This document shows positions 1-64,000 of a DNA stretch of 64,000 nt, piece by piece; the stretch's first letter is position 1, and each line of letters starts with the position of its first letter. The stretch is from contig NZ_CP033043.1 in the NCBI RefSeq assembly GCF_003667825.1, positions 1,055,001 through 1,119,000 of the forward strand. Reading direction: 5' to 3'. This DNA comes from Metabacillus litoralis (GTDB lineage Bacteria; Bacillota; Bacilli; Bacillales; Bacillaceae). Below the pieces are notes generated by a model. It ran no database searches. It saw only the letters and a list, made by a program, of their open reading frames with translations, and had not been told where the DNA came from. The position numbers and the translations under genes are program-made.

Positions 1-1
1 C

Positions 2-739
2 AAATATGCTGATGCTTTAGGTGCAGCTGATTTATCTACAACTTATAAATGGGTTGTTAAAACAATTGCTCAAAAGTTTGGTTTACACGCAACATTTATG
101 CCAAAACCTGTTTTCGGTATTAATGGTTCAGGAATGCACGTTAACATGTCATTTTTCAAAGATGGAGAAAATGCATTTTATAATGAAGCTGATGAATTAC
201 AATTATCAGATGAAGCATATTCATTTATCGCTGGATTAGTTGATAATGCTAAGAATATTGTTGCTGTTACAAATCCACTAGTAAACTCTTATAAGCGTTT
301 AGTTCCAGGATATGAAGCACCTTGCTATATTGCATGGTCTGCATCTAACCGATCAGCTTTAATCCGTATTCCAGCTAAAAAAGGTATGGCAACTCGCGTA
401 GAGCTTCGTTGTCCAGATCCATCTGCAAACCCATACTTAACATTCGCGATTATCGCATCTGCTGGTTTAGAAGGAATTGAAAAAGGCTTAAAGGCTCCAG
501 CTTCTATCAATGAGGATATCTTCCACATGACAGAAGAGCGTCGTGAAGAATTGGGTATTGAAAATCTTCCGGGAAGCCTAGAAAAAGCAATTGCAGAATT
601 ACAAAACGGAGAAATTGGCCGTAAAACATTAGGTGAGCACGTATACGGTGAATACCTATCTGCTAAAAAAGCAGAATGGGATAGCTATCGTACAGCTGTT
701 CACTCTTGGGAAATCGATAACTATCAATCTAAATTTTAA
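2..739 (+). CDS. glnA: Glutamine synthetase, 3' part
   Basis: This is the C-terminal 245 codons of a type I glutamine synthetase, which makes glutamine from glutamate, ammonia and ATP. The start lies before the window; the frame is open from base 2. Conserved blocks are the NGSGMH active-site strand, NSYKRLVPGYEAP (the flap that closes over glutamate) and NRSALIRIP. The C-terminal helices end at the stop at 739. It differs from B. subtilis GlnA at many positions but shows no break in the visible part. A strong terminator follows 14 bases after the stop. Only the 3' part is visible, so its regulation (usually GlnR/TnrA) cannot be judged. Confidence 0.95.
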   Translation, partial: KYADALGAADLSTTYKWVVKTIAQKFGLHATFMPKPVFGINGSGMHVNMSFFKDGENAFYNEADELQLSDEAYSFIAGLVDNAKNIVAVTNPLVNSYKRLVPGYEAPCYIAWSASNRSALIRIPAKKGMATRVELRCPDPSANPYLTFAIIASAGLEGIEKGLKAPASINEDIFHMTEERREELGIENLPGSLEKAIAELQNGEIGRKTLGEHVYGEYLSAKKAEWDSYRTAVHSWEIDNYQSKF

Positions 740-752
740 TATAAGCTGTTGT

Positions 753-786
753 AAAAAGCCGGGTGAGAGATCACCTGGCTTTTTTT
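753..786 (+). terminator. Rho-independent terminator of glnA
   Basis: A GC-rich stem, AAAAAGCCGGGTGA paired with TCACCTGGCTTTTT around a GAGA loop, with one G-T pair, runs into a T tract. It sits just after the glnA stop. Confidence 0.9.
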
Positions 787-966
787 AGTGCCTGTCACTA
801 CCCGGTTTTTGTCGAATTGCGTCCATTTTAATAAATGGAGGATTGCTCATTAGAGTAGTCTTGTAAAATAATAATATTATGTAAACAAGAACTCTTTGGG
901 GTACAATGAAACTTTTTTCTGTAATGCCGTACTAATAGTATTAATTTATGAAATGGCGGGATATAC

Positions 967-1953
967 TTGTTAAATTCTTATCTTGAGAACAGCATAACTA
1001 ATTACAAAAGTGTTTTTACTAGTTTAAAGGATTCTTATAAATGGCATGCAGATGACAAAATTCTTATGTTAGTTTCAACGATGTATATCATAAATGATAA
1101 AAACTATGATATAGAAAGATACAGTCGTATAGCCGATTACATAAAAGCAAATGTTGGTTTCTTTTCTTATTTAAAATCAACACAAAGGTTTACAACAGCT
1201 GCTACACTCGATTTAATGACTTCAGACCCAAAAGAAGGTTTTGGAAAGTTATTAAATATATATGAAAAATTAATTCAAGAAGGGTTTTCTAGAACAACCT
1301 TTACCTATATTGCGGCTGGAACTTTATTAAAGCTTGATGATTCAAAGATTGATGTTTACATAAAGAAGTCCTTTGATATATTTAGAGGAATGAAGGAAAA
1401 GCATTTCTTTTTAACAGGGTCAGGTGATTATCCTTTAGCAACTTTGCTTTCGCAAACTGGAGAGGAAGTATCCTGTTCAATTGAACGAATGGAAAAGTAT
1501 TATCAAGAATTACATAAAAATGGATTTTACCGTGGGGATTCTTTACAGTTTTTAAGCCATATATTAGCTTTAGATCCCAATTTAGAAAAAGAAAACTTAG
1601 CCCACAAGTGTTTGGATGTGAAGGAGCTTCTTATTAACAATGGTATCAAAGTTAAAACAGCGTATTATCCTTACGTTGGAATCTTAGCATTGTTAGAACA
1701 ACCTGAAAATTATATACAAACAATTAAATTAATATATGACCAATTAAATTCTGATAAAAAATTTAAATGGCAAAAGGATATTAATTTTATGGTGGCTATT
1801 GTATTCCTATTAAAAGAAAAAACCGAATTTGGAGACTTAGTAACAACAGGAATGATTACATCTATTGAATCGATTCTTCAAGCGCAGCAAGCAGCGATGA
1901 TTGCAAGTGTGTCAGCTGCTACTGCAGCTTCTTCTTCATCTAGTGGAGGATAA
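967..1953 (+). CDS. DUF4003 family protein
   Basis: A 328-residue soluble protein that I recognise as DUF4003, a Firmicutes family without known function. It is mostly helical. Family traits include the early KWHADDKILMLVSTMYI stretch, a central FLTGSGDYPLATLL motif and a low-complexity tail rich in Ala and Ser ending SSSSSGG. The start is a TTG at 967 with a weak GGCGGGAT ribosome site; no better in-frame ATG lies nearby. It stands alone between the glnA terminator and the histidine kinase. No membrane segment or signal peptide is visible. Confidence 0.8.
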   Translation: MLNSYLENSITNYKSVFTSLKDSYKWHADDKILMLVSTMYIINDKNYDIERYSRIADYIKANVGFFSYLKSTQRFTTAATLDLMTSDPKEGFGKLLNIYEKLIQEGFSRTTFTYIAAGTLLKLDDSKIDVYIKKSFDIFRGMKEKHFFLTGSGDYPLATLLSQTGEEVSCSIERMEKYYQELHKNGFYRGDSLQFLSHILALDPNLEKENLAHKCLDVKELLINNGIKVKTAYYPYVGILALLEQPENYIQTIKLIYDQLNSDKKFKWQKDINFMVAIVFLLKEKTEFGDLVTTGMITSIESILQAQQAAMIASVSAATAASSSSSGG

Positions 1954-2107
1954 TAATGTAAAAAACAAGAATGATTCATTCCTATGCAAAATCTATGATA
2001 TTGTTGAATGAATTTGTTCTAAACACAAAATTCATGGTTATTCGACTAAAAAATTGCTATAGTAGATATAGTGGTAGTTTATTACATTATTAGTAAGTGA
2101 AGGTCGG

Positions 2108-3535
2108 ATGCAAATGATGTTACAATCATCTATTTTAGAAAAAGTTTTTATGCAATCAACAATACCTCAAATGATTTTTGAATATAATTTAAAGCAAAAT
2201 GTTGCTAATAAAGCATTTTTTGATTTTATTGGATACTCTAAAGAAGAGTGGGATGAGTTATCTATTGAAGAAGTTTCACATCCCGAAGACTATGAGTTAG
2301 ATATGCAGCTTTATCATGAAGTGTATACTGGAAAACGTGAGTCCTATCAAATGGAAAAACGGTATTTCCATAAATCAGGTGAAATTATTTGGGGATCTTT
2401 ACATGTAACGGCAATCAATGATCCTATGACAAATAATAAATACTTTTTAGCTCAGGTATTTGATATTACAGAACAAAAAAACCTTGAAAGGGTTTTGACG
2501 CATAACGAACAAAAATATAAATTGTTAGCTGATCATTCATCTGATATTATCGGCTTGTATTTGCCTGATGGGAGGTTTTTGTATACATCTCCGTCAATTA
2601 CTCAGATTTTAGGATATGAGGATGATGAATTATTGGGAGAACTTCCGTATAGCTTTATACATCCTGATGATATTTCATTTGTTGAAAAAAAACATAAATC
2701 TCTTGTAGAGAGTAAACAGCCCGTGTTAGTTACTTATCGCTTCAGACATAAAGATGGAACTTACATTTGGGTGGAATCTAACTTAAGATCTGTAATAGAT
2801 GAGCAAACTGGCAAGATTACAGGTATGATTGCAATTTCCAGAGATATTAGAAGTAGGCTTGAACAAGATAAACTTCTACATAGATCAGAAAAAATGGCTG
2901 TTGTTGGACAACTGGCTGCGGCTGTAGCACATGAAATTCGTAACCCGTTAACATCAGTTAAAGGATTTATTCAACTTTTTTCTGAAACAAAACAATGTAA
3001 TGAGGAATACATGAATATTGTTCTTAATGAGTTAGATCGTGTTGAAGATATTATTTTTGAATTTTTAACTTTAGCACGTTCACACCAAGAGAAAGTGGAA
3101 ACGATAAAGGTTGATGAGTTACTGAAACAAGTCATTCAATTGTTACAAACTCAGGCCATATTAGTTAATAAAGAAATAAATTTTTTGGTTGAATCGAACA
3201 TTCCTCCCGTAGAAGGAGATTCCAACAAGTTAAAACAGGTATTTTTTAATATTATACAAAATGCCTTGGATGCGATTGATGAGAAAGGGGTTGTTTTCGT
3301 TAGACTCTATTCTAACGATTCCCGAGTATGCATGGAATTTATTGATAATGGTTGTGGAATTCCGGAGGACCGACTTGAAAATATCGGTGAGCCCTTTTAT
3401 TCAACAAAAGAAAAGGGGACGGGAATGGGATTAATGACCAGCTATAAAATTATCGAAAACCATAAAGGGAAGATTGGTATTGATTCGACTGTCGGGAAAG
3501 GAACAACGGTAAGTGTTTCACTACCTTTGTCATAA
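2108..3535 (+). CDS. PAS-domain sensor histidine kinase, sporulation-kinase type
   Basis: A 475-residue cytoplasmic kinase with two PAS domains (about residues 15-125 and 135-250), a HisKA dimerisation helix and a HATPase domain. The phospho-accepting histidine is His275 in HEIRNPLTSVKGF. The N box (NIIQNALDAID), G1 box (DNGCGIPEDR) and G2 box (GTGMGLM) are intact. No transmembrane segment is seen, so it probably senses an internal signal through PAS. The H-box sequence and layout resemble the Bacillus sporulation kinases (KinA/KinE group) that feed phosphate to Spo0F. No response regulator gene is adjacent, which fits an orphan phosphorelay kinase. Assignment to a particular Kin orthologue is not possible by eye. 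Confidence 0.88.
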   Translation: MQMMLQSSILEKVFMQSTIPQMIFEYNLKQNVANKAFFDFIGYSKEEWDELSIEEVSHPEDYELDMQLYHEVYTGKRESYQMEKRYFHKSGEIIWGSLHVTAINDPMTNNKYFLAQVFDITEQKNLERVLTHNEQKYKLLADHSSDIIGLYLPDGRFLYTSPSITQILGYEDDELLGELPYSFIHPDDISFVEKKHKSLVESKQPVLVTYRFRHKDGTYIWVESNLRSVIDEQTGKITGMIAISRDIRSRLEQDKLLHRSEKMAVVGQLAAAVAHEIRNPLTSVKGFIQLFSETKQCNEEYMNIVLNELDRVEDIIFEFLTLARSHQEKVETIKVDELLKQVIQLLQTQAILVNKEINFLVESNIPPVEGDSNKLKQVFFNIIQNALDAIDEKGVVFVRLYSNDSRVCMEFIDNGCGIPEDRLENIGEPFYSTKEKGTGMGLMTSYKIIENHKGKIGIDSTVGKGTTVSVSLPLS

Positions 3536-3568
3536 TCCTGAATTTGAAATAGAGGAGAGGTGCTTCTC

Positions 3569-3784
3569 GTGTTTTATGTTGTTTTGGATTTAGGGTGTGC
3601 AGAGTGCGGAGAAAGCTCGAATGTCCTTGGGATTTTTACAAGTTTGGAAAAAGCAAAAGCTGCTAGAGATGAATATAAAGAATTGAATTCTTTAGATGAG
3701 TATTCTGATCATGAATTCTTTATATATGAAATCGATAAGGTAGATAAAATTTTCAACAATAGTTTTGAACATGTTGTGGAATAA
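3569..3784 (+). CDS. Small protein of unknown function with CAEC motif
   Basis: A 71-residue acidic protein starting MFYVVLDLGCAECGESSNVLG, with GTG at 3569 placed 8 bases after an AGGAGAGG ribosome site. An in-frame GTG at 3560 overlaps that site and is less likely. The CAEC pair near the N terminus could bind metal or be redox-active. The rest is charged, with a predicted beta-alpha-beta start. It follows the kinase by 33 bases and precedes a zinc-ribbon peptide, so the three may be co-transcribed. I cannot assign a family with confidence. Confidence 0.6.
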   Translation: MFYVVLDLGCAECGESSNVLGIFTSLEKAKAARDEYKELNSLDEYSDHEFFIYEIDKVDKIFNNSFEHVVE

Positions 3785-3835
3785 GAAACAATTGTCCTTT
3801 TTCATCATATATTGATTGAAAAAGGGGAATGTAAG

Positions 3836-3964
3836 ATGGTGAAATATTATTGCTCCAGATGCATGTTGTTAAATGATGAGCGCACTTCCTGTGTTAAATG
3901 CGGAAACTTAGAATTAAAACATTTAACAATAAGTGTTCAAAATCAAAAGGAAAAGAAAGAGTAG
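3836..3964 (+). CDS. 42-residue zinc-ribbon-like peptide
   Basis: An ATG after AAAGGGG opens a 42-codon gene starting MVKYYCSRCMLLNDERTSC. It contains two CxxC pairs, Cys6/Cys9 and Cys19/Cys22, the spacing of a minimal zinc ribbon, followed by a lysine- and glutamate-rich tail. It lies 51 bases after the preceding small gene and is followed by a terminator, so it is probably the last gene of the kinase transcript. No function is known; a role as a small regulatory or metal-binding peptide is only a guess. Confidence 0.55.
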   Translation: MVKYYCSRCMLLNDERTSCVKCGNLELKHLTISVQNQKEKKE

Positions 3965-3994
3965 AAATTTTCAAACTCACTTCCTTATATACAT

Positions 3995-4026
3995 TAAGGT
4001 TCTCCTAATAAATGGGGGACCTTTTT
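3995..4026. terminator. Terminator between convergent genes
   Basis: AAGGTTCTCC pairs imperfectly with GGGGGACCTT across a short loop and is followed by T's. It can serve the kinase transcript on the + strand and cotM on the - strand. Confidence 0.6.
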
Positions 4027-4083
4027 AATTGTAGTCAAAGAAAGAATGGACATGGCTGATGAAAGGGAGCGTTTACAAATGTA

Positions 4084-4488
4084 TCAGCCAATGATGTTTA
4101 TACAACTAGAGGAACTTTCAGAATCTGAGGTTTTCGAAATTTTTATTTCCAGTACTCCATTCGTAAATGTTGCTGTAATTTGTTTTTTTTCAATTCTATA
4201 TGGGAGAACAATTTTTCTAGTTACTTCATTAGTTTCATGATTTTCTGCTTTATTTTCCTTTATTACTTTAATTGTAATCTGTTCTTGACTAACGTGTATG
4301 TTGATGTTTTCTTTTTTTATATTCTCTCCAATTTCTCCCTCGATGATAAACTGATCACTAGTCTCAAATAAATCAACTCGAAACGTGTGCTCATCCAGCA
4401 AGCTTGTAAACGGATCAGTGAAAAATTGAGTCATCCACTCTTCTATACCTTTAATGTTCATTGGATTAGAACACTTTCTAATATTCAT
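4084..4488 (-). CDS. cotM: Spore coat protein CotM, Hsp20 family
   Basis: A 134-residue alpha-crystallin/Hsp20-fold protein. The start at 4488 follows a strong GGAGGTCAA ribosome site; a longer upstream reading frame lacks support. The crystallin domain covers about residues 35-120, including FRVDLFETSDQFIIEGE and the closing FTNGVLEIKISK, whose GVLEI matches the family's GVLxI-type signature. In B. subtilis, cotM lies beside sspP and sspO just before citB, exactly as here, and encodes an outer coat protein made under late mother-cell control. The Ser-rich stretch near the C terminus is a local feature. Confidence 0.85.
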   Translation of the reverse strand: MNIRKCSNPMNIKGIEEWMTQFFTDPFTSLLDEHTFRVDLFETSDQFIIEGEIGENIKKENINIHVSQEQITIKVIKENKAENHETNEVTRKIVLPYRIEKKQITATFTNGVLEIKISKTSDSESSSSCINIIG

Positions 4489-4616
4489 GTTTATTGACCT
4501 CCATAGACGTAGCGTACATAATAAAACATAGGTCCCCTTAACCTTTAAATTATTCACAAAATGATTTTTGGTGAAGGGGAATTGTCCAATGGATATCAAA
4601 AATAAGTAAAACGAGG

Positions 4617-4650
4617 AAATAAAAAAGGAATGGGGAGACCCATTCCTTTT
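4617..4650 (-). terminator. Terminator of sspP
   Basis: AAAAGGAATGGG pairs with CCCATTCCTTTT around GAGA. On the - strand it is followed by T's. The stem overlaps the sspP stop codon. Confidence 0.8.
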
Positions 4651-4795
4651 ACATATCATGACCTTGATTATTCTTTTGGCGAGTATGGTTTGCATTTTTT
4701 ACCTTTTTAGAACCGTCTAATGGTTCTGGTTGCCCTGGATTGTTTCCTTTTGGAGCATTTTTGCGAATATCTTTTCCTGTATTTTTGTTCGTCAT
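4649..4795 (-). CDS. sspP: Small acid-soluble spore protein P
   Basis: A 48-residue minor spore protein, the same length as B. subtilis SspP. It begins [17 protein letters not shown] and ends [10 protein letters not shown], with a central [15 protein letters not shown] stretch shared with that protein. An AGGAGGG ribosome site precedes the ATG. It is highly hydrophilic and probably unstructured, and is expected in the spore core. In B. subtilis sspP and sspO are co-transcribed; here a + strand gene has been inserted between them, so they must have separate promoters. Confidence 0.92.
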
Positions 4796-4928
4796 CAATA
4801 TCCCTCCTCTTTATCTATATCATGAGTCAAATGTCATAAAAAAATGCTGAACAAATATGAATAAATTTTAGTTAATAACGAATCCTAATATATGGTTTAT
4901 AGATGATACCTGAAAGGAATGTGAAGAT

Positions 4929-5192
4929 ATGCCTTATAATAAGGATAAGCAACAATCGTTTCAAGCCGCACAGCAGGGAGCTGAGGAAGCTTTTGATGTT
5001 TATGATAATCTTGTAAGAGACGGTGCTGACTACGGACATCAATTGAAACATTTAGCAGAAGAAGTAAACGAGGCTTATCAGCAAATTAATAATGCGCTGG
5101 AAAATGCTTCAGAAACACAAAGAAATAGACTTGAACAATATCAGCGAGATCTTCAACAAATTGTTCAAGAAGTAAATCAAACAGAACATTAA
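4929..5192 (+). CDS. Small helical protein, unknown
   Basis: An 87-residue Gln/Glu-rich protein with heptad-like spacing through most of its length, suggesting a pair of long helices or a coiled coil. A GAAAGGAATGTGAAG ribosome region precedes the ATG. It lies between sspP and sspO on the opposite strand and is followed by a terminator. Position suggests sporulation-related expression, but I recognise no family with certainty. It resembles in size and composition the small DUF2524-like Bacillus proteins. Confidence 0.65.
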   Translation: MPYNKDKQQSFQAAQQGAEEAFDVYDNLVRDGADYGHQLKHLAEEVNEAYQQINNALENASETQRNRLEQYQRDLQQIVQEVNQTEH

Positions 5193-5219
5193 AAAACGAC
5201 GGTGATTCCGTCGTTTTTT
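5191..5219. terminator. Bidirectional terminator
   Basis: AAAAAACGACGG pairs with CCGTCGTTTTTT around TGATT. It has A and T tracts on both sides and can end both the 87-residue gene and sspO. Confidence 0.9.
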
Positions 5220-5237
5220 GTCTTCGTATAAGAAAAA

Positions 5238-5387
5238 TTATTGATTTTTCTTTCTTTTCTTATTGTTCTGTCTTTGTGCAGCTGTTAAAGGCTCATTTTG
5301 AAGTTCTTCATTGTATCCAGTGCCAACTCCTTGAGCGCTTGCATCATTCATACCCATTCTAACATGATTTGCTTTACGTTTAGCCAT
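5238..5387 (-). CDS. sspO: Small acid-soluble spore protein O
   Basis: A 49-residue protein starting [20 protein letters not shown] and ending [11 protein letters not shown]. Both ends match B. subtilis SspO (CotK). The ATG at 5387 is preceded by GGGAGGTGAAGGAAAT, a clear ribosome site. It lies divergent from citB, as in B. subtilis. It is a basic, soluble minor spore protein expected in the forespore. Confidence 0.93.
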
Positions 5388-5701
5388 TATTTCCTTCACC
5401 TCCCGATAAAATTAGCTTGTCACATTTGATAAAATTGCATGCAAACTCAGTGACAGGTAAAAAAATGACAAAAAAAATATTTAAAAAATGTTAAAGTTAC
5501 TATACTATTTCCCTCAAAATTTGATATAGTAAAAAAGTAAAACTAGTACGCTTTCATAAGAATAACTTATACATATCAATAACATCATTGTTATTTACTT
5601 ATGTTACTAGTTGTATTAATATTAAATTGTGAAAATTATTAAAAATGGGGTAACATCCTTCGACAAGAGTCGATCCTTGATCTTACTAAGGGGGAGAATT
5701 A
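5388..5701 (+). promoter_or_regulatory. citB upstream region
   Basis: This 314-base AT-rich space between sspO and citB holds the citB control region. It contains the CcpC-type box listed separately, a perfect inverted repeat AATAACA-TCAT-TGTTATT at 5578-5595 and two ACTAGT copies flanking these. Close to the gene a small TCGAC-AAGA-GTCGA hairpin lies in the likely leader at 5662-5675. I could not fix the exact promoter. Confidence 0.6.
5556..5570 (+). promoter_or_regulatory. CcpC-type box
   Basis: ATAA-N7-TTAT (ATAAGAATAACTTAT) matches exactly the dyad described for CcpC, the LysR-type citrate-responsive repressor of citB in Bacillus. It lies 132 bases before the citB start. Confidence 0.7.
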
Positions 5702-8428
5702 ATGACTAATCAAGTGACTACAAAAAACGATGTTTTCCAATCACGTAAAAGCTTTACGGTTGATGGAAAGACCTACAACTACTATTCTTTACAAGCATTA
5801 GAAGATGCTGGAATTGGTAACGTTTCACGTTTACCATATTCAGTTAAAGTTCTTTTAGAATCTGTGCTACGTCAAGTAGATGGCAGAGTGATTACAAAAG
5901 AACATGTTGAAAACTTAGCTAAATGGGGAACAAGCGAACTAAAAGATATCGATGTTCCATTTAAACCATCTCGTGTTATCCTACAAGACTTCACTGGTGT
6001 ACCGGCTGTTGTTGACTTAGCTTCATTACGTAAAGCAATGGCAGATATGGGTGGAGATCCTGATAAGATTAATCCAGAGATTCCAGTAGACCTTGTTATT
6101 GACCACTCTGTACAGGTTGACCGCGCTGGAACAGCTGATGCACTTCAATTCAATATGGATCTTGAATTCGAACGTAATGCTGAGCGTTATAAATTCTTAA
6201 GCTGGGCTAAAAAATCTTTTGATAACTATCGTGCTGTACCACCTGCAACAGGTATTGTACACCAAGTTAACTTAGAGTACTTAGCAAATGTTGTTCACGC
6301 TGTACAAAACGAAGATGGTGAATTTGAATCATTCCCAGATTCATTAGTTGGAACTGACTCTCATACAACAATGATCAATGGTATCGGGGTTCTTGGATGG
6401 GGTGTTGGTGGTATCGAAGCGGAAGCTGGTATGCTAGGACAACCATCATATTTCCCAGTGCCTGAAGTAATTGGTGTTAAATTAACTGGTGAACTTCCAA
6501 ACGGTACAACTGCTACTGACTTAGCGTTAAAAGTAACTCAAGTATTACGTCAACAAGGTGTTGTTGGTAAATTCGTTGAGTTCTTTGGTCCTGGTGTAGC
6601 ACAATTACCACTTGCAGATCGTGCAACAATTGCAAATATGGCACCTGAATATGGCGCTACTTGTGGTTTCTTCCCAGTTGATGAGGAAGCTCTTAACTAC
6701 ATGCGCTTAACTGGTCGTGATGAAGAGCAAATTAAAGTAGTTGGCGAATACTGTAAAGCAAATGGACTATTCTTCACACCTGAAAATGAAGACCCAATCT
6801 TCACGAAGGTTGTCGAAATTGATCTTTCTGAAATTGAAGCAAATCTCTCTGGTCCTAAACGTCCACAAGATTTAATTCCACTTTCAGCTATGAAAGAAAA
6901 ATTCCACGAGCATTTAGTAGCTCCAGCTGGAAACCAAGGATTCGGATTAGAAAAATCTGAACTTGACAAAAAAATCACTGTGAAATTCAAAAATGGTGAT
7001 GAAACAAGCATGAAAACTGGTGCCATTGCAATTGCTGCGATCACTAGTTGTACAAATACATCAAACCCTTACGTACTAGTAGCTGCAGGTCTTGTTGCGA
7101 AAAAAGCAACAGAATTAGGCTTAGAAGTTCCTAAATATGTAAAAACATCATTAGCTCCAGGTTCTAAAGTTGTTACAGGTTACCTAGAAAATTCTGGACT
7201 ACTTCCACACCTAGAGCAACTTGGTTTTAACACAGTTGGTTATGGTTGTACAACATGTATCGGTAACTCAGGTCCACTTGCCGATGAAATCGAAGAAGCT
7301 GTAGCTGCTAACGATTTATTAGTAACATCTGTACTATCTGGTAACCGTAACTTTGAAGGTCGTATTCACCCGCTAGTAAAAGGAAACTACCTTGCATCAC
7401 CACCATTAGTTGTGGCTTATGCATTAGCAGGTACTGTTGATATCGATCTACAAAACGATTCACTAGGTAAAGACAAAGATGGTAAAGATGTATACTTTAG
7501 CGACATCTGGCCAACTACAAATGAAATTAATGAAGTTGTTAATAAGACTGTAACTCCTGAACTATTCAGAAAAGAATATGATCAAGTATTCGATGATAAC
7601 GAACGTTGGAATGCAATCGAAACAACTGACGAAGCTTTATATGTATGGGATGATTCATCAACATACATCCAAAACCCTCCATTCTTTGAAGGTTTAGAAG
7701 CTGAGGCAGGAAAAGTAGAAACGCTAAAAGGGTTACGTGTTGTTGCTAAATTTGGTGACTCTGTAACAACAGATCACATTTCTCCTGCCGGTTCTATCGG
7801 TAAAGATACACCTGCTGGTCGTTACCTACAAGAGAATGGTGTAACACCAAGAGAATTTAACTCTTATGGTTCACGTCGTGGTAACCACGAAGTTATGATG
7901 AGAGGTACATTTGCAAACATTCGTATTAAAAACCAAATCGCTCCTGGTACTGAAGGTGGATATACGACTTACTGGCCAACTGGCGAAGTTAAATCAATCT
8001 ATGATGCATGTATGGATTACAAACAAGATGGTACAGGACTTGTTGTTTTAGCTGGTAATGATTACGGAATGGGAAGCTCACGTGACTGGGCAGCTAAAGG
8101 TACAAACCTTCTTGGAATTAAAACAGTTATTGCACAAAGCTTCGAGCGTATTCACCGTAGTAACCTAGTGCTAATGGGTGTTCTTCCTCTTCAATTCAAA
8201 GAAGGAGAAAGTGCTGAATCATTAGGCTTATCTGGTAAAGAAACAATTGAAGTTGAAATTGATGAAAATGTTAAACCACGTGATTTTGTTAAAGTTACTG
8301 CTACTGATGAAGCTGGTAATAAGAAGGAATTTGAAGTATTAGTTCGTTTCGATAGTGAAGTTGAAATTGACTACTATCGTCATGGCGGAATCCTTCAAAT
8401 GGTATTACGTGATAAGTTGAAAGGCTAA
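5702..8428 (+). CDS. citB: Aconitate hydratase
   Basis: A 908-residue cytoplasmic aconitase (AcnA/IRP type) converting citrate to isocitrate through cis-aconitate in the TCA cycle. The three [4Fe-4S] ligands are Cys450 in SCTNTSNP and Cys516 and Cys519 in [11 protein letters not shown]. The N-terminal domains include [11 protein letters not shown], and the C-terminal swivelling domain includes the [10 protein letters not shown] substrate-binding loop. Length equals the family norm. The ATG follows AAGGGGGAGAA. As a member of the IRP-like group it may also bind RNA when its cluster is lost, which is established for B. subtilis CitB. Codon use is that of a highly expressed gene. A terminator follows. 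Confidence 0.98.
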
Positions 8429-8443
8429 TTATGATTAGTAATG

Positions 8444-8472
8444 AAAAGGGAACGGTTATCCGTTCCCTTTTT
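8444..8472 (+). terminator. citB terminator
   Basis: AAAAGGGAACGG pairs with CCGTTCCCTTTT around TTAT, followed by T's. Confidence 0.92.
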
Positions 8473-8624
8473 GTATGTGCTCCCAGAATGGTGATTGGAC
8501 TACAAGCCCACGTTATTCATCGTTATCTTTGTCTAAAATCTGAAACTTGCCTATTATACATTGTCCTATAGTAAAATCCATGCTTAAATAAGAAGGGATA
8601 TAGTCATTAAGGAGATCTCTATTT

Positions 8625-9035
8625 ATGTATGATGCTTTACAGGTAGGGCCTTTTACAATCCAATATTTTTGGATTATCTCTATTTCTTCTTTTATTGCCA
8701 CTTATTTTATATTAGATGGCCTTTTGAAGGAAACAACTGCAAAGAAATTTATGAAGCAACATTTTTGGACTGTAGTATTTATCATATTTATTACATATAA
8801 ATTTAGTGTTGTCCTGTTTTACCCTCAACTTTTGTTAACAAATCGGTGGCTCTTCCTTACTGGAGGAAATAATGGCATATATTTAGGTTTATGTCTATCA
8901 CTTATATTTTTATTAAGGAATATGGTTAGAGAAAGAATAGTATTCAAACATTTTGTATGTGGATTAATCATTCTGACAACGGTCTTTTTAGGGGCCTTTT
9001 CACTAGTGAAATTTATTGTATTGTCTGTCATGTAG
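8625..9035 (+). CDS. Small integral membrane protein, Lgt-like N terminus
   Basis: A 136-residue protein with about four membrane segments. Its start, VGPFTIQYFWIISISSFIATY, resembles the first helix of prolipoprotein diacylglyceryl transferase (Lgt). It lacks the downstream Lgt catalytic region and is half its length, so it is not an active Lgt. The ATG follows AAGGAGAT. It ends 14 bases before yneN, whose ribosome site overlaps its stop, so the two are translated from one mRNA. A role in supporting the membrane thiol-redox protein is an inference from this pairing. Confidence 0.7.
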   Translation: MYDALQVGPFTIQYFWIISISSFIATYFILDGLLKETTAKKFMKQHFWTVVFIIFITYKFSVVLFYPQLLLTNRWLFLTGGNNGIYLGLCLSLIFLLRNMVRERIVFKHFVCGLIILTTVFLGAFSLVKFIVLSVM

Positions 9036-9049
9036 GAGGTTTTATCATC

Positions 9050-9559
9050 TTGAAAAAGATATTAGCAGTATCCATTCTGGTTTTTCTTATCGGTTATGCC
9101 ATTTATTATGCAATTAATCCTAATACGGCTAAAGAAGGTGTAACAGAAGGTAGTGCGGCACCTAACTTTGAATTAGCTACCCTTAACGGTGAATCAATGA
9201 GCTTAGAGAGTTTAAAGGGAAAGAAAGTGATCCTTAATTTCTGGGCAACTTGGTGTCCTCCTTGTCGTTCAGAAATGCCGGACATGCAAAGTATACAGGA
9301 TGAACACAATGGGGACGTCGTTGTCGTCGCGGTTAACTTAACTAGCTCAGAAAGCAGTGTCAAGACAGTTGAAGACTTTGTAAATGAGTTAGGACTTACT
9401 TTTCCTGTCTTACTAGATGAAAAAGGAAAAGTTAATAATCAATTTGAAGTTTTATCTTATCCAACATCTTATTTTCTTGATGAAGAAGGTGTGATTCGAA
9501 CAAAATTTGTTGGGGCAATGACGTACGACCAGATGAATGATTTATTAGATGATTTATAA
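9050..9559 (+). CDS. yneN: Membrane-anchored thioredoxin-like protein YneN
   Basis: A 169-residue TlpA/ResA-type thiol-disulfide oxidoreductase. A TTG at 9050 after TAGGAGGT gives an N-terminal signal anchor (about residues 4-22), placing the thioredoxin domain outside the membrane. The active site is WCPPC (Cys69, Cys72), with the cis-proline loop at SYPTSYF. Length and position after citB match B. subtilis YneN (about 170 residues). It probably reduces exported cysteine proteins, perhaps with the upstream membrane protein. A longer upstream frame exists but lacks a ribosome site. Confidence 0.88.
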   Translation: MKKILAVSILVFLIGYAIYYAINPNTAKEGVTEGSAAPNFELATLNGESMSLESLKGKKVILNFWATWCPPCRSEMPDMQSIQDEHNGDVVVVAVNLTSSESSVKTVEDFVNELGLTFPVLLDEKGKVNNQFEVLSYPTSYFLDEEGVIRTKFVGAMTYDQMNDLLDDL

Positions 9560-9585
9560 ACCGAGAATAGATCTCGGTTTTTATT
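9558..9585 (+). terminator. yneN terminator
   Basis: AAACCGAGA pairs with TCTCGGTTT around a short loop and is followed by TTATTTTT. Confidence 0.88.
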
Positions 9586-9601
9586 TTTCCTAAATTTAAA
9601 A

Positions 9602-9615
9602 ATTATCATTATCAT
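9602..9615 (-). promoter_or_regulatory. Fur-box-like hexamer repeat
   Basis: ATTATCATTATCAT reads on the other strand as two tandem GATAAT hexamers, the unit of Fur-type operators. It lies about 90 bases upstream of an fbpB-like gene, a family known to be Fur-controlled. Confidence 0.5.
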
Positions 9616-9702
9616 CTCACTTTCAAATATTTTCTAAATATTGTGTTAAAAAATCAGAAAATTGGGTAACCTTTTTATAACAATATGGAGGTGATTGGCA
9701 AC

Positions 9703-9834
9703 ATGAGGAAAAGCAAAAAGAAATCGTTTGAGGAACTAGTAAAAGAAAATAGACAGCAATTGTTAAAAGATCGTGAAGCGCTTGAATTATTAGAAGAACG
9801 ATGGGAACAGAGGATGTTAAAGAAACTTGATTAA
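9703..9834 (+). CDS. FbpB-family small basic protein
   Basis: A 43-residue charged peptide starting MRKSKKKSFEELVKENRQQL and ending ERMLKKLD-like (here EQRMLKKLD). The KSFEELVxENxxxLLKDxxALExxEER pattern is that of the Fur-regulated basic protein B family, which in B. subtilis helps the sRNA FsrA in the iron-sparing response. GGAGGTGATTGGCAAC precedes the ATG. The upstream GATAAT repeat supports iron control. B. subtilis fbpB lies elsewhere, so this may be a paralogue; its location between yneN and sspN is a local difference. Confidence 0.75.
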   Translation: MRKSKKKSFEELVKENRQQLLKDREALELLEERWEQRMLKKLD

Positions 9835-9938
9835 GTTATATAAAATAAGAAGTGTTTTTTTCGTTCGCTTTTAACAAGCTTTTCTAGTCATTAATTGTCT
9901 CGACAAAGGGTAATCTATTCTTTGAGGAGGCGATAATA

Positions 9939-10076
9939 GTGGGAAAAAATCAACAAGCACATCTCAACCCTTCACATATTGGAATGAAGTCTAGAGGATT
10001 TGGTAACAACAAAGGAAAACAAATGCAAGATAAATCTGGAGAACATGCTCAAGTCATCCAAACGAAGGGTGAATAA
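9939..10076 (+). CDS. sspN: Small acid-soluble spore protein N
   Basis: A 45-residue spore protein with a GTG start after TTGAGGAGGCG. It starts MGKNQQAHLNPSHIGMKSRG and ends VIQTKGE. The PSHxGxK motif, the NKGKQM stretch and the QTKGE end match B. subtilis SspN (48 residues). tlp follows about 100 bases later; the two form an operon in B. subtilis, read in the forespore. Confidence 0.92.
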   Translation: MGKNQQAHLNPSHIGMKSRGFGNNKGKQMQDKSGEHAQVIQTKGE

Positions 10077-10174
10077 GAACAAAAACGTGTTTAAAAACTC
10101 CTTCAATAAAGCAGACTAACATTGTTTCTTTGCTTTAAGCATTGAATAAACAACGATGAAAGGAAGGATACACG

Positions 10175-10420
10175 ATGACAAAACATAACAAACCTAATCC
10201 AGATGACCGTTCTGATAACGTAGAGAAATTACAGAGCATGGTGCAAAACACAATTGAAAACATTGAGGAAGCGCAGGATTCCATGCAATTTGCAAATCCA
10301 GAGGAACGTGAACGCATTGAAGCTAAAAATCATCGTCGTGAAGAGAGCATTAATGCAATGCGTAATGAAATAAAAGATGAAGCACAAGCACGTGAAAATG
10401 GATACAGATACGATCAATAA
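10175..10420 (+). CDS. tlp: Thioredoxin-like small spore protein Tlp
   Basis: An 81-residue hydrophilic, helical protein starting MTKHNKPNPDDRSDNVEKLQ, the characteristic Tlp N terminus. It is a minor small acid-soluble protein of the spore core, called thioredoxin-like only for weak similarity; it has no CxxC. GAAAGGAAGGATACACG precedes the ATG. It follows sspN and ends at a strong terminator, as in B. subtilis. Confidence 0.95.
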   Translation: MTKHNKPNPDDRSDNVEKLQSMVQNTIENIEEAQDSMQFANPEERERIEAKNHRREESINAMRNEIKDEAQARENGYRYDQ

Positions 10421-10452
10421 ATAAATCAGGCTTTATGCCTGGTTTATTTTTT
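10419..10452 (+). terminator. tlp terminator
   Basis: AAATAAATCAGGC pairs with GCCTGGTTTATTT around a 5-base loop, ending in T's. Confidence 0.88.
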
Positions 10453-10565
10453 ACGCCTTTTTCTATGTTTTGATAGTCTTTATTAGACATACTTTAGTGT
10501 TAAAGATATGATAAATAATGGAATACACTAAAAAATGGGCAGCGATAGCAAGGAGAGCGGATTAG

Positions 10566-10982
10566 ATGCATGTAACAAAAGCGGAAATAGAAGTAAGATA
10601 TGCAGAAACAGATCAAATGGGTGTAGTTTACCATGCGAATTATCTTATTTGGATGGAAGTGGGAAGAACAAAGTTAATTCAGGATTTAGGTTTTTCATAT
10701 GCAGGAATGGAAGATCAAGGAATCATTTCACCAGTCATTGATCTAGACATTTCTTATAAAAAACCATTAAGATATGGTGAAACAGCTACTATACATACAT
10801 GGATTGAAGAATATAATGGCATAAAAAGTGTATATGGATACGAAATATATACTCCATCAGGTGATCTAGCAGTTCAAGCAAAATCAAGCCATGTGTGTGT
10901 ACAAAAGGACACCTTTAGACCAGTAAAGTTTCGTAAATTATTCCCAGAATGGCATGAAGCCTACGAAAAGGCGAAAAGATAA
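10566..10982 (+). CDS. yneP: Acyl-CoA thioesterase YneP
   Basis: A 138-residue hotdog-fold (4HBT/YbgC type) thioesterase. The YAETDQMGVVYHANYLIWME segment carries the conserved Asp and the YHANY motif of the active site. It probably hydrolyses short acyl-CoA esters in the cytoplasm; the exact substrate is not known. AAGGAGAGCGG precedes the ATG. Its TAA overlaps the ATG of yneQ (TAATG), so the two are translationally coupled. Order and size match B. subtilis yneP. Confidence 0.92.
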   Translation: MHVTKAEIEVRYAETDQMGVVYHANYLIWMEVGRTKLIQDLGFSYAGMEDQGIISPVIDLDISYKKPLRYGETATIHTWIEEYNGIKSVYGYEIYTPSGDLAVQAKSSHVCVQKDTFRPVKFRKLFPEWHEAYEKAKR

Positions 10983-11284
10983 TGGCTTTTGGTATTTCCC
11001 GTTCTGAATTAACGAGATGGAAAGAAGAGGTTGAAAAAGGGGAAATCTCATTTTTAACACATTTCTGGCTTGATGATCGATTTCCTACCATTCATTGCGT
11101 AACCAAAGTTGGATGTGCCGACATTAACAAACTAAAAAAATGGGGAGCCTCATTTGACTTAAAACAAGAATGGATTCACTTTTATAAAGGATATCCTCAT
11201 TTTGATATTATGGGGGAAACCCAATTAAAGGTTTTAAAACATTACGGATTAAATGATCATATAGCTCGTTTTAAATTATCGTAA
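10982..11284 (+). CDS. yneQ: Conserved protein YneQ
   Basis: A 100-residue protein of unknown function that matches YneQ of B. subtilis (about 99 residues) in position and length. The sequence has a conserved-looking HFWLDDRFPTIHCVTKVGC stretch with one cysteine and several aromatic residues. It overlaps the stop of yneP by one base and ends at a bidirectional terminator. No signal or membrane helix is seen. Confidence 0.82.
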   Translation: MAFGISRSELTRWKEEVEKGEISFLTHFWLDDRFPTIHCVTKVGCADINKLKKWGASFDLKQEWIHFYKGYPHFDIMGETQLKVLKHYGLNDHIARFKLS

Positions 11285-11287
11285 CAT

Positions 11288-11316
11288 AAAGGGTCAAAGG
11301 TATTTTTGACCCTTTA
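11288..11316. terminator. Terminator between yneQ and yneR
   Basis: AAAGGGTCAAA pairs with TTTTGACCCTTT around a short loop. It serves convergent yneQ and yneR. Confidence 0.85.
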
Positions 11317-11331
11317 TCATTATTTATAGCT

Positions 11332-11619
11332 TTAGTTATAGTGAAAAACAGGTTCATCAGCTTCTTCATCTAAAACTACATCTAAGTCATGATCATCGAA
11401 ATACCATAAGTCTCTATTTTCAACATAAAATGTAATACCTTGGCTCTCTACACTTGAACCAATTTCCTCAGGTTCTTGTTTGACGACCCCTAGTGAGAAG
11501 CCTTTCTGAACATTGCTACATCCACCATATCGTACGAAAAAGTGGACTTTATCACCTTTTTGAAGTTGCAATTCATTTATATACCAGCTTACGGCTTTAT
11601 CTTCTATTGTAATCTTCAT
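11332..11619 (-). CDS. yneR: HesB-like protein YneR
   Basis: A 95-residue HesB/IscA-like protein starting MKITIEDKAVSWYINELQLQ, with a GGAGTG ribosome site. It keeps the RYGGCSNVQKGFSLG loop, with the single Cys of the YneR subgroup rather than the three of true IscA, so it is probably not a standard iron-sulphur carrier. An upstream in-frame start at 11652 lacks support. It sits between yneQ and plsY as in B. subtilis. Confidence 0.87.
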   Translation of the reverse strand: MKITIEDKAVSWYINELQLQKGDKVHFFVRYGGCSNVQKGFSLGVVKQEPEEIGSSVESQGITFYVENRDLWYFDDHDLDVVLDEEADEPVFHYN

Positions 11620-11715
11620 CAATAACACTCCTTTTTCACCTACAAAATGCACTTTTTATTATAAACTAGAAAAGATAATAGAGCTAATAATCATGATTAA
11701 GCATGATCAAGTAAG

Positions 11716-11747
11716 AAAGACCAATCTAAAATTAGGATTGGTCTTTT
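11716..11747 (-). terminator. plsY terminator
   Basis: AAAGACCAATC pairs with GGATTGGTCTTT across an 8-base loop, just past the plsY stop. Confidence 0.85.
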
Positions 11748-11757
11748 ATACTTACTT

Positions 11758-12342
11758 TCAGAGCCATTTTACTTTTGGCTCTGTTTTGTTCAAAATCCTT
11801 TTAATATTCGCACGGTGACGATATACGACAAAGATCGTTAGAAGTGAAATAACGATAATGAGTGGAATATCCTTCGTGAAAATGCTGTATACGATTCCGT
11901 ATACACCTGCAAGCATAGAGGAAAGCGAAACATACTTAGAAATATATAAAACAATAAAGAAGAATGCTAGCATCGTGATGAACATAAGTGGTACATAGCA
12001 TAATAAAACACCACCAGAAGTAGCAACAGCTTTTCCGCCTTTAAATTTTGCAAAAATGGGATATGTATGACCGATTACAGCAACTACACCTACTAGAAGC
12101 GGATGTAACCCATGTATATTAAATAAGTCTGGTAAAGCTGTAGCAAGCGTACCCTTAAGGATATCAGCACTTGTCACAATAATTCCTGCTTTTATACCAA
12201 GTGTTCGAAATGTATTTGTACCACCGAGGTTACCACTACCATGTTCACGAATATCAATACCATAACCTAGTTTTCCAACTATAAGGCCTGACGGAATGGA
12301 ACCAAGTAAATAAGCTAAAATAAATATTAGGACTTCAATCAT
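11758..12342 (-). CDS. plsY: Glycerol-3-phosphate acyltransferase PlsY
   Basis: A 194-residue polytopic membrane enzyme transferring acyl groups from acyl-phosphate to glycerol-3-phosphate, the first step of phospholipid synthesis. The three family motifs are present: [27 protein letters not shown] and [11 protein letters not shown]. The start at 12342 follows AAAGGAGTACAAAC; an earlier ATG at 12381 would add 13 residues with no ribosome site. Length matches B. subtilis PlsY (193). It is transcribed away from yneT. Confidence 0.96.
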
Positions 12343-12561
12343 GTTTGTACTCCTTTGCATAATCTTCTTATATTCTATCATGAGGAAAAGATAAAATCTC
12401 CATGAGAGAATAAAAAAACCTAAAAACTCTCATGTTAAAGTTATATAAATGACCATTATAGTATAAGAAATATAAATTATTATCATTCAGTATTTATTGT
12501 ACATATCATTTGTTAGAGGCGAATGAACTTGATATGATTAAGTAAAAAGGAGCTGGAAAAG

Positions 12562-12975
12562 ATGGCAATAGAATTTCCAACTAGAGATGAGATTGGACAA
12601 ATTTTAAAAAATAGCAAAAAAATTGCAGTTGTCGGGTTGTCGGATAATCCAGAACGTACTTCATATATGGTTAGTAAGGCAATGCAGGATGCAGGTTATG
12701 AAATTATCCCTGTAAATCCAGGTGTAGATGAAGTACTTGGACAAAAAGCAGTTGCAAACCTAACGGATATAAAAGAACATATCGATATTGTAAACGTTTT
12801 TAGACGTTCAGAACACCTGCTTGATGTTGCAAAAGAATTTTTACAAATTGATGCTGATGTTTATTGGGCTCAATTAGGGCTTGAAAATGAAGAGGCCTAT
12901 CATCTTCTAAAAGAAAACGATAAAACAGTTATCATGAATCGTTGTATTAAGGTTGAGCATGCTATGACAAAGTAA
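12562..12975 (+). CDS. yneT: CoA-binding protein YneT
   Basis: A 137-residue CoA_binding-domain protein (YccU/YneT type) with a Rossmann-like fold. The nucleotide loop is VVGLSDNPERTSYMV, and IIPVNPGVDEVLG and WAQLGLENEEA are conserved. It probably binds CoA or acyl-CoA; no reaction is known. AAAAAGGAGCTGGAAAAG precedes the ATG. It is divergent from plsY and is followed by a terminator, separating it from parE. Confidence 0.92.
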   Translation: MAIEFPTRDEIGQILKNSKKIAVVGLSDNPERTSYMVSKAMQDAGYEIIPVNPGVDEVLGQKAVANLTDIKEHIDIVNVFRRSEHLLDVAKEFLQIDADVYWAQLGLENEEAYHLLKENDKTVIMNRCIKVEHAMTK

Positions 12976-12990
12976 TATAAGAGTATTATG

Positions 12991-13021
12991 AAAAAATCCT
13001 TGTAAAAACAAGGATTTTTTC
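12991..13021 (+). terminator. yneT terminator
   Basis: AAAAAATCCTTG pairs with CAAGGATTTTTT around a 6-base A-rich loop. Confidence 0.9.
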
Positions 13022-13147
13022 CTTTATTACACGAATAATGTTTCCTAAAACCAATTTACCATATACAATAAAGCATGGATATAAGGTAAATTGTAGTCAT
13101 AATCAGCATTAAAAACTTTTACTTGATTTTCTTTTGCTTAGTGGGGG

Positions 13148-13193
13148 TTGTCGATCTGCAAATTATTGTATAAAATACTAAAACATGCGTTCT
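13148..13193 (+). promoter_or_regulatory. parE promoter with LexA-like box
   Basis: TTGTCG (13148-13153), a 17-base spacer and TAAAAT (13171-13176) form a plausible sigma-A promoter. Right after it, AAAACATGCGTTCT (13180-13193) matches 11 of 14 positions of the Bacillus LexA (DinR) consensus CGAACRNRYGTTYG, including AAC and GTT cores. It would overlap the transcription start. parEC has been listed as LexA-linked in B. subtilis. Confidence 0.5.
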
Positions 13194-13240
13194 AACTAAG
13201 AATAGGATTTATTGTGTGTCATTGAAAGGGGTTTAGTCGC

Positions 13241-15208
13241 TTGGGTAAGAAGCAACAGTTTGATTATAATGATGATGCTATTCAGGTCCTTGAAGGGCTA
13301 GAGGCCGTTAGAAAACGTCCTGGAATGTACATCGGTAGTACAGATAGCCGAGGCTTGCATCATCTCGTATACGAAATCGTCGATAACTCTGTGGATGAAG
13401 CCCTAGCTGGTCACGGAGATCATATAATTGTCAAAATACATAAAGATAATAGTATTTCTGTACAAGATAAAGGTCGAGGTATGCCAATTGGTATGCACAA
13501 GCTTGGCAAACCAACTCCTGAGGTTATTTTAACCGTATTACATGCAGGAGGTAAGTTTGGTCAAGGTGGTTATAAAACAAGTGGTGGTTTACATGGAGTA
13601 GGTGCATCTGTAGTAAATGCACTTTCTGAATGGTTAGTCGTAACAATCCAGCGTGATGGATTTATATATGAGCAGCGTTTTGAAAATGGAGGTAAACCAG
13701 CTACCACCCTTGAAAAGAAAGGGAAGACAACTAAAACTGGAACACGAATTCATTTCAAACCTGATCCGGTGATGTTTAGTACAACTACGTATAACTTCGA
13801 AACTTTAAGTGAACGTTTACGTGAGTCGGCTTTTCTTTTGAAAGGGTTTAAAATTGAGCTAATTGATCAACGCAACGACAACTCAGAGATATACCATTAT
13901 GAAACGGGTATTGAAGCATTTGTCACATATTTAAATGAGGAAAAAGATGCTTTACATCCAGTTGTCTCATTTGAAGGTGAACAAAACGGCATTGAAGTTG
14001 AGTTTGCATTTCAATTTAATGATGGTTACTCTGAAAATATTTTATCTTTCGTTAACAATGTTCGAACAAAAGATGGTGGAACACATGAGGCCGGTTCTAA
14101 AACAGCAATGACAAGAGCCTTTAATGAATATGCAAGAAAAACAGGATTATTAAAGGAAAAAGATAAGAACTTAGAAGGATCTGATATTCGTGAGGGATTA
14201 TCAGCTATCATCTCTGTAAGAATTCCAGAAGAGCTTCTTCAGTTTGAAGGTCAAACAAAAGGAAAGCTTGGTACTAGTGAAGCAAGATCTGCTGTAGATG
14301 CGATTGTGTCTGAAAATCTTTCCTACTTTTTAGAAGAAAACCCTGATTCTGGTACTTTACTTGTTAAAAAAGCGATCAAAGCATTTCAAGCAAGAGAGGC
14401 AGCGCGCAAGGCACGTGAAGAAGCACGTAGCGGTAAAAAACGTAAGCGTTCAGAAACAACTCTTAGTGGAAAGTTAACACCTGCTCAATCTCGAAACCCA
14501 CAAAAAAATGAGCTGTATTTAGTTGAGGGTGATTCTGCAGGTGGATCAGCAAAACAAGGAAGAGACCGCCGCTTTCAAGCAGTACTTCCTTTACGTGGTA
14601 AGGTTATCAATACAGAAAAGGCAAAGCTTGCAGACATCTTCAAAAATGAAGAGATTAATACAATTATTCATGCAATTGGGGCGGGTGTAGGTGCTGACTT
14701 TACAGTTGATGATGTGAATTATGATAAAGTTATTATTATGACAGATGCCGACACGGATGGAGCTCATATTCAGGTTCTTCTTTTAACATTCTTTTATCGA
14801 TATATGAAGCCATTAATTGAGAATGGTAAAGTATTTATTGCATTACCACCTTTATATAAAGTAAGTAAAGGATCGGGCAAAAAAGAAGTTGTAGAATATG
14901 CTTGGTCAGATGAAGAGCTAGACGGTGCTATAAAGAAAGTCGGAAAAGGATACATGATTCAGAGATACAAGGGTCTTGGTGAGATGAATGCAGACCAATT
15001 GTGGGAAACAACAATGAACCCAGAGTCAAGAACGCTTATTCGAGTGAAAATTGACGATGCTGCACGTGCTGAGCGTCGAGTTACGACTTTAATGGGGGAT
15101 AAAGTTGAACCTCGTAGAAAATGGATTGAAAGTAACGTGGCCTTTGGTCTTGATGAAGAAACAAATATATTAGAAAATGAGCACTTATCGGTCGCAGAGG
15201 AGGTATAG
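13241..15208 (+). CDS. parE: DNA topoisomerase IV subunit B
   Basis: The 655-residue ATPase subunit of topoisomerase IV, which decatenates daughter chromosomes. The N-terminal GHKL ATPase has EIVDNSVDEALAG and GGLHGVGASVVNALS. The TOPRIM domain has LVEGDSAGGSAKQGRDRRFQ and MTDADTDGAH with the metal-binding acidic residues. It is almost colinear with B. subtilis ParE (655 residues). The TTG start at 13241 follows GAAAGGGGTTT. parC begins 4 bases after the stop, so the subunits are made from one message. Confidence 0.98.
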   Translation: MGKKQQFDYNDDAIQVLEGLEAVRKRPGMYIGSTDSRGLHHLVYEIVDNSVDEALAGHGDHIIVKIHKDNSISVQDKGRGMPIGMHKLGKPTPEVILTVLHAGGKFGQGGYKTSGGLHGVGASVVNALSEWLVVTIQRDGFIYEQRFENGGKPATTLEKKGKTTKTGTRIHFKPDPVMFSTTTYNFETLSERLRESAFLLKGFKIELIDQRNDNSEIYHYETGIEAFVTYLNEEKDALHPVVSFEGEQNGIEVEFAFQFNDGYSENILSFVNNVRTKDGGTHEAGSKTAMTRAFNEYARKTGLLKEKDKNLEGSDIREGLSAIISVRIPEELLQFEGQTKGKLGTSEARSAVDAIVSENLSYFLEENPDSGTLLVKKAIKAFQAREAARKAREEARSGKKRKRSETTLSGKLTPAQSRNPQKNELYLVEGDSAGGSAKQGRDRRFQAVLPLRGKVINTEKAKLADIFKNEEINTIIHAIGAGVGADFTVDDVNYDKVIIMTDADTDGAHIQVLLLTFFYRYMKPLIENGKVFIALPPLYKVSKGSGKKEVVEYAWSDEELDGAIKKVGKGYMIQRYKGLGEMNADQLWETTMNPESRTLIRVKIDDAARAERRVTTLMGDKVEPRRKWIESNVAFGLDEETNILENEHLSVAEEV

Positions 15209-15211
15209 AAT

Positions 15212-17650
15212 TTGGCAGATTCAGTAGAGATTTTTCGAGATTTACCTCTTGAAGATGTGCTTGGTGACCGTTTTGGGCGATATAGTAAGTACATTATTCA
15301 AGATCGTGCGTTACCTGATGCACGTGATGGATTAAAACCTGTACAACGAAGAATTTTATATGCTATGCACGTTGACGGGAACACAAATGATAAAAACTAT
15401 CGTAAATCAGCAAAAACAGTCGGGAACGTAATTGGTAACTATCATCCTCATGGTGATACATCAGTTTATGATGCAATGGTTCGTATGAGTCAGGATTGGA
15501 AAGTTCGTAATCTTCTTATCCAGATGCATGGAAACAACGGAAGTATAGATGGTGACCCTCCAGCCGCAATGCGTTATACAGAAGCAAGATTATCTGCAAT
15601 CGCTTCTGAACTTTTACGTGATATAGATAAGGAAACTGTTGAGTTTGTTCCAAACTTTGATGACACAAGTAAGGAGCCTTTAGTGCTCCCAGCTATGTTT
15701 CCGAATCTACTCGTGAATGGGTCAACCGGTATATCTGCTGGTTACGCAACAGAAATTCCTCCACATCACCTAGGTGAAGTGATTGATGCTGTTATAAAAC
15801 GAATGGAAAAACCAAATTGTACGGTTGATGAATTAATGACCGTGATTAAAGGTCCAGATTTTCCAACAGGCGGAATCATTCAAGGTGTGGAAGGTATAAA
15901 AAAGGCCTATGAAACAGGTAAAGGCAAGATTATTGTCCGTGGGAAAGCCGAAATTGAAGAAATTCGCGGTGGGAAACAGCAAATTTCAATTTCAGAAATT
16001 CCTTTTGAGGTTAATAAGGCGAATCTTGTTAAACGTATGGATGAATTTCGTATTGAGCGTAAGGTTGAAGGAATTGCAGAAGTACGTGATGAAACAGATC
16101 GTACAGGACTGCGTATCGTAATCGAGCTAAAAAAGGATGCTAATGCGGAAGGTGTCCTAAACTATTTATACAAAAATAGTGACCTCCAAATAACGTATAA
16201 CTTTAATATGGTGGCGATACACAATCGTCGTCCGACGTTGATGGGTTTACCTTCCATTTTAGATGCTTATATTGGTCATCAAAAAGAGGTAGTAACAAAC
16301 CGTTCGAATTATGAACTTCGTAAAGCTCGCGAACGTCAGCATATTGTTGAAGGTTTAATCAAAGCATTATCGATTTTAGATGAAGTAATTGCAACAATAC
16401 GTGCTTCAAAAGATAAGCGTGATGCAAAGGATAACTTAATTCAAAAGTATGAATTTACTGAACCTCAAGCAGAAGCGATCGTTTCATTACAACTTTATCG
16501 ATTAACGAATACAGATATAACGGCGTTAAGAAATGAATCAGAAGAGCTAGCTTTAAAGATAGAAGAACTATCAAGCATTCTTAATGATGAAAATGTTTTA
16601 TTAAAAGTGATAAAGACCGATTTGAAAAAAGTGAAAAAAACATATGCAGATAACCGTCGTTCAGTCATTGAAGCTGAAATTGAAGAAATTAAGATCAATC
16701 TTGAGGTGATGATTGCCTCTGAAGATGTAATCGTAACAGTTACAAAGGACGGTTATGTGAAGAGAACGAGCCAACGCTCATATGCAGCATCAAACGGTCA
16801 GGATTTTGGAATGAAAGAGACCGACCGATTGCTTACTAAACTTGACATTAATACAACAGAAGTTGTGCTGTTGTTTACGAATAAAGGAAATTATCTGTAC
16901 TGTCCTGTACATGAACTTCCAGACATCCGTTGGAAAGACCTTGGTCAGCATATAGCAAATATTATTCCAATTGAACGGGATGAAGAAATCTTAAAGGCAA
17001 TACCTGTTAAAAATTTTGATGAACCTCTCTTTGTTACTTTCATTACAAAGCAAGGAATGGTGAAAAAATCAGAGCTTAGTCAATATAAAGCACAACGATA
17101 TTCGAAGCCTTTAGTGGCTGTTAACTTAAAAGGTGATGACATTGTTGTAGACGTTCATATCACTAGTGGGAAAGATGATCTATTTCTTGTTACTCATTTA
17201 GGCTATGGATTGTGGTTTGCTGAAGAAGAAGTGAATATTGTAGGTCCACGTGCTGCAGGAGTTAAGGGGATTAACTTAAAGCCGGAGGACTATGTTGTTA
17301 GCGGAAATGTATTAAAGCCAGATCAAAAGGCATATTTAGTCATTGCAACTCAAAGAGGTGCAGTTAAGAAGATGTCTATCAATGATTTTGAGAAGTCATC
17401 TCGTGCAAAACGTGGTCTCATTATGCTTCGAGAACTTAAAAACAATCCTCATCGAATAGTTGGGGGAGCTATTGTTTATAAACAAGAAGAGTTCTTCTTG
17501 GAATCAGAACAGGGTGTTGTTGAAAGTATTAATGTGTCAACGCTACGGGCAAACGACCGATACAGCAATGGCTCATTTATCTTAGATGAACAAGATGCTG
17601 GTTCTGTAACCGAGGTGTGGATAAAAGACGCTGAGGAAAAAGAGAGCTAA
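15212..17650 (+). CDS. parC: DNA topoisomerase IV subunit A
   Basis: The 812-residue breakage-reunion subunit of topoisomerase IV. The catalytic tyrosine is Tyr122 in AAMRYTEARLS. The quinolone-resistance region reads GNYHPHGDTSVYDAMVRMS, with Ser84 at the main quinolone position and Asp87 where related enzymes usually carry Glu. The C-terminal half forms a beta-pinwheel DNA-wrapping domain (for example YVKRTSQRSY). The TTG start at 15212 uses AGAGGAGGTATAGAA, placed inside the end of parE. The gene ends before an unusual hairpin-rich stretch. Confidence 0.98.
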   Translation: MADSVEIFRDLPLEDVLGDRFGRYSKYIIQDRALPDARDGLKPVQRRILYAMHVDGNTNDKNYRKSAKTVGNVIGNYHPHGDTSVYDAMVRMSQDWKVRNLLIQMHGNNGSIDGDPPAAMRYTEARLSAIASELLRDIDKETVEFVPNFDDTSKEPLVLPAMFPNLLVNGSTGISAGYATEIPPHHLGEVIDAVIKRMEKPNCTVDELMTVIKGPDFPTGGIIQGVEGIKKAYETGKGKIIVRGKAEIEEIRGGKQQISISEIPFEVNKANLVKRMDEFRIERKVEGIAEVRDETDRTGLRIVIELKKDANAEGVLNYLYKNSDLQITYNFNMVAIHNRRPTLMGLPSILDAYIGHQKEVVTNRSNYELRKARERQHIVEGLIKALSILDEVIATIRASKDKRDAKDNLIQKYEFTEPQAEAIVSLQLYRLTNTDITALRNESEELALKIEELSSILNDENVLLKVIKTDLKKVKKTYADNRRSVIEAEIEEIKINLEVMIASEDVIVTVTKDGYVKRTSQRSYAASNGQDFGMKETDRLLTKLDINTTEVVLLFTNKGNYLYCPVHELPDIRWKDLGQHIANIIPIERDEEILKAIPVKNFDEPLFVTFITKQGMVKKSELSQYKAQRYSKPLVAVNLKGDDIVVDVHITSGKDDLFLVTHLGYGLWFAEEEVNIVGPRAAGVKGINLKPEDYVVSGNVLKPDQKAYLVIATQRGAVKKMSINDFEKSSRAKRGLIMLRELKNNPHRIVGGAIVYKQEEFFLESEQGVVESINVSTLRANDRYSNGSFILDEQDAGSVTEVWIKDAEEKES

Positions 17651-17657
17651 TAAATAA

Positions 17658-17686
17658 AGAGGGCTGACCAGATTGGTCAGCCCTCT
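17658..17686 (+). terminator. Hairpin after parC, copy 1
   Basis: AGAGGGCTGACCA pairs perfectly with TGGTCAGCCCTCT around GAT or ATT. No T tract follows directly. The same core occurs again at 18167-18193. Confidence 0.65.
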
Positions 17687-17687
17687 C

Positions 17688-17738
17688 AGACTGTAGACAA
17701 TCTCGATAAAAATTGGGCTTGCCTACAGTCTTTTTTTT
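17688..17738 (+). terminator. Second hairpin with T tract after parC
   Basis: AGACTGTAG (17688-17696) pairs with CTACAGTCT (17723-17731), followed by eight T's. The loop is long at 26 bases. It probably ends the parEC transcript. Confidence 0.7.
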
Positions 17739-17759
17739 GGCTTTAGGTGAAAGGGGGCC

Positions 17760-17889
17760 GTTGATTGCCGTTCCAGGCGCTTCGCTTTCCGCGAGGCTGG
17801 CGGTGAGCCTCCTTGTCGCCAAGCTCCTGCGGGGTCTAACCTGTCCAGCTGCTCCCGCAGGAGTCTGCGCGCCTTCCACTTCAATCAAC
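17760..17889. repeat. GC-rich intergenic repeat element with short terminal inverted repeats
   Basis: This stretch of about 130 bases is far richer in G+C than its surroundings. It is bounded by GTTGATTG (17760-17767) and CAATCAAC (17882-17889). Inside are CGCTTCGCTTTCCGCG, GGTGAGCCTCCT, CTCCTGCGGGGTC and CTCCCGCAGGAGTC, with several internal hairpins. I recognise this as a dispersed non-coding repeat type common in Bacillus and relatives, resembling a small non-autonomous mobile element. Reading frames across it on either strand are by-products of the composition. Confidence 0.7.
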
Positions 17890-17964
17890 AGAAACTTTAA
17901 ACTTTATGTGCAGCAGTAATAAAACATACCTAAAATGGGCTTTATAGTGCATGAGGTGATGGAG

Positions 17965-18060
17965 ATGTTATCAAAGAAGAGTTCAAACGCACGAGATCAA
18001 TTAGAGATGGTTACCGTAGATCAGCTTGTTCCTTAAGGTCATTAGGTCCTTATGCTGGAG
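17965..18060 (+). pseudogene. IS1182-family transposase remnant (N terminus)
   Basis: ATG at 17965 opens 23 codons reading MLSKKSSNARDQLEMVTVDQ followed by LVP and a stop at 18034. RDQLEMV..DQLVP is the typical start of IS1182-type transposases, which continue KDHLVR. After the stop the DNA still reads as a degraded match (stop, G, H, stop, V), so the stop is a mutation in a decayed gene. Similarity fades by about 18060; the rest of the insertion sequence is absent. It lies between the GC-rich repeat and the hairpins. Confidence 0.7.
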
Positions 18061-18112
18061 CTGGCATAGAATTCTCTCCCGGGTGTCTTTTCTAATAAAA
18101 AAGCCAACTCAA

Positions 18113-18157
18113 AGACAAAAAGGGTTAGGAATGTGACCATTCCAAACCCTTTTGTCT
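18113..18157. repeat. Long hairpin, 20-base arms
   Basis: AGACAAAAAGGGTT-A-GGAATG pairs with CATTCC-A-AACCCTTTTGTCT around TGAC, with one mismatch and one bulged A. It may be a bidirectional terminator or an end of the decayed insertion sequence. Confidence 0.55.
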
Positions 18158-18166
18158 ATAACCTGA

Positions 18167-18193
18167 AAGGGCTGACCAGATTGGTCAGCCCTT
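18167..18193. repeat. Hairpin, copy 2 of the parC-distal hairpin
   Basis: AAGGGCTGACCA and TGGTCAGCCCTT flank the same loop as the hairpin at 17658-17686. The 23-base core is identical. The two copies flank the repeat and transposase remnant. Confidence 0.75.
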
Positions 18194-18200
18194 CATTACA

Positions 18201-18320
18201 TTATTTTTTATTAAAATAATCTGTAAAAGCATGTAGGATTTCAATACCTTGATAGGTGAACAAACTAAGAGCAGTAATTGAAAACAGAACAACAGGAATC
18301 ATTCTTAACCAAAACATCAT
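18201..18320 (-). CDS. 39-residue membrane peptide, unknown
   Basis: An ATG at 18320 after GGAGGTTTTATAA opens a 39-codon frame, MMFWLRMIPVVLFSITALSL and so on, with one hydrophobic segment (about residues 3-24) and an amphipathic end. It lies 23 bases after the stop of the neighbouring membrane gene on the same strand, so they probably form an operon. I do not recognise a family. The ribosome site is strong, which supports real translation. Confidence 0.55.
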   Translation of the reverse strand: MMFWLRMIPVVLFSITALSLFTYQGIEILHAFTDYFNKK

Positions 18321-18343
18321 TTATAAAACCTCCAATTTTGTTT

Positions 18344-18697
18344 TTATGCTAATAAGGTTGGTTTCAATAAATGATTTTTTGAAAAGTATGAGGATTGGTA
18401 ATAAACAGCGTATAAAAATGGTCTTAATTGTTGTCTATGTGTTAACAATTGACCAAATAAAAACATTGCAAGAGCAATAATCAAAACAATGTAAGCTGTA
18501 TCTACTGAGCGAAATAGGTCAAAGTGCTTTTGATCTTCCTCGACAATCAGTACTCCGGCAGTTGCTTCATTCTCAACAGCAATTATTTTTCCTTGATTTG
18601 TAGGATGATGATAAATCGTAGACATTGAAACAAGTTGTAAGCCAGAAAGAGAGATTAATAGCACCATAAATGACTTTATCAGCAATAGATGTTTCAA
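18344..18697 (-). CDS. Membrane protein of unknown function, two segments
   Basis: A 117-residue protein with a TTG start at 18697 after AAAGGGGTGAGACAA. A longer frame from 18751 lacks a ribosome site. Membrane segments cover about residues 3-24 and 68-86, separated by an exposed acidic loop of about 40 residues (VENEATAGVLIVEEDQKHFD). The C terminus is basic and probably cytoplasmic. I recognise no family. The 39-residue membrane peptide follows and may be its partner. Confidence 0.6.
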   Translation of the reverse strand: MKHLLLIKSFMVLLISLSGLQLVSMSTIYHHPTNQGKIIAVENEATAGVLIVEEDQKHFDLFRSVDTAYIVLIIALAMFLFGQLLTHRQQLRPFLYAVYYQSSYFSKNHLLKPTLLA

Positions 18698-18962
18698 TTG
18701 TCTCACCCCTTTGCTGTTTGATAGATAATATCTTAAACCTTTTTTATTCAATTGAAAAGAGATTTGTTTGCCTTAAAAGGCCATTTTCTTTCGAATGAGA
18801 GTTGTAAGGGTTACCAAGAGGCATACTTACTTCAGTCATTCTTTGTATAAATTTTCCTTTAATAAAAGGAGTTTCTCTTTTTTTGTTGAATTAAGCGGAG
18901 AAAGATTAGTAGCTGATTTGCTGTGCTAAGGATTTTAACAATTAGAAAAAGAGGTTTATATA

Positions 18963-20579
18963 ATGAAAATAAGAAGTAAGTGGAGTCGAATGTCAAAGGT
19001 TTTGTTATTATTTTTTTCAATATTTATAAGGATTTACTGGTTTAAACTGAGGAAAAAATCTGAACAAGAATGGGATTTGTTATGGGGGAAGATCGGCGAA
19101 GAGTTTCGAAAAACACTTTTTGAATTAGAGGGTTTACTTATAAAGGTTGGTCAAATTTTAAGTATTCGTGCGGATTTACTTCCTCATTCCTTTATAAAGC
19201 AAATTCAGGATTTAACGGATAAAGTACCTCCTTCAGAATGGAAAGAGATTAAAGCTGTGATTGAAGAAGAATGGGGATGCGAACTTAATAAAAACTTACT
19301 TTCAATTGAGAAAGCCTCAATTGCATCTGCATCAATAGGGGAAGTGTACCAAGCAGTTTTAAATAATGGAGAAAAAGTCGCGATAAAAGTACAAAGACCC
19401 CGGATTCAGTCTATTGTTTCAACTGATTTTCGCACATTAGGGATTATTATTTGGTTTGCGGATCGTTTTGTTCCGGTTCCTAAGGGGTTTATTAATTTTA
19501 AAGTGTTATATAAAGAATTAAAACATGTGATTGAACAAGAGCTCGATTTTCAAAAAGAAATGAAATCATTATTATTTTTCAAAGAAAGATTTAAAACAGA
19601 TGATGATGTGAAAATTCCACATGTATATTCTGATCTTTGCACATCAAAGATTATCGTAATGGAATGGGTAGAAGGAATAAGGTTAACAAACGATAAAGCT
19701 CTTGAATCATTAGAATTAAGCCGTGAAGAACTCGCACAACGACTCCTTAAGGTGTTTCTTCCTCAATGGCTCGAGCCTGGAATATTTCATGCAGACCCAC
19801 ATCCGGGAAATATTCTCATTACTAAGGATGGACAAGTAATTTTATTAGATTTTGGAATGGTGGGGGAAATAACTAAAAAAGACGCCTCTTATTTTCAAAG
19901 TTTAATTGGCAGTATACTTGCAAAAGATTACTCTAAAGCAGTTGAATGCTTATCACAATTAGGATTTCTACATCCTCAAGCTGACTTTAGGACAATGGAA
20001 AAACTACTTGCTGAATTAGTTTCCTTTGATATAGCTGCTTTAAAAGAAACAGATTTAATTCAATTAAAAATGGAAATGAACGATATGATTCAAGCACTAC
20101 CTATTCAAGTTCCAACAAGGTTTGTTTTTCTCGGTCGATCAGTTGTAACAATTGAAGGAATTCTTCGCCAAGTTGCACCTGAAGCAGAAATGCTAGAATT
20201 AGGAAGACCTGTTTTTATGAGGTGGCTACAAAAGCAGGGAAACAATAAGTGGTCGTTTCTCTGGCAATGGGCTCAATCTCAGCCTGTTTTTAAGGTTATA
20301 CATACTGTAAATGAGTTTTTACAATTACCTCACAAATTAGAATCAATAAAAGAAAAGGAGCAGAGAAGACATTTCCAGTTTGTTATATATGAAAATAATA
20401 AAAAACGATTTTTTCAACTACTACTAATTGGGCTAATCGGATTCTGTTTTGGATTATATAGCGGACAATCTGTTCTTTGGCAATTATCTACAGCTATTGG
20501 GTTCATATCGATTATTGGGTTTTTCATTTGTAGTTTTAAACTGAAAAAATGGATGAAATATATGCAGGAACGAAAATGA
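18963..20579 (+). CDS. AarF/ABC1/UbiB-family atypical kinase
   Basis: A 538-residue member of the ABC1/UbiB family of protein-kinase-like ATPases linked to isoprenoid-lipid and quinone metabolism. Family motifs are KVGQILSIRADLLP (the KxGQ helix), SASIGEVYQAVL (alanine-rich loop in place of a P-loop), VAIKVQRP with the ATP-binding Lys, FHADPHPGNIL and LLDFGMVG with the metal-binding Asp. Two membrane helices close the C terminus (about residues 481-523). The ATG follows AAAGAGGTTT. The gene stands alone and ends with a terminator. Its substrate in Bacillus is unknown. Confidence 0.9.
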   Translation: MKIRSKWSRMSKVLLLFFSIFIRIYWFKLRKKSEQEWDLLWGKIGEEFRKTLFELEGLLIKVGQILSIRADLLPHSFIKQIQDLTDKVPPSEWKEIKAVIEEEWGCELNKNLLSIEKASIASASIGEVYQAVLNNGEKVAIKVQRPRIQSIVSTDFRTLGIIIWFADRFVPVPKGFINFKVLYKELKHVIEQELDFQKEMKSLLFFKERFKTDDDVKIPHVYSDLCTSKIIVMEWVEGIRLTNDKALESLELSREELAQRLLKVFLPQWLEPGIFHADPHPGNILITKDGQVILLDFGMVGEITKKDASYFQSLIGSILAKDYSKAVECLSQLGFLHPQADFRTMEKLLAELVSFDIAALKETDLIQLKMEMNDMIQALPIQVPTRFVFLGRSVVTIEGILRQVAPEAEMLELGRPVFMRWLQKQGNNKWSFLWQWAQSQPVFKVIHTVNEFLQLPHKLESIKEKEQRRHFQFVIYENNKKRFFQLLLIGLIGFCFGLYSGQSVLWQLSTAIGFISIIGFFICSFKLKKWMKYMQERK

Positions 20580-20602
20580 ATGAAGTTGCCATGTTTAAAA
20601 GT

Positions 20603-20637
20603 AAGAGTATACATTCGTCTAGAGTGTATACTCTTTT
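20603..20637 (+). terminator. Terminator of the AarF-like gene
   Basis: AAGAGTATAC pairs with GTATACTCTT across a 13-base loop, followed by T's. Confidence 0.85.
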
Positions 20638-20732
20638 TATTTCAAGGATATTAAAAGGTGTATATAGGATTCCTTTTAATGGTTAAACTGTTTATCTGGA
20701 TATATCGGTAGGTTTAATTGAGGAGGAAAAGG

Positions 20733-21218
20733 ATGTTTTCTGATTTCAAAAAATATTTATCACGTAATCTATGGTCTGGTTTTTTATTTGGAATAGGCTT
20801 AGCAGCCTTTATTGATGAAACTGTGTTTCATCAACTTTTGCGTTGGCATCATTTTTATGATCGATCAACAACAGATGTTGGTCTAATATCAGATGGACTT
20901 TTTCATGCATTTAGTTGGTTTGCTACTATTTGGGGTTTGTTCCTGCTTGCCGATCTTCGAAGAAAACAAGGGTTTTGGTTTAAAAGGTGGTGGGGAGGTA
21001 TGCTTGTAGGTTCAGGTGGATTTCAACTTTACGATGGGATTATTCAACACAAATTAATGAGAATTCATCAGATTCGCTATGTAGAAAATATCCTTCCATA
21101 TGATTTGATTTGGAACATAATAGCCGCAATAATGATTTTAGTTGGCTGTATTCTTTTATTCCAAACAAAAAATCATGAGAAAAAAAGCAAGGGAATGGGT
21201 GCTACATATGAACAATAA
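20733..21218 (+). CDS. DUF2243 membrane protein
   Basis: A 161-residue membrane protein with four predicted helices. It has the DUF2243 hallmarks GIGLAAFIDETVFHQLLRWHH and the later GSGGFQLYDGIIQHKLMRIH; conserved histidines within helices suggest metal or haem contact. ATG at 20733 follows GGAGGAAAAGG. The next gene, a CtaG-type oxidase assembly factor, starts inside its last codons. This DUF2243-CtaG pairing points to a role in terminal oxidase assembly, an inference from context. Confidence 0.85.
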   Translation: MFSDFKKYLSRNLWSGFLFGIGLAAFIDETVFHQLLRWHHFYDRSTTDVGLISDGLFHAFSWFATIWGLFLLADLRRKQGFWFKRWWGGMLVGSGGFQLYDGIIQHKLMRIHQIRYVENILPYDLIWNIIAAIMILVGCILLFQTKNHEKKSKGMGATYEQ

Positions 21219-21993
21219 TCATAATCACCATTCAACTTGGGATACCCTTGATTTATACTTTATAATAGGATTTTGCTTGCTTCTTTTCATTTATGTTCTT
21301 GCAGCTGTATTTGCGAATCATAAAAATAGAAAGTGGCCCCTTTACCGAACAATATTTTGGATATTAGGTATTTTATGTGCTGCTATTTCATTGGTAGGAC
21401 CTATTGCTAACCGAGCCCATTTCGATTTTACATTTCATATGATTGGTCATTTATTGCTTGGAATGCTTTCCCCGTTATTAATGGTCCTTGCAGCTCCAAT
21501 ATCATTAATGATGAGGGCATTGAGTGTAACAGCTTCCCGACGTTTGTCTCGTGTTTTAAGAAGCTGGCCTATTAGAGCGATTAGTGACCCAATCGCTTCT
21601 TCTTTGCTTAATATAGGTGGGTTATGGATACTTTATTTAACTGACCTTTACTCACTCATGCATCAGAATGTGTTTTTGCATTTGATCATACATATTCATG
21701 TTTTTTTGGCAGGTTATCTGTTTACGTCTTCCATGATATCGTTTGACCCAAACCCTCATAAAGCAAGTTTTACATATCGTGCTTGTGTCTTAATCAGTGC
21801 TCTAGCTAGTCATGGTATATTATCAAAATTAATATATGCTAATCCACCAGCTTCTGTTTCAAAAGTTCAGGCAGAGGCTGGAGCAATGTTGATGTACTAT
21901 GGTGGGGATCTCATAGACCTTGTTCTTATTTATTTTCTTTGTTTAGAATGGTATAAAGCAACTAGACCAAGGGCAATTACAATACCTACGTAA
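21208..21993 (+). CDS. CtaG-type cytochrome c oxidase assembly protein
   Basis: A 261-residue polytopic membrane protein of the Caa3_CtaG family, which helps assemble the copper centre of caa3-type oxidases. The diagnostic stretch is FHMIGHLLLGMLSPLLMVLAA, with the histidines expected for copper binding, plus HLIIHIHVFLAGY. A His-rich start (NNNHNHH) may also bind metal. The ATG at 21208 lies 11 bases inside the preceding gene, so translation is coupled. The stop overlaps a terminator stem. Oxidase subunit genes are not nearby. Confidence 0.88.
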   Translation: MNNNHNHHSTWDTLDLYFIIGFCLLLFIYVLAAVFANHKNRKWPLYRTIFWILGILCAAISLVGPIANRAHFDFTFHMIGHLLLGMLSPLLMVLAAPISLMMRALSVTASRRLSRVLRSWPIRAISDPIASSLLNIGGLWILYLTDLYSLMHQNVFLHLIIHIHVFLAGYLFTSSMISFDPNPHKASFTYRACVLISALASHGILSKLIYANPPASVSKVQAEAGAMLMYYGGDLIDLVLIYFLCLEWYKATRPRAITIPT

Positions 21994-22020
21994 TGGAATT
22001 AGTTTTACGTAGGTTTTTTT
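21985..22020 (+). terminator. Terminator after ctaG-like gene
   Basis: CCTACGTAA pairs with TTACGTAGG and is followed by seven T's. The left arm includes the stop codon. Confidence 0.9.
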
Positions 22021-22107
22021 GATAATTTCTACTTTTGGACTGAAAAAAGAAAAATATTTTACAAATCTCTAAATTTAGTAGATTATAGGTTTTATGGAGG
22101 TAGTGCA

Positions 22108-22734
22108 ATGTTTACATTACAAAATATTCGTTACAAAGAAATATTAAATATTGAATCACTTAATATACCAGCAAATAAAGTGACTTTTCTTGTCGGAGAA
22201 AGTGGTGCAGGAAAATCAACATTATTAAAAATGTTAAATATCATGTTGTCTCCAGACCATGGTCAGATTTTTTATAAGAAAGAAAATATAGATGATCTTG
22301 ATCCTATATATCATAGAAGAAATGTTATCATGCTATCACAACAACCGACGATATTTGAAGGAACAATTAGAGAAAACTTGAACAAAGGTCTTATTTTCGC
22401 AGGTGGAAAAGAAAAAGAAGATAAAGAGCTAAAGCAAGCACTAACTATTGTTTATTTAGAGAAAGATCTTGATGAAAAGGCTGATACCCTTTCAGGAGGG
22501 GAAAAACAAAGACTTGCGCTTGCACGAATTCTTTTGTTAGATGCGGAAGTTTATTTATTGGATGAACCGACTTCAGCCCTAGATGAGGTAACAGAAGAAA
22601 TGGTCATGAAGAATTTTATCGAAATGATAAAGAAAAATAATAAAACAGCCATTCTTATTACACATTCTCAAAAGCTTGTTTCCACTTATGCTGAAAATGT
22701 TGTTACCTTAAAGAAAAGTGGGGGTGAGAGTTGA
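22108..22734 (+). CDS. ABC transporter ATP-binding protein, FetA/YbbL-like
   Basis: A 208-residue ATPase with Walker A GESGAGKST, the signature LSGGEKQ, Walker B VYLLDEPTSALD and the H-loop ITHSQK. It overlaps the next gene, a UPF0014 permease, in the arrangement TGATG. That pair corresponds to E. coli FetAB (YbbL-YbbM), implicated in iron export and oxidative-stress protection. The ATG follows TGGAGGTAG. Substrate by homology only. Confidence 0.88.
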   Translation: MFTLQNIRYKEILNIESLNIPANKVTFLVGESGAGKSTLLKMLNIMLSPDHGQIFYKKENIDDLDPIYHRRNVIMLSQQPTIFEGTIRENLNKGLIFAGGKEKEDKELKQALTIVYLEKDLDEKADTLSGGEKQRLALARILLLDAEVYLLDEPTSALDEVTEEMVMKNFIEMIKKNNKTAILITHSQKLVSTYAENVVTLKKSGGES

Positions 22735-23516
22735 TGGAGAATGTGATAAGAGATATTGAGCTGTGGAGGCTAGCTGCTGGATATTTATTTATTATATTAT
22801 TGATTGCATTCGTTAGATGGAGAGGCTTAAATAGAGAAATCCGCATTATTGTTTCTACAGCAAGAATGACGATTCAATTAGTGCTCGTTGGGTACATCCT
22901 GACGTACATTTTTGAAGAGCCAAACCCTTATATCATCACGTTTATCGTGCTGTTTATGCTTACTTTTTCAATTATTAATACATATAAGCAGGTGGCAAAA
23001 CCATTATCTAAAAAACTAAAACAAATTATTGCTCTCTCAATGACTGCCGGTTCGCTTCTTACGTTAATTTACTTTAATTTTGTTGTCATTCATTTTCAAC
23101 CTTGGTATGAGCCTCATTATCTGATTCCAATAGCAGGAATGATAATAGGAAACTCAATGACAGGGATTACTCTTGGTGTGAAGAATTTAGTAGAAGGTAT
23201 CGAAAAGGAAAAGCACTTAATTGAGGGTGCACTCATGTTAGGAGCTAAGCCTGAAGCCGCCACCAAGTCTGTTGTCAACTCTGCATTTGATTCAGCAATA
23301 TTACCAACAATTAATAGTATGGTAGGTATGGGAATCGTTTTCTTACCAGGGATGATGACAGGTCAAATATTAGCCGGAATAAATCCAATCATAGCGATTG
23401 AATATCAAATTGCAGTTTTGCTCGGTATTGCTGGAAGTGTAGCTCTAACAGTCATGATTTTCACATCATTTGGTTATAAAACTTTCTTTAATGACCGTCA
23501 ACAGTTTATTAAGTAG
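22734..23516 (+). CDS. ABC transporter permease, UPF0014 (FetB-like)
   Basis: A 260-residue permease with about seven membrane helices. The family signature IPIAGMIIGNSMTGITLG is present, as is the following cytoplasmic loop GAKPEAATKSVV that probably docks the ATPase. The ATG at 22734 shares its A with the upstream TGA; TTG at 22731 is a less likely alternative. It pairs with the preceding ATPase as a FetAB-type exporter, possibly of iron. A terminator follows. Confidence 0.88.
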   Translation: MENVIRDIELWRLAAGYLFIILLIAFVRWRGLNREIRIIVSTARMTIQLVLVGYILTYIFEEPNPYIITFIVLFMLTFSIINTYKQVAKPLSKKLKQIIALSMTAGSLLTLIYFNFVVIHFQPWYEPHYLIPIAGMIIGNSMTGITLGVKNLVEGIEKEKHLIEGALMLGAKPEAATKSVVNSAFDSAILPTINSMVGMGIVFLPGMMTGQILAGINPIIAIEYQIAVLLGIAGSVALTVMIFTSFGYKTFFNDRQQFIK

Positions 23517-23520
23517 TAAA

Positions 23521-23562
23521 AGCTAATTATGCAGCTCTCGAAGCTGCGTAATTGGCTTTTTT
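23521..23562 (+). terminator. Terminator of the fetAB-like operon
   Basis: AGCTAATTATGCAGCT pairs with AGCTGCGTAATTGGCT, with two imperfect pairs, then runs into six T's. Confidence 0.88.
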
Positions 23563-23668
23563 GTTTACCAACAGTAAATGCTTTGAAAATATTATTGACA
23601 AATTCTACCTAGAAGAATAAATTATATATGATAATATGTTCATGTATTGTATGTAAGGTGTGATTACG

Positions 23669-24724
23669 ATGATGTATGATGTTTTAATTATTGGTGCAGG
23701 TCAAGCGGGTCTTTCAATGGGGTATTTTCTTAAACAAAGTCATTTATCTTTTTTAATTATAGATAAGGAGCAAGAAATTGGAGATGTATGGCGGAAACGC
23801 TATGATTCTTTGGTTTTATTTACACCTAAAAGATACAGTTCTTTACCAGGTTTGATGATGGAAGGAAATGTAGATGAACTTCCAAAAAGAGACGAGGTAG
23901 TTGAGTATCTTAAAAAATATGCAACTACTTACTCTTTACCAATAAAACATGGTACCGAAGTGATTAGTGTTGAAAAAACTAAAAATATTTTTCATGTGGT
24001 AACAAATAGAGGAGAGTTGTTAGCAAAACAAATAGTAGTTGCTACAGGACCTTTTCAAACACCGAAAATACCTGAAATCTCTCAAAATCTAGATAAGAGC
24101 ATTAAACAACTTCACTCATCTCAATATAAAAATAGTAATCAACTACAGGATGGGGCTGTTTTAGTGATTGGGGGAGGTAACTCTGGGACACAAATAGCCG
24201 TTGAATTATCGAAAACAAAAGAAGTATATTTATCTATTAGTCAAAAGCTGAAATTCTTACCGTTAACTTTTGCCTCTAAAAGTATATTTTGGTGGTTTGA
24301 TAAATTAGGTATATTACATGCAAACCGTGACTCTTTTATAGCTAAAAAGCTTCAGCAGCAGGGTGATCCTGTTTTTGGGTATGAGTTAAAAGAATCAATT
24401 CAAAAAGGGAATGTAAGCTTAAAGCCTAGAACAAGAAATGCTGAACATTCGACCATATACTTTGAAGATGGAGATACTATAAAGGTGAAAAACATCATAT
24501 GGGCAACAGGCTTTTGCTTAGATTATCAATGGATTAAAATAAAGGAAGCTTTTGATATGCAAGGAAATCCAAAGCATAAAAGAGGTGTTACTAGTGTTAG
24601 TGGATTGTATTTCTTAGGACTTCCATGGCAGCATAGAAGAGGATCAGCCCTATTGCTTGGGGTTGGAAATGATGCAAAATATCTATTTCAACAAATTATT
24701 GAAAACTTTGAGAAAAGTGTGTAG
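23669..24724 (+). CDS. FAD-dependent monooxygenase, flavoprotein family
   Basis: A 351-residue flavin monooxygenase-like enzyme. Two dinucleotide folds are visible: LIIGAGQAGLSMGY at residue 6 onwards for FAD, and VLVIGGGNSGTQIA around residue 168 for NADPH. The WRKRYDSLVLFTPKRYSSLPG segment is typical of the CzcO/TrkA-like group. The start is ATG 23669 after TAAGGTG; GTG at 23660 overlaps the ribosome site. The DUF523 gene follows after 15 bases, probably co-transcribed. The substrate is not evident. Confidence 0.85.
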   Translation: MMYDVLIIGAGQAGLSMGYFLKQSHLSFLIIDKEQEIGDVWRKRYDSLVLFTPKRYSSLPGLMMEGNVDELPKRDEVVEYLKKYATTYSLPIKHGTEVISVEKTKNIFHVVTNRGELLAKQIVVATGPFQTPKIPEISQNLDKSIKQLHSSQYKNSNQLQDGAVLVIGGGNSGTQIAVELSKTKEVYLSISQKLKFLPLTFASKSIFWWFDKLGILHANRDSFIAKKLQQQGDPVFGYELKESIQKGNVSLKPRTRNAEHSTIYFEDGDTIKVKNIIWATGFCLDYQWIKIKEAFDMQGNPKHKRGVTSVSGLYFLGLPWQHRRGSALLLGVGNDAKYLFQQIIENFEKSV

Positions 24725-24739
24725 GAAGGGGACAGGGGA

Positions 24740-25207
24740 ATGTTGTTGGTTAGCTCTTGTTTAGCCGGAATGGAAGTAAGATACAATGGAACACACAGCC
24801 TAGTTGAAGAAATAAGGGAATTAGTAAAAGAAAATAAAGCTGTAGCGGTGTGTCCGGAATTACTCGGTGGCTTCACCACACCTAGAGAGCCAGCAGAAAT
24901 TGTTGGAGGAAATGGAGAAAATGTTTTAGATGGTTATGCTAGAGTTATAGAAAGTTCAGGAAACGATGTAACAGATTTGTACATAAAAGGGGCATATTCT
25001 ACACTTGAAAAAGCCAAAAAGATGAAAGCTAAGGCAGTGATATTAAAAGATTATAGTCCTTCATGCGGCAGTTCGATGATTTATAATGGAGAATTTAAGG
25101 GAAATAAAATAATAGGAAACGGAGTAACAGCCGCTTTACTAGAGAGAAACGGGATAAAGGTGTTTTCTGAAAACAATCTGCCTAACGATATAAGTAAACT
25201 TTTATAA
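24740..25207 (+). CDS. DUF523 family protein
   Basis: A 155-residue DUF523 protein. The family traits are SSCLAGMEVRYNG at the start, VCPELLGGFTTPREPAEI, and the DYSPSCGSSMIY motif with conserved cysteines (in SSC, VCP and SCG), suggesting a metal or thiol site. Its function is unknown. It follows the FAD monooxygenase closely. A 28-base palindrome covers the stop codon. Confidence 0.85.
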   Translation: MLLVSSCLAGMEVRYNGTHSLVEEIRELVKENKAVAVCPELLGGFTTPREPAEIVGGNGENVLDGYARVIESSGNDVTDLYIKGAYSTLEKAKKMKAKAVILKDYSPSCGSSMIYNGEFKGNKIIGNGVTAALLERNGIKVFSENNLPNDISKLL

Positions 25208-25218
25208 AAGTTTACTTA
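25191..25218. terminator. Palindrome over the DUF523 stop
   Basis: TAAGTAAACTTTT and AAAAGTTTACTTA are perfect 13-base arms around AT. There is no following T tract, so it may be an imperfect terminator, an mRNA 3' stabiliser or an operator. Confidence 0.5.
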
Positions 25219-25306
25219 TATCAGGATTATGCTATAGATATAAAAATGAATACAAAACAACGAGTTTACTTGTTACAAACACATCAAATTCATGAAAAAT
25301 TTCTAT

Positions 25307-25335
25307 TTGACATGAAACGCGTTTCATCATTTAAA
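25307..25335 (+). promoter_or_regulatory. Promoter with embedded LacI-type operator
   Basis: TTGACA (25307-25312), a 17-base spacer and TTTAAA (25330-25335) make a promoter. The perfect 16-base palindrome ATGAAACGCGTTTCAT (25312-25327) fills the spacer. Its centre is GC, not the CG of CcpA cre sites, so it is more likely the site of the LacI-type regulator encoded 320 bases downstream. Confidence 0.65.
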
Positions 25336-25441
25336 CTCCTTACAAATAGGTTTTTTCTAAGCTTTAATTGTTGTTTTTGCTCTAAATAAAGGAAGAATTC
25401 AACAATTAGTTTTTACTTAAAAAGTAAAAGTGAGGAGACTA

Positions 25442-25582
25442 ATGATGTGGGTATTAGTATTGCTTTGTTTTATCATTTATACTGGAGCTTATTTCTGTAT
25501 AAAGGCTTCAGGACAGTCACCAAAAATAAAAACACTAAAAACATTTGATGATTTCTTTATCGATTCGAAAAAGAAAATGTAA
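25442..25582 (+). CDS. 46-residue single-span membrane peptide
   Basis: ATG at 25442 after GTGAGGAGACTA opens 46 codons starting MMWVLVLLCFIIYTGAYFCI, one membrane helix (about residues 2-21), then a basic and acidic tail KTFDDFFIDSKKKM. It is probably an inner-membrane peptide with a cytoplasmic tail. It lies between the LacI-type operator and the lacI-like gene with no terminator in between, so it may be the first gene of that operon. No family recognised. Confidence 0.55.
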   Translation: MMWVLVLLCFIIYTGAYFCIKASGQSPKIKTLKTFDDFFIDSKKKM

Positions 25583-25648
25583 AGCACTTTCATTAAACTT
25601 ATGGAATGATTACGAGGCTCAATGTGCACTTGCTAACGGGGTGATTTT

Positions 25649-26608
25649 ATGACAAATATAAAAGATTTAGCTAGGATGGCTGGCGTATCCGTAACTACTG
25701 TTTCTCGTGTTTTAAATAACCATCCATATGTTAGTGAACAAAAAAAGGTGGCTGTTTTAAGAGCTATAGAAGAAAGTAACTATCACAAAAATATAAATGC
25801 GGTTCATTTAAGCAAAGGTAAAACTCAACTAATAGGTGTTGTTCTTCCATATACTGACCATTCTTACTTTGGTCAGTTGTTAAAGGGAATAGCTAAACAA
25901 GCGTTAGAACACAACTATAAATTGGTCTTATTTCAGACAGACTACATTGAGAGCCGTGAATTGGAAGCTCTGTATATGTTAAAGCATAAACAAATCGACT
26001 CTCTCATTATTTGTTCGAGAACTAGTAATTGGTCGATTATTGAGGAACATTTGGTTTATGGTACAATTACGTTATGCGAAAATATGATAAATAAAAAAGT
26101 GTCTACTACTTTTGTTAATCATTATGAGGTCTTCTTTGATGCACTAGAATATCTTTATAGTAAGGGTCATAGTAAAATCGGTTACACTATTGGCAGAAAA
26201 TCAGGAACCAACAGTCAAAATCGTGAACGTGCGTATAGAGATTTTCATAAAAAATATAATTTACCTTACAATTCTTATTATATAATGGATGAATGCCTGT
26301 ACTTTGAAGACGGGGAAAAAGTAGTAAAGCAACTAAATGATATGGATACACCACCAACTGCATTATTGATAACGAGTGACCAGGTTGCGGCTGGGGTTGT
26401 AACATGCTGCCAAAAACACAATATCTCAATACCAGATCAACTATCAATTATCGGGTTTGACAACGAACCAATTGCTAAAATGATGAATATTACATCAATA
26501 GAAATTCCTCTCGAGGAAATGGGGAAAAATCTCTTCCTTCAAGCTATTAACGATCAGGTGTCGAACAAGGAAATATCGGTAAAGTTAATTCAGAGAAAAA
26601 CAGTTTGA
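25649..26608 (+). CDS. LacI-family transcriptional regulator
   Basis: A 319-residue LacI/GalR repressor. The N-terminal helix-turn-helix is IKDLARMAGVSVTTVSRVLNN, followed by the hinge helix and a sugar-binding-protein-like domain (from LIGVVLPYTDHSYFG). ATG at 25649 follows GGGGTGATTTT. It precedes a HAD phosphatase gene by about 30 bases, suggesting that the pair handle a sugar phosphate. The perfect palindrome in the upstream promoter is its likely binding site, giving autoregulation. The effector cannot be deduced. Confidence 0.92.
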   Translation: MTNIKDLARMAGVSVTTVSRVLNNHPYVSEQKKVAVLRAIEESNYHKNINAVHLSKGKTQLIGVVLPYTDHSYFGQLLKGIAKQALEHNYKLVLFQTDYIESRELEALYMLKHKQIDSLIICSRTSNWSIIEEHLVYGTITLCENMINKKVSTTFVNHYEVFFDALEYLYSKGHSKIGYTIGRKSGTNSQNRERAYRDFHKKYNLPYNSYYIMDECLYFEDGEKVVKQLNDMDTPPTALLITSDQVAAGVVTCCQKHNISIPDQLSIIGFDNEPIAKMMNITSIEIPLEEMGKNLFLQAINDQVSNKEISVKLIQRKTV

Positions 26609-26640
26609 TTTGATAGGAATATGATTAGAAAGTAGGAATA

Positions 26641-27423
26641 ATGATGACCACTAAAAGTTTAATTTTTTTTGATATAGACGGGACTTTACTTACTCATGAT
26701 AAAGAATTACCTCTTTCAACTAAAGAAGCTATTTTTAAACTAAAAGATGAAGGCCATATTGTTGCGATCGCAACTGGTCGAGCTCCTTTTATGTTTGAAG
26801 ATTTACGTGAAGAATTAAATATAAATACATATGTTAGCTATAATGGTCAATTTGTCGTTTTAGATGGCGAAGTGCTTTTTACAAATCCTTTAAAGATTTC
26901 ATCACTTGAAAAATTAACAGAAAACGCTCTTCTGAACGATCATCCTGTTGTCTTTATGGATCATGAGGATATGAAAGCAAATGTTTCCGAACACCGCTAT
27001 ATTAACGAAAGCATTCAATCATTAAAGATCAAACAATTTCCTACACATGATCCGCACTACTATAAAGGTCGTGAGTTGTATCAAACGCTTTTATTCTGTC
27101 CAGAAGGAGAGGAAAAGCAATACGAGCTAAATTATCAGGATTTTGACTTTGTAAGATGGCATCCCTTTTCAGTGGATGTTGTCCCGAGTGGCGGGTCAAA
27201 GGCAATTGGAATTAAGAAAATTGTTGAGAAGCTTGGGTTTTCGGAAGAACATCAATATGCTTTTGGCGATGGTTTAAATGACATTGAAATGCTTTCAACG
27301 ATCAAAAATAGTGTTGCAATGGGAAATGCAGAAAATCAGGTGAAGGAAGTCGCAAAATACGTAACAAAATCAGTTGAGGAAAATGGTATACTTCATGGAC
27401 TTCAACAGGTAGGGCTTTTATAA
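26641..27423 (+). CDS. Cof-type HAD-IIB phosphatase
   Basis: A 260-residue HAD-superfamily hydrolase. Motif I is FFDIDGTLL with the nucleophile Asp, motif II ATGR, motif III the Lys in GGSKAIGIKK, and motif IV FGDGLNDIEML. The C2B cap places it in the Cof/YbjI sugar-phosphatase group. It follows the LacI-like gene closely and probably shares its mRNA; dephosphorylation of a sugar phosphate is likely but the substrate is not known. A terminator follows. Confidence 0.9.
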   Translation: MMTTKSLIFFDIDGTLLTHDKELPLSTKEAIFKLKDEGHIVAIATGRAPFMFEDLREELNINTYVSYNGQFVVLDGEVLFTNPLKISSLEKLTENALLNDHPVVFMDHEDMKANVSEHRYINESIQSLKIKQFPTHDPHYYKGRELYQTLLFCPEGEEKQYELNYQDFDFVRWHPFSVDVVPSGGSKAIGIKKIVEKLGFSEEHQYAFGDGLNDIEMLSTIKNSVAMGNAENQVKEVAKYVTKSVEENGILHGLQQVGLL

Positions 27424-27440
27424 TTTTTATATAGGATAGA

Positions 27441-27474
27441 AAACAGGCGCTTAAATATTCAGAGCGCCTATTTG
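27441..27474. terminator. Terminator after HAD gene
   Basis: AGGCGCT (27445-27451) pairs with AGCGCCT (27463-27469) and is followed by ATTTGGTTT. The T tract is imperfect; convergent genes lie on both sides. Confidence 0.65.
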
Positions 27475-27481
27475 GTTTCTA

Positions 27482-27739
27482 CTATTTAAATGAGTGAGGA
27501 GCACCTGTTGAAGTATGTTCATTCACCCACTGAAGAGATACCTTAGAAACAGTATCCCATCCCGGTATTTCAGATTTATGCTGTTCAACCCAGCTCATGC
27601 AAAACTGTGGATCAATATTGTTTTGTTCACATTGATCAAGGAAAGCCTCTATTGTTGTATCGGTACAGTTTTGCCATGACCCGCATGTATTTTGAAAAAT
27701 ATTCTCCATTTTATCTACTATTTCGTTGCTTCTATCCAT
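27482..27739 (-). CDS. Hypothetical protein with four cysteines
   Basis: An 85-residue soluble protein, MDRSNEIVDKMENIFQNTCG onward, with Cys at about positions 19, 25, 37 and 47. These could form two disulphides or a metal site. Aromatic residues are frequent in the second half. AAAGGGG lies 12 bases before the ATG. It is convergent with the HAD gene. I recognise no family. Confidence 0.55.
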   Translation of the reverse strand: MDRSNEIVDKMENIFQNTCGSWQNCTDTTIEAFLDQCEQNNIDPQFCMSWVEQHKSEIPGWDTVSKVSLQWVNEHTSTGAPHSFK

Positions 27740-27958
27740 ATTTGAAAACCCCTTTCATTTATTCATCACAGCCCAAATACAGTATGTCCCCTGATTGATT
27801 ATTTATGATATTGAGTTTTCCCTAATTTCATTTAGTTACAAAATATTCTACATCTTCCTTAAAATAACTTATAATAAAGATGAATCGTTTTTGCTAAAGC
27901 TTTCAAGAGCAACACTATATTAGGAATAAGGTGATCGATCATCAAAAATATCAAAAAT

Positions 27959-28351
27959 ATGATGTTTGCTATGCTTGGATTCATTTCCCTCGGTGTTGGA
28001 GTTGCGGGAATTATTCTTCCTATTTTACCCGGAGGTCCATTTTTTCTCTTAGCCTCATTCTGCTTTGCAAAAAGCTCTAAGAAATTTGAAAGATGGTTTA
28101 AAAGTACCTCATTCTATAAGAAATATGTTGAAGGTTTCCGGCAGAAGAAAGGCATGACACTCAAAGAAAAAATTCGTATCAACCTAATTGCAGATGCGTT
28201 CATCCTATTTTCGGTCTTTTACATAAACATCCTAGTAATAAAAGTTATTTTAGTGCTACTTGCAATATACAAGCACTATTATTTCTTAAAGAAAATTAAA
28301 ACGATTAACCCAAAGCAAAAAGAAGCAGATAAAATTTTTTTTAGGAAGTGA
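27959..28351 (+). CDS. DUF454 (YbaN-like) membrane protein
   Basis: A 130-residue inner-membrane protein of the YbaN/DUF454 family, with the diagnostic ILPILPGGPFFLLASFCFAKSS segment and three or four hydrophobic helices. Its function is unknown. The only canonical start is ATG at 27959, but the best ribosome site, AAGGTGAT at 27928-27935, is 23 bases away. In-frame ATC codons at 27938 and 27941 are spaced correctly, so a rare start may be used. Confidence 0.8.
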   Translation: MMFAMLGFISLGVGVAGIILPILPGGPFFLLASFCFAKSSKKFERWFKSTSFYKKYVEGFRQKKGMTLKEKIRINLIADAFILFSVFYINILVIKVILVLLAIYKHYYFLKKIKTINPKQKEADKIFFRK

Positions 28352-28671
28352 TTTATTTAGCAATGATTAAGAGTAGTGGATAAGATATGAAGAAAGTTGT
28401 GAGTAGTTATACATCATACTTTTTTGGGATAATTCAGTTTTATCACATTAATATTGTGCACTTTTTCATAAAAAAGTAAACAGCATGATTTTTCTATGAA
28501 GGACGAGACTACTTACAGCGTGATAGTACAAAACGTACGATCTTTTCAACAAATACAATGCTTAAAAGTTTTTAGCATTATTTCACTAGGATACCTGATG
28601 CTAGCTGGGAAATTATATAGATATTGAAACATTTACACGAGAGGTTTAGTCATGGAAGGGAGAGAAAATTA
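28352..28671 (+). other. Non-coding space before the TerC gene
   Basis: This stretch holds an imperfect hairpin AATGCTTAAAA-GT-TTTTTAGCATT at 28557-28580 and a small GTAC-AAAAC-GTAC-type repeat near 28530-28542. Some TerC-family genes carry a manganese-sensing yybP-ykoY riboswitch; I looked for its conserved loops and did not find them. No convincing gene is present. Confidence 0.4.
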
Positions 28672-29445
28672 ATGGAGTCATTATGGTTAGAGTATGCCTG
28701 GGCATTGTTGATTTTAATTGGATTGGAAGGACTGCTATCTGCTGACAATGCGTTAGTGCTGGCAGTTATAGCTAAACATTTACCTGAGGATGAGAAAAAA
28801 AGAGCTATAAATTATGGAATTATCATGGCTTTTGTTTTCAGGTTTCTTGCACTTTTTGCTATATCATTTATTGCGAACGTCTGGCAAATTCAGGCGATAG
28901 GTGCAGCTTATCTTCTTTACTTAGGATTGAAGCATATTATTCAGGCACGTTTCGGTAAAGAAAATGAAAATATTCGTGAGGAAGAAGAAAAGGAAGCAGC
29001 TGGTAAAGGTTTTTGGCCAACTGTAGGTAAGATAGCATTGGCTGACCTTGCTTTTGCGATTGATTCAATTCTCGCAGCAGTCGCACTGGCGCTTGGACTT
29101 CCGGATTCACCACTAGGCAACTTCGGTGGTATGGATGGAGGAAAGTTTATAGTAGTTGTTTTAGGAGGTATTGCTGGCCTTATCCTAATCAAGTTTGCTG
29201 CAACATGGTTTGTCCAGCTACTTGCAAAACGTCCAGCTCTAGAAACGACAGCATATGCAATTGTTGCTTGGGTAGGTGTTAAACTTGCAGTCATTACTTT
29301 GGCTCATGAAGATATAGGTATCTTAGATCATCATTTTCCACATAGTACTGTTTGGACTTTGATCTTTTATGGAGTGTTAGTTGGAATAGCCTTACTTGGA
29401 TGGTTTGCACCTGCTAATAAGTCTTTAGAAAAAGATTTAACTTAA
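28672..29445 (+). CDS. TerC-family membrane protein
   Basis: A 257-residue integral membrane protein of the TerC family, linked in Bacillus to manganese export for metalation of secreted enzymes. Two acidic membrane motifs are seen, GLLSADNALVLAVIAKHLP and ADLAFAIDSILAAVALALG, with Asp residues for metal coordination. About seven membrane helices. The ATG at 28672 follows AAGGGAGAG; the frame extends upstream to 28624 but without support. It is monocistronic with its own terminator. Confidence 0.9.
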   Translation: MESLWLEYAWALLILIGLEGLLSADNALVLAVIAKHLPEDEKKRAINYGIIMAFVFRFLALFAISFIANVWQIQAIGAAYLLYLGLKHIIQARFGKENENIREEEEKEAAGKGFWPTVGKIALADLAFAIDSILAAVALALGLPDSPLGNFGGMDGGKFIVVVLGGIAGLILIKFAATWFVQLLAKRPALETTAYAIVAWVGVKLAVITLAHEDIGILDHHFPHSTVWTLIFYGVLVGIALLGWFAPANKSLEKDLT

Positions 29446-29533
29446 AGTAAGCTTTTTGAATAATTAAAGTGTGAGTTCATTACAAAATTGACTGACACTT
29501 GTAAAATATAGAAAACAATTTCAAAAGAAATAT

Positions 29534-29568
29534 AAAAAGATGACCTGTATTCACTAAGGTCATCTTTT
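29534..29568 (+). terminator. Terminator of terC-like gene
   Basis: AAAGATGACCT pairs with AGGTCATCTTT across a 10-base loop; T's follow on + and A's precede, so it may also serve the - strand gene. Confidence 0.8.
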
Positions 29569-29596
29569 AGCTGTTTAAGAAAATTTTCCCCTTTTA

Positions 29597-30139
29597 TTAT
29601 TCTTCTGTTTTATTTAAATGAAGAGGAGGTGGGATTAGCCAGCCTTTTTCTTTATTTAGTCGTAACACTTTGCCACCAAGTGCTGCTTTTTGTGTATGGA
29701 ATTGACCAAACATCATAGCGATGTCCTCTCTGATTGCTTGACCAATCATTTGACTACATGCCACCAATCCAGCAGCTATGCTTGCGGATAAAGCTGCTGC
29801 AATTTCTTGGTCCATAAACTTTGCCCCTGCTGGAATATCCTCGATACGAGCGTTAGGACGTTCAGGTGGTGTAGGAGGAAGAGCGACTCCATTGTCTTTT
29901 AAAATTGTCTCAATTTGTTTCATTTCTTGTTGACATAGATCAATCGCTTCCATTAGTAATTTACGAAGGTCCTCATCTCCAGCATGATTAACCTTAGTTT
30001 GATATCCAGCAACTGCTCCCTTTGAAGTTAGAAGATACGACCAAGCACCAAAAACTTCTCCATAATGTAATGGTTCGTTTTGAGGATTACCACTTAGAAT
30101 TCCCATTAAAACACTCCCTATAGTTTTTTTCATATCCAT
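29597..30139 (-). CDS. DUF3231 family protein
   Basis: A 180-residue single-domain DUF3231 protein, a helical-bundle family found in spore-formers and distantly similar to ferritin-like or CotF-type coat proteins. The sequence includes HYGEVFGAWSYLLTSKGAVAGYQT and a GVALPPTPPERP linker. GGAGAG precedes the ATG at 30139. Family members usually have two such domains, so this is a short version. A role in the spore is likely but unproven. Confidence 0.8.
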   Translation of the reverse strand: MDMKKTIGSVLMGILSGNPQNEPLHYGEVFGAWSYLLTSKGAVAGYQTKVNHAGDEDLRKLLMEAIDLCQQEMKQIETILKDNGVALPPTPPERPNARIEDIPAGAKFMDQEIAAALSASIAAGLVACSQMIGQAIREDIAMMFGQFHTQKAALGGKVLRLNKEKGWLIPPPLHLNKTEE

Positions 30140-30372
30140 AAAAACTCTCCTAATTCTTAATGTCTTATAGACAAAAAATAGTATGCGTTAAATCTTTCTT
30201 CTTTAATCTTTTACAAAAAGTATTTTGAAAATGTTATGAATTAGAAAAATGGGCTCCATTTTAGGCTCCTTAATGAATCATTCTTAGCATTAGACGGGCT
30301 CCAAATTGTTATAAACGTATATACTATATCGTCTAAGAATTTAATATTGACAATCGAAAGGAAGATGTTTAA

Positions 30373-30594
30373 ATGTACGGATATGAAAATAGTCCACATA
30401 TGGCTGGAGCAAACATGCCTCATGTTGCTGCAGAAAATGTTCCTCATCAGCCAGTTGTAATGCCTTACACTTATGAAGCCCCTGCTTATGGATATTGTGC
30501 TCCTACTTATAGACCGAATACATTCGCGCTTATCGTTGTGTTATTTATTTTGCTAATTATTATAGGTGCAACGATTTACGGTAATAAGTGTTAA
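30373..30594 (+). CDS. YjcZ-family sporulation peptide
   Basis: A 73-residue protein with a Met/His/Pro/Tyr-rich N terminus and the FALIVVLFILLIIIGATI membrane helix that defines the YjcZ family of small sporulation proteins. The extended N-terminal part (HMAGANMPHVAAENVPHQ) could bind metal. GAAAGGAAG precedes the ATG. It ends with a strong terminator. Its divergent partner is the DUF3231 gene. Confidence 0.85.
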   Translation: MYGYENSPHMAGANMPHVAAENVPHQPVVMPYTYEAPAYGYCAPTYRPNTFALIVVLFILLIIIGATIYGNKC

Positions 30595-30607
30595 CCACAT
30601 ACACCCT

Positions 30608-30638
30608 AAAAAAGACACTATTTTTTAGTGTCTTTTTT
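30608..30638 (+). terminator. Terminator of yjcZ-like gene
   Basis: AAAAAAGACACTA pairs with TAGTGTCTTTTTT, loop TTTTT. Confidence 0.92.
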
Positions 30639-30733
30639 AGTTCCTTTTCACAAATGGAATGGGTGTTAGAAAATCATCGTGTTTTTATTTATGGGTGGGT
30701 TCGGTTTTGAAGTACAAAATTTGAAATAACCGT

Positions 30734-30811
30734 AATTATGCGAATGGTAATTCGCACGATAATTAACATTGATTAGCAGAACATGTGTCACAACTATATA
30801 GTTGTTTTTTT
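30734..30811 (+). ncRNA. Possible small RNA ending in a terminator
   Basis: AATTAT-GCGAAT-GGTA-ATTCGC-ACG-ATAATT (30734-30764) is a strong hairpin with a 3-base bulge. It is followed by ACAACTATATAGTTGT and seven T's (30790-30811), which looks like a Rho-independent terminator. No gene lies between the yjcZ terminator and this one, so a short RNA from about 30660 to 30811 is possible. No promoter was fixed. Confidence 0.35.
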
Positions 30812-31448
30812 ACTAAATTTAAAAATAAACGTAAAAATTCCGTTTAAATTGAGAAATATCAACATTCCCCACAAAATAAGGGAAGTTTTTACGCTAATAT
30901 GAACCTAATCTTTAGATTTAGGTATATATATAGAGGTTAACCGGAATATATCCGCTAATATTAGCTTTTTAAGCATCTACTATATACCTTAACCGGAGTT
31001 TCTCCGCCTATCTTTCCTAAACCTCCACGAAAAAATCAACAATGAATAACATCAGTTATCAATCCCCAATTAATTTAGCCCTAACTTCTACTATCCGGTT
31101 GAAAAAGAATGTGAATTAGGGTTTTAAAATACTTGCTATCTAACAGGGTATTAAGGATAAAGATACCAAAATAACAGGTAATTTCCACTACACAGAAGTA
31201 TTTTTCCGTGATATAGTATGACTACAAGATAAGTCATCCTGCAATGTTCGTTGCCCCTACATGTTTTAAACCTTACTATTTATTAGGGATTCCTATATAA
31301 ATTAACTGATGCCACGCCTATCTTAGTAGGATTGCAGCAGGTTAATATGCGGAAACCCACCTGTTGAAAACAGGTTATCAAAACATCTGGGGAAACGGCA
31401 TAGGTGGGAATGATTTTAAAAACAACATATATTTATTTTCTTATACAT
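30812..31448 (+). other. Hairpin-rich non-coding region before the SRP RNA
   Basis: About 640 bases without a credible gene on either strand but dense in short inverted repeats. Examples are TAAACG/CGTTTA (30826-30846), CGGAG-TTT-CTCCG (30994-31006), ATAAC-ATCA-GTTAT (31046-31059), CCCTAA/TTAGGG (31079-31121), ATGACT/AGTCAT (31218-31237), and ACCTGTT/AACAGGT (31359-31375). AGGTATATA (30920-30928) can pair with TATATACCT (30981-30989) enclosing smaller hairpins. There is no terminator before the SRP RNA, so it may be part of the same transcript. It could be a large structured RNA; I cannot assign a class. Confidence 0.4.
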
Positions 31449-31718
31449 ACCGTTGATAGTCGGGGAGGTAGCGGTGCCCTGTAACTCGCAACCCGCTCTA
31501 GCGAGGATGAATTCCTTTTTAGCGGTATGATAATGGAAGGTTTGCCTTATATAAGCGGTGTTGACTTTCAGAGTCCTCGCAATAGAAACCCATGAATCTG
31601 GTCAGGACGGGAACGTAGCAGCCATAAGTGGGACAATCTATGTGTCGAAGGGTAGCTTTGAATGAGCTGGCTGTATAAGTAACGCTTGTGTTGTCATATC
31701 AATAAAAGGTTCAACGGT
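31449..31718 (+). ncRNA. scr: Signal recognition particle RNA (large, Bacillus type)
   Basis: About 270 nt matching Bacillus SRP RNA (scRNA), the RNA scaffold that pairs with Ffh for co-translational membrane targeting. The ends pair as ACCGTTGA (31449-31456) with TCAACGGT (31711-31718). The Alu part carries CGGGGAGGTAGCGGTGCCCTG, and the S-domain hairpin reads GTCAGG-ACG-GGAA-CGT-AGCAGC. Compared with the usual UCC-GGAA-GGA tip, both sides have changed together, keeping the stem and the GGAA tetraloop. tRNA-Ala begins 7 bases later. In B. subtilis scr is near dnaX, so this position is unusual. Confidence 0.9.
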
Positions 31719-31725
31719 GCTAAAT

Positions 31726-31801
31726 GGGGCCTTAGCTCAGCTGGGAGAGCGCCTGCTTTGCACGCAGGAGGTCAGCGGTTCGATCCCGCTAGGCTCCACC
31801 A
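31726..31801 (+). tRNA. tRNA-Ala (anticodon TGC), CCA encoded
   Basis: A complete cloverleaf: acceptor GGGGCCT/AGGCTCC, D arm with AGCTCAGCTGGGAGAGC, anticodon arm CCTGC-TTTGCAC-GCAGG with anticodon TGC, and T arm with GGTTCGATCC. The 3' CCA is encoded at 31799-31801. It lies 7 bases after the SRP RNA and before a terminator, so both RNAs are probably cut from one transcript. Confidence 0.97.
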
Positions 31802-31840
31802 TATATAATATACTAGGCGACATAATTAGTCATACATAAC

Positions 31841-31876
31841 AAAAAGGCTTTTGTACTTAAAGTACAAAGCCTTTTT
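31841..31876 (+). terminator. Terminator of the SRP RNA-tRNA unit
   Basis: AAAAAGGCTTTTGTACTT pairs with AAGTACAAAGCCTTTTT with one imperfect position. T's end the right arm. It may also serve the small - strand gene. Confidence 0.88.
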
Positions 31877-31894
31877 CGTGTTCATTTATAGTAT

Positions 31895-32041
31895 TTACAT
31901 ATAATCGTAAACGGAATCTTCAAAATAGAGCCAGTGAAAATATTCAATTTGTGGATCTGACATTTCCGCGATTTCCTTTTCATTGAATTTGCGTTTGTCT
32001 AATAAATCCTTCACTTTGATTTCTCTTGCTAATTGGCTCAT
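31895..32041 (-). CDS. 48-residue charged protein, unknown
   Basis: ATG at 32041 after AAGGAGGAAATACC opens a 48-codon gene, MSQLAREIKVKDLLDKRKFN onward, ending LYFEDSVYDYM. It is hydrophilic and acidic at the C terminus with no cysteines. A well-formed promoter (TTGTTT-N17-TATAAT), a large inverted repeat across its -35 region, and a cre-like site between promoter and gene imply tight control. I do not recognise the family. Confidence 0.6.
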   Translation of the reverse strand: MSQLAREIKVKDLLDKRKFNEKEIAEMSDPQIEYFHWLYFEDSVYDYM

Positions 32042-32087
32042 GGTATTTCCTCCTTAAGAATAACAAGTAACGTTGTTGTTATAGAGT

Positions 32088-32101
32088 TGTAAGCGTTTAC
32101 T
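32088..32101 (-). promoter_or_regulatory. cre-like site upstream of the 48-residue gene
   Basis: TGTAAGCGTTTACT matches 13 of 14 positions of the CcpA consensus TGWAANCGNTNWCA. It lies between the promoter at 32118-32146 and the start codon, where CcpA would block elongation. Confidence 0.6.
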
Positions 32102-32117
32102 TAGATTTCTTACTTTT

Positions 32118-32162
32118 ATTATATATCTCAAATTGATATGAAACAAATATCAATTTGAGATA
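32118..32162 (-). promoter_or_regulatory. Promoter straddled by a 16-bp perfect inverted repeat
   Basis: On the - strand TTGTTT (complement of 32141-32146) and TATAAT (complement of 32118-32123) are separated by 17 bases. TATCTCAAATTGATAT (32124-32139) and ATATCAATTTGAGATA (32147-32162) are perfect arms around a 7-base spacer that contains the -35 box. This is an operator-like arrangement for an unknown regulator. Two more ATTGATA half-sites lie at 32195-32201 and 32209-32215. Confidence 0.65.
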
Positions 32163-32404
32163 AAAACACAAAAAATGATATTGAAATGTTATTTATTGAT
32201 ATTTAGAAATTGATAATCCACTTTGAGTGTATTTTTAGAGGAAAATTATAGGGAAATTCCCTTCGTGATAAATTAATTTTAAAAAATAGTGAAATTATAA
32301 AACTTTTTAAGTAATTTTTGTATCTAATTCATGAAGGGCTAATTCATCTATTTTGTTTAAAGTGATTGTATAAATATCTACGCTATGGTGTGAGGGGGAT
32401 AAAA

Positions 32405-32923
32405 GTGAAAGAAGAAAAGCTTGTAAAGCTTGCTACAAAGGGAGATTCTGAAGCGTTTGGTAAACTCATGATATTGTTAAAGGATCAAGCTTATCGGATG
32501 GCCTATTGTTATTTGCATCATGAACACGATAGTATGGATGCTGTTTGTAACGCTATGGAAAAGGCATTTGAAAAACTTAATCAGCTTAGGGAACCAAAGT
32601 ATTTTAAAACCTGGTTTCTAAAGATTGTTATCAATGAAAGTAATCAATTACTAAGGGAAAAAAGTAAAATTGTTGAATTAAGTGAAAACGAGATGATGAA
32701 TTTATCTGGAGAATCTAAATCTGAGCACATAGAAGATCTTGAAGAATTACTTAATCAAGTGGAACCAACAGAAAGGTCTATGATCTACATGAAATATTAT
32801 TTAGGATACTCTCTTGATGAGATTTCAAAAATAACAGACTTGCCGTTATCAACAGTAAAAACTAAAATATACCGGAATCTAAAACAACTCCGAGAAAAAC
32901 TAGTTCAAGGGGAGGTCTTATAA
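32405..32923 (+). CDS. ECF-type RNA polymerase sigma factor
   Basis: A 172-residue extracytoplasmic-function sigma factor. Region 2 covers residues 10-75 (AFGKLMILLKDQAYRMAYCYL to EPKYFKTWFLKIVINES) and region 4 covers about 115-168 with the helix-turn-helix GYSLDEISKITDLPLSTVKTKI. The GTG start at 32405 follows GAGGGGGAT; the frame extends upstream without a ribosome site. The next gene, encoding its likely anti-sigma factor, starts immediately after its stop. Target promoters cannot be read from here. Confidence 0.9.
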   Translation: MKEEKLVKLATKGDSEAFGKLMILLKDQAYRMAYCYLHHEHDSMDAVCNAMEKAFEKLNQLREPKYFKTWFLKIVINESNQLLREKSKIVELSENEMMNLSGESKSEHIEDLEELLNQVEPTERSMIYMKYYLGYSLDEISKITDLPLSTVKTKIYRNLKQLREKLVQGEVL

Positions 32924-33970
32924 ATGAGCTTAGAGGAAAAAGAATTAGATATAATCATGAACAGAACAAAGTCAGAGTTGATTCCAGTCCCAGACGAATT
33001 AGAGGATAGAATAAATAAGTGGGTTGTTGCTAAAAAACAAAGCAAAAAGAAAAAAAGATTTCGACATTTTTCAATCGGAGCAATAGCTGCCAGTATTCTA
33101 TTGATCAGTTTTATCTTATCTCCAAATGCAAGAACCTACGCAAAAGATATTCCGATAGTTAGTATGGCTGTTAACTGGTTTGAGGAATTGCTATTCGAAT
33201 ATAAAGGAATAGAAACAGCGGAAGAAAACAATTACAAACCTTTTAGGCCACATTCTTTTTCAGTTGGAAACTACGAATTAGAAATGGATCATCTTTTTCT
33301 TGAAGATGAGCAACTCTTTTTTACTCTCTTAGTTAAAGGAGGAGACATAGCAAATTCCGTATATAAAGAAGAATCAGGAATGTTAATGATGGATAACTAT
33401 CCCGAAATGAATGTAGAGTCAAAGAGTTTTGCAAGAAATCCCGACTCTGTTGAAGGTGCAGGAGCATCAATGGGTATTCAGCGAATTTCAGGTAAGTATT
33501 ACATTATGGCTAAATATACACTTTATATTGATCCTAATACTGTACATGAATTTATAAAAAATGATGGAAATACACTGTCCTTTAGTGTTGAAATTGACGG
33601 AAATAAAACAAATGTTGACATTCCATTATCAAACACAAAAGTTCAATTAGGGAAACATTTTGTACAGAATGAAAAGATAGAACTACAGAATTCAGAAGAC
33701 CCCTTTACAGTTCAAAAGCTAGTGGTATATCCGACAAGAATGGAACTTGAGTTAACAGGGGGGTCACAGGATGCTTTCTTTAAAATGGTCCCTAATATTT
33801 ACTTACAAGATGAAAAAGGAAATAAATATTCGTTAAGAGTCTTACAAGTTAATTCTGGTTCCTATAAACTAGAATCACTTTCTACTATTTATTTTGATAA
33901 AAAAGTAAAAGAGTTAACATTGAATGTTGGGATAAACAAAGGTATTCCACTGAATATAACTGAAGAATAA
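32924..33970 (+). CDS. DUF4179 membrane protein, probable anti-sigma factor
   Basis: A 348-residue protein with a cytoplasmic N terminus (about 45 residues), one membrane helix (AIAASILLISFILSP, about residues 53-67) and a large outer domain of the DUF4179 type beginning around YAKDIPIVSMAVNWFEELL. DUF4179 proteins are regularly encoded directly after ECF sigma genes and act as, or with, anti-sigma factors. The ATG follows the sigma stop with no gap, and the ribosome site GGGGAGG lies in the end of that gene. Confidence 0.85.
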   Translation: MSLEEKELDIIMNRTKSELIPVPDELEDRINKWVVAKKQSKKKKRFRHFSIGAIAASILLISFILSPNARTYAKDIPIVSMAVNWFEELLFEYKGIETAEENNYKPFRPHSFSVGNYELEMDHLFLEDEQLFFTLLVKGGDIANSVYKEESGMLMMDNYPEMNVESKSFARNPDSVEGAGASMGIQRISGKYYIMAKYTLYIDPNTVHEFIKNDGNTLSFSVEIDGNKTNVDIPLSNTKVQLGKHFVQNEKIELQNSEDPFTVQKLVVYPTRMELELTGGSQDAFFKMVPNIYLQDEKGNKYSLRVLQVNSGSYKLESLSTIYFDKKVKELTLNVGINKGIPLNITEE

Positions 33971-33974
33971 TGAG

Positions 33975-34001
33975 AAGGTCAGCCTTAAAGGTTGACCTTT
34001 T
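33975..34001 (+). terminator. Terminator of the sigma/anti-sigma operon
   Basis: AAGGTCAGCCT pairs with AGGTTGACCTT with one mismatch and is followed by TT. Confidence 0.75.
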
Positions 34002-34127
34002 GATGAGGGGCTAGAAAGAACAAGTGAAGTAGGATACTTAGTAGGCTATTATCATGACCCAAAACAACTTCGCACCGTATTTAAAAGGATGACAGGCATG
34101 CCTCCACGCGATTTTATATCCAATTGA
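34002..34127 (+). pseudogene. AraC-family regulator remnant (C terminus)
   Basis: 41 codons without a start read DEGLERTSEVGYLVGYYHDP then KQLRTVFKRMTGMPPRDF and a stop. This is the last helix-turn-helix of an AraC/XylS regulator (the VGYxxxxxFxRxFKxxTGMxPxxF pattern). The rest of the gene is missing, and it follows the terminator directly, so it is a deletion remnant. Confidence 0.75.
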
Positions 34128-34192
34128 AGCAAAATGAGATAAGGGGAGCGTTTTCATACTCATGCATCATTTTATTATTTTGTTATGTAGAT

Positions 34193-34226
34193 AAGAGTCT
34201 CTAAATAAGTAATAGAGACTCTTTCT
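34193..34226. terminator. Bidirectional terminator
   Basis: AAGAGTCTCTA pairs with TAGAGACTCTT across a 9-base loop. It lies just past the stop of the lipoprotein gene on the - strand. Confidence 0.8.
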
Positions 34227-34236
34227 ATTTTGTCAA

Positions 34237-34914
34237 TTACTTTTCAGAAACAATAAATACCTCATGAACATTTTGATTAGCGGCACGAACTTGATTCTCT
34301 ATTTTTTGTTTAAGCTGACTTGAAACTTGCTTTGTGTGACCTAAACGAGTATTACGATTTTTAGTATCAACATTAGTAGTGAAATTTGTGTTATTTCCTA
34401 AGCCAGGTCTAGTTGTCGAAGGATTATTTGTCCCAGGTGTTTCATTTATTCTTTCAGCCATTTCTGTACCATTATTTCGTTCTGCAGAATTTGCTGTTTT
34501 TGAATGACGGTTATTGAATCCCACATTATTATATTCATTTGCCATCCCACGTAAGTTCGTGTTATTTCCTGTTGTTCCAGAGTTAGTAGCACTTTTATTA
34601 CCAACAGTTGTACCATTGTTATTATTGTTGTTTCCATTTTGGTTTAAACGAACCGTAACAAAGGCATCGTTGCCTCTCATGATCACTCTAGCTTGATATA
34701 CTTCATCTAAACGCTCAACATTTTTTGTTGCACGTGCTTGGACAGTTGCATTTTGATTGCGGTTAGAATCATTCTCGTTGTAGTTCACTCTTGTTATTGG
34801 AGCCTGTTCATTTCTCAATCCCATATTTGTAGCGTTATTTGTTTGATCGCCTGCGCAGCCTGTAGCACTTAGAATGCAAGCTGCGGATAAGATCGTAACA
34901 AGTCCTTTTTTCAT
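34237..34914 (-). CDS. YhcN/YlaJ-family spore lipoprotein
   Basis: A 225-residue lipoprotein. The signal peptide ends in the lipobox LSATGC with Cys20 as the anchor. The YhcN/YlaJ domain is split by a very long Asn/Thr/Gly-rich insertion (about residues 95-180) starting NQNGNNNNNNGTTVG. The conserved end is LKQKIENQVRAANQNVHEVF. The start at 34914 lies 8 bases after AGGGG; two earlier ATGs overlap the ribosome site. Family members sit on the inner spore membrane and affect germination or outgrowth. The Asn-rich spacer is much longer than in typical YhcN. Confidence 0.85.
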   Translation of the reverse strand: MKKGLVTILSAACILSATGCAGDQTNNATNMGLRNEQAPITRVNYNENDSNRNQNATVQARATKNVERLDEVYQARVIMRGNDAFVTVRLNQNGNNNNNNGTTVGNKSATNSGTTGNNTNLRGMANEYNNVGFNNRHSKTANSAERNNGTEMAERINETPGTNNPSTTRPGLGNNTNFTTNVDTKNRNTRLGHTKQVSSQLKQKIENQVRAANQNVHEVFIVSEK

Positions 34915-35085
34915 CACCATCATCCCCTAAATAGTAAAGTACATTTTTAGAATATCTAAATATGTACAAACTATCCGATGTGAACAAATCCATAATATGA
35001 AAAATAAGGCTATCTAACGATGGGGGAGGATGATGGAAGTTAAAATTGGAACAATAAAGATATAACTCCAAGGGAGGTTTTAATT

Positions 35086-35232
35086 ATGAACAAACAAAAT
35101 AAATCAAATCAACATAAGGATTTTAAGGAAAACTCATATGAGATTGAAAAAGAAACAAAAGGTACCATGCATTTAAAAAATGCCCCTACACCACATATTG
35201 AGGGACATCAAATTACAGAGGACATGGAGTAG
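35086..35232 (+). CDS. 48-residue hydrophilic protein, unknown
   Basis: ATG at 35086 after AAGGGAGGTTTT opens MNKQNKSNQHKDFKENSYEI onward, ending HIEGHQITEDME. It is rich in Asn, Lys and Glu and has no hydrophobic core, like many small spore or stress peptides. It is followed by a bidirectional terminator shared with the FrnE gene. No family is recognised. Confidence 0.6.
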   Translation: MNKQNKSNQHKDFKENSYEIEKETKGTMHLKNAPTPHIEGHQITEDME

Positions 35233-35249
35233 GAATAACCTAAATTGAT

Positions 35250-35283
35250 ATAAAAAAGACAGAGGACTAGCCCCTGTCTTTTC
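35250..35283. terminator. Bidirectional terminator
   Basis: AAAAGACAGAGG pairs with CCCCTGTCTTTT with one bulge around CTAG. It separates convergent genes. Confidence 0.85.
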
Positions 35284-35290
35284 GTTTCAC

Positions 35291-36028
35291 TTAGTTTTTC
35301 TCACTATTGCTTGGTACTTCACAACTATCGTCGGTGCAAATAGCACCTTCATCACCGTCAAAGCGTAGCTCCTGAAACTTAGGTTTTGGTTTTTCTTCCT
35401 CCCAAATTTGTGTAAGTGCACGTGAAAATGTTTCTTGTGGTTGAGCACCTGATATGGAATACTTCTGATTCACAACAAAGAAAGGTACGCCTGTTACACC
35501 GATTTGTTGAGCTGTTCTTTCATCGCCTCTCACTTCATTTGCAAAGGCTGTTTCGTCATTTAACACTTCTAAAGCTTTACTGCGATCTATTCCTGCAGAC
35601 TCTGCAAGGTCAGCCAATGTATTGATGTCCCCGACATTTTTTGTATCTGTAAAATAAGCATGCAATAGTTTTTCAGTTAACTCTGTTTCTTTTCCAATTG
35701 TTTTGGCGAATTTATTTAAACGGTGAGCATTAAAGGTATTCGTTGGCTTCATATCTTCATAGTTAAATGTTATACCAAGGTCAGAAGCTTGTTGAATAAG
35801 ACCTTTATTCATTTCTCTAACTTGTTGTTCACTTGCTCCAAATTTAGCCGCTAATGCCTGATAAATACCTTGTTCAGTTTGTATTGGAGCATTAGGGTCC
35901 AATTCAAAGCTTTTAAACTCAACCTCTACTTGGTCTTTATGTGGAAATTGATCTAGAGCCATTTCTAAACGACGCTTACCAATATAACAAAACGGACAAA
36001 CAAAATCCGACCATACTTCTATTTTCAT
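35291..36028 (-). CDS. DsbA-family oxidoreductase, FrnE-like
   Basis: A 245-residue cytoplasmic DsbA-fold protein of the FrnE group. The active site is CPFC near residue 11 (WSDFVCPFCYIGKRRLE), with the cis-proline loop at GVTGVPFFVVNQKY. A second pair, CTDDSC, lies in the C-terminal tail, as in other FrnE proteins, where it may act with the active site. No signal peptide is present. It is likely involved in thiol repair under oxidative stress. The ATG is preceded by GAGGTGTAGGGT. Confidence 0.9.
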   Translation of the reverse strand: MKIEVWSDFVCPFCYIGKRRLEMALDQFPHKDQVEVEFKSFELDPNAPIQTEQGIYQALAAKFGASEQQVREMNKGLIQQASDLGITFNYEDMKPTNTFNAHRLNKFAKTIGKETELTEKLLHAYFTDTKNVGDINTLADLAESAGIDRSKALEVLNDETAFANEVRGDERTAQQIGVTGVPFFVVNQKYSISGAQPQETFSRALTQIWEEEKPKPKFQELRFDGDEGAICTDDSCEVPSNSEKN

Positions 36029-36372
36029 ACCCTACACCTCATTGATTCATGTTTTACTCATTGTAGCACACGTCCTAGAAAAACCTAAAAATGATGCTCG
36101 GAATTTGATGAACGTTTACTAATGTCTAAAATATTTTAATATTCTCAATAAGCAATAAAAATGGATAGTGTGAAAGATATCCTTAAACAGTGTAATTCTG
36201 GTTTTACTAAAATTGTTTTTTATGAAAGACTTTAGTTTAAATATATTTTAGGGAATTTATGTAAAAGTTTATTGACAGAAAATTTTAAATAGTATATCTT
36301 AGTTATAGAGTTACTGGTAATGACAACCTGACATGATGATAACCTTACAATAGACGCTACGAGGTGATGACA
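36029..36372 (+). promoter_or_regulatory. Promoter region of the GntR gene
   Basis: In this AT-rich space between frnE-like and gntR genes, TTGACA (36272-36277) and TATCTT (36295-36300) are 17 bases apart, a good sigma-A promoter for the regulator. Downstream, TGACA-ACC-TGACA (36326-36338) is a short repeat that could be an operator. The rest shows nothing else. Confidence 0.65.
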
Positions 36373-37113
36373 TTGTTAAAACATGAAATTGATAAAGAAA
36401 GTCCTGTTCCCCTTTATGCACAGCTAAAGGAAATCATTAAAGATGAAATAAATTCCTCAAACTTTAAGCCAGGGCAATTGATTCCCTCAGAAAGAGAATT
36501 AGTTGATCTTTTTGAAGTAAGTAGACCAACTGTTCGGCAAGCTGTTAACGAACTTGTGAATGAAGGGATATTAAATAAAAAGAAAGGGTTAGGAACTTTT
36601 GTTGCCAAGCCAAAAATCAGACAGCAGTTCCTAGAAAATTTAACAAGTTTTCAAAATGAAATGAGAGAAAAGGGTCTTCCTTATGCAACAAAAGTAATTG
36701 ACATGAAAGAAGTGAAAACAAATAGTTCCTTGAAGGAGATATTTGGTGAGCACCATACTGATTTCTTCTACTTAGAAAGACTGCGGTATATTAATAATAA
36801 TCCGGTTGTTCTTGTTTCCACCTATATTCCAAAGTCTTTGGCAGAAGGATTATTAAGTGAGGATCTTACAAATGTATCCCTATATGAAACTTTACAATCA
36901 AAATATGGCCTCCAGATTCATCGAGCAATTAGAGTGATGGAAGCGGTAAATTCCTCAGATTATGAATCTAAGTTTTTAGAAATTGAGCCAGATGCAGCTA
37001 TTATGTTTATTAAAACAACAGGATATTTACTAAATGATGAGATTTTTGAATATTCCATCGCACGCTACCGTGGAGATTTAAGTACATTTACTGTCAATAT
37101 TTCAATATCTTGA
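36373..37113 (+). CDS. GntR-family regulator with UTRA domain (HutC subfamily)
   Basis: A 246-residue regulator. The winged helix covers residues 1-75 (ERELVDLFEVSRPTVRQAVNEL is the recognition region), followed by a UTRA effector-binding domain (about 95-240). This is the FrlR/NagR/YvoA type, which often senses sugar phosphates, including amino-sugar phosphates. A TTG at 36373 is placed correctly after GAGGTGAT; GTG 36364 and ATG 36367 overlap that site. It precedes and probably controls the sugar-import and catabolism genes that follow. Confidence 0.9.
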   Translation: MLKHEIDKESPVPLYAQLKEIIKDEINSSNFKPGQLIPSERELVDLFEVSRPTVRQAVNELVNEGILNKKKGLGTFVAKPKIRQQFLENLTSFQNEMREKGLPYATKVIDMKEVKTNSSLKEIFGEHHTDFFYLERLRYINNNPVVLVSTYIPKSLAEGLLSEDLTNVSLYETLQSKYGLQIHRAIRVMEAVNSSDYESKFLEIEPDAAIMFIKTTGYLLNDEIFEYSIARYRGDLSTFTVNISIS

Positions 37114-37481
37114 AGAACTTCATAAGTCTCTCTTCAGAAGTTCGAACAATTAAAACGAACTGCTAAGAGAGCAAGTTTTAACCTTAACTTTCTTTTGTAA
37201 GGGTTTACAATTATCAGAATTTCTCTAACACATCTTCTATTCTATTTTCTAAGCCAATTTACCTTACTAATTTCTTAGCAAACATCCTCCAAGAAATCAT
37301 CTTACAAGCTAATTCTACTAACTTCTAGATCATCCATATATGCAAACTGCACAACTATTACCTTTTTATTACATTACTTATTAAAAGTCTTATTTGTCTA
37401 TAATTTTGAAAGGGGTGAGAAGGAGAACCTTTATCGGAGCTATGGGGGTATTTATTATGTGAAAAATAAGGGGGAGTTTTC
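37114..37481 (+). promoter_or_regulatory. Control region before the first sugar-importer operon
   Basis: A 368-base space. GAACTTC (37115-37121) and GAAGTTC (37137-37143) form an inverted repeat just past the gntR stop. TGTAAGGGTTTACA (37196-37209) matches the CcpA cre consensus at 13 of 14 positions and is a near-perfect palindrome. The rest is AT-rich and presumably contains the operon promoter, which I could not fix. Confidence 0.55.
37196..37209 (+). promoter_or_regulatory. cre-like site
   Basis: TGTAAGGGTTTACA matches 13 of 14 cre positions, with G for C at the seventh. It suggests carbon catabolite control of the sugar locus. Confidence 0.55.
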
Positions 37482-38513
37482 ATGAAAAAAAGATTTGGAA
37501 ATTTTGCTTTATTTCTATTTCTCATATTCGGTTTAGTTGGTTGTAACCAATCAGAAGGAACATCAGGTGAAAGTGACAGTAATTCTGAAGGCGCTTCCAA
37601 TGATGGAGGGGAACCACTAGAAATCTCTGTTATTATCAAAGCAACTGATTCTGGGTTTTGGCAAACAGTACTTCAAGGTGCAAAGGCAGCAGAAGAAGAA
37701 TTGGGTAACAAGGTGAAAATTACAACAGATGGTCCACCTTCCGAAGCAGATATTGATGAGCAAGTAGCGATTTTAGAAAACACAGTTACACGTCAGCCTG
37801 ACGGTATTGTCATTGCATCAACGAGTTCGGATGCAACAGTACCTGCAATTGAAAATGCGATGAGTCAAGATATTCCAGTAGTATTAGTAGACAACAAAGT
37901 AAATACAGAAAATTTCACTAGCTTTTTAGCAACAGATAACTTGGTTGGTGGTGCACTAGCAGCTGATAAATTAGTTGAACAGCTAAAAGCACAAGGAAAA
38001 GAACTAAAGGGAAAAGTAGGAGTCATTAGTTCTATGGCAGGAGTTAAGGTGCTTGAGGATCGTGATCAAGGATTTATTGACCGTATGGCAGAAATAGCAC
38101 CAGATATTGAATTGCTTAAAACTCGCTATGTAGATAATGATATATCTAAAGCATTAAGTGCAGCACAAGATATTATAACAAGTAATCCAGATGTTCTAGG
38201 CTTCTTCGCTGATAATAACCATACTGGTATTGGTGTTGGTCGTGCTGTAACAGAGCAAGGATTGGCAGAGGATATACCGGTTGTAGCATATGATGCTGAT
38301 GAAGAACAAATTAATTCTCTTAAAGCTGGAGCCATAGATGTACTAATTGTTCAGGATCCATTTGGTATGGGATATCAAGGAGTTCTAAATGTCATTGACA
38401 GTATCGAAGGAAAAGAAGTTGAAAAAACAGTTGATACAGGGGTAACCGCTGTGTCCATGGAAAATTTTGAAGAAGAAGATATCCAAAAGCTACTCTATCC
38501 TGAAAAAAGATAA
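37482..38513 (+). CDS. Sugar ABC transporter substrate-binding lipoprotein (system 1)
   Basis: A 343-residue lipoprotein of the RbsB-type periplasmic-binding family (Peripla_BP_4). The signal peptide ends in the lipobox LVGC with Cys21, followed by a Ser/Gly/Glu-rich linker. The binding domain starts at ISVIIKATDSGFWQTVLQG. Motifs such as RQPDGIVIASTSS and VVAYDADEEQINSL are typical of monosaccharide binders. GGGGGAG precedes the ATG. It begins the system 1 genes; the ligand is unknown. Confidence 0.92.
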   Translation: MKKRFGNFALFLFLIFGLVGCNQSEGTSGESDSNSEGASNDGGEPLEISVIIKATDSGFWQTVLQGAKAAEEELGNKVKITTDGPPSEADIDEQVAILENTVTRQPDGIVIASTSSDATVPAIENAMSQDIPVVLVDNKVNTENFTSFLATDNLVGGALAADKLVEQLKAQGKELKGKVGVISSMAGVKVLEDRDQGFIDRMAEIAPDIELLKTRYVDNDISKALSAAQDIITSNPDVLGFFADNNHTGIGVGRAVTEQGLAEDIPVVAYDADEEQINSLKAGAIDVLIVQDPFGMGYQGVLNVIDSIEGKEVEKTVDTGVTAVSMENFEEEDIQKLLYPEKR

Positions 38514-38575
38514 ATAGATTTTGAGGCTGCCTGAAGCTCAAGCCAAAGGCCAGCCTCATTAAAGGAGGAAAAAGA

Positions 38576-40066
38576 ATGCCTAAACCTCTTGTAGAAATGA
38601 AACAGATCGTTAAGAAATTTAAAGGAACTGCTGCTCTTAAAGGAGTGGATCTTGAAATACAGCCAGGAGAGATACATGCTTTACTAGGAGAAAATGGAGC
38701 AGGTAAAAGTACACTTATTAAGATCCTAACAGGGGCTTATATACCAGATGAAGGTGAAATTATTGTTAAAAATCAAAGCTTTAAGGCAATCCCTGTTAAA
38801 GAACTTGAAAAGCTGGGAATTGCTGTTGTTTATCAAGATTTAAAGTTAGCTCCTGGTGTATCCATAGCAGAAAATATTTATATGGGTAAACTTCCTAAGC
38901 GTTTTGGTGTTTTTGTTAATAAAAGGAGAGCTAGAGAACAAACCAAGGTTGCTTTAGATAGAGTAGGGATTGGAGATACTGATCCAGATACTAAGGTTGG
39001 AGATTTAAAAATAGCTGAGCAAGAAATCGTTGCGATTGCAAAAGCAATTTCTAAGGATGCTAAGTTACTTATTTTAGATGAACCAACTGCCTTATTAGCT
39101 GAAGATGATGTGAAAAAACTTTTCAGAATCTTAAAGGAATTAGTTGCACAGGGTGTATCAATTATATATATATCACATCGGTTAGAAGAAATTTTTGAAA
39201 TATCCGATAGAATTACTGTTTTGAGGGATGGTAATAAAATTTGGACGAAATCGGTTTCTGAAGTTCAAAGTGATATGTTAATAGAAGCAATTGCAGGAGA
39301 AATGCAGGGTAATGATCAAGTGTATGACCAAATTCAGATTGGTAAAGAACTTTTACGTATAGAGCAATTAACGAATTTTCCTCATTACAAAAACATTTCA
39401 TTCTCTATTCATAGAGGGGAAGTAGTTGGTTTATTTGGATTAGTTGGAGCGGGGAAGAGTGAACTTTTAAAGGGGATTTACGGTGCAATACCACCTCATT
39501 CAGGAAACATACATATAAATGGGCTACCCTTTACTCCTAAACATCCTCGAGATTCTATTAAAAATAAAATTGGTTTTGTTGCGGAAGATCGTGGAACAGA
39601 GGGATTTCTACCTCGAATCTCTATTTATAAAAATGTAAACATTGCCTCATATAAACATGCAGCTACTTTAGGTTTCATAACCGCTTCAACTGAAAAGAAA
39701 CGTGCCCTTGAGATGATTCAGAGTTTTAATGTTAAATACAGCAATCTTGATCAAAACATTGATGATTTGAGTGGAGGAAATCAGCAAAAAATAGTTGTAG
39801 CGAAATGGAAAGGAACCGATATAGAAATTCTTTTACTTGATGAACCAACTGCCGGAATAGATGTTGGAGCTAGACGTGATATTTACAAAGTGTCAAGGTT
39901 GTTAGCAAAAGAAGGGAAATGTGTATTGTACTCATCGTCATATTTACCAGAGTTATTAGAAGTATGTGATCGAATTCTTGTACTAAGTGAAGGGGAAATT
40001 ACTGGAGAGTTTTCTAGATTAAATGATTTTAATGAAAGGAACATTATGAAAGCTGCCTATGCCTAA
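38576..40066 (+). CDS. Sugar ABC transporter ATPase, two domains (system 1)
   Basis: A 496-residue RbsA/MglA-type ATPase with two ABC domains. Domain 1 has Walker A GENGAGKSTLIK and Walker B LLILDEPTALL; domain 2 has GLVGAGKSELLKG, a full LSGGNQQKIVVAKW signature and LLLDEPTAGIDVG. As in the family, domain 1's signature is degenerate. It powers uptake with the permease that starts 20 bases downstream. AAAGGAGGAAAAAGA precedes the ATG. Confidence 0.95.
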   Translation: MPKPLVEMKQIVKKFKGTAALKGVDLEIQPGEIHALLGENGAGKSTLIKILTGAYIPDEGEIIVKNQSFKAIPVKELEKLGIAVVYQDLKLAPGVSIAENIYMGKLPKRFGVFVNKRRAREQTKVALDRVGIGDTDPDTKVGDLKIAEQEIVAIAKAISKDAKLLILDEPTALLAEDDVKKLFRILKELVAQGVSIIYISHRLEEIFEISDRITVLRDGNKIWTKSVSEVQSDMLIEAIAGEMQGNDQVYDQIQIGKELLRIEQLTNFPHYKNISFSIHRGEVVGLFGLVGAGKSELLKGIYGAIPPHSGNIHINGLPFTPKHPRDSIKNKIGFVAEDRGTEGFLPRISIYKNVNIASYKHAATLGFITASTEKKRALEMIQSFNVKYSNLDQNIDDLSGGNQQKIVVAKWKGTDIEILLLDEPTAGIDVGARRDIYKVSRLLAKEGKCVLYSSSYLPELLEVCDRILVLSEGEITGEFSRLNDFNERNIMKAAYA

Positions 40067-40086
40067 ATTGTTTAGGAGGATGAAAC

Positions 40087-41073
40087 ATGGATGAAAAAAC
40101 TGTGGTTGTCAATAATTCAAGGAAAAGCCAGAGTATGCTCAACTTGAATTTAAATTTTCTCTTAAAGATATCACTACCATTAATTCTTTTATTAATGTGG
40201 TTAGTCATTACCTTAATAGATCCAGTGTTTATTTCATTTAATAATTTAACAAACCTAGGAAGACAAACAGCCATAATCGCTATCGTAGCAATTGGTCAGA
40301 CATTTGTCATCATTACAAAGGGGATTGATTTATCTGTTGGATCAACTCTCGGTTTATCTTGTGTTGTTTCTGCATTGTTACTAGTTTCAGGCATTCCAAT
40401 TATGTTAACGATTATTGTCGTTACAGTAATAGGTATAGTAATAGGGTTAATAAATGGACTAATTATTTATGATATGAAAATCACACCATTCATTGCGACG
40501 CTTGGAATGATGACAATGGTTCGTGGTGCGACCCTCCTAAGTAGTGATGGGGAAATTGTCTCTGGAATGCCAAGAAGTTTTACAAGAATCGCTAATTCTG
40601 AAATATTTGGAATTCCTTATTTAATTTTAATATTGGTAGCTATTTGCATTATTTTCATGTGTGTTCTTCGATTTACCGTTTTCGGAAGAAATTTATTTGC
40701 GATTGGTAGTAGTGATGAAGCAGCACTATTATCCGGTGTAAATGTTCGCATGACGACATATGGGGCTTATATGATTTCTGGTGGGTTATCCGCGTTAGCA
40801 GGTATTTTAATGACCTCACGATTAGCAAGTGGTGTCCCAACAGCTGGTCAAATGTATGAGTTAGATGCGATTGCGTCAGCAGTTATCGGAGGAGCTAGCT
40901 TATTTGGAGCTCAAGGAAGTGTAATCGGAACTGTGTTTGGCTCTTTCATTATGACAACTTTACGTAACGCAGGTAACTTGTTAGGAATAGAGCCGTTTTG
41001 GCTGCAAATTGCTATCGGTGCCTTGTTAGTGATTGTTGTGTTTTTTGATCAACTTCAAAAGAAACGAGGGTAA
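40087..41073 (+). CDS. Sugar ABC transporter permease (system 1)
   Basis: A 328-residue RbsC-type permease (BPD_transp_2) with about nine membrane helices. The diagnostic stretches are GQTFVIITKGIDLSVGSTLGL and the coupling-loop region GRNLFAIGSSDEAALLSGVN. One permease gene is present, so it probably forms a homodimer. TTTAGGAGGATGAAAC precedes the ATG. It completes system 1. Confidence 0.94.
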   Translation: MDEKTVVVNNSRKSQSMLNLNLNFLLKISLPLILLLMWLVITLIDPVFISFNNLTNLGRQTAIIAIVAIGQTFVIITKGIDLSVGSTLGLSCVVSALLLVSGIPIMLTIIVVTVIGIVIGLINGLIIYDMKITPFIATLGMMTMVRGATLLSSDGEIVSGMPRSFTRIANSEIFGIPYLILILVAICIIFMCVLRFTVFGRNLFAIGSSDEAALLSGVNVRMTTYGAYMISGGLSALAGILMTSRLASGVPTAGQMYELDAIASAVIGGASLFGAQGSVIGTVFGSFIMTTLRNAGNLLGIEPFWLQIAIGALLVIVVFFDQLQKKRG

Positions 41074-41097
41074 AATGCGAAGAAATTGGAGGGGAAA

Positions 41098-41961
41098 ATG
41101 TTGACATATCCTAAAAGTCTGAATGATACTACAACTCTTAATAATGGTGTTGAAATGCCTTGGGTAGGATTAGGTGTTTTTATGATGCAAGATGGTAAGG
41201 AAGCAAGTGATGCTGTGAGATGGGCCGTTGAGGCAGGTTATCGAAGTATTGACACAGCTGCTGTTTATAAGAATGAAAAATCAGTGGGGCAAGGAATAAA
41301 AGATTCAGGAATAGATCGTTCAAAGCTTTTTGTTACCTCTAAAGTATGGAATTCTGATTTAGGATATGAGTCAACGCTAAAAGCCTTTCAATCTAGTTTA
41401 AAGCGATTAAAGCTAGATTACTTGGATTTATATCTTATTCATTGGCCAGTTGAAGGTAAATATAAAGATTCATGGAAAGCATTAGAAAAACTATATAAAG
41501 ATGGCTACGTTCGTTCAATAGGTCTAAGCAATTTTCACCAAAACCATATTGAAGATATATTAAGCGTAGCAGATGTCATTCCTCAGGTTGATCAAATTGA
41601 ATGTCATCCTAAATTAAATCAAAAAGAACTAATTAAGTATACAAAACAGCATCAGATTCAATTTGAAGCTTGGAGTCCATTAATGCATGGAGAATTATTA
41701 ATGGATAAAACAATTGTTCAAATTGCAAAAAAGTATAGGAAAACACCTGCACAACTATTAATTCGCTGGGATCTTGAGAACGGCCTAGTGACAATTCCTA
41801 AAACTAGTAAAAAAGATCGTATTGAAAGTAATGCAGATGTATTTGATTTCACTATTGAAGCAGAAGATAGAAAGATACTCGATTCAATGAATGATGGTTC
41901 ACGTTGGGGTCCTGATCCAGATGATTTTGATTTACCAGAGGTCTTAAATTTAGAAGATTAG
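41098..41961 (+). CDS. Aldo/keto reductase (AKR5 type)
   Basis: A 287-residue NADPH-dependent TIM-barrel reductase, similar to B. subtilis YvgN. The catalytic tetrad is visible as Asp and Tyr in SIDTAAVYKNE, Lys in VTSKVWNSD and His in YLIHWPVE. The coenzyme-binding IPKTSKKDRIESN follows. ATG at 41098 follows GGAGGGG; an earlier TTG overlaps that site. It lies between the importer and the kinase, so it may reduce or oxidise the imported sugar or an aldehyde from it. The specific substrate is unknown. Confidence 0.92.
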   Translation: MLTYPKSLNDTTTLNNGVEMPWVGLGVFMMQDGKEASDAVRWAVEAGYRSIDTAAVYKNEKSVGQGIKDSGIDRSKLFVTSKVWNSDLGYESTLKAFQSSLKRLKLDYLDLYLIHWPVEGKYKDSWKALEKLYKDGYVRSIGLSNFHQNHIEDILSVADVIPQVDQIECHPKLNQKELIKYTKQHQIQFEAWSPLMHGELLMDKTIVQIAKKYRKTPAQLLIRWDLENGLVTIPKTSKKDRIESNADVFDFTIEAEDRKILDSMNDGSRWGPDPDDFDLPEVLNLED

Positions 41962-41987
41962 TTGAAGAAGTAAAGGAGATGTTTTTG

Positions 41988-43511
41988 GTGAGGAAGTTAA
42001 TCGTCGCCCATGATGTGGGAACAACTGGTAATAAAGCAACATTATATTCTAGTAACGGAGAATTAATCCATAGTGCATTTTATGGATACGAAACTAACTA
42101 TCCTGAATCGAATTGGGCAGAACAAAATCCTGCTGATTGGTGGGAGGCAGTATGTGTAACAACGAACGAGCTTTTACAACACCAAGATGTCAAGAGGGAA
42201 GAGATTGCGGTTGTTAGTTTTAGTGGGCAGATGCTTGGTTGTCTGCCAGTAGACCGTAATGGAAATCCACTTCAAGATGCCATTATATGGGCTGATATGC
42301 GAGCAAGTAATCAAGCTATAGAATTAGAAAAAAAATTAGGTATGGAATTTGTTTACAAAACTACAGGCCATCGAATTAGTTCTTCATACTCAGGAGCAAA
42401 AATAAAGTGGCTGAAAGACAACAAACCCGATATTTTTAATAAAACGTATAAATTCTTACAGGCAAAGGATTATCTAGCCTATAAGTTAACGGGTGTTTAT
42501 GCAACAGATTATTCAGATGCGTGTGGTACAAATTGTCTTGATATTTTGAAGAAAACTTGGTCAAAAGAAATTCTTTATGCTTGGGAGTTGAGTGAAGATC
42601 TTTTTCCGAAATTGCATGCCTCAACAGATATCATTGGGTATGTGACAAAGGAAGCAGCAGAAAAAACTGGTTTATTAGAGGGTACGCCAGTGGTGATTGG
42701 TGCTGGTGACGGAGTCTGTGCAGCTGCAGGGGTAGGGGTTATTGATGAAGGAGAAGCATTTAACTATATTGGTTCTTCTTCCTGGATTGCATTAGCATCA
42801 AATCACCCAGTATTCGACCCAGAAATGAAGACGTATACATGGATTCATGTGGATGAAAATAAATATTCTCCAAATGGTACGATGCAATGTGGTGGTGGAT
42901 CCGTTCAATGGATAACAAACCTATTATATCAAAACAAGTGTGACAAGTATGACTTGATGAATCAAGAAGCAAATCAATCACCCGTGGGCGCCAATCAGTT
43001 AATCTATCTGCCTTATTTAATGGGTGAAAGATCCCCTAGATGGAATCCTGATGCCAGGGGCACGTTTGTAGGGTTATCTATCACTCATTCTCGAGGAGAT
43101 ATGGCTAGATCTGTGATGGAGGGTGTAGCTTTTAATCTTAGAATTGTTTTGGATACTTTTAGGGATGCTGGTGTACATGTTGAAAATATGTGGGTACTTG
43201 GCGGTGGTGCTAAAAGTGAATTATGGAGGCAAATTCTTTCAGATATTTACGATGTTAGGATCGATGTTCCCTCTTATTTAGAGGAGGCCACTTCCATGGG
43301 AGCAGCTATGGCTGGTGCTGTTGGTTGTGGAGCAATAAAAGATTTCCAAGAAGCAAAAAAATGGATTAAAAAAGTAGAAACATATGATCCTATTAAACGA
43401 AATCAAGAGACGTATTCCGGATTATATGACATTTTTAATGAAGCGTATAACCAGCTGATTCCTGTATTTACGAAACTAAAAAATCAAAAAAGTAAAGGAG
43501 TTCTCATATGA
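41988..43511 (+). CDS. FGGY-family carbohydrate kinase
   Basis: A 507-residue kinase of the xylulokinase/FGGY family, phosphorylating a sugar or polyol with ATP. The first phosphate loop is AHDVGTTGNKATLY; the ATP site includes GAGDGVCAAAGVGVI and WVLGGGAKSELWRQI. The GTG at 41988 is well spaced from AAAGGAG; an ATG at 41979 overlaps it. Its stop overlaps the ATG of the next gene (ATGA), coupling the two. Sequence similarity to xylulokinase does not fix the substrate, since the family also includes erythritol, ribulose and autoinducer-2 kinases. Confidence 0.92.
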   Translation: MRKLIVAHDVGTTGNKATLYSSNGELIHSAFYGYETNYPESNWAEQNPADWWEAVCVTTNELLQHQDVKREEIAVVSFSGQMLGCLPVDRNGNPLQDAIIWADMRASNQAIELEKKLGMEFVYKTTGHRISSSYSGAKIKWLKDNKPDIFNKTYKFLQAKDYLAYKLTGVYATDYSDACGTNCLDILKKTWSKEILYAWELSEDLFPKLHASTDIIGYVTKEAAEKTGLLEGTPVVIGAGDGVCAAAGVGVIDEGEAFNYIGSSSWIALASNHPVFDPEMKTYTWIHVDENKYSPNGTMQCGGGSVQWITNLLYQNKCDKYDLMNQEANQSPVGANQLIYLPYLMGERSPRWNPDARGTFVGLSITHSRGDMARSVMEGVAFNLRIVLDTFRDAGVHVENMWVLGGGAKSELWRQILSDIYDVRIDVPSYLEEATSMGAAMAGAVGCGAIKDFQEAKKWIKKVETYDPIKRNQETYSGLYDIFNEAYNQLIPVFTKLKNQKSKGVLI

Positions 43512-44086
43512 AAGAGATGTTTATGCCATTTTCAACAACTTATGAGTTTGAGACTGGAAAACTGAGCCCGGAAGGAAATGTAATCGTCCGAAATTTATCA
43601 CATATGAAAAATATGTTTGTTGATCAAGAAGCAGTAAATGATCGACTAGAAGAAAATCCATTAATCTATGAAGTTTACAATGTAGAGCTTCCTGAAAAGG
43701 TAGAGCATATTCAGCATTGCACAACAATCTTATACCCCGGAAAAATTGGAAATGAGTATTTTATGACAAAAGGACATTATCATGAAGTAATTGATCGAGC
43801 AGAAATTTATTTCTGTTTAAAAGGAAAAGGACAGTTAGTTATGCAGACAAAAAAAGGAGATTTTAAAATATTGGAAATGGTGCCGGGTACAATAGCTTAT
43901 GTTGCACCAGAATGGGCACATCGAACAGTAAATACTGGGGATGAACCATTTATCTTTTTTGCAGCATATCCTGGAGATGCTGGGCATGATTATGGTGGAA
44001 TTGAAGTGGAAGGGTTTGCAAGGCTCTGTTTAGAGGTGAACGGAAAGCCAGAAATGATTGATAATCCTAGATTCAAAGGTAAATAG
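43508..44086 (+). CDS. Cupin-type glucose-6-phosphate isomerase family protein
   Basis: A 192-residue cupin of the archaeal-type phosphoglucose isomerase family. The metal site is seen in TKGHYHEVIDRAEIYFCLKG (two His and a Glu) and the later PEWAHRTVN His. It starts inside the last codon of the kinase gene. In this setting it may interconvert the aldose and ketose forms of the phosphorylated sugar. Most Bacillus cells already have the unrelated Pgi, so this one is likely a dedicated enzyme of the locus. Confidence 0.9.
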   Translation: MKEMFMPFSTTYEFETGKLSPEGNVIVRNLSHMKNMFVDQEAVNDRLEENPLIYEVYNVELPEKVEHIQHCTTILYPGKIGNEYFMTKGHYHEVIDRAEIYFCLKGKGQLVMQTKKGDFKILEMVPGTIAYVAPEWAHRTVNTGDEPFIFFAAYPGDAGHDYGGIEVEGFARLCLEVNGKPEMIDNPRFKGK

Positions 44087-44117
44087 TATTAATTCATAAT
44101 GATAGGTGGGGGAATAC

Positions 44118-45053
44118 ATGCGAAAGGTTGTTATAACGCCTAGATCCTACGGTAAGTTTAACAAAGAAGTTTTTTCTTTATGGGAAAAAGAGAACTTTAA
44201 GGTGATCCGTGAAATAGGTCCTGTCCCCGAAGAACGAATGATTGAACTGATCAAAGATGCTGATGCGTTAATTATCGGAACAGATTTCTTATCAGAGAAA
44301 GCTTTAGAGCATGCTAAAAATTTAAAAATCATCTCAAAATATGGCGTTGGGATCGATAATATTCCACGTGCCTTTGCACTTTCAAATGGTATTGAAGTAA
44401 TGAATACACCAGGAGTCAATACCGAAGCTGTAGCAGATTATACATTTTCTTTATTATTAGCCGTTGCACGGCATATACCTCAGAGTCATGAAAATCTTAT
44501 GATGGGTAGATGGCAGAAGATGATTGGTCAAGAAGTATTCGGAAAGACTATTGGCATATTAGGTTTTGGGGCTATTGGTCAGGCGGTAGCAAAACGAGCT
44601 AAAGGCTTTAATATGAACATTTTAGCGTATGATGTTATGCCTAATTATGAGACTGCAGAACAATTAGATGTAAAAATAAGGAGCTTTGATGAAATTATTG
44701 AACAAAGTGATTTTTTAACTCTCCATTTACCTTTAATAAAGGAAACCAAAAATCTCATCAACTATCAGCTACTAAAAAGAATGAAGAAAAATTGTGTGAT
44801 TGTAAATACAGCAAGAGGCGGAATTGTTAATGAACATGATTTAGGTTTAGCATTACAGGAAAATGTAATCGGAGGTGCCGCGATAGATGTTTTTTATGAG
44901 GAGCCTTTAAAACATTCTCCATTGCAAGGGTTAAAAAATGTGATTTTAACACCTCACAATGCGGCTGCAACAATTGAAGCAACAGAGCGAATGACCATGC
45001 AATCAACAAAAAATGTACTTGAGTTCTTTAGGAAAGAGATAAATATTAGTTAA
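44118..45053 (+). CDS. D-2-hydroxyacid dehydrogenase
   Basis: A 311-residue NAD-dependent dehydrogenase of the phosphoglycerate-dehydrogenase type. The Rossmann loop is GILGFGAIGQAVA; the catalytic residues are Arg in NTARGG, Glu in YEEPL and His in TPHNAAAT. ATG at 44118 follows GGTGGGGG. It lacks the C-terminal ACT domain of biosynthetic SerA, so it is more like glyoxylate/hydroxypyruvate or 2-ketogluconate reductases. It probably acts on a 2-keto acid made in the pathway. Confidence 0.9.
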   Translation: MRKVVITPRSYGKFNKEVFSLWEKENFKVIREIGPVPEERMIELIKDADALIIGTDFLSEKALEHAKNLKIISKYGVGIDNIPRAFALSNGIEVMNTPGVNTEAVADYTFSLLLAVARHIPQSHENLMMGRWQKMIGQEVFGKTIGILGFGAIGQAVAKRAKGFNMNILAYDVMPNYETAEQLDVKIRSFDEIIEQSDFLTLHLPLIKETKNLINYQLLKRMKKNCVIVNTARGGIVNEHDLGLALQENVIGGAAIDVFYEEPLKHSPLQGLKNVILTPHNAAATIEATERMTMQSTKNVLEFFRKEINIS

Positions 45054-45133
45054 ATTAAAGAGTTTAAGTAAAGGAAAGTATATGTCTAAAGAAAAACTAT
45101 TATAGAAGTTTACCCGGAATTGGGGTAATAAAT

Positions 45134-46093
45134 GTGCCTTACATCCAAACGGTTCTTGGAATAGTAGAAGTAAACGAAGAGATTGGACATTTTCAGCCTC
45201 ACGAGCATTTAAGTATTGAAGCAGGCAATGCCTCAAAAATAAATCCTGCATTATGTATAGATAACCTTGATACAACGATAACTGAAGTGAAAGACTTTTT
45301 AAAACAAGGCGGGAAGGTTATTGCTGATGCACAGCCAATAGGTTCAGGGAGAAAAGCAGCTGACTTAGTTAACATTTCAAAAATAACTGGGGTGCATATC
45401 ATTGCCTCTACCGGTTTTCATAAGAAGATGTTTTATCATCATGATCATTGGATCCATCATTTTTCAAGTGAACAATTGCTTCAGGTAATGCTAACTGAAA
45501 TTAATCACGGTATGTACATAGGAAATCAAAGTTGCTTTCCAACCTCTACAATTGACGCGAGAGCGGGACTAATTAAAACAGCAGTTGATCACGATGGAAT
45601 TTCAAATAAATATAATCATAAATTTAATGCTGCTGCAGAAGCATCCTTTCGTACTGGCGTACCGATTATGGTTCATATTGAAAAAGGCTCAGATCCTTTT
45701 GAAGTCATTACCTTTCTAACAGATCTAAATATTCCTCCTAATAGAATTATTTTATGTCATTTAGACCGGACTCATCATGATTACCAGCTTCACGAAGCAA
45801 TCGCTCGAACTGGCGTTTTTCTTGAGTATGATACTATAGGACGTTTTAAATATCATGATGATGAAACGGAAATAAAGCTAATTTTAAACATGCTTAAGCA
45901 AGGATTTGAAGACTCACTTCTATTAAGCTTAGACACTACTAAATCGAGATTGCGAGCTTATGGTGGTGAAATAGGATTATCTTATTTATTAACATCCTTC
46001 CTACCAAAATTGGAGAAAAAAGGTGTGAGTAAAGAGATTATTCATCTACTCACTCAAAAGAATCCTGCCAAAGCATTAGCAATTGATAAATAA
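45134..46093 (+). CDS. Phosphotriesterase-family metal hydrolase
   Basis: A 319-residue TIM-barrel hydrolase of the phosphotriesterase/lactonase family. The metal site is seen as HxH in QPHEHLSI, a probable carbamylated Lys in AGLIKTAVD, His in MVHIEKG, His in LCHLDRTHHD and Asp in LSLDTT. Such enzymes often hydrolyse sugar lactones or their phosphates. The GTG at 45134 follows TTGGGG. Beside a dehydrogenase and a sugar kinase, lactone hydrolysis is a reasonable inference, but unproved. Confidence 0.87.
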   Translation: MPYIQTVLGIVEVNEEIGHFQPHEHLSIEAGNASKINPALCIDNLDTTITEVKDFLKQGGKVIADAQPIGSGRKAADLVNISKITGVHIIASTGFHKKMFYHHDHWIHHFSSEQLLQVMLTEINHGMYIGNQSCFPTSTIDARAGLIKTAVDHDGISNKYNHKFNAAAEASFRTGVPIMVHIEKGSDPFEVITFLTDLNIPPNRIILCHLDRTHHDYQLHEAIARTGVFLEYDTIGRFKYHDDETEIKLILNMLKQGFEDSLLLSLDTTKSRLRAYGGEIGLSYLLTSFLPKLEKKGVSKEIIHLLTQKNPAKALAIDK

Positions 46094-46116
46094 AAAAGAT
46101 AAGGAGGGTAAAATTG

Positions 46117-47055
46117 ATGCAGCTAACAAAAGCTACAGAACCAACCTTTTATTTTATTGGTGTAACAACTGCTCAATCTTCTATTATGAAGCTTTTCCCT
46201 GAGTGGGCGAAGGAGTTATCTATTAGTCAAACAATAAAAGGAATTGATATAAGCATTCATGCAGATCCTCATGTGTATAGAGAAGTAGTAGAATTTTTGA
46301 AAAATGATGAATTATCATTGGGAGCACTCGTTACAACTCATAAAATTGATCTCTATAATGCAGCAAAGGATTTGTTTGATGAATTAGATCCTTATGCACA
46401 ATTATTCAATGAATTATCCTGTATATCCAAAAGAAACGGTAAGCTTATTGGGCATGCAAAAGACCATCTTTCTAGTGGACTTGCGATGAAAGCATTTATC
46501 CCCGAAGGCTTTTGGGAACACCAAGGAGAGGTATTCATAATGGGAGCGGGTGGGAGTGCGATTGCAATAACCGCCAACTTAATAGAAGCAAAACAAAAGC
46601 CATCTAAAGTTTATGTAACAAATCGAAGTAAGCCAAGATTAAAATCTATGGAAGCCATAATAAAGAAAATATCTACAGAAGTAGAAATCGAATACGTTAT
46701 GGCTGAAAATGAAGAGCAAAATGACAAAATTCTTCAAAAACTTAGACCATACTCTTTCATTATAAATGCAACTGGTTTAGGTAAAGATCGACCAGGATCA
46801 CCGCTCTCAAACAAATGCACATACCCTTGCAATAGTTTAGTGTGGGAGTTGAATTATCGTGGTGAATTGTTATTTATGCATCAAGCATTAGAGCAGAGAG
46901 CACAAAAAAATCTGTATGTAGAGGATGGATGGGTCTATTTTATCCATGGTTGGACACAAGTCATATCTGAAGTATTTCAAGTTAACATAGATCAAGAAAA
47001 ACTATCTAAAATTGAGAAGATTGCTAGTGATTTTATCAATGCAAAAACACAATAA
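46117..47055 (+). CDS. Shikimate-dehydrogenase-like protein
   Basis: A 312-residue member of the shikimate/quinate dehydrogenase superfamily. The catalytic Lys is in ALVTTHKIDLY, the Asp partner in GHAKDHLSSG, and the nucleotide loop is FIMGAGGSAIAI. The N-terminal substrate part (VTTAQSSIMK) differs from AroE, and the protein is about 40 residues longer. It is embedded in the sugar locus rather than an aromatic pathway, so a different cyclic or keto substrate is likely. AAGGAGGG precedes the ATG at 46117. Confidence 0.85.
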   Translation: MQLTKATEPTFYFIGVTTAQSSIMKLFPEWAKELSISQTIKGIDISIHADPHVYREVVEFLKNDELSLGALVTTHKIDLYNAAKDLFDELDPYAQLFNELSCISKRNGKLIGHAKDHLSSGLAMKAFIPEGFWEHQGEVFIMGAGGSAIAITANLIEAKQKPSKVYVTNRSKPRLKSMEAIIKKISTEVEIEYVMAENEEQNDKILQKLRPYSFIINATGLGKDRPGSPLSNKCTYPCNSLVWELNYRGELLFMHQALEQRAQKNLYVEDGWVYFIHGWTQVISEVFQVNIDQEKLSKIEKIASDFINAKTQ

Positions 47056-47084
47056 TTATAGCTTAGGAGTGGAGGTGTGAATTG

Positions 47085-47849
47085 GTGCTACGCTTTATCA
47101 TAACAAAAGACTATCGTGAGATGAGTAAGCAAGCAGCCAAAGCTATCGCAGAAGACATGAGATGGAAAACGCGATATGTTCTAGGTACAGCAACAGGAGG
47201 TACACCTCTTGGAACATATAAAGAGTTAGTGAGACTTTATGAGCAAGGACAAATCGATTTTAGCAATGTGATTTCTTTTGGACTTGATGAGTATATTGGT
47301 TTACCTAGCAATCATGTACAATGCTATACACGATATATGTGGGAAAACTTTTTTTCACACATAAATATACTTAAAACTAACACCAATATGCCACCTGGTA
47401 TCTTTGATGATGCTGAAATAGAAATAAATAACTATGAAAAGAGAATAGAAAATGCAGGTGGAATAGATTTGCAAATATTGGGGGTAGGTCGAAATGGCCA
47501 CATTGGTTTTAATGAACCCGGAGAGGTTTTACATGCAAGGACACACCTTGCCACCTTAACCAAACAGACCATTGAAGATAATGCCAGGTATTTTAGTAGT
47601 ATAGATGAGGTACCAAAACATGCGTTAGCCATGGGTGTGGGGAGTATTTTCAAAGCTAGAAAAATCATATTTATTGCAAGTGGAGAAGAAAAGGCAGAGG
47701 CGGTAAGAAAAACATTTAAAGGATATGTTGATACATACTGTCCATCAACTTTACTTCAAATGCACCCAAACTTAATTGTTATTTTAGATGAAAAAGCTGC
47801 AAGTAAACTTGATTTATCAAGTATTCATAGCAATATAAAAATTATTTAA
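47085..47849 (+). CDS. Glucosamine-6-phosphate deaminase family protein
   Basis: A 254-residue NagB-type protein. Active-site motifs are VISFGLDEYIGL with the ring-opening Asp and GVGRNGHIGFNEPGE with the catalytic His-Glu pair; GVGSI and DTYCPSTLLQMHPN are further family marks. In Gram-positive NagB the GRNGH form is normal. The GTG at 47085 is 7 bases from GGAGGTG; a TTG at 47082 is also possible. It would deaminate and isomerise an amino-sugar phosphate to a keto-sugar phosphate. There is no NagA nearby, so the amino sugar would not come from N-acetylglucosamine at this locus. Confidence 0.9.
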   Translation: MLRFIITKDYREMSKQAAKAIAEDMRWKTRYVLGTATGGTPLGTYKELVRLYEQGQIDFSNVISFGLDEYIGLPSNHVQCYTRYMWENFFSHINILKTNTNMPPGIFDDAEIEINNYEKRIENAGGIDLQILGVGRNGHIGFNEPGEVLHARTHLATLTKQTIEDNARYFSSIDEVPKHALAMGVGSIFKARKIIFIASGEEKAEAVRKTFKGYVDTYCPSTLLQMHPNLIVILDEKAASKLDLSSIHSNIKII

Positions 47850-48130
47850 TTGTTGAATTGCCCAATCACAGGGCTTTTCATATACCCCCGACAGCCAATA
47901 TTAAATTTCTACATAATATTGGCTGGAGTATTTATCATAATATGGAAACCGCTTTCCGTTGGTTACCTAAAGGTTACTAGAGAACAATAATGTTCGTACT
48001 TTAAAGAGAACTCTAAATATTTTATAGTGAAAATGAAGCCAATTTACTAACCTTGTAATATAAAAAATACTTTTTACATTTTTATAGATTCATGCATAGT
48101 GAATTCCCTAAAAGTTAAGGAGGGTTTTAA
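47850..48130 (+). promoter_or_regulatory. Space between the two halves of the sugar locus
   Basis: A short hairpin GCCC-AATCACA-GGGC with TTTT (47860-47878) may end the first operon. A perfect 12-base inverted repeat CAGCCAATATTA/TAATATTGGCTG (47892-47925, 10-base loop) follows, then a palindrome GGAAACCGCTTTCC (47944-47957) that matches cre at 12 of 14 positions. The region probably carries terminator, operator and promoter for system 2. Confidence 0.55.
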
Positions 48131-49642
48131 ATGCCGGATCATTACCGGGTAGAAATGCAACATATTGTTAAAACCTACGGTAAGACAGCTGCGTTAAACG
48201 ATGTTTCACTAAAAGTAGGTGTAGGAGAAATTCATGCGCTAGTTGGTGAAAATGGAGCAGGAAAGTCTACCTTAATGAAAATATTATCTGGTGCTATAAA
48301 AAAGGATTCTGGAAGTATTAAAATAGATGATCAAAATGTAACGGTACGTTCTCCAAATGAAGCTAGGGAGCTAGGCATTGGCATTATTTATCAAGAATTT
48401 GCATTAGCACCAGACTTAACAGTTGCCGAGAATATATTCCTAAACGAAATTAGCCGTAATAAAGGGCTAATAAATTGGTCTAATCTATTTAAAAAAGCAG
48501 ATGAAATCATTAAAACACTTGGTTTTAATATTAATTCCAAAGTCTATGTAAGAGATCTAAGTGTGGCTTATCAACAGGTAATTGAAATTGCAAAGGCCAT
48601 ATCAGGAGAGTTAAAGGTACTTATTTTAGATGAGCCAACTGCGGTGCTTGCTCCATCTGAAACACGCCAACTATTTAAACTTTTATTAAAACTAAAAGCT
48701 GACGGAGTGAGTATCATTTATATATCTCATCGATTAGAGGAAGTTTTTGAAATTGCTGATTCTATAACAACACTTAGAGATGGTCAGGTGACAGGTAACG
48801 TAAACCCAAATGAGGTGGGTGTTGAAGATGTCATTAGTTTAATGATCGGCAGAAATTTGGAAGCGCTTTTTCCGAAGCGAGAAATAAAAATAGGTACTGA
48901 AATATTTAGGGTTGAAGGTATGAATAACCCACCTAAATGTAAAAATATATCGTTTTCCGTTCATAAAGGAGAAGTTTTAGGGATTGCTGGACTAGTAGGA
49001 AGTGGACGTACAGAGTTAGCAAGAGCAATTTTTGGAGCCGATAAGAAAAAAGGCGGAAAACTTTTTTTGGATGGAAAGGAGATTTTTGTGAAATCTCCGA
49101 AGGATGCAGTTCGAAATGGTATAGGCCTAGTACCAGAAAATAGGAAAGCTCAAGGCCTAGTGCTTCCGATGTCAATCAAGATGAATGCTACAATGTCTAA
49201 TTTAAACAAAATTACAAAATATAAAGGATTAATAAAGCATAAGGAAGAGGAAGAACTAGTTAAAGAGTTATCTAAGATATTAAGAATTAAAACTAGCAGT
49301 ATTGATTTGGCAACCGAAAACCTAAGTGGTGGAAATCAACAAAAAGTTGTTTTGGCGAAGTGGTTTAATACAGACTGTCGCATTATTATCCTCGATGAAC
49401 CAACAAGAGGAGTTGATGTAGGGGCAAAGGTAGAAATCTATCATCTTATTAATCAATTAGCAAGTAAAGGAATAGGGGTTATCGTAATATCTTCAGAGCT
49501 CTTAGAAATTATTGGATTGTGTGACAGAGTATTAGTGATGAACAATGCTGAAATCAAAGGGAGTTTATTAAAGTCAGAAATGACAGAGAAAAGCATTATG
49601 ACGCTTGCAATAGGAGGGAAAGAACATGAATACTCAACTTGA
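48131..49642 (+). CDS. Sugar ABC transporter ATPase, two domains (system 2)
   Basis: A 503-residue RbsA-type ATPase. Domain 1 has GENGAGKSTLMK and LILDEPTAVLA; domain 2 has GLVGSGRTELARAI, LSGGNQQKVVLAKW and IILDEPTRGVDVG. It starts the second importer set. The permease gene begins 17 bases before its end, so translation is coupled. AAGGAGGG precedes the ATG. It is clearly related to, but not a recent copy of, the system 1 ATPase. Confidence 0.95.
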   Translation: MPDHYRVEMQHIVKTYGKTAALNDVSLKVGVGEIHALVGENGAGKSTLMKILSGAIKKDSGSIKIDDQNVTVRSPNEARELGIGIIYQEFALAPDLTVAENIFLNEISRNKGLINWSNLFKKADEIIKTLGFNINSKVYVRDLSVAYQQVIEIAKAISGELKVLILDEPTAVLAPSETRQLFKLLLKLKADGVSIIYISHRLEEVFEIADSITTLRDGQVTGNVNPNEVGVEDVISLMIGRNLEALFPKREIKIGTEIFRVEGMNNPPKCKNISFSVHKGEVLGIAGLVGSGRTELARAIFGADKKKGGKLFLDGKEIFVKSPKDAVRNGIGLVPENRKAQGLVLPMSIKMNATMSNLNKITKYKGLIKHKEEEELVKELSKILRIKTSSIDLATENLSGGNQQKVVLAKWFNTDCRIIILDEPTRGVDVGAKVEIYHLINQLASKGIGVIVISSELLEIIGLCDRVLVMNNAEIKGSLLKSEMTEKSIMTLAIGGKEHEYST

Positions 49643-50609
49643 ACACAAAGTGGAAGGAACAGGTAATAAGCTTTCCACAACAGTTATGGACTTCATTCTT
49701 AAATATAACACACTAATTATATTTGCCATTCTATTAATTATTTCTAGCTTCTTATCATCCTCTTTCTTTACTGAAACAAATATTTTTAATCTACTAAGAC
49801 AATTATCTGGGTTAGCCATTATTAGTTTAGGAATGCTTCTTGTCATTTTAACAGGTGGTATAGATCTTTCAGTTGGATCTACTCTAGCTCTCGGCTGTGT
49901 TCTTTCTGCTTACTTACTCCAAACAATGTCACTCCCACTGGCATTAATATGCACAGTGATAAGTTGTATATTGTTAGGGGCCGGTTCGGGATACCTTGTT
50001 GCTAGAAGAAATATTGCTCCATTTGTTGTGACGCTAGCTTTAATGACTATTGCTAGAGGGATTGCTTTTATGGTTTCAAAAGGAACACCGATCGTAACGG
50101 AAAACGCTTTCATTCTTTCGTTAGGAGCAGGTTCATTTTTACGCATACCATATCTCGTTTGGCTAACTCTATTCATCTTTTTAATTATTGCGTTTGTTCT
50201 AAAATACACAACCTTTGGAAGAATGATCAAAGCAGTTGGAAGTAATGAAGATGCAGTTAGGTTGTCTGGTATTAATGTTAGTCGTTATAAATTCATGGTT
50301 TATACCATTTCTGGAGGATTAGGTGCGATTGCAGGAATTATAAGTACATCAAGAACTGGAGTAGGTTCACCAGTTGTAGGTACTGCAATTGAATTGGATG
50401 CTATAGCGGCAGTTGTTATTGGGGGAGCTAGTCTTAGTGGTGGGAGAGGTACAGCATTAAACACATTAGTAGGTGTACTAATATTAGGGATGATTGGAAA
50501 TATAATGAATCTCATGAATGTACCAGCTTATCCTCAACAGGTTATAAAGGGCATCATTATTATACTGGCGGTTTTATTACAAGGAATTCAAAGTAAAAGA
50601 TCTAATTAA
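49626..50609 (+). CDS. Sugar ABC transporter permease (system 2)
   Basis: A 327-residue RbsC-type permease with about nine membrane helices. The typical LVILTGGIDLSVGSTLALG and GRMIKAVGSNEDAVRLSGINV segments are present. The ATG at 49626 follows AGGAGGGAAAG inside the end of the ATPase gene. It pairs with the following binding protein. Gene order here (ATPase, permease, binding protein) is the reverse of system 1. Confidence 0.94.
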   Translation: MNTQLEHKVEGTGNKLSTTVMDFILKYNTLIIFAILLIISSFLSSSFFTETNIFNLLRQLSGLAIISLGMLLVILTGGIDLSVGSTLALGCVLSAYLLQTMSLPLALICTVISCILLGAGSGYLVARRNIAPFVVTLALMTIARGIAFMVSKGTPIVTENAFILSLGAGSFLRIPYLVWLTLFIFLIIAFVLKYTTFGRMIKAVGSNEDAVRLSGINVSRYKFMVYTISGGLGAIAGIISTSRTGVGSPVVGTAIELDAIAAVVIGGASLSGGRGTALNTLVGVLILGMIGNIMNLMNVPAYPQQVIKGIIIILAVLLQGIQSKRSN

Positions 50610-50726
50610 ACCCGATTTACTTCATAGTTACACTAAAATCCTGATCCATAAAGAGACTTGAAAGGAGGTGATAGTAAACAAATAATGAGTAAAAAACAAT
50701 ATTTTTAAATGAGAGGGGAAGGAATT

Positions 50727-51755
50727 TTGAAAAAACTAAGAAGGGTGTTTGTTCTTGTATTTACACTTTGTTTAATGGGAAGTTTGCTCATAGCGTGTTC
50801 AAATGAAGGAACACAACCAACAACCGCAGACGCACAAACGAACACAGGAAAAAAAGATTTAGGAGATATCACAATTGGTCTTTCTATGCAAACCCTAGGT
50901 GCACCATACTTTGTTGCACAGCAAAAGGCAGTAGAAAAGAAAGTAGAGGAGCTTGGTGTTAAGTTGATCTCTGCAGATGCACAAGGAGATCTTTCAAAAC
51001 AATTAGCTGACGTAGAAGATATGCTTTCTAGACAAATTGATTTATTGATTATTAACCCGGCAGATCCTGAAGGTGCAGTAGCTGCAACAAGATCAGCAGC
51101 AGCAGCAGGAGTACCTGTTTTTATCATGGATAACTCTATTTCTCCTGAAGCAGACTATGTATCTATGATTCAGTCAAATAATTTGGCTAACGGTGAACAA
51201 GTAGGTCAATGGCTAGCTAATAAAATGGGGAAAACTGAAATCAAACTGGGTATTTTAAGTGGAAACCAAGGAAACCTTCTTGGGGTTGATAGAAGAATAG
51301 GAGTTATAAAAGGAATCGTTGAAGAACAGCTAAGACAGTTTAGTGAAACTAACTTTAAGGTCGTTACACAAGGATGGGGAGATTGGGCACAAGAAGGCGG
51401 GCTTTCAGCAGCAGAAGATATGCTTGTAGCTAGTCCAGATATGAATGTATTAGTAGCCGAGAATGACAGCATGGCACTTGGTGCGGTAAAAGCAATTGAA
51501 AATGCAGGAAAAGAAGATGATATTTTAGTGCTTGCTGCAGCTGATGGTCAGAAAGAAGCATTAGAGCTAATTAAGGAAGGAAAATATGGGGCTACAGGAT
51601 TAAATAATCCCGCATTAGTAGCAGAAACAACTGTAGATACAGCAATTAAATACCTTCAAGCCGAAGCGAATATTCCAAAATTAATCAATACAGAACCTGC
51701 TGTTATCCACATTGATAATGTTGATGATTATTATAATCCTGACTCTGATTTCTAA
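50727..51755 (+). CDS. Sugar ABC transporter substrate-binding lipoprotein (system 2)
   Basis: A 342-residue RbsB-type lipoprotein. The lipobox is LLIAC with Cys24. The binding domain starts ITIGLSMQTLGAPYFVAQQKA and includes RQIDLLIINPADPEGA and VLVAENDSMALGAVKA, close to ribose-type binders. The TTG at 50727 follows GAGGGGAAGG; an earlier ATG overlaps that site. It differs strongly from the system 1 binding protein, so the two importers probably take different ligands. Confidence 0.92.
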   Translation: MKKLRRVFVLVFTLCLMGSLLIACSNEGTQPTTADAQTNTGKKDLGDITIGLSMQTLGAPYFVAQQKAVEKKVEELGVKLISADAQGDLSKQLADVEDMLSRQIDLLIINPADPEGAVAATRSAAAAGVPVFIMDNSISPEADYVSMIQSNNLANGEQVGQWLANKMGKTEIKLGILSGNQGNLLGVDRRIGVIKGIVEEQLRQFSETNFKVVTQGWGDWAQEGGLSAAEDMLVASPDMNVLVAENDSMALGAVKAIENAGKEDDILVLAAADGQKEALELIKEGKYGATGLNNPALVAETTVDTAIKYLQAEANIPKLINTEPAVIHIDNVDDYYNPDSDF

Positions 51756-51775
51756 TTGATACAAAAATAAAAAAA

Positions 51776-51801
51776 AGAAACCAGATATACTCATGGTTTC
51801 T
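51776..51801 (+). terminator. Hairpin after system 2 binding protein
   Basis: AGAAACCA pairs with TGGTTTCT across a 10-base loop. No T tract follows, so readthrough into the aldehyde dehydrogenase gene is possible. Confidence 0.55.
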
Positions 51802-51912
51802 AAAGATAAATATAAACTTAAATATAAACTTATTTTTATTTTAAATTAAATGACTGTTTTAAACAAATAAAATATAAATCTTAAGTAATTGCAAGGTAGG
51901 TGGGTTTGATCA

Positions 51913-53349
51913 ATGAAGATGTTAGTAGGCGGCAAAAAAATCAATGCTAAGGATAATGATTACTTAGAGGTGGTTAACTCCGCGACACAAGAGTTTATTG
52001 ATACAGTACCAAATGCAACAATCGAGGATGTTCAACAGGCAATTAGTATAGCGCAGAAAGGAAAAAAGGTCTGGAGATCAATGTCTCCAAAAGATAGAGG
52101 GGATATTTTATTACGGTGTGCTGAAGCAATTGAGCAGCAACAAGAAGAGCTTGCTACATTGCTAAGTACTGAAATGGGAAAGGTGATTAGTGAAGCGAGA
52201 GATGAGATTTCTGTCGTCTCTCTTATCTTTAAAAGATTTGTTGAAAAGGCTAATTCTTTGTATGGAGAAACAATAACAAATAATGACTCAGGCAAGGCAA
52301 GTGACATTATTTTTACAAGGAGAGAACCACTAGGGGTTATAGCTTGTATTGTACCATTTAATTATCCTGCAGAGCTATGTAGTCATAAGATTGCACCCGC
52401 TTTAGCAGCTGGTAACGCAGTTATTATAAAGCCACCAACTGATAATCCATTAACTATTATTAGATTAGTAGAGATTTTACTTGAAAATGGTGTTCCTGGT
52501 AATGTAGTGCAAGTACTAACAGGGGATGGAGCATTAATAGGAGGGGAATTGGCAAAAAGTCCATTTATCGACGCAATAAGTTTAACAGGTAGTACTGAAG
52601 TAGGTAAGATTGTGGCAAGAGATTCTGCTTCAACATTAAAAAGAGTGTTTTTAGAGCTTGGAGGCAATGACCCTTTACTTATCTTAGAAGATGCAGATCT
52701 TGAATTAGCAGTAGAGGAGGCAGTAAAGGGTAGGTTAAAAAACGCTGGTCAAACCTGCTGTGCACCTAAACGTTTTATTGTTCATCAAGCAATAAAAGAC
52801 AGATTTATTGAAAAACTCATTGAAAGGTTAAAGCGTGTAAGAAGGGGAGGACCGTTAGAAAATCAAACAGAATTGGGGTCGTTAATTAGTCCCAAGGCGG
52901 TAAACGAAATTCATAGACAGGTGCATGAAACAATGAATCAAGGTGCGAAATGTATTTTAGGAGGCTCTCCGGAATCTACTACTTATTATCAGCCTACGAT
53001 ATTAGTAGATGTAACACCGGAAATGGATGTCGCAAAAGATATGGAAATTTTTGGGCCGGTTTTACCAATCATTGAGTTTGAGTCAAATCAGGAGGCAATT
53101 GAAATAGCAAATAATTCGATATATGGTTTAGCTGGTGGGGTTATAACATCAGACTTCAAGAAAGCAATTGATATAGCAGCAAAGTTAGAATGTGGTTCAG
53201 TTGTTATTAATGGTTCAGGAAACTACCGCAATGTTGATATGCCATTTGGTGGATATAAGATGAGTGGGTTAGGTCGAGAGGGTATTACTTGTACTTTAGA
53301 GGAAATGACACAAGAAAAATCATATGTTTTGAAAAATGTCTTACTATAA
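51913..53349 (+). CDS. NAD(P)-dependent aldehyde dehydrogenase
   Basis: A 478-residue aldehyde dehydrogenase. The catalytic Cys is in NAGQTCCAPKRF, the general-base Glu in LELGGNDPLL, and the coenzyme loop is SLTGSTEVGK. It belongs to the group of succinate-semialdehyde, lactaldehyde and ketoglutarate-semialdehyde dehydrogenases. It may oxidise an aldehyde from the sugar pathway. Since the nearby glucarate genes lack their usual 2-oxoglutarate semialdehyde dehydrogenase, it could also fill that gap. GGTAGGTGGG precedes the ATG. Confidence 0.93.
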   Translation: MKMLVGGKKINAKDNDYLEVVNSATQEFIDTVPNATIEDVQQAISIAQKGKKVWRSMSPKDRGDILLRCAEAIEQQQEELATLLSTEMGKVISEARDEISVVSLIFKRFVEKANSLYGETITNNDSGKASDIIFTRREPLGVIACIVPFNYPAELCSHKIAPALAAGNAVIIKPPTDNPLTIIRLVEILLENGVPGNVVQVLTGDGALIGGELAKSPFIDAISLTGSTEVGKIVARDSASTLKRVFLELGGNDPLLILEDADLELAVEEAVKGRLKNAGQTCCAPKRFIVHQAIKDRFIEKLIERLKRVRRGGPLENQTELGSLISPKAVNEIHRQVHETMNQGAKCILGGSPESTTYYQPTILVDVTPEMDVAKDMEIFGPVLPIIEFESNQEAIEIANNSIYGLAGGVITSDFKKAIDIAAKLECGSVVINGSGNYRNVDMPFGGYKMSGLGREGITCTLEEMTQEKSYVLKNVLL

Positions 53350-53374
53350 TGATTCAAAATAGGAGGGTAAACTA

Positions 53375-54814
53375 ATGAAACGTAAAAATAAGAGTTTTAT
53401 TATATTCTTAACATTACTATTTGTCTTGTCTATTGCATCAAGTGCTTTTGCTGGTGGACCTAAAGGAAAGCCTGATAAAAGTGACAATTTAAAAGTATAT
53501 GATTCAACAATCGACTTTAAGCACTTTGCCTTTGAATTAAATGAAGACAACGGGATGAAAAGTTGGAGTGAAGACGTTAATGATATAACAAATACGACAT
53601 TTAATACCAAAGTAATTGAAAATAAATATATTAAGGTAACACTTCTTCCTGAATATGGTGGTCGAATTATCTCGATGATTGATAAATCAACTGGACACGA
53701 TCTTCTGTATCAAAATCCTGTAGGAACACCATATGGTATGGGGGCAGGGAACTTTTATTATGATTGGTTAATGGTATATGGAGGAATTTTTCCGACATTC
53801 CCAGAACCTGAACATGGAAAAACATGGATGCTACCATGGGATGCTAAGGTCGTAGAACAAACAAGTGAAAAAATTTCTGTTGAAATGAGCTTCACAGACG
53901 ATATCGATTTTTCTGATAAACCATGGAATTTTGACAATGGAAAAACCGGTATTACTGCAGTAAACACTATTACCGTTTATAAAGATAAGTCTTATTTAGA
54001 AATGAATATGAAATTAATTAATAATAAGAACGAACCTGTTAAGTATGAATATTGGACTTGTACAACATTCGCTCCCGGTGGAAATCCTTCTGATATGAAG
54101 ATGGCTGTTCCGATTGAGGAAGTAATGGTAAAGGATGATTGGTGGAGTTGGATGGGAACAGTAGATGAACCAGTGGATAAAGAAAATCATATCTACAAAT
54201 ATGATAAACTATCAATGTTTTCTAACTGGAAAGACATGGGGATTGCCTACGGGCAGGAAGTAAAAGAAAAATGGTGGGGTGTTATCAACACAGATAATAA
54301 CGAAGGAGTAGTAAGGATTGCCGATAATGCCAATGCCACACCTGGATTAAAATTCTGGACTTGGGGTTATGAAGATAGTTATAATACAGATCCTTTAGAG
54401 TTTGGTAACTCTGCAAGACCATATATTGAATTATGGGGTGGCCATTCATCCGAGTTTTTTGAAGATACGTATTTAGAGCCAAATGAAACGAAGGAATGGA
54501 CAGAATACTACTTCCCAACAAAAGGCTTAGAAGATATTACGTCTGCAAATGAAAATGCCTCTGCATATCTTGAATATGAGAAAGGTGAAATTGTAGCGAG
54601 ATTTAATGTAACTGATCCAAAACAACCAGTTAGGGCTACTATCTATAAAAAGACTGGTCAAAAATCAACGAAAGTAACAGAAAAAGTGTTTTCTGGAAAA
54701 CATGTAAATAATTCCGTGTTGTCTAAGAAAATAGCTGATGGGTCGGCTAACTATGAGTTAGTTTTATCAACTCCATCTGGAAAAGAAATATTAAGAGCAG
54801 AGATTAATAACTAA
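53375..54814 (+). CDS. Secreted DUF5107-like protein
   Basis: A 479-residue secreted protein. The signal peptide ends at AFA26 with no lipobox. The N-terminal part contains YIKVTLLPEYGGRIISMIDK followed by GHDLLYQNPVG, which I recognise as the DUF5107 pattern, a beta-rich domain related to galactose-mutarotase-like sugar-binding folds. Many Trp residues (DDWWSWMG, KFWTWGYED, YIELWGG) suit carbohydrate binding. The C-terminal 85 residues look like a separate beta domain. AGGAGGG precedes the ATG and a terminator follows. As an exported protein at the end of a sugar-uptake locus, it may bind or cleave the external source of the sugar. Confidence 0.78.
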   Translation: MKRKNKSFIIFLTLLFVLSIASSAFAGGPKGKPDKSDNLKVYDSTIDFKHFAFELNEDNGMKSWSEDVNDITNTTFNTKVIENKYIKVTLLPEYGGRIISMIDKSTGHDLLYQNPVGTPYGMGAGNFYYDWLMVYGGIFPTFPEPEHGKTWMLPWDAKVVEQTSEKISVEMSFTDDIDFSDKPWNFDNGKTGITAVNTITVYKDKSYLEMNMKLINNKNEPVKYEYWTCTTFAPGGNPSDMKMAVPIEEVMVKDDWWSWMGTVDEPVDKENHIYKYDKLSMFSNWKDMGIAYGQEVKEKWWGVINTDNNEGVVRIADNANATPGLKFWTWGYEDSYNTDPLEFGNSARPYIELWGGHSSEFFEDTYLEPNETKEWTEYYFPTKGLEDITSANENASAYLEYEKGEIVARFNVTDPKQPVRATIYKKTGQKSTKVTEKVFSGKHVNNSVLSKKIADGSANYELVLSTPSGKEILRAEINN

Positions 54815-54831
54815 GATATTCTTTAATAGGC

Positions 54832-54877
54832 AAAAAGCATTGGGATAAGAGCAGATTACTTATACTCAATGCTTTTT
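54832..54877 (+). terminator. Terminator of the secreted-protein gene
   Basis: AAAAAGCATTG pairs with CAATGCTTTTT; the interior has further ATAAG/CTTAT pairing. Confidence 0.88.
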
Positions 54878-54988
54878 ATCATAAATTCAATTTATCGGAA
54901 AAAAAGGTAAAGTAGTTTCATTAATCTGTATAAGGAAAATCTATACCTCTATATAATAACTAATGTTTTCTCTCTAGGAGGCTAATCC

Positions 54989-55375
54989 ATGACCATTCCA
55001 TTAAGAGACGAGATAAAGGCAAGATTAAGAAATAATGAATTTAATTGTGAAAAGGAGTTAACATTATCCATTATTAGTGGTAAATGGAAAATAGTTATTT
55101 TATGGCATATTGGGTTTGAGGGGCCACATCGATTTGGACAGCTACAAAGATTATTTAAAAGCATTAGTAATCGTATTTTAACAAAGCAATTGAGGGAACT
55201 AGAACTGGATGGGATTTTATATCGGAAAATATATCCAGAGGTTCCTCCAAGAGTAGAATATCACATAACAGAAAGAGGGGAAACAATTCTTCCTATTATA
55301 GATGCGATGTATAAATGGGGTGAAGAAAACATGTCTTATTATGCAAAGAGATTAGACCAAGAAGACAGTTATTAA
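54989..55375 (+). CDS. HxlR-family transcriptional regulator
   Basis: A 128-residue winged-helix regulator of the HxlR type. The single cysteine of the family is in EFNCEKELTLSIISGKWK, and the DNA-binding region is FGQLQRLFKSISNRILTKQL followed by the wing VPPRVEYHITERG. Such proteins often respond to aldehydes, quinones or oxidants through that Cys. TAGGAGG precedes the ATG. It is flanked by terminators, so it is monocistronic. A target is not evident. Confidence 0.92.
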   Translation: MTIPLRDEIKARLRNNEFNCEKELTLSIISGKWKIVILWHIGFEGPHRFGQLQRLFKSISNRILTKQLRELELDGILYRKIYPEVPPRVEYHITERGETILPIIDAMYKWGEENMSYYAKRLDQEDSY

Positions 55376-55419
55376 TTCGGAGAGATGCCTTAACATGAAA
55401 TTACAATATGATAAAATCA

Positions 55420-55452
55420 AAGAGTGATCGATAAATATAGATCACTCTCTTT
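55420..55452. terminator. Terminator between hxlR-like and small - strand gene
   Basis: AGAGTGATC pairs with GATCACTCT across a 10-base loop and is followed by a CT-rich tract. Confidence 0.8.
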
Positions 55453-55474
55453 CCATTTATAAAACTTTGAACAC

Positions 55475-55621
55475 TTATTTTAAAACCGGATCATTAAAAT
55501 AAATCACTTCAGAAAGAATCTTTTTTCCCTCAATATTCTTCAACAATTCTCTTGCTTCTCTTTCTGTGTTACATTCATACATAAATATTTTTCCTTTTGC
55601 ATAACGCGTGATCACCCACAT
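55475..55621 (-). CDS. Small conserved-looking protein, unknown
   Basis: ATG at 55621 after GGAGGATAGCTT opens a 48-codon gene, MWVITRYAKGKIFMYECNTE onward, with an alternating beta-alpha-beta look (GKKILSEVIYFND). Short proteins with this MWVIT...KMFE pattern are common in Bacillus, but I know no function. It lies between hxlR and the glucarate genes on the - strand and has its own good ribosome site. Confidence 0.65.
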   Translation of the reverse strand: MWVITRYAKGKIFMYECNTEREARELLKNIEGKKILSEVIYFNDPVLK

Positions 55622-55730
55622 AAGCTATCCTCCAAGTAGAGTATTTTTAGCTTTTACTGTATTGTTTATGCTTTAATCGTCATCTTTTGTAACGGTAGGG
55701 GCCTATAAAAAGTATATTTATCATATAAAT

Positions 55731-56663
55731 TTAGACCGAATGAACAGCCAGTTCCTTCGGATATCTATTTAATGCATGTTCTAATATTTTTTCCAATTGA
55801 GTATAATGCTCCTTTTCAACAGGTAGAATTGGCAGCCTAACTGTTTGACCAACTGGGATACCCACAATCTCCATACCAGCTTTAATAAGAGAAACAGCAT
55901 AACCATTTCGTTGACGGCGAATATTATTGATTGGCAAGATGACGTGTTGATAAAGATCATCAATTAATACTTGGTCATTATCCAGCACAGCGTTATAGAA
56001 TTTTCTAGAAATGTGGGGAATATAATTTGAAATTGCTGATGAATAGGAGTCAAAGCCTAGTGGTACATAAGCAGGCATTGTCACTTCAGCTAAAGGCATT
56101 CCATTTAACCAACTGAAACGTTGCTTAAACGTTTGGGTTAATAAAGTATTCAATTCCATATTCCCTAGGCCATCTTTAACGCCAACAACCTGAGGTATAT
56201 CGGCAAGCGCTTCCAATGAAGGGATTGAAAGGGCAACCTGATCTCTTTGATAAACGATTGCGTTTAATGAAGTACTTTCAGCTATTGTTTTAAAATAATT
56301 AGCCAAACCCTCTTGTTCACCTGGGACAAGATATGGAGGTAGGATTAAATAGCCATCGGCTCCTTTATCTTGAGAAATTTTCGCAAGTTCTAACGAAGTT
56401 TGAATATTCCCACCAACGCCTGTGTATACAGGTACCTTTTTATTTGTCACACTCACAGCTACATCAACCATTGCCTCATATTCTTCTTTGCTTAAAGATG
56501 GATATTCACCAGCTGCACAGGCTACAAAAATTGCTTCAAGTCCTTCATCTAACAAAAATTGAATATTGTGAGCGAGCTTTTTTTCATCAAGTTTGTTGTT
56601 AGCTGTAAATGGGGCAATTGGAAAACCAAGAATTCCTTTAGGTGCTGTTCGAATAGGTTGCAT
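55731..56663 (-). CDS. ycbC: 5-dehydro-4-deoxyglucarate dehydratase
   Basis: A 310-residue enzyme of the dihydrodipicolinate-synthase fold, converting 5-keto-4-deoxyglucarate to 2-oxoglutarate semialdehyde, water and CO2. The Schiff-base Lys is in VVGVKDGLGNM and the catalytic Tyr in AIVYQRDQVA. The start FPIAPFT is typical. ATG at 56663 follows GGAGGAGAGG; an upstream frame to 56714 lies within the promoter. It is divergent from gudP and shares the local operator. B. subtilis YcbC is 308 residues. Confidence 0.93.
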   Translation of the reverse strand: MQPIRTAPKGILGFPIAPFTANNKLDEKKLAHNIQFLLDEGLEAIFVACAAGEYPSLSKEEYEAMVDVAVSVTNKKVPVYTGVGGNIQTSLELAKISQDKGADGYLILPPYLVPGEQEGLANYFKTIAESTSLNAIVYQRDQVALSIPSLEALADIPQVVGVKDGLGNMELNTLLTQTFKQRFSWLNGMPLAEVTMPAYVPLGFDSYSSAISNYIPHISRKFYNAVLDNDQVLIDDLYQHVILPINNIRRQRNGYAVSLIKAGMEIVGIPVGQTVRLPILPVEKEHYTQLEKILEHALNRYPKELAVHSV

Positions 56664-56702
56664 TATTATTCCTCTCCTCCAATAGATTTGTATTTTTGTT
56701 TT

Positions 56703-56731
56703 ATTGTAAGACAATTAAATAAATCGGTCAA
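56703..56731 (-). promoter_or_regulatory. ycbC promoter and GntR-type operator
   Basis: On the - strand TTGACC (complement of 56726-56731) and TACAAT (complement of 56703-56708) are 17 bases apart. TTGTCTTACAA (complement of 56704-56714), a TTGT-N3-ACAA dyad like those of FadR-type regulators, covers the -10. Confidence 0.7.
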
Positions 56732-56839
56732 TGATAGATTAATAATTTTCGGAAAAATAAAATTTATTTTGATAAAGTACCGTTTTATTCTGATTTATAT
56801 ATATACTTGGTCTATAAATAAGTTCATTTTTTTAGGGCG

Positions 56840-56868
56840 TTGACAATTAAATTTATTTGTCTTACTAT
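56840..56868 (+). promoter_or_regulatory. gudP promoter and operator
   Basis: TTGACA (56840-56845), 17 bases, TACTAT (56863-56868). TTGTCTTACTA (56857-56867) overlaps the -10 and differs from the full box by one base. It is also part of the wider dyad TTGTCT-N7-AGACAA. Confidence 0.7.
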
Positions 56869-56951
56869 TAGACAAAAATATATGAAATGGTTTAAAAAGG
56901 TGTGATTTTAAATGGAATAAGACAATAAAGGTGATGGAAATTCGTTAAATA

Positions 56952-56965
56952 TGTAAGCGATGTCA
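56952..56965 (+). promoter_or_regulatory. CcpA cre site before gudP
   Basis: TGTAAGCGATGTCA matches all 14 positions of TGWAANCGNTNWCA. It lies between the promoter and the gudP start, in line with roadblock repression in the presence of preferred sugars. Confidence 0.75.
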
Positions 56966-56991
56966 ATAACCGATTAAAGGGAAGTGAAGAT

Positions 56992-58356
56992 ATGGGAGCA
57001 CCAGAAAGAGTAATAAATACTTCACCATTGATGCCTACAACAGAGAAAAAAACACGTACACGTTGGTTTATTGTTTTTATGTTATTTTTAGTAACGGCGC
57101 TAAATTATGCAGATCGCGCGACTTTATCCATTGCCGGTTCAGATATGTCCAATCAACTAGGACTAGATTCTGTTATGATGGGGTATGTTTTCTCTGCATT
57201 TGCTTGGTCATATGTGGCAGGACAAATTCCTGGAGGATGGCTTCTTGATCGTTTTGGCTCTAAGAAAGTTTACTTTTGGAGTATTTTCCTCTGGTCAACT
57301 TTCACTCTATTACAAGGTTTTATAGGTTTGTTTGGGACAGCAGGCACGGCCGTTATGGTGTTATTTGGTCTTCGTTTCTTAGTTGGGCTATCTGAGGCAC
57401 CATCTTTTCCTGCAAACAGTCGTATTGTTGCTTCATGGTTTCCTAGCCATGAAAGGGGTACAGCAGCAGCGACATTTAATTCAGCACAATATTTTGCGAC
57501 CGTTCTCTTTGCGCCAATTATGGGATATATTACATACACATTTGGTTGGGAATATGTGTTCTATTTTATGGGTGTTGTTGGCATTATCGTTGCTTTCATG
57601 TGGCTAAAAGCTATTTACAGCCCAAAGGATCATCCTCGTATTAATCAAGCTGAGCTCGATTATATTGAGGCAGGCGGAGCATTAATTAATATGGACCAAA
57701 AAGTAGAAAACCAAAAGAAGGAAGACAAGGGAGCTAACTGGAATAATATAAAAAAACTATTATCCAATAGAATGTTGTTAGGAATTTATCTTGGTCAATA
57801 TTGTATTACTACTCTAACGTACTTCTTTTTAACTTGGTTTCCTGTTTATCTTGTTCAAGATAGAGGCATGACGATATTAGAAGTAGGATTTATCGCATCA
57901 CTTCCAGCGATTTGTGGCTTTTTCGGCGGGATCCTTGGAGGAATGTTCTCTGATTTCTTACTTAGAAAAGGTTACTCTTTAACGATTGCTCGTAAAACTC
58001 CGATTGTTATCGGGATGCTGTTGTCCATGAGCTTGGTTGCTGCTAACTATGTTGAAGCACAATGGGTTGTTATTTTTGTTATGGCATTAGCATTTTTCGG
58101 AAAAGGCTTTGGAGCTCTTGGATGGGCAGTTGTTTCAGACACATCTCCAAAGGAAATGTCTGGAGTAAGTGGTGGTTTATTTAATACGTTTGGTAACATT
58201 GCTGGAATTACAACACCGATTATCATTGGTTATATTATCGGAACAACGGGTTCATTTAACGGAGCACTTGTCTTCGTTGGTGCAAATGCACTTGTCGCAA
58301 TCTTCAGTTATTTATTCCTAGTAGGTGAAATTAAGCGTGTCGATTTGAGAGCTTAA
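56992..58356 (+). CDS. gudP: Glucarate transporter, MFS family
   Basis: A 454-residue major-facilitator permease of the anion:cation symporter group, with twelve predicted helices. The first helix region reads LVTALNYADRATLSIAG, as in GudP/GarP, and the loop motif LLDRFGSKKVYF follows. By homology it imports D-glucarate or galactarate. AAGGGAAGTGAAGAT precedes the ATG. gudD follows after 33 bases, and the promoter carries the local operator and a cre site. Not a TRAP or Tct type, so the downstream Tct system is a second uptake route. Confidence 0.92.
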   Translation: MGAPERVINTSPLMPTTEKKTRTRWFIVFMLFLVTALNYADRATLSIAGSDMSNQLGLDSVMMGYVFSAFAWSYVAGQIPGGWLLDRFGSKKVYFWSIFLWSTFTLLQGFIGLFGTAGTAVMVLFGLRFLVGLSEAPSFPANSRIVASWFPSHERGTAAATFNSAQYFATVLFAPIMGYITYTFGWEYVFYFMGVVGIIVAFMWLKAIYSPKDHPRINQAELDYIEAGGALINMDQKVENQKKEDKGANWNNIKKLLSNRMLLGIYLGQYCITTLTYFFLTWFPVYLVQDRGMTILEVGFIASLPAICGFFGGILGGMFSDFLLRKGYSLTIARKTPIVIGMLLSMSLVAANYVEAQWVVIFVMALAFFGKGFGALGWAVVSDTSPKEMSGVSGGLFNTFGNIAGITTPIIIGYIIGTTGSFNGALVFVGANALVAIFSYLFLVGEIKRVDLRA

Positions 58357-58389
58357 TAGATTAATAATAATAAGATAGGGGAGACAAAA

Positions 58390-59748
58390 ATGGAAAATCA
58401 ATTAGTTCAAGATGCAATTAAAACGAGTGCACCTGTTATTAAAGAAATGACTGTTATTCCTGTTGCAGGGCATGACAGTATGCTTTTAAACTTAAGTGGT
58501 GCTCATGCTCCATTTTTTACTCGTAATATTGTTATTTTAAAAGATAACCATGGAAACACAGGTGTTGGTGAAGTACCAGGCGGGGAAAAAATCCGTCAAA
58601 CATTAGAAGATGCAAAATCATTAGTTTTTGGAGAATCTATTGGAACATATAACAATATTTTAAACAATGTTCGTAAACAATTTGCAGATCGAGATTCAGC
58701 CGGACGTGGTCTTCAAACATTTGATCTTCGCATTACGATACATGCTGTAACCGCATTAGAGGCTGCACTTCTTGATTTAGTTGGTCAATATTTAGGTGTT
58801 CCTGTTGCAGCACTGCTTGGTGAAGGACAACAAAGAAAGAAAGTAGAAATGCTTGGATACCTATTCTATATTGGTGACCGTAACAAAACTGAACTTGCGT
58901 ACGTAAGTGGTCGTGACGCAGAGGATGAATGGTTCCGTTTACGACATGAAGAAGCGTTAACACCAGAAGCGATTGTTCAATTAGCAGAAGCAGCTCATGC
59001 TCGTTATGGTTTTTATGATTTTAAATTAAAAGGCGGCGTTCTTCGTGGAGAAGAAGAAATTGAAGCTGTAACAGCATTAGCAGAACGTTTTCCAGATTCA
59101 CGTATTACGTTAGATCCGAATGGCGGTTGGCTTTTAGCGGATGCGATAAGATTATGTCGTGATCAACATCATGTTTTAGCATATGCTGAGGACCCATGTG
59201 GTGCAGAAAACGGTTATTCTGCACGTGAAGTAATGGCTGAATTCAGACGTGCAACAGGACTGCCAACTGCAACAAACATGATTGCTACAGATTGGCGGCA
59301 AATGGGACACTCGATACAGCTTCAATCAGTTGATATTCCTTTAGCAGATCCTCATTTCTGGACAATGCAAGGCTCTGTTCGTGTTGCCCAAATGTGTCAT
59401 GATTGGGGGTTAACATGGGGATCACACTCTAATAATCATTTTGATATTTCTTTGGCAATGTTTACCCATGTTGCAGCAGCTGCTCCTGGTAAAATTACTG
59501 CAATTGATACTCACTGGATTTGGCAAGATGGCCAGCGTCTAACAAAGGAGCCGTTTAAGATTGTCGGAGGAATGGTAGATGTGCCTTCAAAACCAGGCCT
59601 AGGTGTTGAAATTGATATGGATCAGATTGAAAAAGCTCATCAGCTTTATAAAAAAGAAGGCCTTGGTGCACGTAATGATGCAATTGCCATGCAATACTTA
59701 ATTCCTGGTTGGAAGTTTGACCCAAAAAATCCTTGTTTAGTAAGATAA
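58390..59748 (+). CDS. gudD: Glucarate dehydratase
   Basis: A 452-residue enolase-superfamily enzyme that dehydrates D-glucarate to 5-keto-4-deoxyglucarate, the substrate of the divergent ycbC product. The catalytic Lys is in DFKLKGGV, metal ligands start at TLDPNGGW and [10 protein letters not shown], and the catalytic His lies in [10 protein letters not shown]. The length matches E. coli GudD (446). GATAGGGGAGACAAAA precedes the ATG. It ends at a terminator and is co-transcribed with gudP. Confidence 0.96.
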
Positions 59749-59762
59749 AATATTATTTGAAT

Positions 59763-59790
59763 GCGTTACTCATTGAGTGACGCTTTTTTA
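59763..59790 (+). terminator. gudD terminator
   Basis: GCGTTACTC pairs with GAGTGACGC around ATT and runs into seven T's. Confidence 0.9.
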
Positions 59791-59866
59791 CTAGAGTCCG
59801 ATAATTCTTTCCTGATATAATATATAGGAAAAAACTTATTAAAAAATAATTCATAATTTCTATTTC

Positions 59867-59915
59867 TTGACAACTTTTCTATATTGAATTACGATTTAAT
59901 AAAATTGTCATACAA
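59867..59915 (+). promoter_or_regulatory. Promoter and operator of the FadR-type regulator
   Basis: TTGACA (59867-59872), 17 bases, TACGAT (59890-59895). TTGTCATACAA (59905-59915) follows just after the expected start point, a TTGT-N3-ACAA box like the others in this cluster, suggesting autoregulation. Confidence 0.65.
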
Positions 59916-59943
59916 TAATATTTTAAAGAAAGGAGGAATGAAG

Positions 59944-60642
59944 ATGGATAATAAAAGTGTGGATATAAAGTCCCTTAGTCGGAAAACACTTTCTAATCAG
60001 GTGATAGATGAAATTATCTCTTTACTTACGACAGGCCAACTTAAACCAGGCGACCGTATTCCGTCTGAATTAGAATTAATGGAAATTTGTAATGTGAGTA
60101 GACCTGTTATAAGGGAAGCGATGACTTCTTTAGAAGTATTAGGTATTGTGAATCGAAAAACGAGAAATGGTACATTTTTTTCCGACAAGATCGGAAGCAA
60201 GCCTTTTTCAATGATGCTCGCTCTTTCTGCGACAGACCTAAGCTCTATTATTGATTCTCGTGTAGCCTTAGAGCTTGGGTTAATTACATTAGCAGCAGAG
60301 AAAATAACAGATGAAGATTTAAAAAAGTTAAGAGAATTGATCGAGGAAATGAAAGCACTCCCAACAGAGGACTCATCCGAAATCGATAAAGAATTTCACA
60401 AAGTAATTGCTCTTTCAGCAAAAATCCCACTTTTTGAAGCGATTATTGATCCATTGCAAAGTTTTCACCATAAAGTACTAGAGCAAATTCCATTAGAAGA
60501 CAGAAATCTAGAGCAAACGATTGAATATCATCTTGATATTTATAATGCACTCGAAAAGCGAGATCCAATCGAGGCTTACGCGAGTATGTATCGACATCTT
60601 GATTTTGTAAGGCAGAAGGCATTGAAAAATTTGAAGAAATAA
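59944..60642 (+). CDS. GntR-family regulator, FadR subfamily
   Basis: A 232-residue regulator with an N-terminal winged helix (PSELELMEICNVSRPVIREAM) and a helical FCD effector domain containing the metal-binding residues (for example DKEFHKVIA and YHLDIYNAL). It corresponds in context to B. subtilis YcbG at the glucarate genes. The ATG at 59944 is 8 bases from AAAGGAGG; longer starts overlap the promoter. It is the best candidate to bind the TTGT-N3-ACAA boxes. The inducer is probably a hexarate or its product. Confidence 0.9.
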   Translation: MDNKSVDIKSLSRKTLSNQVIDEIISLLTTGQLKPGDRIPSELELMEICNVSRPVIREAMTSLEVLGIVNRKTRNGTFFSDKIGSKPFSMMLALSATDLSSIIDSRVALELGLITLAAEKITDEDLKKLRELIEEMKALPTEDSSEIDKEFHKVIALSAKIPLFEAIIDPLQSFHHKVLEQIPLEDRNLEQTIEYHLDIYNALEKRDPIEAYASMYRHLDFVRQKALKNLKK

Positions 60643-60686
60643 CAAGATAACCCTGAATAGTTTGATCGGAGTTATATATAGAAGTG

Positions 60687-60731
60687 AAAATAGGCAGCTT
60701 AGGAGAAATAATCTAAGCAGCCTATTTTTTA
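60687..60731 (+). terminator. Terminator of the regulator gene
   Basis: AAAATAGGC-A-GCTTAG pairs with CTAAGC-A-GCCTATTTT around a 10-base loop and ends in T's. Confidence 0.9.
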
Positions 60732-60993
60732 TGAACAGATAGAAGTTACCTTTTACCTCAAGGCTTGATGCCTATACTTGTTCGGAAGTGACTGCGCTGC
60801 TTGAAAAAACGATTATCTCCATCTACTAAAATCCTCTTAATGAAAGTTAAATTACCTTTTATTTCATACGAATTAAAATCATTTTCAATAGTAAAGTGAC
60901 AGAATAGTATTTTTGCCTAGAGCAGAATTAATGATCAAAGGAATCTAATAGAAAGGAAGTTTTCTAATAAATTTGTATTTTATGATTTTTGGA

Positions 60994-61022
60994 TTGACTA
61001 TACATTATTATTGTCTTACAAT
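60994..61022 (+). promoter_or_regulatory. Promoter and operator of the mannonate-dehydratase-like operon
   Basis: TTGACT (60994-60999), 17 bases, TACAAT (61017-61022), with TTGTCTTACAA (61011-61021) on the -10. It is identical in design to the ycbC promoter and places this operon under the same regulator. Confidence 0.7.
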
Positions 61023-61115
61023 TGAAATGTAATATACTATGAATTCTCATATTTAACACATGTAAATGTAAGCGGATACTTTCTGCTTAAATAAAAAATA
61101 GGGGGTAGGTAAGAA

Positions 61116-62132
61116 ATGATGAAAGTATCAGTAACGACGACTAAGTTTGATTTAACTGATGCTGAGCTTAGGCAAATGTGTCAATTAGGGGTAGATTGTA
61201 TTGATTTTGGAACAGGATCTTCATTTCCAGGTGTAAAAGAGCAAGGCTTTCCGGATTTAGATGAGTTGTTAAAAATGAAACGTAAAATCAGGTCATATGG
61301 ACTTGATATCAACCGTGTCACTTTACCTAATCTATCTAGCAAATTCATGAACAATGAAGAGGGGTGCGAACAAGAGCTAGAAAACTCAGTGAATGCTGTA
61401 AAGGTATTTGGAGAAGCTGGCATTAAAATTGTTAGACAGCGTTTTGCTGGAGATACCTTTAATTACATGACAAAAAGTTATCAAGCAAGACAAAGAGGAG
61501 GAGCAATTGCTCGTGGTGAAAGCTTAGGTTTTAACAAAGAACCTTATGAAACTCCTACTCTTGAAGAACATGAACAATGGTGGAGTCGCTTTCGTGACGC
61601 CTATTCAACGCTTGTTCCTATATGTGAAGATTATGATGTGAATTTAGGGATGCATCCTTCAGATTCACCAAATCATGACACACCTTTTGGGGGGCTGGGA
61701 TATCGTCGGATTATGGATGAATTTCCAAGTAAAAATGTTGGCTATATCTATTGTGTTGGAACTCGGGCAGAAGAAGGTGGAAGTCCGCTGGTATTGAATG
61801 AAATTAATCATTACGGCAGAAAAGACCGAATTTTTCTTGTGCATTTTAGAAATGTAAGAGGAAGTTTACCAACAGCAGGAGCTTTTGAAGAGGCATTACT
61901 AGATGATGGAGATATGAATATGTTTAAGATTTTACTAGAGCTGAGGAAGGTTGGATACAATGGCTGCTTGAATCCTGACCATGTACCAATGATGGAAGGA
62001 GATCACCCTGATCTTGATGGGAATTGGGCACATTCAAATATTGGATGGAGTTATGGTAGTGTTGGTTTTGCCTATTCGGTTGGATATATTAAGGCCTTGC
62101 TAGCAGCTTTGGTTGAATTCGAGGGAAGATGA
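61116..62132 (+). CDS. Mannonate-dehydratase-like TIM-barrel protein
   Basis: A 338-residue xylose-isomerase-like TIM barrel resembling UxuA (mannonate dehydratase). Family features are LGMHPSDSPNHDTPFGGLGY, YIYCVGTRAEEGG, FLVHFRNVRG and GCLNPDHVPMMEGD. The usual UxuA motifs are HPDDPP and RPDH; here they read HPSDSP and NPDH, so the substrate may differ from mannonate. AGGGGGTAGG precedes the ATG. tctB follows directly, so it probably acts on the compound imported by the Tct system. The promoter shares the glucarate-regulon box. Confidence 0.8.
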   Translation: MMKVSVTTTKFDLTDAELRQMCQLGVDCIDFGTGSSFPGVKEQGFPDLDELLKMKRKIRSYGLDINRVTLPNLSSKFMNNEEGCEQELENSVNAVKVFGEAGIKIVRQRFAGDTFNYMTKSYQARQRGGAIARGESLGFNKEPYETPTLEEHEQWWSRFRDAYSTLVPICEDYDVNLGMHPSDSPNHDTPFGGLGYRRIMDEFPSKNVGYIYCVGTRAEEGGSPLVLNEINHYGRKDRIFLVHFRNVRGSLPTAGAFEEALLDDGDMNMFKILLELRKVGYNGCLNPDHVPMMEGDHPDLDGNWAHSNIGWSYGSVGFAYSVGYIKALLAALVEFEGR

Positions 62133-62149
62133 TAGGAGGGACGGAAACT

Positions 62150-62653
62150 ATGGCAAGAATCAATAAGGATATATTTGCAAGCGTTTTCTTTATCTTTTTT
62201 TCGATTACCATGTTTTTTGCTTCAAACAGCATTATTAAACTTACTGTATCTAGGCTTGGAGCAGACTTTGCACCAAAATTGGTAGCAGTTGGAATTTTTA
62301 TTCTAGGTATTTTTTATTTGATTACTTCGATAAAAAAACAAAAACAGATGAACAATCTTGCAGACACTAAAACATCTGAAAAAGAAAGCAGTACAGAGGA
62401 GAAGAAGAAAATCAGTCCATTATCTGTGCTCTTAACAGTCGGATTATTAGTACTTTATGTGGTTCTCATGCCAACGATTGGGTTTCTTATTACAACGTCC
62501 GTTTATCTGTTTTTCCAAATGTATTTACTGGCAGCTAAAGCGGAACGAAAAATCCCTTTGTTCGTTATCATATCAGTTGTTACATCAGTAACTGTCTATT
62601 ACTTATTTAAATCAGTTTTCTATTTAATGCTTCCTGCTGGAATTTTAGGATAA
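62150..62653 (+). CDS. Tripartite tricarboxylate transporter, small subunit
   Basis: A 167-residue TctB-type membrane protein with four helices (about residues 9-28, 42-60, 86-108 and 129-153) and a charged Lys/Glu-rich loop between the second and third. The ATG at 62150 follows AGGAGGGAC; an earlier ATG at 62129 overlaps it. It is followed 12 bases later by the large subunit. These systems import carboxylates with a separate binding protein (TctC), which should lie beyond the window. Confidence 0.88.
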   Translation: MARINKDIFASVFFIFFSITMFFASNSIIKLTVSRLGADFAPKLVAVGIFILGIFYLITSIKKQKQMNNLADTKTSEKESSTEEKKKISPLSVLLTVGLLVLYVVLMPTIGFLITTSVYLFFQMYLLAAKAERKIPLFVIISVVTSVTVYYLFKSVFYLMLPAGILG

Positions 62654-62665
62654 GGGGGGAACAAT

Positions 62666-64000
62666 ATGTTTGATTTATTTGTTGACGGATTTTCCTCCGT
62701 TTTTACAATCTCAACAATTGCTTATATTTTTGGGGGTGTTGCACTAGGGTTAATTTTTGGTTCAATTCCCGGTTTAACTGCCACTATGGCGATTGCGATT
62801 ACTTTACCAATTACTTTTGGGATGGAACCAATTGTTGCAATGTCACTACTAATGGGATTATACATTGGAGGAGTATCAGGCGGCTTGATTCCAGCAATTT
62901 TATTAAATCTTCCGGGAACACCATCATCTATCGCAACAACGTTTGATGGGTATCCTATGGCTCAAAAAGGGCAGGCCGGTCCTGCATTTGGATATGCCAT
63001 TCTTTTTTCTTTCCTAGGAGGCTTACTTAGTATCTTTGTACTCATGCTGCTTTCACCTCCACTCGCAAAAATGGCTCTCAAATTTGGACCGTTTGAGTAT
63101 TTTGCAATTACAATCTTTGCGTTAACAATGATCTCCAGCTTGTCTGGCGATTCCATAATTAAAGGATTATTAAGTGGATTGCTAGGTATTTCATTAGCAA
63201 TGGTTGGATCGGCTCCAATTGATGCATTTCCAAGATTTACGTTTGGGTTTAAAGAACTTGATGCAGGTTTTCAGCTTTTACCAGTACTCATCGGTCTTTT
63301 TGCTGTATCGGAGATTATTAAATCCTCTGAAACCAAACTTGGAAAGGGCCAAAAAGTTCAGTACAAATTGAAAGGGTTTGGCTTTTCAATCCGTGATTTT
63401 TTTAAACAAGGATGGAATGGGTTACGTTCAGCACTAATTGGAATTGGAATTGGTATCCTTCCTGGAATTGGAGGAGGAACAGCCAATATTATCGCGTATG
63501 TTGCGGCGAAAAATCAATCAAAAAAACCAGAGGAATTTGGAAAAGGTATTCCTGATGGAATTGTTGCCTCTGAAACTTCAAACAACGCAGCTGTAGGTGG
63601 TGCGCTTGTACCGTTAATTTCTTTGGGGATTCCGGGAGATACAGTTACTGCCTTACTTTTGGGGGGATTAATTCTACACGGACTTAGTCCTGGACCACTT
63701 CTTATCGAGAACAATGGGGATGTTGTTTACAGTATTTTTGCTGCGTTAATTATTGCAAACTTCTTTATGATTGCCCTGCTTTTCTGGGGAATGAGACTTT
63801 TTACAAAGGTATTAAGCATTCCGCAATATATCCTTTTACCTATTATTCTAGTGCTCTGTGTTGTTGGGGCAATCGGAGTAAATAATCGTTTATTTGATGC
63901 GGGCGCACTATTATTTTTTGGGATTCTTGGTTATGCGATGTTGAAATTTAATTTTCCAGTTACACCAGTAATTCTAGGGTTTATTTTAGGACCACTTGCT
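62666..64000 (+). CDS. Tripartite tricarboxylate transporter, large permease (incomplete)
   Basis: The first 445 codons of a TctA-type permease; the gene runs off the window. Family motifs are FGSIPGLTATMAIAITLPIT near the start, GGVSGGLIPAILLNLPGTP and GIGIGILPGIGGGTANIIAY, with SNNAAVGGALVPLISLGIPG in the second half. It has about ten membrane helices in the visible part. The ATG follows AGGGGGGAAC. With TctB it would import a carboxylate, perhaps a sugar acid given the neighbouring genes. Confidence 0.93.
   Translation, partial: MFDLFVDGFSSVFTISTIAYIFGGVALGLIFGSIPGLTATMAIAITLPITFGMEPIVAMSLLMGLYIGGVSGGLIPAILLNLPGTPSSIATTFDGYPMAQKGQAGPAFGYAILFSFLGGLLSIFVLMLLSPPLAKMALKFGPFEYFAITIFALTMISSLSGDSIIKGLLSGLLGISLAMVGSAPIDAFPRFTFGFKELDAGFQLLPVLIGLFAVSEIIKSSETKLGKGQKVQYKLKGFGFSIRDFFKQGWNGLRSALIGIGIGILPGIGGGTANIIAYVAAKNQSKKPEEFGKGIPDGIVASETSNNAAVGGALVPLISLGIPGDTVTALLLGGLILHGLSPGPLLIENNGDVVYSIFAALIIANFFMIALLFWGMRLFTKVLSIPQYILLPIILVLCVVGAIGVNNRLFDAGALLFFGILGYAMLKFNFPVTPVILGFILGPLA

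Follow-up and report, generated by a model that had tools for sequence, protein, structure and literature searches.

Organization of the locus

We focus here on a run of 16 genes on the plus strand (36364-54814) of a window from Metabacillus litoralis, by which we mean the whole stretch of 64,000 nucleotides that was analysed. The gene for an HxlR regulator comes next (Table 1). All the families of the 16 genes had been named in a first-pass annotation, which placed them, the two ribose-type importers included, on one strand at this very place; the Pfam and NCBIfam matches bear this out.

Table 1. Genes and features of the locus, with positions in the window.
Feature	Position	Strand	Matches
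GntR/UTRA (HutC-type) regulator	36364..37113	+	Pfam PF00392, PF07702
Importer 1 sugar-binding lipoprotein (SBP1), ribose-type	37482..38513	+	PF13407
Importer 1 ATPase (ATP1)	38576..40066	+	PF00005, 2 stretches
Importer 1 permease (PERM1)	40087..41073	+	PF02653
Aldo/keto reductase (AKR), DkgA-like, apparent accessory	41086..41961	+	PF00248
FGGY kinase	41979..43511	+	XylB TIGR01312
Cupin phosphoglucose isomerase (cGPI)	43508..44086	+	PF06560
D-2-hydroxyacid dehydrogenase (2HAD)	44106..45053	+	PF02826, PF00389
PTE-family hydrolase, putative lactonase	45134..46093	+	PF02126
Shikimate-dehydrogenase-like protein (SDH), cassette marker	46114..47055	+	AroE-family fold
NagB-family protein	47082..47849	+	PF01182, TIGR00502
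Perfect inverted repeat, 12-nt arms, possible hairpin between both halves	47892..47925	none	
Importer 2 ATPase (ATP2)	48131..49642	+	PF00005
Importer 2 permease (PERM2)	49626..50609	+	PF02653
Importer 2 sugar-binding lipoprotein (SBP2), ribose-type	50709..51755	+	PF13407
Aldehyde dehydrogenase (ALDH), apparent accessory	51913..53349	+	PF00171
DUF5107 protein, probably secreted, apparent accessory	53375..54814	+	PF17128, 54 bits
HxlR-family regulator	54989..55375	+	PF01638

The intergenic gaps range from -17 to 99 bp with four exceptions, namely GntR/SBP1 (368 bp), NagB/ATP2 (281 bp), SBP2/ALDH (157 bp) and DUF5107/HxlR (174 bp), so that the genes likely form at least two transcription units. 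The first-pass annotation had set the limits of the locus at 36272, where a promoter-like hexamer, TTGACA, lies, and at 54877, where an 11-nt perfect inverted repeat (54832-54877) closes. Promoter- and terminator-like sites in the region are in no excess over shuffled sequence, and the repeat between the two halves is absent from the terminator-like sites found. There is a cre-like match with one mismatch at 37196, but such patterns are no commoner than chance predicts (7 found against 7.1 expected), and catabolite control via cre was therefore dropped.

A core gene set linked across bacteria

The comparison drew on 89 loci in total, 80 of them picked by short exact peptide patterns, to which 3 and then 6 were added. 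The linkage counts use the 71 that carry SDH and span 15 kb or more, and they are not independent, because the 80 loci were picked by such patterns and are mutually related. Eight further Bacillota loci, collected later, are counted apart from the 71. Six of the 15 plasmid matches were analysed, and the tally of non-core operon genes covers 44 of 61 proteins and shows 25 of 56 families.

In the 71 long loci, the neighbours of SDH include cGPI (65/71), 2HAD (64/71), FGGY (52/71) and a KDPG-type aldolase, EDA (49/71), and cGPI in 64 loci and 2HAD in 60 lie no more than 3 kb from SDH. This is more than chance: four genomes of ~18 Mb together hold 10 EDA copies, 3 of which are inside cassettes, and about 1% would be expected per 20 kb. 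Wide linkage thus holds for SDH, cGPI, 2HAD, a lactonase, a kinase and EDA, and all six functions occur together in 35 of the 71 loci. The eight later Bacillota loci contain cGPI in 7, 2HAD in 7, FGGY in 5, the PTE-family hydrolase in 6 and EDA in 4. One of them, L116, is a compact run of GntR, FGGY, cGPI, 2HAD, EDA, importer 1, SDH and NagB, in which SDH and 2HAD are the only dehydrogenases according to BLAST labels and inspection by eye. MDR dehydrogenases are present in 50/71 loci and are alternative candidates for the oxidation steps. The downstream end of the pathway seems to vary, since L121 carries a hexulose-phosphate synthase/isomerase (as does L122, by eye) and L118 a fructose-6-phosphate aldolase-like protein.

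Cassette-bearing records are titled Bacillota, Pseudomonadota, Actinomycetota, Planctomycetota and Spirochaetota, among others, and many are metagenome-assembled. The cassette is found in 2 of 80 genomes of the family and 6 of 397 of the order, the M. litoralis genome (G000) included, a patchy distribution that fits a horizontally moved peripheral pathway.

Importers, regulators and accessory genes

The first-pass annotation had taken the whole list of families as one set. This stands for the core, but a fixed full set does not, with AKR, ALDH and NagB in 5/71 long loci each and DUF5107 in 0/71 (1/89 of all loci). The scattering in relatives which that annotation had named as evidence against it is accordingly true of the accessory genes and not of the core. 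In the later Bacillota loci, AKR is present in 3/8, ALDH in 0/8 and NagB in 5/8, which makes NagB a frequent partner there. AKR, ALDH and DUF5107 look like accessories. The best NCBIfam model for AKR is DkgA (293.6 bits, below the cut-off of 425) and for ALDH lactaldehyde dehydrogenase (483 bits, below 650), and the DUF5107 protein has, by eye, a signal-like N-terminus. Homologues of AKR (64% identity) and ALDH (65%) occur in L118 and L006, respectively, and in L006 a DUF5107 homologue (53%) adjoins ALDH and SBP2.

Both binding proteins have solved relatives (4rxt as the best for SBP1, E 1.4e-56; 4ry9 for SBP2, E 2.4e-95). SBP1 homologues with 70-71% identity adjoin the core in L116 and L118, and SBP2-type proteins are present in 31/71 loci. 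A plain ribose, xylose or galactose operon was rejected, as no listed binding-protein or permease model passes its cut-off and such an operon would have no use for the core enzymes. The GntR/UTRA protein, a relative of which (55% identity) heads the L116 operon, is likely the local repressor, and HxlR likely belongs to the downstream half: its homologue in L006 (71% identity) stands directly after DUF5107 and before FGGY.

The core enzymes

The FGGY kinase passes the XylB model TIGR01312 (425 bits over 380.25) and fails a second xylulokinase model, NF011601 (272.7 against 912). It is absent from 19/71 loci, two of which (L002 and L011) have a KdgK/PfkB-type kinase instead, the other 17 being without an identified kinase. 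The cGPI matches PF06560 (93.9 bits over 20.7) and the solved phosphoglucose isomerase 1j3p (E 2.9e-67), and its H90, H92, E99 and H138, which we take to be the metal ligands, are invariant in 61/61 sequences. In 2HAD, the catalytic positions R237, E266 and H284 are invariant in 63/63.

The putative lactonase matches PF02126 (149.5 bits over 22.4), with 3msr and 3pnz as its best solved relatives. Its best NCBIfam model is that of the phospho-furanose lactonases, NF045706, the group in which these two structures fall, but at 167.7 bits against a cut-off of 630 it is not called a member. It shares with these lactonases the conserved positions H23, H25, K148, H181, H209 and D267, presumably the binuclear metal ligands, which are invariant in 16/16 sequences. 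PTE is found in 18/71 loci and an unrelated UlaG-like enzyme (MBL) in 41/71; both occur together in 0/71 and neither in 12/71, a mutual exclusion with a Fisher p of 2.8e-9, to be read with the non-independence of the loci in mind. It is this substitution of one for the other that implies a lactonase step. The HxHxDH motif of MBL is invariant in 25/25 sequences, and the UlaG model matches the MBL representative weakly. MBL occurs in 0/8 later Bacillota loci, and two of these (L116 and L117) have neither enzyme. Of the 12 long loci with neither, six contributed 10 proteins to a scan, in which one proved SMP-30/gluconolactonase-like and one Amidohydro_2.

The marker SDH has no Pfam match at E 0.001, and its NCBIfam aroE matches are weak (44.7 bits against a cut-off of 200.2 for TIGR00507; 57.2 against 413 for the best-scoring AroE model). 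That it is AroE itself is rejected, as it falls far below these curated cut-offs. Its K77 and D117 are invariant in 40/40 sequences and align in hhalign with a K and a D of the AroE-like protein of the same genome; we assume them to be the catalytic Lys and Asp of AroE shikimate dehydrogenases. Among the best 50 matches of each fold search there are SDH-family enzymes only, with no substrate named, and the nearest PDB sequence, the 5-ketofructose reductase 7cok, scores 27 bits. Within the shikimate dehydrogenase family, 7cok included, SDH is set apart by motifs of its own (VTTHK, GKDxPGSP and HGW). With a threshold of E 0.001, the SDH family has 7,993 candidates, some of which may fall outside its subfamily; one of them, from Priestia megaterium, is 69% identical.

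EDA is absent from 22/71 loci, from 4/8 later Bacillota loci and from the window; the sole copy of the M. litoralis genome lies outside the cassette (G000:C1:88271). Dehydratases were sought with six probes. In the 71 loci these gave IlvD in 1 and Edd/IlvD-like in 1 (both in L090, from which the latter probe was taken), KdgD in 1, and UxuA, UxuA-like and enolase-type in 0, and the same probes gave 0/8 in the later Bacillota loci. The PF00920 proteins of G000 (two) and of genome G286 (one), whose cassette includes EDA, are IlvD by TIGR00110; further PF00920-like proteins are found in G383 (672 aa) and G064 (741 aa, weak). A housekeeping role on glucose-6-phosphate or fructose-6-phosphate is unlikely, since G000 has its own phosphoglucose isomerase and two glucose-6-phosphate dehydrogenases; two other cassette-bearing genomes, G286 and G383, give no match to G6PD_C, which counts against this rejection.

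A proposed pathway

From its gene content, we propose that this cassette serves to break down some uncommon sugar or sugar alcohol, using an Entner-Doudoroff-like route without a dehydratase, a reading to which we give a probability of about 0.5. The cassette appears to oxidise a phosphorylated sugar via a lactone to an aldolase substrate. The two importers would bring the substrate in, FGGY would turn the sugar into a ketose-6-phosphate, and cGPI would interconvert this with an aldose-6-phosphate, a step proposed because its phosphoglucose isomerase site is intact. SDH would then form the lactone-6-phosphate, being the conserved dehydrogenase left for that step, although we know of no lactone-forming dehydrogenase in the SDH fold family. 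PTE, replaced elsewhere by the UlaG-like enzyme, would open the lactone to an aldonate-6-phosphate, and 2HAD would oxidise C2 to give the 2-keto-aldonate-6-phosphate, which the EDA encoded elsewhere in the genome could split into pyruvate and a triose phosphate. The C2 oxidation would thus stand where Entner-Doudoroff has its dehydratase, and AKR, ALDH, DUF5107 and HxlR would be local additions. In favour of this route are the linkage across phyla, the conserved catalytic positions, the exchange of one lactonase for another, the compact L116 run, the scarcity of dehydratase relatives and the patchy distribution. Against it stand the loci that lack FGGY or EDA, the lack of both PTE and MBL in L116 and L117, the varying downstream end, the MDR dehydrogenases as other candidates, a NagB with no place in the scheme and the sugar-acid dehydratase genes just downstream in the window.

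A 3-deoxy acid is what EDA usually requires, and KDPG aldolase is not known to take a product that keeps its 3-hydroxyl, as would come from a normal hexose. This requirement, together with the presence of sugar dehydratases in few loci, leads to a narrower idea, which we consider quite unlikely: the cassette might be dedicated to 3-deoxyhexuloses or 3-deoxyhexitols, for example 3-deoxyfructose formed from 3-deoxyglucosone, which arises when sugars degrade. Every core enzyme would then have a job and a dehydratase would be unneeded, the 3-deoxyketose passing through its 6-phosphate, the 3-deoxyaldose-6-phosphate, the lactone-6-phosphate and the 3-deoxyaldonate-6-phosphate to KDPG, and from there to pyruvate and glyceraldehyde-3-phosphate. 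The AKR and ALDH of the window might reduce or oxidise 3-deoxyglucosone, with HxlR perhaps responding to a reactive carbonyl. Such a pathway would imply a new activity in the SDH fold, that of a lactone-forming sugar-phosphate dehydrogenase.

Alternative explanations

The same genes could serve a keto-sugar or ketogluconate route, which we regard as improbable. Here SDH, along with the DkgA-like AKR, would act as a reductase of keto groups (of the 5-ketofructose or 2,5-diketogluconate type), 2HAD would do so on a 2-keto acid, and a gluconokinase-like FGGY would send the product to central metabolism. The nearest PDB sequence to SDH, 7cok, would suggest keto reduction and go against lactone formation, DkgA is the best model for AKR, and passages of one report describe the reduction of 5-ketofructose both by AKRs and by an SDH-family enzyme (PMC7954740). 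The 2-ketogluconate (Kgu) and DkgA-GhrB-Idn routes share with the cassette a 2HAD, an AKR and a kinase, and with its relatives MDR/SDR dehydrogenases, but its lactonase, cGPI and SDH fit nowhere there. An amino-sugar route, with NagB freeing ammonia from an amino-sugar phosphate and the ketose-6-phosphate feeding the isomerase step, seems to us very unlikely. NagB does pass TIGR00502 (290.8 over 236.9), it recurs in the later Bacillota loci, and in a 19-row tree with two starred branches the NagBs of six Bacillota cassettes group in a separate clade (99/99), away from the sampled chromosomal ones. The window NagB is however unplaced in this tree, from which that of L117 was left out, NagB is rare among the 71 loci, no N-acetyl-sugar deacetylase or sugar PTS was recognised in the cassette of the window, and deamination of glucosamine-6-phosphate would yield fructose-6-phosphate and leave the core needless. 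The ammonia release put forward in the first-pass annotation is thus not upheld. The genome has a second NagB-family gene (G000:C1:4928609).

A uronate-type route would have the cupin isomerase and a 5-keto reductase act like KduI/KduD on 4-deoxy-5-keto sugar acids, ahead of a KDG kinase and EDA. The frequency of EDA agrees with it, as do a KdgK/KdgA/UxuA-like operon elsewhere in the genome (named by eye) and the sugar-acid dehydratase genes just downstream in the window (KdgD, enolase-type and UxuA-like, 55.7-62.1 kb), but the cupin is of the phosphoglucose-isomerase type by Pfam and PDB match, a KdgK-like kinase is found in 3/71 loci and UxuA in none, and the lactonase would be unneeded, which makes this route scarcely probable. 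It is also conceivable, though unlikely, that the core alone makes one pathway and that importer 2, ALDH, DUF5107 and HxlR are an unrelated neighbouring locus. The NagB/ATP2 gap with its perfect inverted repeat and the single locus with DUF5107 near the core would suit such a division; against it, L006 has importer 2, ALDH, DUF5107 and HxlR directly before FGGY-cGPI-2HAD-SDH, and SBP2-type importers accompany the core in many loci.

Relation to known systems and significance

With the Entner-Doudoroff pathway (Zwf, 6-phosphogluconolactonase, Edd, Eda), the cassette of our preferred dehydratase-free route shares the proposed oxidation of an aldose-6-phosphate, the lactone opening and a KDPG-type aldolase; it differs in having SDH for Zwf, PTE or MBL for Pgl, a 2HAD, no Edd and a cupin isomerase in the operon. 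L-ascorbate utilisation (Ula) uses the lactonase UlaG, which recalls the UlaG-like MBL of many cassettes, and the hexulose-phosphate synthase of L121 is related to UlaD, but the cassette has a kinase and cGPI instead. No such pathway was described in the literature searched. Together with the core linkage, this agrees with the earlier proposal of an undescribed carbohydrate route of co-inherited genes with kinase, isomerase and lactone-opening steps: the families are known and the route is apparently undescribed. That the gene set is kept together across phyla indicates a widespread nutrient with an undescribed route of breakdown, and the set offers a context for the many dehydrogenases that currently bear the label shikimate dehydrogenase. 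If the 3-deoxy reading were true, bacteria would have in this cassette a sink for the 3-deoxyglucosone products that browning, glycation and the decay of litter yield.

Gene set and layout in the window

ORF, Pfam and NCBIfam scans recovered all of the genes named by the first-pass annotation. They are closely packed from the GntR gene to the NagB-type deaminase gene, with the exception of a 368-bp gap after GntR, and a 281-bp gap separates the NagB side from the side of importer 2 (the second ribose-type ABC importer), the aldehyde dehydrogenase (ALDH) and the DUF5107 protein. The HxlR-family regulator is probably part of the cassette. Judged by its sequence, the DUF5107 protein could be secreted, with a sugar-binding or epimerase-like role; among solved structures it matched the TPR-domain protein 5cd6 (E 1.7e-10), and its match to solved aldose 1-epimerases was not significant. 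A second sugar-acid locus lies just downstream.

Features of the cassette and of the downstream locus (window coordinates)
Feature	Position	Remark
Perfect inverted repeat, 12-nt	47892-47925	within the 281-bp gap
DUF5107 protein	53375-54814	
HxlR-family regulator	54989-55375	after DUF5107
Second sugar-acid locus	55731-62653	
KdgD (5-dehydro-4-deoxyglucarate dehydratase)		downstream locus; over its cut-off
cre-type pattern TGWNANCGNTNWCA	56952-56965	exact match just ahead of MFS gene; window total of matches at chance level
D-galactonate-type MFS transporter		downstream locus
Enolase C-terminal-domain protein	58390-59748	
GntR regulator	59884-60642	by eye
UxuA-family protein	61116-62132	
TctB protein	62129-62653	

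Spread of the cassette

The cassette was tracked through its shikimate-dehydrogenase-like protein (SDH), which no Pfam family matches at E 0.001 and which falls far under the AroE cut-offs of NCBIfam (TIGR00507, 44.7 vs 200.2). Among relatives this marker is rare and patchy: counting the window's own genome each time, it occurs in 2/80 genomes of the family, 6/397 of the order, 3/398 of the class sample and 4/398 of the phylum sample. The genome collection yielded 80 SDH loci, with record titles from many phyla, and 15 plasmid records carry the gene. In a 40-row alignment, the proteins are 46-75% identical to the window's copy and 57 columns are invariant. The SDH gene set is a travelling cassette. 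Among six plasmid records viewed, those of Sinorhizobium meliloti, Marinovum algicola and Lichenicola cladoniae carry cupin phosphoglucose isomerase (cGPI), KDPG-type aldolase (EDA), SDH, 2-hydroxyacid dehydrogenase (2HAD), an MBL/UlaG-like hydrolase and a regulator, and the other three most of that set, with the FGGY kinase and dehydrogenases or importers nearby.

A conserved core

In the 71 loci that are 15 kb or longer, SDH is accompanied by cGPI (65), 2HAD (64), FGGY (52), MDR dehydrogenases (50), EDA (49), SBP2-type binding proteins (31) and NagB (5). The full first-pass list is not borne out as one unit. SDH, cGPI and 2HAD occur together in 61/71 loci, and all six functions (this trio, EDA, FGGY and a lactonase) in 35/71. 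Eight further Bacillota loci have cGPI (7/8), 2HAD (7/8), PTE (phosphotriesterase-family hydrolase, 6/8), FGGY (5/8), NagB (5/8) and EDA (4/8).

The closest relatives hint at which genes may be essential. In L116, whose SDH is 69% identical to the window's, a single run reads GntR-FGGY-cGPI-2HAD-EDA-SBP1-ATP1-PERM1-SDH-NagB (EDA and NagB verified by Pfam), with no aldo/keto reductase (AKR), PTE, MBL, MDR or ALDH among its labelled genes. L118 has cGPI, 2HAD, importer 1, a ribokinase-like kinase, AKR, PTE, SDH, EDA and NagB; in L006, importer 2, ALDH, DUF5107 and HxlR immediately precede FGGY-cGPI-2HAD-SDH. Elsewhere, therefore, the same core is joined by each importer, and the window looks like the sum of both versions.

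Several Bacillota loci have a HAD-type phosphatase-like protein next to the core (L118:1080-1760 and L119:11185-11859, both by Pfam HAD_2; L003:12254-12895, by eye). In L088, the cassette is directly followed (at 11748-14955) by a PTS EIIBC permease and then, judged by eye, by an epimerase resembling NanE and a regulator of the RpiR type.

Proposed route and its alternatives

We propose, at a probability of about 0.5, that cGPI converts a ketose-6-phosphate into an aldose-6-phosphate, which is oxidised to a lactone, hydrolysed, oxidised again by 2HAD and cleaved by EDA. Since SDH and 2HAD are the sole recognised dehydrogenases of L116, SDH would oxidise the aldose-phosphate; outside L116, the MDR enzymes could share this task. 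Two cassette-bearing genomes (G286, G383) give no G6PD_C match and may lack the usual glucose-6-phosphate dehydrogenase.

The best evidence for a lactone is that unrelated hydrolase folds exclude each other: PTE lies within 6.5 kb of SDH in 18/71 loci and MBL in 41/71, with both in none and neither in 12 (Fisher p 2.8e-9, a rough guide as the loci are related). The six PTE metal positions are kept in 16/16 sequences and the MBL HxHxDH motif in 25/25. Against a lactone, L116 and L117 have neither hydrolase. Ten unlabelled proteins scanned from 6 of the 12 loci, among the 71, that lack both PTE and MBL included one SMP-30/gluconolactonase-like protein (L021) and one Amidohydro_2 (L018), both families that include known sugar lactonases. 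NagB, over its NCBIfam cut-off in the window, may feed ketose-6-phosphate from a 2-amino sugar, or act as lactonase where none is seen. A supported clade (99/99) groups six Bacillota cassette NagBs separately from the chromosomal NagBs sampled; it does not include those of L116, L018, L011 or the window.

EDA, expected by chance in ~1% of such stretches, releases pyruvate from 2-keto-3-deoxy acids, which usually come from a dehydratase. Six dehydratase probes found IlvD and Edd-like once each (both L090) and KdgD once (L018) in the 71 loci, UxuA, UxuA-like and enolase-type in none, and nothing in the eight later loci. In G286, with EDA inside the cassette, the sole PF00920 protein is IlvD; additional PF00920-like proteins are present in G383 and G064. 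Should EDA retain its usual chemistry, the pathway's substrate ought already to be without its 3-hydroxyl. 3-Deoxyfructose and 3-deoxyhexitols formed from 3-deoxyglucosone would fit; such a substrate is conceivable but unlikely, and with it AKR, ALDH and an HxlR sensor would also make sense. No such pathway for these compounds was among the literature matches listed. However, EDA is absent from 22/71 loci, and some have other aldolases, namely hexulose-phosphate synthase (L121) and a fructose-6-phosphate aldolase-like protein (L118). The dehydratase argument is also weaker for the window's genome, because its only EDA is outside the cassette, beside KdgK- and UxuA-like genes, and KdgD, enolase-type and UxuA-like genes lie downstream of the cassette. 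In L121 (11307-12504, both over NCBIfam cut-offs) and L122 (6545-7741, by eye), 3-hexulose-6-phosphate synthase and 6-phospho-3-hexuloisomerase adjoin the core; EDA was detected in neither locus.

The core forms a single uncharacterised pathway that spans phyla and belongs to the oxidative sugar-phosphate type.
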